IMG/VR virus record: IMGVR_UViG_3300031963_000957
Coordinates: 1 to 23,188 of that record
Source of the DNA: a virus
Length of the DNA stretch: 23,188 nucleotides
Direction: 5' to 3' (one strand)
Part shown: one piece after another, positions 1-23,188 of the stretch
Position numbering within the stretch: position 1 is the first letter of the stretch
How the letters are laid out: each line of letters opens with the position of its first letter
The notes under the pieces: generated by a model
Told to the model about the DNA's origin: nothing
Seen by the model: only the letters and a program-made list of their open reading frames with translations
Database searches by the model: none
Program-made: the position numbers and the translations under genes

Positions 1-2985
1 AATCAGATTAAAGGCAAACAGAACCGAGCACCGAAAGAAGAGTACTTGCCATTTGTGCAAGACTTTGTGAGGGGTGGTAAATGGTCTGATGTGCGAGACT
101 TCCAGAACACAGGGCTAATTCGTGAAGGCGATCAGATCATGACGCCTGCTGAACACGCAGACTGGTTGCTTAAAGAGTTGGGAGCAGATACTTACAACGA
201 GCTTGGACTAGGCGCCAAGATTCCACCAGCCGCAGGCATGAAGCGTGGAGGCAAGGTCTCCATCTCTAACAACCCAGACACCATGATGCTCGAGGTGAAC
301 AACCAGAAGATGAAGAACGGCGTCCCTGCCTATGGTGCAGGCAAGGCTGTGACCAAGATGGGTCTTAAAGCCGCCAAGAACGAAGTGCCTCGGCTATCCA
401 TGCAGTTTGGCAACGACCTGCCGATCAACATGAACACCGCTGAAGTCGAGAACTTGGCAAGGCGCTTCCCTGAGCCTACGGTTGATCGTGTGAACATGGC
501 GCACAAAGACGTGCTCAAGCGCACACCAGAGCTTCAGGAAGCCGCCGCACGTATCGAGGCTGGTGACATATCAGCCGATGAGTATGCGCGCCTTGTACAG
601 CGTTATAAGCCCGTTACGCCCTATGAGTCAGTCCCAGCGCCAGCCAGCCGTGAGGAGATTCTCGCCGCTCTGTCCAAAACCAGCCGCGAAGCTGAGGGTC
701 TGCCGCGCAAGGAGACGTACTTTGGCAAGCCATCCTCAACGCTGAAGGAAGGCGACCCTGTTGGTCTGCGCTTAGACATCCCGTCCTACAACCAAGCGAA
801 CACTTGGGTCGTTACGGCGCACGGCCCCCGCAAGAGCCCAGTCTCTGGTGGTGCAGGCACACGCATTGGTTACGAGCCTGTTGCCATGGCGACCGACGTT
901 GACTTTAGCGTCAGCCCCAAGGCGGCGTTAGGTATTGCCAAGGGCGCTGAGAAGAACACCATCGCCACCATGGAAGGCAAGTGGAAGCCCACAAGCTCCG
1001 ACGAGGCGTTCACGTTGGCTAAGCAGTACCTGAAGAACCCAGAGTGGCGTCAGGTTGGCATGGATCCAGAGCGTCACAGCTTCTTCTATGACCGCGAGAC
1101 CATGGCGCCTGTTGTCAATGCTGAAGAGGTCATCCAGATCGGCCCCCTCGTGCTGGCAAAGAACCCCAAGTTTGGCAAGCTGGAAGACTTCAAGTACGCC
1201 AGTGGCGGCTTGGCTCACATGAAGGAGGGCGGCTCTGAGGACGACGCTAAGCCCTACTTCGGTGGAGCTGGCACAAAGAAGTACGCCGCCGCTAAGAAAC
1301 GCGCCGAGCAGGCTGACGTAAACACACTGAAGGATCCTCGCACCTACGCCGCTGTAGCTGGCTTGATGGGTGAACGTCCAGATGAGATGGGCTTCAGTGT
1401 TCTGCACCCTGACTACCAAGCAATTAAAGACGTGGCTGAGCCTGCTTTTGGGCTAGGCATAGCCGCACAAGCCTACCCAATGCTTGGCCCTTTGACCAAG
1501 GGGTTGCCTGTTGGGGCTAGCGTTAAGAGCGTGTCGCCCTTAGAGTCGTCAGGCGTTTTTACCAGCGCCATGGCAAAAGCAGATGCCGAGCGCGCACTGC
1601 CTTTGGTATTGCCTCGTGCCATGCCAAAATCCTTGGATGAAATCAACTCCCATGCAGAGCGTGTTGCGCGTCAGATGATGGGTGAGCACGTTACCAGTGG
1701 AAAAGCTGGCGACACCAAGAACCTTGCGGGTCGATCCATGAAGGAAAGCCAGCGCGTCAAAGCTCTTGATTATGAGCTGACACCTACCAAGGCGGTTCCA
1801 GAGTCTCAGGTGTATCAGCCGCAGATTGGCGACATCAATGTGGCGTTGCCGGGTGACTTCACCCTTTCTGACGTTGAGCTAAAGAGCTTGATGGGTGAGG
1901 CAATAGGTTCACGCCAAGAGGGCGGCTCACGCTATGGGCTTGGACACATGAAGGCTAAGACGCCTTTGTTTTATGCTTCCAACGAAGTCCCAGCTCAAGC
2001 GGTGCAAAACAAAGCGACTGACTTGTCAAACCTGTTTGGTTCTGAGCGCATCATTGGACAACACATGGCGATGGGGCCAATAGCTACAAACTTTGCTCAG
2101 CACTTTGCTGATGCCAACTTGCGCTATATCGATTACAGCAAGCTCACGCCTGAGAACATGTATATGTTTGACAAGTTAATGGCTAAGGGCTTTGAGATTA
2201 CTAAGAAGAACCCTAAGACTGGCGAAATAATTGTCAAAGTTGTGGACTTCCCGCAGTGGCCCGGCATTGCAAACCCGCAAGCCGCCTACAAAGCCATGCA
2301 GAAGTACCCAGAGATGCGCAAGTACTTCAACAAGGTCATGCAGACGCCAAGCATCACTGAGCCTTTGAATTTACCTAATGGACTTGATGTTCGCTACGCA
2401 ATCACCAGCCCAGACTTGCGCGACATGGAAGTGAACCTGACTGGACATGGTGTTGGTCAATTGGTTCCAAATGCACCACTGACTGACACTGCAAAACACA
2501 AGACATACAGCAAGGGCATTCCCGGCATGTACTTGGGTCACCAAGAGGTTCTTACACCTTTTGCCATCTCATACCCTGATGCCGCTCAGCACATCATTAC
2601 GCATCAGCGTCCACAGGACTTCACTGGCACAATTCAAAAGGTGTTCCCACACCAGCGCGTTGACCAGCAGTTTATGGATGAAGTGGGAGCCTATCGCAGA
2701 CGCATCAAAGAGCTTACTGGTAGAAAGAAGGGCGGAGCCGTCAAGAAAGAAGGCGGAGCAATCCAAAAGCCAGCCGCCAAGATTGATGGCAACGAGTTCG
2801 TCCTAGCCGCCCAGAAGTACGGGATCAAGGACAGCATGAACAACCTGAACAAGATCGTAGACCTTGTCAACAAGGGCTTGTCAGTGGATGATGCGGCACG
2901 TCAAGTAGCTGACACTGGTATGCATAAAGCCGCTGGTGGAGCAATAAGTGGCGATGATCTGATCCTTGAAGAGAGACCGCTATGA
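1..2985 (+). CDS. Giant polyvalent-type phage protein, N-terminus cut by window edge
   Basis: The frame is open from base 1, so the true start lies upstream; the TTG at 46 is only an internal Leu codon. About 994 residues are visible. I recognise no catalytic site. A segment around visible residues 215-395 (with HSFFYDRETMAPVV and EEVIQIGPLVLAKN) and one around 640-905 (with FYASNEVPAQAV and NLPNGLDVRYAITSP) resemble conserved modules of large phage polyvalent proteins, from memory. A Gly/Ala/Pro-rich weakly hydrophobic stretch lies near residues 480-505. Gly-Gly motifs occur at about 238-258 (MKRGGKV), 1195-1233, 2725-2763 and 2926-2949. The gene ends in an ATGA overlap with the next giant gene, so the two are probably translated together. 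Position before the portal suggests a virion-associated or injected protein; this is inference. Function unknown. Confidence 0.85.
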   Translation, partial: NQIKGKQNRAPKEEYLPFVQDFVRGGKWSDVRDFQNTGLIREGDQIMTPAEHADWLLKELGADTYNELGLGAKIPPAAGMKRGGKVSISNNPDTMMLEVNNQKMKNGVPAYGAGKAVTKMGLKAAKNEVPRLSMQFGNDLPINMNTAEVENLARRFPEPTVDRVNMAHKDVLKRTPELQEAAARIEAGDISADEYARLVQRYKPVTPYESVPAPASREEILAALSKTSREAEGLPRKETYFGKPSSTLKEGDPVGLRLDIPSYNQANTWVVTAHGPRKSPVSGGAGTRIGYEPVAMATDVDFSVSPKAALGIAKGAEKNTIATMEGKWKPTSSDEAFTLAKQYLKNPEWRQVGMDPERHSFFYDRETMAPVVNAEEVIQIGPLVLAKNPKFGKLEDFKYASGGLAHMKEGGSEDDAKPYFGGAGTKKYAAAKKRAEQADVNTLKDPRTYAAVAGLMGERPDEMGFSVLHPDYQAIKDVAEPAFGLGIAAQAYPMLGPLTKGLPVGASVKSVSPLESSGVFTSAMAKADAERALPLVLPRAMPKSLDEINSHAERVARQMMGEHVTSGKAGDTKNLAGRSMKESQRVKALDYELTPTKAVPESQVYQPQIGDINVALPGDFTLSDVELKSLMGEAIGSRQEGGSRYGLGHMKAKTPLFYASNEVPAQAVQNKATDLSNLFGSERIIGQHMAMGPIATNFAQHFADANLRYIDYSKLTPENMYMFDKLMAKGFEITKKNPKTGEIIVKVVDFPQWPGIANPQAAYKAMQKYPEMRKYFNKVMQTPSITEPLNLPNGLDVRYAITSPDLRDMEVNLTGHGVGQLVPNAPLTDTAKHKTYSKGIPGMYLGHQEVLTPFAISYPDAAQHIITHQRPQDFTGTIQKVFPHQRVDQQFMDEVGAYRRRIKELTGRKKGGAVKKEGGAIQKPAAKIDGNEFVLAAQKYGIKDSMNNLNKIVDLVNKGLSVDDAARQVADTGMHKAAGGAISGDDLILEERPL

Positions 2986-5621
2986 CTATCATTGGAGCAC
3001 TGAGAGCCGCTAAGGCGGGTGAGAAGGTCAGGAAGACTGCACCTTTCTACTCCGCGGTGGATGAGGCGCTTGCTAACTTAAAACGCAACAAAGGTACAGG
3101 CGCCGAGTTTTTTTCTGAGCTTAAAAATACAAAAAATATTAAACCTGTTGAGTTGTCTGATCGTAAGCTTGAAGAAGCCTTTAAAGCCAAGGGCAAGATG
3201 ACCAAGGAAGAGGCTCAGCAAGTCCTAGCTGACAACCCGCCTCCAAAGGTTCAAGAGCGTATTCTTGAAGACATTGATGGCGATGAGCGTAGAAGGCTTC
3301 TTGATGACAAGATGGAGATTTATGGGTACGACAACTATCGTGAAGTGCCTCATCGAGTATTGCGTGAATGGAATGCAGAGATTGATGCTGAAGCCGCAAA
3401 GTATGCCGACGACGATTACAGAACTCAGGGCGGTAGCAATTACCGCGAGATGCTACTGAAGTTGCCTCAGTCTTATACCGAAAAAGACTTTCATCGTTTG
3501 TTGATGCTAGAGGCTGAACAGCGACGTGGTGACCTAACCCCTGCGCAAAGTAAAGAGATGGCAGAATTGCAGGCGAAGAAGCAAACAGCCGCATCCAACT
3601 ACCAATCTGGTCACTGGGACGATGCCAACGTGCTGGCGCACATGCGTGTGCAGGATAGGTTGATTGCCCAGCCCCCACAGAAGGGCTTCTACGTTGTCAA
3701 CAAGACGTCTGGTAGACAGTCAGCCATGTTTGACACACCTGAAGAGTTGCAGGCTTATGTTGAGACTTTGCCTGAAAGCATACGCAACAACGTGACCATG
3801 GCTCAAGGTGAACGCAAGGTTCCGCCAAGGAAGGTGTTGCAAGTCGAGGAGATCCAATCTGATTGGCATCAAGCTGGACGAAAAAAAGGTTACGCATCTG
3901 AGGAAAATCCAATGCGTATGACTGGCGAGGCTATACCTCTTGGCGACAACACCTACGGGGTGAAGTGGCAGGATGGCTCTGTAGATACGCTTGGTTACGG
4001 AAAACACCATGCGGAAACAATTGCTCAAGAAGGCAAGCTGACTGGGGTTGTTCCTGACGCTCCTTTCAAAAAGAATTGGCATGAGCTGGCAATGAAGCGT
4101 CTGCTGAACTATGCCGCTGAAAAGGGTTATGACGGTATAGCGATAACGCCCGGCGCGGAGCACTTCAAGCGCTACGGTAGTGAGCGCATTGATTGGAAGA
4201 AGGGCGATGACGGCTGGATTGTTGGAGCTAAGGAGCAGACTGGCGGACGCCATGAAGGTCGAGACCTTGAAGAGATTGCCCGTGATCGAGGCATCCTGCT
4301 TGAGCGAAGCGGTGACCAAGTCAAGTCTAAGGAAGACCTGCACCGCATTGTCAACACAGTATTGAATCGTGAAAACAACCCAGATCAGGTCAACAAGTTA
4401 ACGAACCGCATTTGGGATCGTATGCAGACTGAAGCTGAAGGTACGTCCCTGCCCCGCAAGGAGGGCATGGAGGGCTTCTACGACAAGATGCTGACCGACT
4501 ACCTGAATAGCTATGGTAGAGACTACGGCGCTCAAGTTCAGATGCGTCAGGTTGCGGCTACGCCTGAAGCCATGGAGAAGAAGTTCAACCTTAATCCTGA
4601 CAATTTGCCTGACATGAACGCAGAACAGGCTAGTGACTACAGCAAGATCCTACAAGGGTTTGGCAACACACAACTGTCTGACGTTCACTACTTCCCAATC
4701 ACTCAACCAATGCGTGAGTCCATCAAGCAGAAGGGTCTACCCCTGTACCAACAGGTTGGCATCCCAACTGCTGGCGCTGGTGCGGCTTCTCAGATGCTTG
4801 AGCCTGAAGAAGAGCCGCAGTATGGCACAGGTGGTGCTATTGCCAAGATGGCACTCAAAGCCGCGCCACAGGTTGTCAAGCCAAGCACTCTGACGGAGCT
4901 AAAGAAGGTTGTCCAGCAAGAGAAGGGTGGCTACGGCGCAAGGCGTATAGAACGTGCGGCTGACGAAGTCCCTAACCTTGAGAAGCTATACAAAGAGCAA
5001 GCGCTCAAAGAAGCTTTTCTTGGCGACAATGCAAAAGCTTTGATGACCATGAACCCTGCGGATTTTGAAAAGTACGCCGCAAAGCTGTTACCGCGAAACG
5101 TCTCCGTGCCGGGCGTCATGGGTGACAAGATGCGACAGTCAACCGAAGACTATGTAAAGTATTTACGAGAACTTCCTGAAGGTTTTAACGAGGCGCCGTA
5201 TCTTCTGATTAACAAAGAAGAGTTTGGTTTACCTTTGATTCCATACGTTACAGGGCACGAAGGTCGCCACCGCAACAGGGCATTGACCACCCAAGGCGAA
5301 AAATCAAATTTAGTTCGTTTTGTACCAAGTTTTGAATTGCGTGAGCCATTACCACGCCGCTCACAAGAAGAGTACATTGAAGGTCTAAAGCAAGAGTTGC
5401 AAATGACTGGCAACCAAGTTATGCCAGAAAAATACTGGGATGATTCGTTGCCTAAAAATTTATTGATTCAACGCCCACCAATACAACTGCCTGACATCTA
5501 CGCTAAAGGTGGAGCAGTTAAACCAAAAGTTAAAGACTCGAAAAGCGGCAAGGTTAGAATGACTGAGAACCGCGATACTATGTTCATGGAACTGAGCAAC
5601 AAGAAGCTCAAAAGGAAATAA
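2982..5621 (+). CDS. Second giant polyvalent-type phage protein with ParB-like GHEGRHR box
   Basis: This encodes 879 residues, starting in a 4-base ATGA overlap with the previous gene. Residues about 150-400 look like a module repeatedly seen in phage polyvalent proteins: GGSNYREMLLKLP, SGHWDDANVLAHMRVQDR, VEEIQSDWHQAGRKKGY (near residue 288), PFKKNWHELAMKRLL and GYDGIAITPGAEHFKRYG (near 381). Large polyvalent protein-associated domains are the family I have in mind, by memory only. A second module near residues 640-830 has the box GHEGRHRNRAL (near 757), which resembles the nucleotide-binding box of ParB/sulfiredoxin-like folds. Gly-Gly motifs are at 4821-4841 (YGTGGAI) and 5499-5519 (YAKGGAV). 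The end, MTENRDTMFMELSNKKLK, echoes a motif in the upstream giant. Bases about 3090-3150 are notably AT-rich. It is probably packaged or injected and may act early in infection; that is inference. Confidence 0.88.
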   Translation: MTIIGALRAAKAGEKVRKTAPFYSAVDEALANLKRNKGTGAEFFSELKNTKNIKPVELSDRKLEEAFKAKGKMTKEEAQQVLADNPPPKVQERILEDIDGDERRRLLDDKMEIYGYDNYREVPHRVLREWNAEIDAEAAKYADDDYRTQGGSNYREMLLKLPQSYTEKDFHRLLMLEAEQRRGDLTPAQSKEMAELQAKKQTAASNYQSGHWDDANVLAHMRVQDRLIAQPPQKGFYVVNKTSGRQSAMFDTPEELQAYVETLPESIRNNVTMAQGERKVPPRKVLQVEEIQSDWHQAGRKKGYASEENPMRMTGEAIPLGDNTYGVKWQDGSVDTLGYGKHHAETIAQEGKLTGVVPDAPFKKNWHELAMKRLLNYAAEKGYDGIAITPGAEHFKRYGSERIDWKKGDDGWIVGAKEQTGGRHEGRDLEEIARDRGILLERSGDQVKSKEDLHRIVNTVLNRENNPDQVNKLTNRIWDRMQTEAEGTSLPRKEGMEGFYDKMLTDYLNSYGRDYGAQVQMRQVAATPEAMEKKFNLNPDNLPDMNAEQASDYSKILQGFGNTQLSDVHYFPITQPMRESIKQKGLPLYQQVGIPTAGAGAASQMLEPEEEPQYGTGGAIAKMALKAAPQVVKPSTLTELKKVVQQEKGGYGARRIERAADEVPNLEKLYKEQALKEAFLGDNAKALMTMNPADFEKYAAKLLPRNVSVPGVMGDKMRQSTEDYVKYLRELPEGFNEAPYLLINKEEFGLPLIPYVTGHEGRHRNRALTTQGEKSNLVRFVPSFELREPLPRRSQEEYIEGLKQELQMTGNQVMPEKYWDDSLPKNLLIQRPPIQLPDIYAKGGAVKPKVKDSKSGKVRMTENRDTMFMELSNKKLKRK

Positions 5622-5624
5622 GCT

Positions 5625-8174
5625 ATGGCGACACAATTCCCACAAGATCCTAACGCGGGTCGTTTTATCGATGGGTTAAAAGATCAGCAGGTAGAGGCTG
5701 ACGAAGGCATTGAATACGAGATGCCCCCAGAAGATGCTGAGGTTGAAGAGTTGCCAGACGGCTCTGCCATTGTTCACATGGAGAGCAAGGGGCCCATGGA
5801 GGACGAGGACTTCTACGCCAACTTGGCAGAAGAGATCTCCCCCTATGACCTGAACAAGATTGCCCTGCGCTACATGGACTTGGTCGAGAACGACAAGAAG
5901 TCTCGAGAGGAGCGCGACAAGAAGTACGAAGAGGGTTTGAAGCGTACAGGCATGGGGAATGATGCCCCGGGCGGTGCTACGTTCATGGGCGCCAGCAAGG
6001 TCGTTCACCCTGTCATGGCTGAAGCCTGCGTGGACTTCGCCTCCCGCGCCATCAAAGAGATGTTCCCACCAGACGGCCCCACCCGCACCAAGATTCTTGG
6101 CGACGTGGATGAAGCCAAGATCCAGAAGGCTGAGCGCAAGCGCGACTACATGAACTGGCAGTTGACTGAGCAGATCGAAGAGTTCCGCGACGAGCAGGAG
6201 CAGATGCTGACTCAGCTCCCCTTGGGCGGTTCACAGTACATGAAGCTGTGGTACGACGACAAGAAGAAGCGTCCCTGCGCCGAGTTCATGCCCATCGACA
6301 ACATCCTGTTGCCCTTTGCCGCCGCGAACTTCTACACCGCTCAACGTGTCACTGAGATGCAGACCATTACCGAGTGGGAGTTCAAGAATCGCATTCGCTC
6401 AGGTCTGTACCGTGACATCGACTTGGTTCGCGTAAGCGCTGAGCCAGAGGAAACCCACTCTGAGAAAGCCAACAACAAGATCGAAGGTCGCAAATGGGAC
6501 GACAACGAGGATGGTCTGCGTAAGGTCTATCACATCTACACATGGCTCGAGCTAGAGGACGATCCCCTGACCAATGGTGAGTCAGCCCCCTACATCCTAA
6601 TGGTTGACGAGCACGAGAACGAGTGCGTTGGTCTGTACCGTAACTGGGAAGAGGGTGACGAGACACAGACCAAACTGGATTGGCTGGTCGAGTTCAAGTT
6701 CATCCCATGGCGTGGTGCGTACGCTATCGGCTTGCCACAGCTCATTGGTGGCCTCTCCGCGGCTCTTACAGGCTCTCTACGCGCTTTGTTGGACTCTGCC
6801 CATATCAACAATGCGGCAACCATGCTAAAGCTCAAGGGAGCGAAGATCTCGGGTCAGTCCCAACAGGTGGACGTGACGCAGGTTTGTGAGATCGAGGGAG
6901 CCCCCGGTGTTGACGACATCCGCAAGATTGCCATGCCCATGCCGTTTAACCCACCCTCAGAGGTCTTATTCAAGCTTCTGGGCTGGTTAGACGGTGCGGC
7001 TAAGGGGGTAGTGACCACCGCAGAGGAAAAGATCGCTGACGTGAACTCCAACACCCCTGTTGGAACCACCCAAGCTTTGATCGAGCAGGGCGCCGCAGTG
7101 TTCTCCGCCATCCACTCACGCCTGCATGACAGCCAAGGTCGCGTCCTCAAGATCCTTGGTCGCCTGAACCGTTGGTACTTGGAAGAGCAACGCAAGGGTG
7201 AAGTGGTCGCTGACCTCGATATTCGCAAGGAAGACTTTGCTTCCAACACGGACGTGATCCCTGTTTCTGATCCGCACATCTTCTCTGAGACTCAGCGTAT
7301 GGCGCAGAGCCAAGCGGTGATGCAGATCATGAAAGAGAACCCAGACCTGTTTAACCGCAAGGTCGTGGTGGAGCGGTTCTTGAAGCAGATCAAGGTGCCC
7401 GGGATCAACGAGATCATGAAAGACGTACCTTCTCCTGAGAAGCGTGACTCCGCCAATGAGAACGTCGCCATGATGCTCGGTCAAGCGGCGTTTGCTTACA
7501 TGGAGCAAGACCACCTGTCTCACATCCAGAGCCACATGGACTTCTACAAAGACCCAATCTTTGGTTCAAACCCCATGGTTCAGCCGATTATTCTGCCCCA
7601 GATGGTCGAGCACCTGAAGCAACACATCTCCATGTGGTACTTGAACCGCATGAATGGCTACGTTGTGAAGACCTTGGGTCGCCAAGCTACGGACTACGAC
7701 AATCCAAAGGTCACTCCAGAGGCGGACAAGCTCATGGCTATTGCCTCACAGCACGTTACCTTGGACACACAGAAGGTATTTGCGCAGGTTGTGCCTGAAT
7801 TGCAAGCAATGATGCAGACAATGCAGAAGCTCAAGCAGGGTCAGACCCCTCCAATGACACCAGAAGCACAGGTTTTGCTCCAGACAAGCATGGCAGAGAC
7901 CCAGCGCTTGACTGCAAAAGACCAAGCGGACAACCAATTGGCTGTTCAAAAGCTTCAAAACCAACAACAACTCGACGTTGCCAAGCTCACACAGAGCAAA
8001 CAGCAGTTCGAGTCGGATCAACAGCTCGAAGTGGCGATGCAAACAGAGAAAAATCTCACACAAGAGCGCATAGAGTCTGCAAGATTGACGCGAGACGCGG
8101 CAAAACTGCAACAAGAGCAGGTAAAAACTGCAACCGAGCTTCAACGTGAAGCACAAACCTACTTAGGAGGCTGA
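5625..8174 (+). CDS. Portal protein
   Basis: This encodes 849 residues, with Shine-Dalgarno AAAGGA at 5611-5616 and start at 5625. The portal forms the ring at one capsid vertex through which DNA is packaged and ejected. Support comes from size, acidic N-terminus, the segment ASKVVHPVMAEACVDFASRA (residues about 123-142), a conserved-looking core with NTPVGTTQALIEQGAAVFSA (about 484-503) and DVIPVSDPHIFSETQRMAQS (about 544), and its place just before scaffold and capsid genes. Residues about 740-845 are Gln/Lys/Glu-rich and predicted coiled coil, comparable to the C-terminal barrel of P22-type portals. The length is closer to P22-like than T7-like portals. The N-terminus contains VEELPDGSAIV (residues 40-50), matched by a similar motif in the scaffold-like protein. 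A virion-associated coiled-coil protein is the only alternative I considered. Confidence 0.9.
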   Translation: MATQFPQDPNAGRFIDGLKDQQVEADEGIEYEMPPEDAEVEELPDGSAIVHMESKGPMEDEDFYANLAEEISPYDLNKIALRYMDLVENDKKSREERDKKYEEGLKRTGMGNDAPGGATFMGASKVVHPVMAEACVDFASRAIKEMFPPDGPTRTKILGDVDEAKIQKAERKRDYMNWQLTEQIEEFRDEQEQMLTQLPLGGSQYMKLWYDDKKKRPCAEFMPIDNILLPFAAANFYTAQRVTEMQTITEWEFKNRIRSGLYRDIDLVRVSAEPEETHSEKANNKIEGRKWDDNEDGLRKVYHIYTWLELEDDPLTNGESAPYILMVDEHENECVGLYRNWEEGDETQTKLDWLVEFKFIPWRGAYAIGLPQLIGGLSAALTGSLRALLDSAHINNAATMLKLKGAKISGQSQQVDVTQVCEIEGAPGVDDIRKIAMPMPFNPPSEVLFKLLGWLDGAAKGVVTTAEEKIADVNSNTPVGTTQALIEQGAAVFSAIHSRLHDSQGRVLKILGRLNRWYLEEQRKGEVVADLDIRKEDFASNTDVIPVSDPHIFSETQRMAQSQAVMQIMKENPDLFNRKVVVERFLKQIKVPGINEIMKDVPSPEKRDSANENVAMMLGQAAFAYMEQDHLSHIQSHMDFYKDPIFGSNPMVQPIILPQMVEHLKQHISMWYLNRMNGYVVKTLGRQATDYDNPKVTPEADKLMAIASQHVTLDTQKVFAQVVPELQAMMQTMQKLKQGQTPPMTPEAQVLLQTSMAETQRLTAKDQADNQLAVQKLQNQQQLDVAKLTQSKQQFESDQQLEVAMQTEKNLTQERIESARLTRDAAKLQQEQVKTATELQREAQTYLGG

Positions 8175-8175
8175 A

Positions 8176-8331
8176 ATGGCTACATCTAACCCTTACCACA
8201 ACGAAGCAGTGCCCATGCACAAGCGTATTGCCGCTGGCGAAAAGCTTGATGGCTCGTCTTTGAAGACCTCTGGCAACACAGCGCCAGCCAAAAAACAAGG
8301 AGGCGCCCTATCGCAAGCTAAGAAAAAATAA
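8176..8331 (+). CDS. Small Lys-rich protein with Gly-Gly motif, unknown
   Basis: A 51-residue protein beginning MATSNPYHNEAVPMHKRIAA and ending in a basic tail, KKQGGALSQAKKK. A strong Shine-Dalgarno, AGGAGG at 8165-8170, sits five bases before the ATG and inside the end of the portal gene. The stop codon shares its last base with the next start (TAATG). No domain is recognised. The QGGAL segment is a single copy of the Gly-Gly motif found in the giant proteins and in the 355-residue protein, so it may belong to the same functional set. The strong ribosome site and tight packing argue that it is a real gene. Confidence 0.75.
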   Translation: MATSNPYHNEAVPMHKRIAAGEKLDGSSLKTSGNTAPAKKQGGALSQAKKK

Positions 8332-8522
8332 TGTTATTCAATTTGGGTGATCTGATCGGCGCAATCAAGGTGCGTCAAGCTGAAATAGCTTCTTCCCTAG
8401 CGGCTGGAAACGTCGCGTCATGGGAGGCGTACCAACGCACGGTCGGCACAAACTTGGGATTGCAGGAAACCCTCGATCTCATTAACAAAATGTTAAAGGA
8501 CAAAGAAGAAGATGAGCGATAA
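8331..8522 (+). CDS. Small predicted helical protein, unknown
   Basis: A 63-residue protein, MLFNLGDLIGAIKVRQAEIA at its start, with an acidic-basic tail KMLKDKEEDER. It looks almost wholly alpha-helical, with WEAYQRTVGTNLGLQETLDL in the middle. No strong Shine-Dalgarno lies directly upstream; the start is in a TAATG overlap with the previous stop, which suggests translational coupling. Its last 11 bases overlap the GroES-like gene. Small helical proteins between portal and scaffold genes are common in phages, but I cannot name a family. It may be an assembly factor; function unknown. Confidence 0.75.
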   Translation: MLFNLGDLIGAIKVRQAEIASSLAAGNVASWEAYQRTVGTNLGLQETLDLINKMLKDKEEDER

Positions 8523-8946
8523 CCCCGAAGTGTTGGAAAACGCTGAAGTGAAGTGGGCATTCCCCGCTGTTAGCCCGGGTGCTAAGCCATTAGGTGGTCG
8601 AATTTTGGTGCAATTACGTCGCACAAAACAGAAAACGACAAGCGCAGGGATCATTTTGGTAGAAGAGACCAAAGAGACCGAGAAGTGGAACAACATGGTG
8701 GCAAAAGTCATCGAAGTTGGCCCTCTCGCATTCAAAAACCGTGACACCATGCAAGGCTGGCCTGAAGGCTCGTGGTGCGAGGTCGGTGATTACATCCGAG
8801 TCCCCAAATGGGGCGGAGATCGTTGGGAAGTTAAGGTTGAAGGACAGGACGATCACGAAGATCCAGCCCTGTTCATGATCCTGAATGACCACGAAATCAT
8901 TGCCAAAGTCATTGGTGATCCCCTAGCTATGAAAGCATTCTTATGA
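8512..8946 (+). CDS. GroES-like co-chaperonin
   Basis: This encodes 144 residues against about 97 for bacterial GroES. The chaperonin-10 fold is suggested by PLGGRILVQLRRTKQKT (around residues 24-40), a mobile-loop-like stretch TSAGIILVEE, the segment AKVIEVGPLAF, and a late strand FMILNDHEIIAKVIGDP. Extra length comes from about 25 N-terminal residues and an enlarged centre containing NRDTMQGWPEGSWCEVGDYI and a Trp-rich turn. In T4, gp31 replaces GroES so that host GroEL can fold the large capsid protein; placement here beside scaffold and capsid genes fits the same role, which is inference. The start overlaps the previous gene by 11 bases, with AAAGGA at 8495-8500, and the stop forms an ATGA overlap with the scaffold gene. 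Confidence 0.85.
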   Translation: MSDNPEVLENAEVKWAFPAVSPGAKPLGGRILVQLRRTKQKTTSAGIILVEETKETEKWNNMVAKVIEVGPLAFKNRDTMQGWPEGSWCEVGDYIRVPKWGGDRWEVKVEGQDDHEDPALFMILNDHEIIAKVIGDPLAMKAFL

Positions 8947-9896
8947 CCACAGAAAACGAACTTGACAAGATTGTTGTCACCGAGGAAGCAGACGGTTCAG
9001 CCGTTATTGACCTTCCTGACAGCATTGAATCCCCTGATGAACAGGAAGACGACCGCATGGCGGCTGGCGGCTCTGCTGACCAAGCTGACGACGACGTAAT
9101 TCCTGAAGACGAGACTGAATACCAACGCGCACGTCGTGAAAAGCGTCGTGCCAAGCGGGATTTGGCTAAGAAGACAGGCGTAGAGAAGGACATGAAACTC
9201 CAGCTCTTGGAACGCAAGAACCAAGAATTGATGGAGCGTTTGTCCGTTGTGGAGCGCAAAACCCACTCTGCTGACCTAGCCCGTATCGACAAGGCTATTG
9301 AAGACCAAGAACTTCGCTTGCAGTACGCCAAGATGAAGATCTCTGAGGCGGCAAGCGCTTCTGACGGTCACGCCATGGCAGAAGCCCAAGAGATGATGTA
9401 CGAAGCCCGTCGCCAGATGGAAGCTTTGTCCAACTTCAAGAAGGCGGCTGTAGAGCCTCGCCAGTCCCAAGGAAACGTCCCAGATCCTCGCCTGCAACGC
9501 TTGGCGGCGAACTGGATGGAAAAGAATGATTGGTACGACCCGAACGCTCGGGACACCGATTCCAAGATTGCAAAGCAAATTGACGAGACTCTGGTTTCAG
9601 AGGGTTGGGATCCAACCTCACCTGATTACTGGAATGAACTCGATAATCGCTTGCATAAGTACTTGCCACACAAGTACAATGACACCACGGACGTACGTTC
9701 GTCTACTAAGAGACCAAGGAGTGTTGTAACAAGTTCTGGTCGCGAAAGCGTCAACGGAAGCACCAACAGGAACACATTTGTACTGAAACCAGAACAAGTG
9801 CGCGCAATGAAGGATGCTGGCTTTTGGGATGATCCCGATAAGCGATCCAAGATGATTAAGCGATATGCGCAAGAAGCTCGAAACAACTCTTACTAA
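8943..9896 (+). CDS. Capsid scaffolding-like protein
   Basis: This encodes 317 residues, starting in an ATGA overlap with the GroES-like gene. The N-terminal 60 residues are very acidic (DEQEDDR, QADDDVIPEDETEY); residues about 60-165 are charged and likely coiled coil, beginning with the basic run RARREKRRAKR; the C-terminal part contains WNELDNRLHKYLPHKYND and the final helix KRSKMIKRYAQEARNN. An acidic, helical protein with a basic C-terminal helix placed between portal and major capsid genes is typical of scaffolds, which guide capsid assembly and then leave. There is no sign of a protease domain. The motif EADGSAVIDLP (residues 15-25) resembles one in the portal N-terminus. Assignment rests on architecture and context, not on a recognised family. 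Confidence 0.75.
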   Translation: MTTENELDKIVVTEEADGSAVIDLPDSIESPDEQEDDRMAAGGSADQADDDVIPEDETEYQRARREKRRAKRDLAKKTGVEKDMKLQLLERKNQELMERLSVVERKTHSADLARIDKAIEDQELRLQYAKMKISEAASASDGHAMAEAQEMMYEARRQMEALSNFKKAAVEPRQSQGNVPDPRLQRLAANWMEKNDWYDPNARDTDSKIAKQIDETLVSEGWDPTSPDYWNELDNRLHKYLPHKYNDTTDVRSSTKRPRSVVTSSGRESVNGSTNRNTFVLKPEQVRAMKDAGFWDDPDKRSKMIKRYAQEARNNSY

Positions 9897-9906
9897 GGAA
9901 ACAAGT

Positions 9907-10458
9907 ATGACCGAATCACGTTTGAAAAAATCTCTGAACGCAGGTGGACGCAATGATCGCGCAAGCGAGGACGCCAGTCGCGCCGCTCCAGAAACAAAGT
10001 TCGTAAGCTCACAGGAACGTCGAAAGATGTGGAGTGATGAATGGAACCAATCAGCACTGCCAAAAGTACCAGAGATGCCGGGCTGGCACCTCATTTGGCT
10101 CTCAACCACCAACGCATACGACACCATTGATAAAAGGGTGCGACTTGGCTACATTCCCGTGAAAGCGGACGAAATGGCTGGGTTCGACAACTACAAAGTC
10201 AAAGCTGGCGAACACGTTGGGTACATATCATGCAACGAGATGTTGCTGTTCAAATTGCCCATGGATGTCTACCAAGACGTTATGGCGCAACTGCACTTCG
10301 AAGCTCCCCAAGAAGAGGCGGACAAAGTCCGTGTTCAGCTTGAGAACCTTCAAGGTCAGCGTGACAGTAGCGGCAAGTCGCTGGTACGGTTGGAAGGCGA
10401 AGGTATGGGTAGGTTTGACCAATCTCAATCTAATCGTGCCCCCATTTTTGAGGGCTAA
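9907..10458 (+). CDS. Conserved head-region protein, unknown
   Basis: This encodes 183 residues from the ATG at 9907. That start is chosen because AAGGAA at 9895-9900, fused to the previous stop, lies just upstream; an in-frame ATG at 9865 would extend it into the scaffold gene without a ribosome site. The first 50 residues are basic and likely disordered. The core reads PEMPGWHLIWLSTTNAYDTI, then RVRLGYIPVKADEM, followed by KAGEHVGYISCNEMLLFKLP. The tail has a helix with EEADKVRVQLENLQGQ and ends NRAPIFEG. I believe similar proteins occur next to scaffold genes in other podovirus-like phages, but I cannot name a function. Its position suggests a capsid or head-completion role. Confidence 0.8.
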   Translation: MTESRLKKSLNAGGRNDRASEDASRAAPETKFVSSQERRKMWSDEWNQSALPKVPEMPGWHLIWLSTTNAYDTIDKRVRLGYIPVKADEMAGFDNYKVKAGEHVGYISCNEMLLFKLPMDVYQDVMAQLHFEAPQEEADKVRVQLENLQGQRDSSGKSLVRLEGEGMGRFDQSQSNRAPIFEG

Positions 10459-10476
10459 CTTCTAAGGAGTAAGACT

Positions 10477-11067
10477 ATGTCTGCTACAAATGCTCCGTTC
10501 GGTTTGCGTCCTGCGTACCACCCCTCTGGGTTGGATCGCGCAACTGCGTTGGCTGACGGTATTCTCTCGACTTATTCGACCGACATCTTGAAGGGTCAGC
10601 CCGTCAAGTTGGCTACATCTGGAGTAATCCAAGTTGCCGCCGCTGGTGATGCGTTTGTTGGCGCATTCTCTGGTGTCGAATTCACTGACACAACTGGTCG
10701 TCGCCGCGTGTCGAACTACTGGCCTGCCTCCACGGCATACCAGACAGGTTCATGCGTTGCTTACTACTATGATGATCCCAACATCGTTTACGAAATCCAA
10801 GCTGATGGTTCATTAGCTCAGACTTCTGTAGGCGCTGAGTCGGATTTGAGTGCGACAACTGCTGGTTCAACGACCACTGGTTTGTCACAGTGCACCATTA
10901 GCACCTCGGTTGTTGCCGCTGGTTCTGGTGCTCAAATGCGAATCATCAATCTCGCTCCGTACCCCGGCAATGCTTGGGGAGACTCTTTCACTATCGTTCG
11001 CGCAACTGTGGCTAAGCATCAATATGCCCAGATCGCGTCTGGTGGTGGTTACCCCGTAGCTATCTAA
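10477..11067 (+). CDS. Probable capsid decoration or minor head protein
   Basis: This encodes 196 residues with AAGGAG at 10464-10469, seven bases before the ATG. It starts MSATNAPFGLRPAYHPSG, a beginning I associate with phage head-gene products, and is rich in Thr, Ser, Gly and Ala with short beta-type segments such as GVIQVAAAGDAFVGAFSGVE and SCVAYYYDDPNIVYEIQADG. There is no signal peptide or membrane segment. It lies directly before the major capsid gene, where many phages encode a decoration protein that stabilises the shell. That role is inferred from position and composition. A minor structural protein elsewhere in the virion is possible. Confidence 0.7.
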   Translation: MSATNAPFGLRPAYHPSGLDRATALADGILSTYSTDILKGQPVKLATSGVIQVAAAGDAFVGAFSGVEFTDTTGRRRVSNYWPASTAYQTGSCVAYYYDDPNIVYEIQADGSLAQTSVGAESDLSATTAGSTTTGLSQCTISTSVVAAGSGAQMRIINLAPYPGNAWGDSFTIVRATVAKHQYAQIASGGGYPVAI

Positions 11068-11083
11068 TAGGAGGACATGAATC

Positions 11084-12001
11084 ATGGCCGCTCCAATGCG
11101 CAGTACCGACTTTCGTAGCATCGTCGAACCTATCTTGAATGAATGTTTCGACGGTGTCTACGACCAACGTGCCGATGAATGGTCTCGTGTTTTCACGGAA
11201 CAAGAAGGCATCCCCCGCAACTACCACGAAGAACCCGTCTTGTACGGTTTCGGCGCGGCACCTCAGTTGCCTGACGGCACTCCTGTGTCGTACCAACAAG
11301 GTGGTGTGTTGTTCTTGAAACGCTATGTGTACTCTGTGTACGGCTTGGCATTTGCTTTGACCAAAGTTTTGGTTGAAGACGGTGACCACATCCGTATCGG
11401 TCAGGTGTACGCACGTCACTTGGCTCAGTCATTGATTGAGACCAAAGAGACATTGTCTGCTAACGTGTTGAACAACGCCTTCACAGGTGGTGCTACAGCA
11501 GGTGGCGACGGCGTTGCTTTGATCAGCACTGCTCACCCAATCGTGAACGGTACATTCAGCAACCAATTGGCTACAGCCGCCAATCTGTCACAGACATCGC
11601 TTGAGCAGATGTTGATCCAGATTCGTCAAGCTGTGGACAACAACGGTAAGAAGATTCGCCTTGTGCCCCGCCAATTGGTGGTCGCCCCCGGCAACGTCTT
11701 CCAAGCTGAAGTTCTCCTGAAATCCGTCTTGCGCGCAGGTAATGCAAACAACGACATCAACCCTGTCAAGTCCATCGGTTTGTTGGACGAAGGCGCGGCT
11801 GTTTTGTCACGTTTGACCAATGCGTCAGCATTCTGGGTACAGACCGACGCTCCTGAAGGCATGAAGCTGATGATGCGTCGTAAGCTCGAGAAGACCATGG
11901 AAGGCGACTTCGAAACTGACTCTATGCGCTACAAAGCGACAGAGCGTTACGACGTTGGCTTCACTGATCCTCGTGCGATGTACGGCACTGCTGGCGTCTA
12001 A
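11084..12001 (+). CDS. Major capsid protein (HK97 fold)
   Basis: This encodes 305 residues. TAGGAGG at 11068-11074 precedes the ATG at 11084; another ATG at 11077 is in a different frame. The N-terminus, FRSIVEPILNECFDGVYDQR, is helical like an N-arm; the middle has ARHLAQSLIETKETLSANVL (spine-helix-like) and then GGDGVALISTAHPIVNG; RLVPRQLVVAPGNVFQAEVL and FWVQTDAPEGMKLMMRRKLE look like the core beta and A-domain elements of Mu-type and related HK97-fold capsid proteins. It would form the icosahedral shell, assembled on the scaffold and possibly folded by GroEL with the phage GroES-like protein. There is no obvious N-terminal delta domain, consistent with a separate scaffold gene. A stable hairpin follows the stop. 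Confidence 0.88.
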   Translation: MAAPMRSTDFRSIVEPILNECFDGVYDQRADEWSRVFTEQEGIPRNYHEEPVLYGFGAAPQLPDGTPVSYQQGGVLFLKRYVYSVYGLAFALTKVLVEDGDHIRIGQVYARHLAQSLIETKETLSANVLNNAFTGGATAGGDGVALISTAHPIVNGTFSNQLATAANLSQTSLEQMLIQIRQAVDNNGKKIRLVPRQLVVAPGNVFQAEVLLKSVLRAGNANNDINPVKSIGLLDEGAAVLSRLTNASAFWVQTDAPEGMKLMMRRKLEKTMEGDFETDSMRYKATERYDVGFTDPRAMYGTAGV

Positions 12002-12009
12002 AACCAAGT

Positions 12010-12025
12010 GGGGGGTTCGCCCCCC
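12010..12025 (+). terminator. UUCG hairpin after the major capsid gene
   Basis: Six G, the loop TTCG, then six C form a perfect six-pair GC stem closed by a tetraloop, nine bases after the capsid stop codon. The downstream sequence is GCGCTTTAAGG, so the U-tract is poor. It may act as a partial terminator, or as a 3' stabiliser that raises capsid mRNA relative to downstream genes. The next gene's AAGGAG (12033-12038) follows closely. Confidence 0.6.
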
Positions 12026-12046
12026 GCGCTTTAAGGAGAAAAGACA

Positions 12047-12496
12047 ATGGCACAAACCTATTTTGGTTCTACCCTGCGCGCTGGTTCTGGCACATTGACT
12101 GACACCACTGACGGCGGTTTCGTCGTTATGTCTCAGACAACTACTGTCACAACCGCCGCCGCAGGCACCGCTACGAGCGCAACTCTGACTCTCCCTGCTT
12201 CCTCACAAATTATCAGCTTTTTTGCCGATATGGTTGTGAACGAAGCAGTGGGTGGCGGTACAGCTACAGCAATTGCAATGACCGTTGGCACAGCCGCCGC
12301 AGGCACACAATACGTGTCTTCGACTGATGTGTTTGCTGGTGGTCGCATTGCCCTAACCTTTACAGCCGCTCAGTTGCTCGCAATGAGCGACATTGGTAGC
12401 AATACCTCTGTTGTTGTTACGCTTGACCCTGATGGCACGATCAGCACAACTCAAGGCGTTATTCGCCTGACGGTTGTGTATGCTCAGAAAGTTTAA
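12047..12496 (+). CDS. Small beta-rich virion-type protein, unknown
   Basis: This encodes 149 residues with AAGGAG at 12033-12038, eight bases before the ATG. Composition is dominated by Thr, Ala, Val, Gly and Ser in alternating beta-type segments (for example TSATLTLPASSQIISFFADM and GVIRLTVVYAQKV). There is no charge cluster, Cys pair or membrane helix. The beginning MAQTYFGSTLRAGSG and the beta pattern suit a capsid decoration protein or small head-surface protein. It follows the major capsid gene and its hairpin, so it may be read at a lower level. No family is recognised with certainty. Confidence 0.7.
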   Translation: MAQTYFGSTLRAGSGTLTDTTDGGFVVMSQTTTVTTAAAGTATSATLTLPASSQIISFFADMVVNEAVGGGTATAIAMTVGTAAAGTQYVSSTDVFAGGRIALTFTAAQLLAMSDIGSNTSVVVTLDPDGTISTTQGVIRLTVVYAQKV

Positions 12497-12507
12497 GGAG
12501 CACGATC

Positions 12508-13575
12508 ATGGGTCAATTCAAGCCAATGGTCAAAATGGAGACCACAGAGCCTTCTATTGAGTTAAAGCTCAAAAAAGGCGGATCCGTGAAGAAGGCTATG
12601 GGTGGCGGCATGATGGGTGCGCCCATGGATGCTTCTATGGCATCTTCAGGCCCTGCTCGCGGTGGCATGATGCCCGTTGCTCGTCCTAAGCGTCCTACTA
12701 TGGCGGCACGTCGTGCGGCTATGATGGGCATGAAGGGTATGCAAGGCGGCATGAAAGAAGGCGGCGAGTCTAAGGCTACGCACAAGGCTGAAATGTCGAA
12801 GATGAAGGGTCTTGAAAAAGAGCTGAAGTCTCACGAAGATAAGCCTGCCAGCAAGGGTCATAAAGGTCTTGCTACTGGTGGCGTCTTGAAGTCGACGAAG
12901 CCCGGCAACTACGCCACAGGTGGTGTTGTGAACGGTCAAGGCGGCTACAAAAAGGGCGGTGCTATCGCCAAAAGCGGCGTGATTCCTGAGTCTGTATCTG
13001 CCAAAGGCGGAGAAGGCTACAAGAACACCAAGATGGTCACAGCCCATCCTGACAACAACAGCGCCCCCACAGGCGAGGTCAAGTTAGGTAATGGCGGTGG
13101 TTACAAAAAAGGCGGTGCAACAAAAAAGCACTACGCTACGGGGGGAGCTGTTAATAACAGCGGTCACGCCGTAGCAATGCCTGCGAAAAAGCCATCTGCT
13201 CCTGTCAGCAATGATCGTCAATCTGGCACCTTTAAAAAGGGTGGCAGTGTGACACCAGCCCAGAAGAAAGAGCAATCTGCCTTCAAGGCTGAGAACGCAA
13301 CAGCGATGAAGCAAGCGAAAGCCCAGAGCAACCTGAAGTATCAAGATGGCGGGAAAGTAACTGACCTATCCAAAGGCGCTTACGACAAATCAATCGGCCC
13401 AAGCGAGAGTGATATGGACATGGCTAAAACCATCCGTAGCATTCCTAGCAAGCTGTATGAGGGTGCTAAGAGCCTGTTTACTAGCAAGGACAAGCCTTCT
13501 GGCTCTGTCACCAAGACTGAAAAGTCCGTGACAGTAACCCCTGCAAAGAAACGTGGTGGATCAGTAAAGTGCTGA
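12508..13575 (+). CDS. Lys/Gly/Met-rich repeat protein with many Gly-Gly motifs
   Basis: This encodes 355 residues with AAGGAG at 12495-12500 fused to the previous stop codon. It is basic and low in complexity, with no hydrophobic core or membrane helix, so it is probably disordered. Gly-Gly motifs recur along it: KKGGSVKK, MKEGGES, LATGGVL, YATGGVV, GYKKGGAI, GYKKGGATKK, HYATGGAV, FKKGGSV, YQDGGKV and the C-terminal KKRGGSVKC. The first third is also Met-rich (GGGMMGAP, MMGMKGMQGGM). The N-terminus has METTEPSIELKLKKGG, which vaguely recalls the 'DTM..E' motif of the giant proteins. Cells and virions could use such a protein as a DNA-binding or internal head protein; the high Lys content makes this plausible but I have no direct support. 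A terminator follows immediately. Confidence 0.85.
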   Translation: MGQFKPMVKMETTEPSIELKLKKGGSVKKAMGGGMMGAPMDASMASSGPARGGMMPVARPKRPTMAARRAAMMGMKGMQGGMKEGGESKATHKAEMSKMKGLEKELKSHEDKPASKGHKGLATGGVLKSTKPGNYATGGVVNGQGGYKKGGAIAKSGVIPESVSAKGGEGYKNTKMVTAHPDNNSAPTGEVKLGNGGGYKKGGATKKHYATGGAVNNSGHAVAMPAKKPSAPVSNDRQSGTFKKGGSVTPAQKKEQSAFKAENATAMKQAKAQSNLKYQDGGKVTDLSKGAYDKSIGPSESDMDMAKTIRSIPSKLYEGAKSLFTSKDKPSGSVTKTEKSVTVTPAKKRGGSVKC

Positions 13576-13579
13576 ACCT

Positions 13580-13605
13580 AAGTGGGGGCTTCGGCTCCCA
13601 CTTTT
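13580..13605 (+). terminator. Intrinsic terminator with UUCG tetraloop
   Basis: AAGTGGGGGC pairs with GCTCCCACTT (one G-T wobble) to give a ten-pair stem around the loop TTCG, with a C-G closing pair, followed by TTTT. It begins five bases after the stop of the 355-residue gene and precedes the next gene's GGAG. It matches a classic Rho-independent terminator and probably ends or attenuates transcription of the capsid section. Confidence 0.82.
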
Positions 13606-13619
13606 AATTGGAGATTTAA

Positions 13620-13904
13620 ATGTCAACATTGACGAATGTATTTTCGGAACACAGAGATACAACGGGCGTAATTTACGCTGGTGCAACGAATCTTGCTGGG
13701 TATCAGTTATTGACTGGCGGTACTGCTGGTGAAATTGTGTTTCGCGACGGCGGTGCATCTGGCACTGTTCGCTTGAGAGTGAACATCTCTGCTACGCCAA
13801 CTAATCCCTTTTCGACGCTGTTGCCCGGCAACGGGATCCGCTTCACAACAAACATCCATGTCACCTTGCCTGCTAGTGCGGCTGTGACTATTTTCTGCGG
13901 CTAA
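13620..13904 (+). CDS. Small beta-rich protein, unknown virion-type
   Basis: This encodes 94 residues; GGAG at 13610-13613 lies six bases before the ATG. The sequence alternates short beta segments and Gly/Ser/Thr turns, such as AGYQLLTGGTAGEIVFRDGG and the C-terminal IHVTLPASAAVTIFCG. It ends in Cys-Gly. No transmembrane segment or known motif is evident. It is the first gene after the terminator, so either readthrough or an unrecognised promoter must supply transcription. Small beta proteins at this place in phage genomes are often head or neck components, but the assignment is by position only. Confidence 0.65.
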   Translation: MSTLTNVFSEHRDTTGVIYAGATNLAGYQLLTGGTAGEIVFRDGGASGTVRLRVNISATPTNPFSTLLPGNGIRFTTNIHVTLPASAAVTIFCG

Positions 13905-13906
13905 TC

Positions 13907-14422
13907 ATGCCAAGCAAATCCGCCGCCCAACACAAGCTGATGCAAATTGCCGCTCACACAAAGGGTGGCTTTGGTGGTGTCCCTCAGAAGGTCGGCAAAG
14001 AGTTTGCCAAGGCTGACAAGGGTAAAGAATTTAAAGAAGGTGGTCTGTATGCCAACATTCATGCAAAACGTGAAAGAATCGCTGAAGGCTCTGGGGAGAA
14101 AATGCGCAGAGTTGGTAGCGAAGGTGCGCCAACGGCTAAAGCCTTCAAGCAATCCGCCAGAACAGCCAAAATGAAGGACGGAGGGGTCAGCCTCTCCATT
14201 GGTCGCGGTGAGAAGCTACCTGCCGACAAGGGCGCTGGTTTGACAGCCAAAGGTCGTGCCAAGTACAACCGTGAAACAGGATCAAATTTAAAGGCTCCAC
14301 AACCCCAAGGAGGCTCCCGCAGAGACTCGTTTTGCGCGAGAATGGAGCCTATAGCAGAAAAGAGCGAAAAGGGTAGTCGAGCTCGTGCATCAATGCAACG
14401 GTGGAACTGCCCAAGCTGGTAA
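13907..14422 (+). CDS. Basic protein made of several conserved short phage modules
   Basis: This encodes 171 residues, starting two bases after the previous stop. It is strongly basic and Lys/Arg/Gly-rich. Three short conserved-looking modules follow one another: residues about 3-45 (SKSAAQHKLMQIAAHTKGG, resembling DUF3008-type proteins), about 46-90 (GLYANIHAKRERIAEGSGEK then SEGAPTAKAFKQSARTAK), and about 90-150 (GVSLSIGRGEKLPADKG, then GLTAKGRAKYNRETGSNLKA and SFCARM, resembling DUF6321). These names are from memory. Gly-Gly motifs sit at the joints (TKGGFGG, FKEGGLY, MKDGGVS). A DNA-binding or virion-packed protein would fit the charge. No function is known to me. Confidence 0.82.
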   Translation: MPSKSAAQHKLMQIAAHTKGGFGGVPQKVGKEFAKADKGKEFKEGGLYANIHAKRERIAEGSGEKMRRVGSEGAPTAKAFKQSARTAKMKDGGVSLSIGRGEKLPADKGAGLTAKGRAKYNRETGSNLKAPQPQGGSRRDSFCARMEPIAEKSEKGSRARASMQRWNCPSW

Positions 14423-14431
14423 GGAACAACA

Positions 14432-15502
14432 ATGGCGTACTCGGATACATACGGTCAAACAGTCAATGTCCAAACCCTGATTGATCATGGTGCGAGACGT
14501 GCTGGCAAACTCGCAGAAGAGCTGACCTCTGAGCAACTTGTATCCGCTCGTCAGTCACTGAGCTTTTTGCTTCAAAACCTGATCAACATTGGAATACAGT
14601 ATTTCGCCATCGATAAGATCGTTTTAGGCGTTTCTGCTAACAATTACATATACAACCTACCCGCTGGTGCAAACGACGCTCTAAACGTGCTCTATCGCAA
14701 GATGAGCCGCCCTGATTGCAGTTACTCAAGCTCCGCAGGTGGTACGGTTGCCAATGTTGGTGACAACGACGTAGACACGTTTTGCCAACAGACAAGCGCA
14801 AACGGCAACATTTCAGCCAATTTTGGGACAAACAATCCTATCTATGCTGGCTCCATCGGTATCTTGCCCTACGTGGCAGGTGGTGGAAGCGCTACGTGGA
14901 CGCTAACCCTCGAATATTCGACAGACAACAGCACTTGGACGACGCTTGAGAGCCTCGGAACGGTGTCTGTGACGGATAACAAGTGGATTTGGACGGACAT
15001 AAACCCGGGGCAAGCCGTCCAGTACTACCGCGTTCGTGCCTCTGGTGGTACGACCTTGGCTTTGCGTGAGTTCTACGTTGGAAATAATTCCACTGAGATC
15101 ACCATGTCTCGCCTAAACCGCGATGACTACACAAACCTGCCAAACAAGAACTTCACAGCGAACCAGCCCTTCCAATTCTGGTTTGATCGCACAATTCCTT
15201 TGCCCTCGCTGTACTTGTGGCCCGTCCCTAGTGACCCATTCGTGCAGATCACGGTGTGGTACAGCAAGCAGATCATGGACGTGGGTGCTCTGACTGACGA
15301 GCTGTACATTCCAACGCGGTGGTACGAAGCCACCTTGATGATGCTGGCGCACAGGATGAGCCTAGAGTTGCCCGGCGTCGACATGGCGCGCATCCAATAC
15401 CTTGAAGGCCAAGCCGAGAAGTACCTGAACATGGTTGAGCAGGAAGAGCGTGACAAGTCACCGATCTACTTTGCCCCTAACATCTCGGTGTACACAAGAT
15501 AA
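14432..15502 (+). CDS. Head-tail adaptor-like protein with inserted discoidin-like domain
   Basis: This encodes 356 residues; AAGGA at 14421-14425 is fused to the previous stop. The outer parts resemble an adaptor or tail-connector protein of podovirus-like phages: the N-terminal helical piece with EELTSEQLVSARQSLSFLLQ, and the C-terminal piece with LPSLYLWPVPSDPFVQITVW, ELYIPTRWYEATLMMLAHRM and a final helix pair. Residues about 95-220 interrupt this and contain a typical galactose-binding pattern, ATWTLTLEYSTDNSTWTTLE and YYRVRASGGTTLALREFYVG, of the F5/8 type C (discoidin) fold. That would give the neck a glycan- or protein-binding face. The adaptor call is inferred from the conserved C-terminal pattern and position; the insert is judged by eye. 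Confidence 0.75.
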   Translation: MAYSDTYGQTVNVQTLIDHGARRAGKLAEELTSEQLVSARQSLSFLLQNLINIGIQYFAIDKIVLGVSANNYIYNLPAGANDALNVLYRKMSRPDCSYSSSAGGTVANVGDNDVDTFCQQTSANGNISANFGTNNPIYAGSIGILPYVAGGGSATWTLTLEYSTDNSTWTTLESLGTVSVTDNKWIWTDINPGQAVQYYRVRASGGTTLALREFYVGNNSTEITMSRLNRDDYTNLPNKNFTANQPFQFWFDRTIPLPSLYLWPVPSDPFVQITVWYSKQIMDVGALTDELYIPTRWYEATLMMLAHRMSLELPGVDMARIQYLEGQAEKYLNMVEQEERDKSPIYFAPNISVYTR

Positions 15503-15849
15503 TGCCAGTCTTTCTTGACACCCGTGGGAATGCTACTTTATCGATAGCGATCTGTGATCGTTGCAAGATGAAGCGCGACCATGACCAGATGAGACCTGAC
15601 CCGAACTTCCCCGGTCTCCAAGTCTGTGGGCAAGGCTGTGCCGATGAGAAAGATCCCTATAGACTTCCAGCCCGTAAAACTGAGAGAATAACGATCAGAT
15701 TCCCACGTCCTGACGTGAGCGTTGCCGCCAATGACAACTTCATTGTTACTACGCAAAACGGTATCACTGGTGGTAGCTTCATCATCTCGACAGAGGGTAA
15801 CACTCAGGATCCTGAGAACAACGGTAACCTAGACCAACTGAGCCCATAA
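15502..15849 (+). CDS. Small zinc-finger-like phage protein
   Basis: This encodes 115 residues. The start shares one base with the previous stop (TAATG). Cys18, Cys21, Cys42 and Cys46 form a CxxC-(20 residues)-CxxxC set that could bind one zinc ion. The flanking segment MRPDPNFPGLQVCG and then DPYRLPARKTERITIRFPRP has a pattern I recall from other phage proteins encoded next to tail-connector genes. The C-terminal 45 residues are polar, probably disordered. Coupling to the adaptor gene suggests they act in the same structure. No function can be stated. Confidence 0.75.
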   Translation: MPVFLDTRGNATLSIAICDRCKMKRDHDQMRPDPNFPGLQVCGQGCADEKDPYRLPARKTERITIRFPRPDVSVAANDNFIVTTQNGITGGSFIISTEGNTQDPENNGNLDQLSP

Positions 15850-15850
15850 T

Positions 15851-18277
15851 ATGTCCGCACAAGTAACGATTACCCAACTACCAACGGCTGGCGCGATTAC
15901 GGGCACGGAGCTCGTACCTATTGTCCAAAATGGACAGACCGTACAGACCACGACAAGCGCCATTTCATCTTCGCCAAACCAAACTCAGACGTTCCTTACA
16001 AAGAACCAAGAGCCTACACTGGCTAACAGCCGATACCTGTCTACCAACTCAGGCATCACGTTAACTGATGGTGGTGCACAGTCTTTCTATCAAATCTCTC
16101 TGTCTGGAGCGGTTTCCCAATTAAATGCGCTTGGTGGTGGCATTGTTGTTAAGGACAGCTCTAGCACCTTGATTAACCGCTCCATAGCCACGTCAGGAGC
16201 TGGTTTAAGCGTTTCTAATGCCGATGGTACTGGTGGTAACCCAACGCTTGCCTTGAGTGGCGTAGCGGCTTCTGTAGCGGCTTTGTCTGGCAATGGTATG
16301 TTAGCCATGACTGGTGGTGGGACGACAGTGTCTCCACGGATTATGACTGGCGTTGCAAATCAGATCACCATCACAAATGGAGATGGAGCGTCTGGTGCGC
16401 CTATCTTTGGGATTGCGGACAACGCCCAGTTCCCCGGGACGGGCGCCGTCACCGTTCCCAACGGCACTACAGCTCAAAAACCTGCTGGTGCTAGTGGTCA
16501 GATCCGCTACAACACTGACTCCCAAGTCTTCGAGGGTTATGCAAATGGAGCTTGGAATAGCTTCACTTTGGCTGGTGGTGTTTCTAGCTTCAGCGCTGGT
16601 TCTACTGGTTTAGCGCCAGCAACAGCGACAACAGGCGTCGTTGTTTTGTCAGGCACACTAAATGTGTCAAGCGGTGGTACTGGTGCAAACACCCTGACTG
16701 GTTACGTCAAGGGTACTGGTACAACCCCAATGACCGCCAGCGCTACGATTCCTAGCACAGACATTACTGGCTTGGGAACAATGTCTACGCAGAATGCCTC
16801 TGCTGTTGCAATCACAGGCGGTACAGCCTCTGGTTTGACAATCACTGGTAGCACAATCAACAGCTCTGTAATTGGTGCGAGTAGTGCCGCGGCTGGAACG
16901 TTTACCAATGTGGCAATGACCACTGGAACGATCACCACCGCACCTACGACTGGCAATGACATTGTCAACAAAGACTATGCTGATGCTATTGCGTCTGGTA
17001 TTAACTTCCACCAGTCTTGCCGTTTGGCAACAACTACAGCTCTAGCGGCTAATACGTACAACAACGGAGCTTCTGGTGTTGGTGCAACTTTAACTGCAAA
17101 TGCAAACGGCGCTTTGAGCGTCGACAGCGTAGCTGTTGTTGTTGGCAATCGTATCTTGGTTAAGAACGAAGTTACGCAGGCAAACAATGGCGTGTACACG
17201 GTTACGCAGACTGGATCTGCTGGCGCTCCGTACATCCTTACTCGTGCTTCAGACTTTGATACCGCAGGCACAGGCGTAGACAAGATTGATGCTGGTGACT
17301 TCTTCCTGATCACAGCAGGTGCAACACAAGCCAATACGTCTTGGGTACAACAGACTCCACTACCTATTACTGTAGGTACAACAGCGATTGTCTTTGCACA
17401 GTTTGGCGCTCCTTTGGTCTATTCAGCAGGCACTGGTTTAACCGAGTCTCCTGCCTATACATTCAACATAGCCAACACTGCTGTGACAGCCGCAACCTAC
17501 GGTTCTGCCTCGCAAGTACCAGTGTTTGCTGTTAATGCTCAAGGTCAGTTGACTTTGGTCACCAACACATCGATTGCTATCGCGGCTGGTGCTGTATCAG
17601 GCTTGGCGGCTTCAGCTACCACTGACACTACCAACGCATCCAATATCAGCTCAGGAACGCTAGGAACAGCTCGTTTGAGCGGCTCTTACACTGGTATCAC
17701 TGGTGTGGGTACGCTGAGTGCTGGAACATGGAATGGTTCAACAATCGGAGTTGCCTACGGCGGTACAGGTTTAACAGCTACGCCTACCAATGGTCAGTTG
17801 GCTATTGGTAACGGAACAGGCTACACCCTAGCTAACCTGACAGCAGGAACAAACGTCAGCATCTCAAATAGTGCTGGTGGTATCACGATCTCTGCGACCC
17901 CTTCTTTTGGTGGTACGGTGACAAGTGTGGACATGAGTGTCCCGTCGTTCTTGTCAGTGTCTGGTAACCCCATCACAACTAGCGGTACTTTGGCTGTCAC
18001 TTATTCTGGTACAGCCCTTCCAGTTGCCAATGGTGGCACGGGCGCTACAACGCTGGCAGGTTATTTGTTCGGTAACGGAACTTCAGCAGTAACAGCTTCG
18101 ACCACGATCCCTAACACAGCGATCACTGGTCTAGGAACCATGTCCACGCAAAACGCTGGTACTGTAGCTATCACTGGTGGGACGATTAACGGTACATCGA
18201 TTGGTGCAACAACTACATCAACTGGCGCATTTACAACATTGAATGCCACGACTGGCATCTTCGGCGGAACCTTTTAA
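15851..18277 (+). CDS. Tail fibre protein, repeat-rich
   Basis: This encodes 808 residues, nearly all Gly, Thr, Ser, Ala, Asn and Val. The N-terminus, VTITQLPTAGAITGTELVPI, is typical of phage fibres that bind the virion. Further segments recall fibre modules: GQIRYNTDSQVFEGYANGAW (around residue 215), a domain around 385-530 containing VVVGNRILVKNEVTQANNGV, and GGTGLTATPTNGQLAIGNGT (around 640). Two related blocks of about 80 residues start near residues 275 and 728, each with GLGTMSTQNA. No catalytic motif or intramolecular chaperone domain was seen. It would form an elongated trimeric fibre for host recognition. The start lies one base after the previous stop, with no strong ribosome site, suggesting coupling. 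Confidence 0.85.
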   Translation: MSAQVTITQLPTAGAITGTELVPIVQNGQTVQTTTSAISSSPNQTQTFLTKNQEPTLANSRYLSTNSGITLTDGGAQSFYQISLSGAVSQLNALGGGIVVKDSSSTLINRSIATSGAGLSVSNADGTGGNPTLALSGVAASVAALSGNGMLAMTGGGTTVSPRIMTGVANQITITNGDGASGAPIFGIADNAQFPGTGAVTVPNGTTAQKPAGASGQIRYNTDSQVFEGYANGAWNSFTLAGGVSSFSAGSTGLAPATATTGVVVLSGTLNVSSGGTGANTLTGYVKGTGTTPMTASATIPSTDITGLGTMSTQNASAVAITGGTASGLTITGSTINSSVIGASSAAAGTFTNVAMTTGTITTAPTTGNDIVNKDYADAIASGINFHQSCRLATTTALAANTYNNGASGVGATLTANANGALSVDSVAVVVGNRILVKNEVTQANNGVYTVTQTGSAGAPYILTRASDFDTAGTGVDKIDAGDFFLITAGATQANTSWVQQTPLPITVGTTAIVFAQFGAPLVYSAGTGLTESPAYTFNIANTAVTAATYGSASQVPVFAVNAQGQLTLVTNTSIAIAAGAVSGLAASATTDTTNASNISSGTLGTARLSGSYTGITGVGTLSAGTWNGSTIGVAYGGTGLTATPTNGQLAIGNGTGYTLANLTAGTNVSISNSAGGITISATPSFGGTVTSVDMSVPSFLSVSGNPITTSGTLAVTYSGTALPVANGGTGATTLAGYLFGNGTSAVTASTTIPNTAITGLGTMSTQNAGTVAITGGTINGTSIGATTTSTGAFTTLNATTGIFGGTF
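16673..16915 (+). repeat. Fibre internal repeat, copy 1
   Basis: This encodes a block beginning GGTGANTLTGYVKGTGTTPM and continuing through ITGLGTMSTQNASAVAITGG to GTFTNV. It corresponds to the block at 18032-18277. The two are similar in protein but diverged in DNA, so the duplication is old or selected. Confidence 0.75.
18032..18277 (+). repeat. Fibre internal repeat, copy 2
   Basis: This encodes a block beginning GGTGATTLAGYLFGNGTSAV and continuing through ITGLGTMSTQNAGTVAITGG to the protein end. It pairs with 16673-16915 and forms the C-terminus of the 808-residue fibre protein. Confidence 0.75.
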
Positions 18278-18286
18278 GGAATAAAC

Positions 18287-19468
18287 ATGGCGGCTTCAGG
18301 CTTTACCCCAATATCGCTGTACTACAGCACAACAGCGGCGGCTGTCCCTACTTCTGGCAACCTTGCCAATGGAGAACTCGGCTTAAACATTGCTGACATG
18401 AAGCTGTACGCAAAGAACAGCGCAGGTACTGTTACTTTGTTGGCATCTTCAGGCGGTGCGGCTGGTACTGTCTCTAGCGTTGCAGTATCAGGCGGCACAA
18501 CAGGCTTGACCACATCTGGTGGCCCAATCACCACGTCTGGAACTATCACACTTGCTGGTACATTGGCAACCACTAACGGCGGTACTAACCTAACATCATT
18601 CACATCAGGCGGTGTGGTTTACGCCTCAAGTACAAGTGCATTGGCTACTGGCTCTGCGCTTACTTTTGATGGGACTTACTTTGGTGTTGGTTTAGCAAAC
18701 CCAAGCGGATTTTCATCAACAATTGTTTCTCAACGAACAACTGATGGTTTGACATTTACTGGTGCTCGTTTTGATGGGACAAACAATCCTCGTTTTGAAA
18801 TTGGTCACGATAACAATGGCACATATTTAAATACGACTTCAAGTGCAGGTGGCTCATCCACTCAGATGAGGTTTAATATTGCCAGCACAGAACAAATGCG
18901 CCTAACCTCGACAGGTCTGGGTATTGGGACAAGTTCGCCAGCACAAAAGCTAAGTGTTGTCAGTTCGGCTGGAACGCCAGCTAGTTTTACAAGTACAGGG
19001 ACTAGTGTCTTTCTTGCATTAGCAAATTCAGGCGCAACCACATTTATAGGCAATGATTCAACAAGTGGCTCATTTGTTATTCAAACCCCTGCAAGCAGTT
19101 ACAGCACAAAATTCTCAGTTAGTAATGCTGGCGTAGTTTCTGACTCAAACGGAGCCCTCCGAGCCGTCCCACAGTCAGGCTCTTCCAAGACTAGCTCCTA
19201 CACACTGGCTACCACCGATGTTGGTGAGTACATCTTGCTTGGCGCAAGCGGTGCGATTGTGATTCCTGATGCTACGTTTGCGGCTGGTGACGTTATCACC
19301 ATCTTTAACAACACCGCCAGTACAGCAACAATCACATGCTCAATCACAACGGCGTACATTGCAGGCACATTCACTGACAAAGCCACGATGACCTTGGCGG
19401 CGGCAGGTGTAGCAACTGTACTGTTCATCACCAGCACCCTGTGTGTTGTTTCAGGAAATGTGACCTAA
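18287..19468 (+). CDS. Second tail fibre protein
   Basis: This encodes 393 residues; TAAGGA at 18275-18280 fuses the previous stop to the ribosome site. The N-terminus contains TPISLYYSTTAAAVPTSGNL and NGELGLNIADMKLYAKNSAG, a phage fibre attachment pattern. The middle contains STEQMRLTSTGLGIGTSSPA, a beta motif common in fibre shafts, and the last 90 residues form a Thr/Ala/Ile-rich beta domain (VGEYILLGASGAIVIPDATF onward). It shares short Gly-Thr-type motifs such as TTNGGTNLTSFTSGG with the previous fibre protein. Bases about 18660-19140 are more AT-rich than the flanks, a sign of module exchange. No enzymatic motif is visible. Probably it forms part of the receptor-binding apparatus with its neighbours. 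Confidence 0.82.
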   Translation: MAASGFTPISLYYSTTAAAVPTSGNLANGELGLNIADMKLYAKNSAGTVTLLASSGGAAGTVSSVAVSGGTTGLTTSGGPITTSGTITLAGTLATTNGGTNLTSFTSGGVVYASSTSALATGSALTFDGTYFGVGLANPSGFSSTIVSQRTTDGLTFTGARFDGTNNPRFEIGHDNNGTYLNTTSSAGGSSTQMRFNIASTEQMRLTSTGLGIGTSSPAQKLSVVSSAGTPASFTSTGTSVFLALANSGATTFIGNDSTSGSFVIQTPASSYSTKFSVSNAGVVSDSNGALRAVPQSGSSKTSSYTLATTDVGEYILLGASGAIVIPDATFAAGDVITIFNNTASTATITCSITTAYIAGTFTDKATMTLAAAGVATVLFITSTLCVVSGNVT

Positions 19469-19469
19469 T

Positions 19470-21488
19470 ATGAGTTCAACACAGCAACTATTGTTAGGCG
19501 AAGGCGCAGGCGGTGGCCCAGCCAACTACATTGAAGATGTGTTTAGTAGTTGGATTTACACGGGTACAGATGCTACGCTGGCTATCCCCAATGGCATTGA
19601 CTTGTCTACCAAAGGTGGGTTGGTTTGGATAAAAAACAGATCTACCAATTCATCTTTTGGAGGCAATCATCAGTTAGTTGATACTGTTAGGGGGCGTACA
19701 GCCACTAGTGGCAGTAGTATGCTTTCAACTAATAACGCTGACTCGTCCTCTGGTACTAATGGGTATGATGCTTCTACACAAGGCTTTAGTAGCTTTGACA
19801 CTACTGGGTTTACAGTTAAATCATCGGGTGGTGAGGTGTATTCAGGCGCGTGTAACACATCTGGTGTTAGGTACACCTCATGGACATTCCGAGAGCAACC
19901 AAAGTTTTTTGATATTGTGACTTATACGGGGAATGGGGCGGCTGGGAGACAAATTTCTCATAACCTTGGGTCAACGCCGGGTTGTATTATTGTTAAAACA
20001 GCAACTGGCGGCAATGGATGGAATGTATGGCATAAAGATTTAGGCGACAGCAACGAATTGTTACTAAATTCTACGGCTGCGTCTACAAGTTTTGGGTATT
20101 TTGGAGGCGCTCCAACCTCAACAACCTTTACGGTAGATGGCGCTGTAGGAAATGGAACAAACACTAACGGTCAATTATTTGTAGCTTATATATTTGCTAA
20201 TAACGCAGGAGGCTTTGGTGCGGCTGGTACAGACAATGTGATTACGTGTGGGTCGTTTAATACCGATTCAATTGGAATTGCAACTGTTACTTTGGGATAC
20301 GAACCACAATGGTTGATGTTTAAAAAGACTAACGGCCCAAGTAACTGGACAATCAAAGATACTATGCGGGGGAGTCTGACGGCATCTATTTCAGGGCAGT
20401 CTGCGGTTAATCTTTCTGCTAATACCAATGGTGATGAAAGCACTAACGGAGATGTAAACGGCGTGAATGCAACTGCTACGGGGTTTTACTCAAACGGTAA
20501 TGAAGTTAGCGGTTCGTCAACCTACGTCTACATAGCCATCCGCCGTGGCCCGATGAAAGTGCCAACTGCGGGTACAAGTGTGTACAGCCCTATTGTTTCA
20601 TCCGCTTCTGATAACACCAAACTAACTACTGGATTTCCTGTTGATTTGCAATGGGCTGGTGTTCGTGCTGGTGATAGCGATAACATGACGGTTATTGACA
20701 GGCTAAGATCAACAAGCACAAATACAACACAATCAAACGGACGTTTTTTAGAAACATCACAAACAGTAGCAGAAAACAGTGGGTCAGGTTCTAGTAGAGC
20801 AAACTATTGGGATAACACAGGGTTTCGTATGCCGGGAGCATACTCGGGCGGCTCTATGGTGTTTTGGAACTTTGGACGTGCCCCTAGCTTCTTTGATGAG
20901 GTTTGCTATACAGGGACGGGAGCAAATCAAACATTACCGCATAACTTAGGAGTAGTACCTGAGTTAATGATTACAAAAAACAGAAGTAATTCATCAAATT
21001 GGCGTGTTTACGATGCTTTTAATGGCCCAACAAAACGTGGAAGTTTAAATGACTCACAACCATGGGACGTGCAAAGCACCATGTGGAACGATACTGCGCC
21101 CACATCAACTGTGTTTACTGTAGGAACTTCTAATAGCGCCTCCTCCCAAACCTACGTCATTTATTTGTTTGCAACTTGTGCGGGTGTTTCCAAAGTAGGC
21201 TCATACACAGGAACGGGCGCGTTACAAACTGTTAACTGCGGTTTTACATCGGGGGCAAGGTTTGTCCTCATCAAGCGAACCGACAGCACAGGCGGTTGGT
21301 ATGTGTGGGATTCTGCCCGTGGCATTTCATCAGGCAATGACCCATATTTATTGGTAAACAGCACAGCCGGTGAAGTTACGGGTACAAACTACGTTGACAC
21401 AACAAGCGTGGGCTTCCAAGTAACCGCCGCCGCACCAGCAGAAATTAACGCAAGCGGTGGCACATTTATCTTCTTGGCAATCGCATAA
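19470..21488 (+). CDS. Repeat-domain tail fibre or spike protein
   Basis: This encodes 672 residues, starting one base after the previous stop. It has about six related units whose core reads Tyr-Thr-Gly-x-Gly, then HNLG-like and KxxxxxxxW-x-V/I-x-D segments. Clear copies start near 19557 (YTGTDATLAI), 19920 (YTGNGAAGRQISHNLGSTPG), 20240 (GSFNTDSIGIATVTLGYEPQ), 20911 (YTGTGANQTLPHNLGVVPEL) and 21205 (YTGTGALQTVNCGFTSGARF); a weaker one lies near 20640 (LQWAGVRAGDSDNMTVIDRL). Conserved Trp positions (GWNVWHKDL, NWTIKDTMRG, NWRVYDAFNG, GWYVWDSARG) suggest a lectin-like beta fold. I associate the unit with a phage repeat family (DUF7483), from memory. Wide AT-rich patches occur here. Glycan binding is inferred from aromatic-rich repeats; no catalytic residues are recognised. 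Confidence 0.8.
   Translation: MSSTQQLLLGEGAGGGPANYIEDVFSSWIYTGTDATLAIPNGIDLSTKGGLVWIKNRSTNSSFGGNHQLVDTVRGRTATSGSSMLSTNNADSSSGTNGYDASTQGFSSFDTTGFTVKSSGGEVYSGACNTSGVRYTSWTFREQPKFFDIVTYTGNGAAGRQISHNLGSTPGCIIVKTATGGNGWNVWHKDLGDSNELLLNSTAASTSFGYFGGAPTSTTFTVDGAVGNGTNTNGQLFVAYIFANNAGGFGAAGTDNVITCGSFNTDSIGIATVTLGYEPQWLMFKKTNGPSNWTIKDTMRGSLTASISGQSAVNLSANTNGDESTNGDVNGVNATATGFYSNGNEVSGSSTYVYIAIRRGPMKVPTAGTSVYSPIVSSASDNTKLTTGFPVDLQWAGVRAGDSDNMTVIDRLRSTSTNTTQSNGRFLETSQTVAENSGSGSSRANYWDNTGFRMPGAYSGGSMVFWNFGRAPSFFDEVCYTGTGANQTLPHNLGVVPELMITKNRSNSSNWRVYDAFNGPTKRGSLNDSQPWDVQSTMWNDTAPTSTVFTVGTSNSASSQTYVIYLFATCAGVSKVGSYTGTGALQTVNCGFTSGARFVLIKRTDSTGGWYVWDSARGISSGNDPYLLVNSTAGEVTGTNYVDTTSVGFQVTAAAPAEINASGGTFIFLAIA
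19557..21320 (+). repeat. Six-unit domain repeat within the 672-residue fibre protein
   Basis: The units listed for the 672-residue protein are spaced unevenly (about 130 to 360 bases apart). Two longer super-units are visible: one from 19557 to about 20050 and one from about 20640 to 21030. Each runs from a 'W...VDRLRG/VDTVRG' unit through FFDxVxYTG to an HNLG unit. DNA identity between units is low. Confidence 0.65.
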
Positions 21489-21497
21489 GGAAAAATC

Positions 21498-22028
21498 ATG
21501 CAAATACGAATCAGATCAACAGGTCAAGTGCTTCTTCAGCACGAGTGGGAAAAGTGGGTTGCTCAGACTTACGCCAAGTCATTGAGTGGCATATCTGAAG
21601 AGGCTGTCAATCGCTTTGAGTCAGACATTGTGTTTGAAGGCCCACAAGCCACAGGCGGCACTGTCTACCAATACTCACAGCAAGACGGCGTTGAACAAGT
21701 TGACGGCAAGTGGTACACCAAGTACATCCTTGGCCCAGTGTTCACAGACACGCCAGCCACAGACTTCCAGCCTGCCAAAACAGCCGCTGAGAACGAAGCT
21801 GACTACCGTGCGATGAAAGACGCAGAACAAGCCGCAAATGTACGCAGACAGCGTACTGAAATGCTTAAAGATTGCGACTGGGTGGTGACTAAAGCTATAG
21901 ACCAAAATGCTCAGGACAGCCTTGGCATTCAGATTCCTGTGGTCTGGGTTACATACCGTCAAGCCTTGCGCGACATCACTGCGCAGTCTGGTTTCCCTTG
22001 GACAATCACTTGGCCTACACAGCCTTAA
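21498..22028 (+). CDS. Tail fibre assembly chaperone-like protein
   Basis: This encodes 176 residues; TAAGGA at 21486-21491 fuses the previous stop to the ribosome site. The N-terminal 110 residues include an EWEKWVAQTYAKSLSG helix. The C-terminal part, RRQRTEMLKDCDWVVTKAID and then VWVTYRQALRDITAQSGFPW followed by TWP, matches a pattern shared by many phage tail fibre-assembly proteins (often annotated as tail assembly chaperone). These proteins help fibres fold or attach and act in the host cytoplasm. Location directly after three fibre genes supports this. No membrane segment is seen. Confidence 0.8.
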   Translation: MQIRIRSTGQVLLQHEWEKWVAQTYAKSLSGISEEAVNRFESDIVFEGPQATGGTVYQYSQQDGVEQVDGKWYTKYILGPVFTDTPATDFQPAKTAAENEADYRAMKDAEQAANVRRQRTEMLKDCDWVVTKAIDQNAQDSLGIQIPVVWVTYRQALRDITAQSGFPWTITWPTQP

Positions 22029-22036
22029 AGGAAAAT

Positions 22037-22333
22037 ATGTTTATAACTTGGAACATCTCACAGCTTGATCGTAAAACAGCCGATGGTTTCGTGACCACTG
22101 CTCACTGGCAAGCAACAGCCGTAGATGGCGAGCATACAGCCTCTATCTACTCAACTTGCTCATGGGCTGACGGTACGCCTACCATTGCTTATGCTAACTT
22201 GACTGAAGCCACAGTGCTGGGTTGGATCTGGTCAAATGGCGTAGACAAGACGGCGACTGAAGCCGCATTGATGGCTCAGATCAACGAAAAGAAACAGCCT
22301 AAAATATCAACGGGAACACCTTGGAGCAACTAA
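22037..22333 (+). CDS. Small conserved phage protein, unknown
   Basis: This encodes 98 residues from the ATG at 22037, chosen because AAAGGA at 22027-22032 sits just before it; an upstream in-frame ATG at 21998 lies inside the previous gene with no ribosome site. It starts MFITWNISQLDRKTADGFVT and ends INEKKQPKISTGTPW, a pattern I recall from short phage proteins in tail regions (DUF7936, from memory). A beta-rich N-terminal half is followed by a helix (LTEATVLGWIWSNGVDKTAT). It may bind a fibre or assembly factor. Its stop shares a base with the next start. Confidence 0.75.
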   Translation: MFITWNISQLDRKTADGFVTTAHWQATAVDGEHTASIYSTCSWADGTPTIAYANLTEATVLGWIWSNGVDKTATEAALMAQINEKKQPKISTGTPWSN

Positions 22334-22485
22334 TGAAACTGCAACTGCCAATTGAAACAGCAAACCAACTTTTGGGTTACTTGGGTACGCGCCCTTACCA
22401 AGAAGTCTTCCAACTAATCCAAGCAATTCAGGAAGCCGCAAAGCCTCCAGAGCCAAAGGCTGAAGATGGAAACGGTGGAGACTAA
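22333..22485 (+). CDS. Tiny helical protein, unknown
   Basis: A 50-residue protein, MKLQLPIETANQLLGYLGTR at the start, PYQEVFQLIQAIQEAAK in the middle, and an acidic Pro/Glu/Gly tail. The start is in a TAATG overlap with the previous gene and its last 20 bases overlap the endonuclease gene. It is probably one amphipathic helix. Similar short proteins follow tail genes in other phages, but I have no name for it. Confidence 0.65.
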   Translation: MKLQLPIETANQLLGYLGTRPYQEVFQLIQAIQEAAKPPEPKAEDGNGGD

Positions 22486-23005
22486 GCTTGCTGTCAAAAA
22501 AGGGCCAGTCTCTTTTGTAGGCAAACCATACACCAAAGAATTGGTGAGTGAGTACATTGCTTACAACCCAGAGACTGGTGCTTTTACACGCCTAAAAACA
22601 TCTGGAACCAAAAAAGCTGGTGATCCAGTTGGTTTTGCTAATGGTGGGTATTTGCAAATAAGTGCTTGTGGAAAAGTAGTTAGAGGTCATCGACTTGCTT
22701 GGTTCTTAACCTATGGGCGTTTCCCAACAACGATTGATCACATCAATGGCAATGGACTTGACAATAGGTTGATCAACCTGCGTGAAGTAACGCAACAACA
22801 GAACATTCATAACCACAGAAAACCGCCGAGGCATAACACTTCGGGCTATCTTGGTGTTTCGTACTTTAAGGCTGGAAATAAGTTTTCAGCACACATAAAT
22901 CTTGATGGGAAGAAAAAACACCTTGGGTACTTTGTTGACCCAGAGGTTGCTCATCAAGCGTATTTAACAGCCAAACGAGAGCTTCATTCAACATGCTCGA
23001 TATAA
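22466..23005 (+). CDS. HNH endonuclease with AP2-type DNA-binding domain
   Basis: This encodes 179 residues. The HNH core is read from RGHRLAWFLTYGRFPTTIDH (His75, Asp91, His92) through INGNGLDNRLINLREVTQQQ, with further conserved Asn and His near 113-116. Residues about 127-157 form an AP2-like DNA-binding segment, GYLGVSYFKAGNKFSAHINL onward, with LGYF. Such free-standing homing-type enzymes cut DNA and can spread their own gene, as known for phage HNH-AP2 families. The first 40 residues (PYTKELVSEYIAYNPETGAF) are typical of the family. It overlaps the upstream 50-residue gene by 20 bases and the downstream gene by up to 13. Active-site residues look intact. Confidence 0.9.
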   Translation: METVETKLAVKKGPVSFVGKPYTKELVSEYIAYNPETGAFTRLKTSGTKKAGDPVGFANGGYLQISACGKVVRGHRLAWFLTYGRFPTTIDHINGNGLDNRLINLREVTQQQNIHNHRKPPRHNTSGYLGVSYFKAGNKFSAHINLDGKKKHLGYFVDPEVAHQAYLTAKRELHSTCSI

Positions 23006-23188
23006 AAATGGTCACTGAGACGGAGGCTAAATTGTTGGCTCATGAGCAGATTTGCCTTGAACGCTACAACAGCATAGATCGCTCTTTGCGTGATGGGGAC
23101 AAGCGCATGACAAAGATCGAGTACCTCTTGTATGGGGTGATCGTGTGCGTGTTGTTTGGGCCGGGCGTTGCAGGCGAACTCGTCAAAA
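22993..23188 (+). CDS. Holin-like membrane protein, C-terminus cut by window edge
   Basis: About 65 codons are visible. The ATG at 22993 overlaps the endonuclease gene by 13 bases; an in-frame ATG at 23008 just after that stop is equally possible. The visible protein has a charged helical N-terminus (VTETEAKLLAHEQI then RYNSIDRSLRDGDKRMTKIE) followed by one hydrophobic segment YLLYGVIVCVLFGPGVAGEL. A coiled-coil-then-membrane-helix layout is typical of small holin or XhlA-like lysis proteins and of phage membrane anchors. The position after the fibre section, where lysis genes often begin, supports this. Other small membrane proteins fit equally well. Confidence 0.6.
   Translation, partial: MLDIKMVTETEAKLLAHEQICLERYNSIDRSLRDGDKRMTKIEYLLYGVIVCVLFGPGVAGELVK

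Follow-up and report, generated by a model that had tools for sequence, protein, structure and literature searches.

A short Gly-Gly motif recurring on unrelated proteins of a phage head gene cluster, with a possible role as docking signal for packaging

The head gene cluster and its motif carriers

The window, meaning the whole stretch of DNA analysed here (23,188 nucleotides of IMG/VR virus record IMGVR_UViG_3300031963_000957), carries a head gene cluster whose main features are collected in Table 1. Two giant modular proteins, g1 and g2, are encoded directly upstream of the portal gene, that is, among virion structural genes. An initial annotation had claimed that one Gly-Gly motif recurs in at least five of the encoded proteins, and all the motif strings that it named are present in the program translations of the window ORFs. 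The consensus is [YFM]-[AK]-x-G-G-x-[VAI].

Table 1. Genes and motif copies of the head gene cluster, in window coordinates.
Feature	Position	Strand	Basis or remark
g1, giant modular protein, 994 aa	1..2985	+	5' end cut by window; six motif copies by matrix
g1 motif MKRGGKV	238..258	+	Matrix; opens 'NPDTM' module
g1 motif YASGGLA	1195..1215	+	Matrix; closes phrog_586-like module
g1 motif MKEGGSE	1219..1239	+	Matrix; second of a pair spaced 8 residues (YASGGLAHMKEGG)
g1 motif pair RKKGGAV / KKEGGAI	2722..2763	+	Matrix
g1 motif KAAGGAI	2926..2946	+	Matrix; GG 14 residues from g1 C-terminus
g2, giant modular protein, 879 aa	2982..5621	+	Modelled at about 24-590; low confidence at 590-879
g2 motif YGTGGAI	4821..4841	+	Matrix; aa 617, past modelled part, low pLDDT
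g2 motif YAKGGAV	5499..5519	+	Matrix; aa 843, ahead of C-terminal 'NRDTM' module, low pLDDT
g3, portal protein	5625..8174	+	phrog_1216; motif-free
g4, 51-aa protein	8176..8331	+	C-terminal KKQGGAL at 8290-8310, a different motif by matrix
g6, GroES-like co-chaperonin (Cpn10)	8512..8946	+	Family match
g7, scaffold-like protein, candidate partner	8943..9896	+	phrog_28737 (no function given); scaffold by position
g10, major capsid protein, candidate partner	11084..12001	+	Phage_capsid_4
g12, 355-aa Lys/Gly-rich protein, ends KKRGGSVKC	12508..13575	+	Predicted disordered; 13 motif copies by matrix
g12 motif LKKGGSV	12568..12588	+	GG invariant in alignment A3
g12 motifs YATGGVV and YKKGGAI	12910..12966	+	Alignment of homologues
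g12 motifs YKKGGAT and YATGGAV	13102..13152	+	GG invariant in alignment A3
g12 motif FKKGGSV	13231..13251	+	GG invariant in alignment A3
g12 C-terminal motif KKRGGSV	13546..13566	+	GG invariant in alignment A3
g14, 171-aa chain of mini-modules (SKSAAQHKLM, GLYANIHAKR, DUF6321)	13907..14422	+	Family matches
g14 FKEGGLY	14030-14050	+	Fails matrix; edge of conserved GLYANIHAKR module
g14 MKDGGVS	14171-14191	+	Passes matrix
g15, SU10-type tail adaptor	14432..15502	+	PF24175, E 2.7e-6

Written as the regular expression [YFWK].[KTE]GG[AVKI], the motif of the initial annotation has seven matches in 22 window proteins, all of them in g1, g2 and g12. Shuffles of the same proteins gave a mean of 0.53 matches when composition was kept (maximum 4, n=1000), and of 0.97 when GG pairs were also preserved (maximum 5, n=1000). 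We then scored isolated GGs with a hold-out weight matrix, trained solely on 33 g12 homologues less than 75% identical to the window and applied at a threshold of 4.0, which was one single choice. With this matrix, six of ten isolated GGs pass in g1 (mean expected 0.2, p 0.001), two of five in g2 (mean expected 0.1, p 0.005) and 13 of 14 in g12; one of five passes in g14 (p 0.19), the only one in g4 does not, and none of 46 passes in the remaining 17 window proteins. The claim of a shared motif in five proteins therefore stands for g1, g2 and g12, weakly for g14, and falls for g4, while the about ten copies noted in the 355-residue protein are borne out by nine copies under a relaxed regular expression and 13 under the matrix.

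The small protein g4 was also followed into its homologues (n=36), where none of 38 isolated GGs passes the matrix; a looser regular expression gives 13 matches against 3.9 expected. On the matrix results, g4 is not retained as a motif carrier.

That the recurrence is a composition artefact of Gly/Lys-rich proteins could be argued from the very Gly- and Lys-rich g12, and from a two-residue core that is easily spotted by eye. Nevertheless, both kinds of shuffle, the hold-out matrix and the reversed-order controls given below rule it out, and we grant it hardly any credence.

Conservation and placement of the motif

The protein with most copies, g12, offers little in the way of known families or folds. 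Its structure model has a mean pLDDT of 47.6, without a confident fold; it matches no Pfam family at E 0.01, and so no curated KGG repeat; and a tblastn search against 50,697 phage records returned MW202545, a metagenomic record, as sole match. Searches against solved structures with g2, g12 and g14 gave no match at E 0.05 or better, nor did the g2 model give any at E 0.001 or better in Foldseek. In the g12 alignment, the GG columns are 98.3% identical, against 67.6% elsewhere. Position -3 is also better kept than its flanks (80% versus 74%), position -1 is almost free, and the +3 columns average about the same conservation as the flanks (74.6% versus 73.6%), with four +3 Val invariant. A free -1 residue together with flank-like +3 columns suggests that the recognised surface may be small.

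The motif is kept at the amino-acid level and not at the codon level, since conservation at the third codon position of its Gly pairs is 0.32, against 0.366 expected from other Gly codons. Thus, although a short DNA homology maintained because it promotes module exchange would account for motifs at homology breakpoints, third positions as variable as those of other Gly codons make such a recombination joint extremely improbable.

The position of the copies agrees with the statement in the initial annotation that they sit at joints or near protein ends. First, among 45 dereplicated proteins longer than 600 aa, a homology breakpoint is no more than 5 aa away for 56 of 99 motif GGs, compared with 82 of 366 other GGs and 19.9 at random. 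Second, among 115 proteins longer than 500 aa, near-duplicates included, 64 of 220 motif GGs but only 32 of 781 other GGs fall within 60 aa of the C-terminus. Third, a module resembling phrog_586, weakly matched by g1 at aa 285-378, carries [YF]xxGG at the same end position in 14 of 17 proteins with distinct tails, and these 14 continue into several different sequences; among the other three, one has [YF]xxGG 12 residues later, one lacks it and one is cut. In the two models made (g2 and g12), the motif falls in low-confidence sequence. Alignments may stop at any short conserved patch, a behaviour from which breakpoint enrichment could partly come.

A flexible linker that joins modules but binds no partner, namely, a selected and shuffled hinge YxxGGxV between mini-domains that thread the portal and tail, would explain this placement almost as well as a docking tag. 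It fits the copies at joints, the low pLDDT around both g2 copies, a modular architecture with exchanged contents, and +3 columns of g12 that are on average as conserved as their flanks. However, a hinge does not readily account for the importance of residue order, reversed patterns being far rarer, nor for the better-kept -3 columns and the four invariant Val of g12; moreover, g12 holds 13 copies, and copies near C-termini join little. We therefore consider the linker possible, though rather unlikely.

Processing, also raised in the initial annotation, would imply Gly-Gly cleavage by a protease of the phage or its host, with release of the modules. Double-glycine leaders and the sites of Gly-Gly-cutting viral proteases share with our motif a hydrophobic residue that precedes Gly-Gly by a few positions. 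Copies at module joints would suit such a role, and processing of polyvalent proteins by zincin-like metallopeptidases is proposed in part of Iyer 2017 (PMC5512222). Unlike these sites, however, the motif comes in dense tandem and near-terminal copies, with no dedicated protease among the Pfam matches; specifically, no metallopeptidase family is found among those of g1, g2, six giants and 38 motif-bearing proteins, several of which are truncated where their contig stops. Small proteins often carry copies spaced 9-13 residues apart, and some copies lie a few residues from the C-terminus. In a second motif set, composed mostly of small proteins, neighbouring copies are 15 residues or fewer apart in 83 of 144 intervals, and for 12 of 67 copies in closed ORFs the C-terminus follows within 10 residues; the intervals are longer in the giants. 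Since cleavage at such dense and near-terminal copies would free tiny peptides only, processing is disfavoured, and we deem it improbable.

RGG/KGG boxes, and the KGG repeat of Pfam, also repeat Gly-Gly beside Lys and aromatic residues. Binding or condensation of nucleic acid by analogous repeats would be in keeping with a g12 that is predicted to be disordered and whose homologues contain 16% Gly and 14% Lys. In contrast with those boxes, g12 has no Pfam family, and many copies in giants are acidic before GG, with few charges nearby (YAEGGDVHM, YADGGDVHM). Such variants imply that what is conserved is something other than positive charge, and DNA binding thus seems quite improbable.

Distribution among related phages

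The motif reaches beyond the window, into a group of mostly uncultured phages. When 1612 ORFs from 84 loci, near-duplicates included, were scanned with the regular expression, the matches exceeded those of GG-kept shuffles in homologues of g1 (31 vs 6.4), g2 (16 vs 3.7) and g12 (95 vs 9.9), so that the enrichment over shuffled sequence that the initial annotation proposed to look for is indeed present. The portal slot (19 vs 4.0) also lies above shuffle, and the g9 slot has 3 vs 0.6. By matrix there is no match in the portal (81 homologues), GroES or capsid slots, with a few in g7 (5 vs 0.8 expected) and g9 (7 vs 0.8). Of 80 viral relatives identified through their portal, 75 have at least one matrix match and 71 at least two. 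The same short motif is therefore present, by matrix, on non-homologous proteins of both window and relatives.

Order and context are also distinctive. An extended DNA pattern was found in 108 viral stretches, and its reversed order in four; a further comparison gave at least 120 forward versus 49 reversed. Among bacterial and archaeal genomes totalling 257 Gb, YAKGGxVKK occurs in only 14 stretches. Contigs found by the motif alone carry window-type head or neck genes in 52 of 80 and 18 of 78 cases, versus none of 49 controls; those without a window-type head gene (28/80 and 60/78) include many short contigs, and at 11 kb or more they number 8 of 26 and 14 of 22. Conversely, in the parts examined of Caulobacter phage RW, Roseobacter phage CRP-901 and Pelagibacter phage HTVC027P, 0 of 56, 0 of 53 and 1 of 56 isolated GGs pass the matrix; these phages have related head genes yet are almost motif-free, and such head genes hence do not require the motif. 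Carriers in other phages include small Lys-rich and LysM-bearing proteins. Overall, the motif is largely confined to a head-cluster class of polyvalent giants, g12 and small proteins.

The relatives of the giants are, judging by their domains, polyvalent proteins. Like g1 and g2, they directly precede the portal gene, and four of the six giants scanned for Pfam contain ART-PolyVal, LPD23 or PcfJ. Across 38 non-redundant motif-bearing proteins, we found ART-PolyVal in seven, PcfJ in four, LPD23 in three and InPase in one. Several disparate domains may share one relative, as ART-PolyVal and PcfJ do in L039, or LPD23 and PcfJ in L122, where ART-PolyVal is below its cut-off. In the window itself, no Pfam family is matched by g1, g2 or the portal, and each giant has one weak PHROG match. 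Polyvalent proteins are predicted, in the portion of Iyer 2017 (PMC5512222) considered here, to be packaged and injected. The domains and gene order of the giants' relatives agree with that class; what sets our proteins apart, besides the missing Pfam and metallopeptidase matches, is the motif, as 'glycine' and 'gly-gly' have 0 occurrences in the main text of that paper. Among the titles and abstract openings listed from open-licence literature, none addresses the Gly-Gly motif, and the portion of the P-SCSP1u study (PMC10575957) considered holds nothing on small virion proteins.

A possible docking tag for virion cargo

Recurrence in non-homologous proteins beyond composition, conservation at the protein level, location at joints and ends and dependence on residue order all argue for the shared recognition signal suggested in the initial annotation. 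Our main reading, to which we assign a probability of roughly 0.45, is that all copies represent a single short docking motif, by which ejected and internal proteins would be brought together to be packaged. Such loading of the head is a plausible predicted role, given the polyvalent class, the head gene cluster and the co-occurrence with head and neck genes. The tag would be common to the head-cluster set, namely, polyvalent proteins, the disordered g12 and, elsewhere, small Lys-rich or LysM proteins. One common partner would bind its core, an aromatic or Met residue followed by a flexible Gly-Gly; more tentatively, this partner may lie inside the prohead, as the scaffold-like g7, the capsid g10 or the portal g3, or else g12 itself might act as a multivalent hub. 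Proteins that bear the tag would be collected and packaged, later leaving together with the DNA, and a module could be swapped with the tag retained.

Short peptides that direct otherwise unrelated cargo, and are often terminal, are known from the targeting sequence of T4 internal proteins and from encapsulin cargo peptides. The Gly-Gly motif is likewise short, borne by unrelated proteins and often near an end, a likeness by description rather than by sequence comparison, but it is also internal and multi-copy. A comparable structural setting may be that of phage SU10 (Kuravirus), whose head contains ejection proteins gp20-24 according to the part of PMC9509320 considered. The window resembles it in its PF24175 SU10_adaptor match and Phage_capsid_4 capsid, and the motif-bearing phage MW202701 combines PF23899 SU10_portal with a Phage_capsid_4 capsid; by contrast, the window portal matches phrog_1216 but no Pfam family, and E. 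coli phage SU10, namesake of the adaptor family, is nearly motif-free (1 of 76 isolated GGs in the 40 kb examined).

A broader version of the docking reading, which we put forward as speculative and somewhat unlikely, is that a widespread phage lineage uses [YFM]-[AK]-x-G-G-x-[VAI] as a portable peptide code to load the virion with varying effectors and internal proteins, the modules swapping freely while the label stays and the disordered g12 serving as loading hub. To our knowledge, the mechanism by which effector proteins are chosen for the phage head is mostly unknown. Even as a mere hinge, the motif helps to locate module boundaries in highly divergent proteins. If the docking reading is true, a tag readable in sequence would allow virion cargo to be listed straight from genomes and mini-modules of unknown nature to be recognised as cargo, and could guide protein delivery using phage particles.

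Recurrence of the motif above composition

The initial annotation had described a short Gly-Gly motif recurring across several phage proteins; the strings it named are present in the window proteins, where its regular expression, [YFWK].[KTE]GG[AVKI], gives 7 matches against 0.97 expected from shuffles keeping GG pairs. The comparison was extended to 84 related loci with 1612 ORFs (80 viral contigs and four named phages, near-duplicates included; counts below take in relatives except where marked dereplicated). Observed and expected matches were 31 and 6.4 in homologues of the giant protein g1, 16 and 3.7 in those of the giant g2, and 95 and 9.9 in those of the Lys/Gly-rich g12, with smaller numbers for g14 (3 and 1.4) and g9 (3 and 0.6). 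Where ORFs had no homologue in the window, plus-strand ones showed 12 matches against 8.9 and minus-strand ones 0 against 0.7. For the portal slot the counts were 19 against 4.0; it was left out as a carrier of the mobile motif because a weight matrix finds no match there.

This matrix was trained on GG contexts of g12 homologues only and tested on other proteins. Among relatives, it matched 132 times in g1 homologues (8.0 expected), 59 in g2 (5.3), 20 in g14 (3.2) and 44 in unassigned plus-strand ORFs (11.2), and exceeded expectation in few proteins of two more slots, g7 (5 versus 0.8) and g9 (7 versus 0.8). There were no matches in the portal, GroES, g8 and capsid slots of relatives, nor in the g4 slot (0/38). 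Once g12 homologues at least 75% identical to the window were removed from training, the matrix still accepted 6/10 isolated GGs in g1 (0.2 expected) and 2/5 in g2 (0.1 expected), and 0/46 in 17 other window proteins. In 45 dereplicated proteins longer than 600 aa (16 g1-like, 12 g2-like and 17 without window homologue, a few tail proteins among them), 97 of 488 isolated GGs passed, against 7.8 expected (maximum 22 in 200 shuffles), and 35 proteins hold at least one match. The consensus reads aromatic or Met at -3, Lys or Ala at -2, any residue at -1, GG, any residue at +2, and Val, Ala or Ile at +3.

Conservation and placement of the copies

In the alignment of 25 g12 homologues, at window copies passing the matrix, mean identity is 98.3% in GG columns, 80.2% at -3, 74.6% at +3 and 73.6% in flanking columns, compared with 67.6% in all other columns and 77.6% at other Gly. 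Thus, the GG pair stands out and -3 does so to a lesser degree; +3 on average does not, despite four invariant +3 Val. Third codon positions of the GG pairs agree in 32% of comparisons, below the 36.6% expected from other Gly codons (22 window copies); conservation therefore acts on the motif peptide, not on the DNA.

In the 45 dereplicated proteins, an internal homology breakpoint falls no more than 5 aa away from 56/99 motif GGs, compared with 82/366 other GGs and 19.9 at random (maximum 32 of 500); low-complexity masking gave 50/99 against 18.2. Within 60 aa of the C-terminus were 64/220 motif GGs versus 32/781 other GGs, in a larger, redundant set. When g1 aa 231-410, a stretch closed by the motif, was searched across all compared loci, 17 proteins differing in their tails were recovered; [YF]xxGG occupies the same position in 14 of these (YAGGG in 4), the exceptions being one with the motif 12 residues later (L089), one without it (L116) and one cut (L102). 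Several different continuations follow, for example an NPDTM module or the C-terminus.

Two tails recur in the giants: a DLILxERPL end a few residues past the last motif (g1 and locus L024), and an NPDTM/NRDTM module as C-terminal end (g2 and locus L105). Both g2 copies, at 617 and 843, fall in the low-confidence part beyond the modelled region (mean pLDDT 54, 15-sequence alignment), and the g12 model has no confident fold (mean pLDDT 47.6, pTM 0.15, 25-sequence alignment).

Genome setting and head genes

The virus record, from IMG/VR, is 23,188 bases long. After g2 come portal g3, two small genes, GroES-like g6, scaffold-like g7 (matching phrog_28737, the scaffold label coming from position alone), g8, g9, major capsid g10 (Phage_capsid_4), g11, g12 (355 aa), g13, g14 (171 aa), adaptor g15, g16, g17, which matches fibre families, and more genes. 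By portal, the closest named records are MW202545 (65%) and Caulobacter phage RW (47%), then Roseobacter CRP-901/902 (33%) and Pelagibacter HTVC027P (32%). Some part of g14 is matched by 443 phage records, the majority cyanophages; in Pelagibacter phage HTVC201P, relatives of its GLYANIHAKR and DUF6321 modules are adjoining stand-alone genes between scaffold and capsid.

Coordinates of features in the window
Feature	Position	Remark
g1, giant	1-2985	5' end cut
g1 tail	2926-2985	
g2, giant	2982-5621	
g6, GroES-like co-chaperonin in head cluster	8512-8946	likewise present in four named relatives
End of g12 family	13546-13575	KKRGGxVKC or near; Cys last in 22/25 aligned homologues
g14	13907-14422	chain of mini-modules: SKSAAQHKLM-like, GLYANIHAKR, DUF6321
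g15, SU10-type adaptor	14432-15502	F5/8 type C-like insert, aa 99-205, E 3.8e-4, under Pfam cut-off
g22	22466-23005	by eye, putative HNH-type homing endonuclease

Back-translated YAxGGxVHM found 108 stretches in IMG/VR (4 for the reversed order), and YAKGGxVK at least 120 (49 for the reversal, full scan), the forward matches including related phages and not being independent. Profiles built on window g3, g7, g8, g10 and g15 matched, among the matches listed, 52/80 YAKGGxVK contigs, 18/78 YAxGGxVHM contigs (L015 and L048, already among the compared loci, left out) and 0/49 reversed-pattern contigs; at 11 kb or longer, 18/26, 8/22 and 0/20, the sets not being phylogenetically independent. Of 119 mid-sized ORFs selected from motif contigs, one motif protein was set aside; in the remaining 118, the commonest of the first 25 families listed were phrog_28737 (14) and SU10_adaptor (9), and 5 ORFs matched Phage_capsid_4. 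The window profiles miss the head genes of MW202701, among which are an SU10_portal and a capsid of the Phage_capsid_4 family; the motif-bearing proteins of MW202701 are one giant, one of 863 aa and one of 108 aa.

At least one matrix match occurs in 75/80 viral relatives. Nevertheless, a strict link between motif and head genes is weakened, since phages with related head genes are nearly devoid of it (isolated GGs passing in the parts examined: RW 0/56, CRP-901 0/53, HTVC027P 1/56), as is SU10 (1/76, 40 kb examined).

Carrier proteins and possible role

Each of the 81 YAxGGxVHM sites listed (80 loci) falls in an ORF that either reaches 80 aa or runs off a contig end (median 1084 aa; two or more copies in 46/81). 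Among 80 YAKGGxVK sites listed (80 loci; median ORF 164.5 aa), 8 lie in closed ORFs shorter than 80 aa, and 47 of the other 72 have two or more copies. The YAKGGxVKK variant is carried by 20/80 viral loci among the matches listed; bacterial and archaeal genomes totalling 257 Gb contain it in only 14 stretches, of which 8 fall in frames shorter than 100 aa. A contig in a Bacteroidia MAG (L360) encodes a small motif protein closely resembling the one in viral contig L281, and is therefore probably a phage contig.

The 38 non-redundant YAxGGxVHM carriers include ART-PolyVal (7), PcfJ (4) and LPD23 (3) proteins and, more rarely, DUF6321 (2), DUF7178 (2), InPase, minor-tail and GP88 (1 each); among YAKGGxVK carriers are a LysM protein (L231) and one with Peptidase_M23 (L298).

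The close packing of copies (83/144 intervals between copies of at most 15 residues, 11 and 9 commonest) and those within 10 residues of the C-terminus (12/67 closed ORFs) speak against a principal role in cleavage, at any rate among the small proteins; likewise, acidic variants speak against charge-driven DNA binding. The sequence pattern is consistent with a binding motif kept through module exchange. Because the carriers' class is predicted to be packaged and injected (PMC5512222), and because the genes lie in the head cluster, we favor a role in loading carrier proteins into the particle, to which we give slightly less than even odds (about 0.45).
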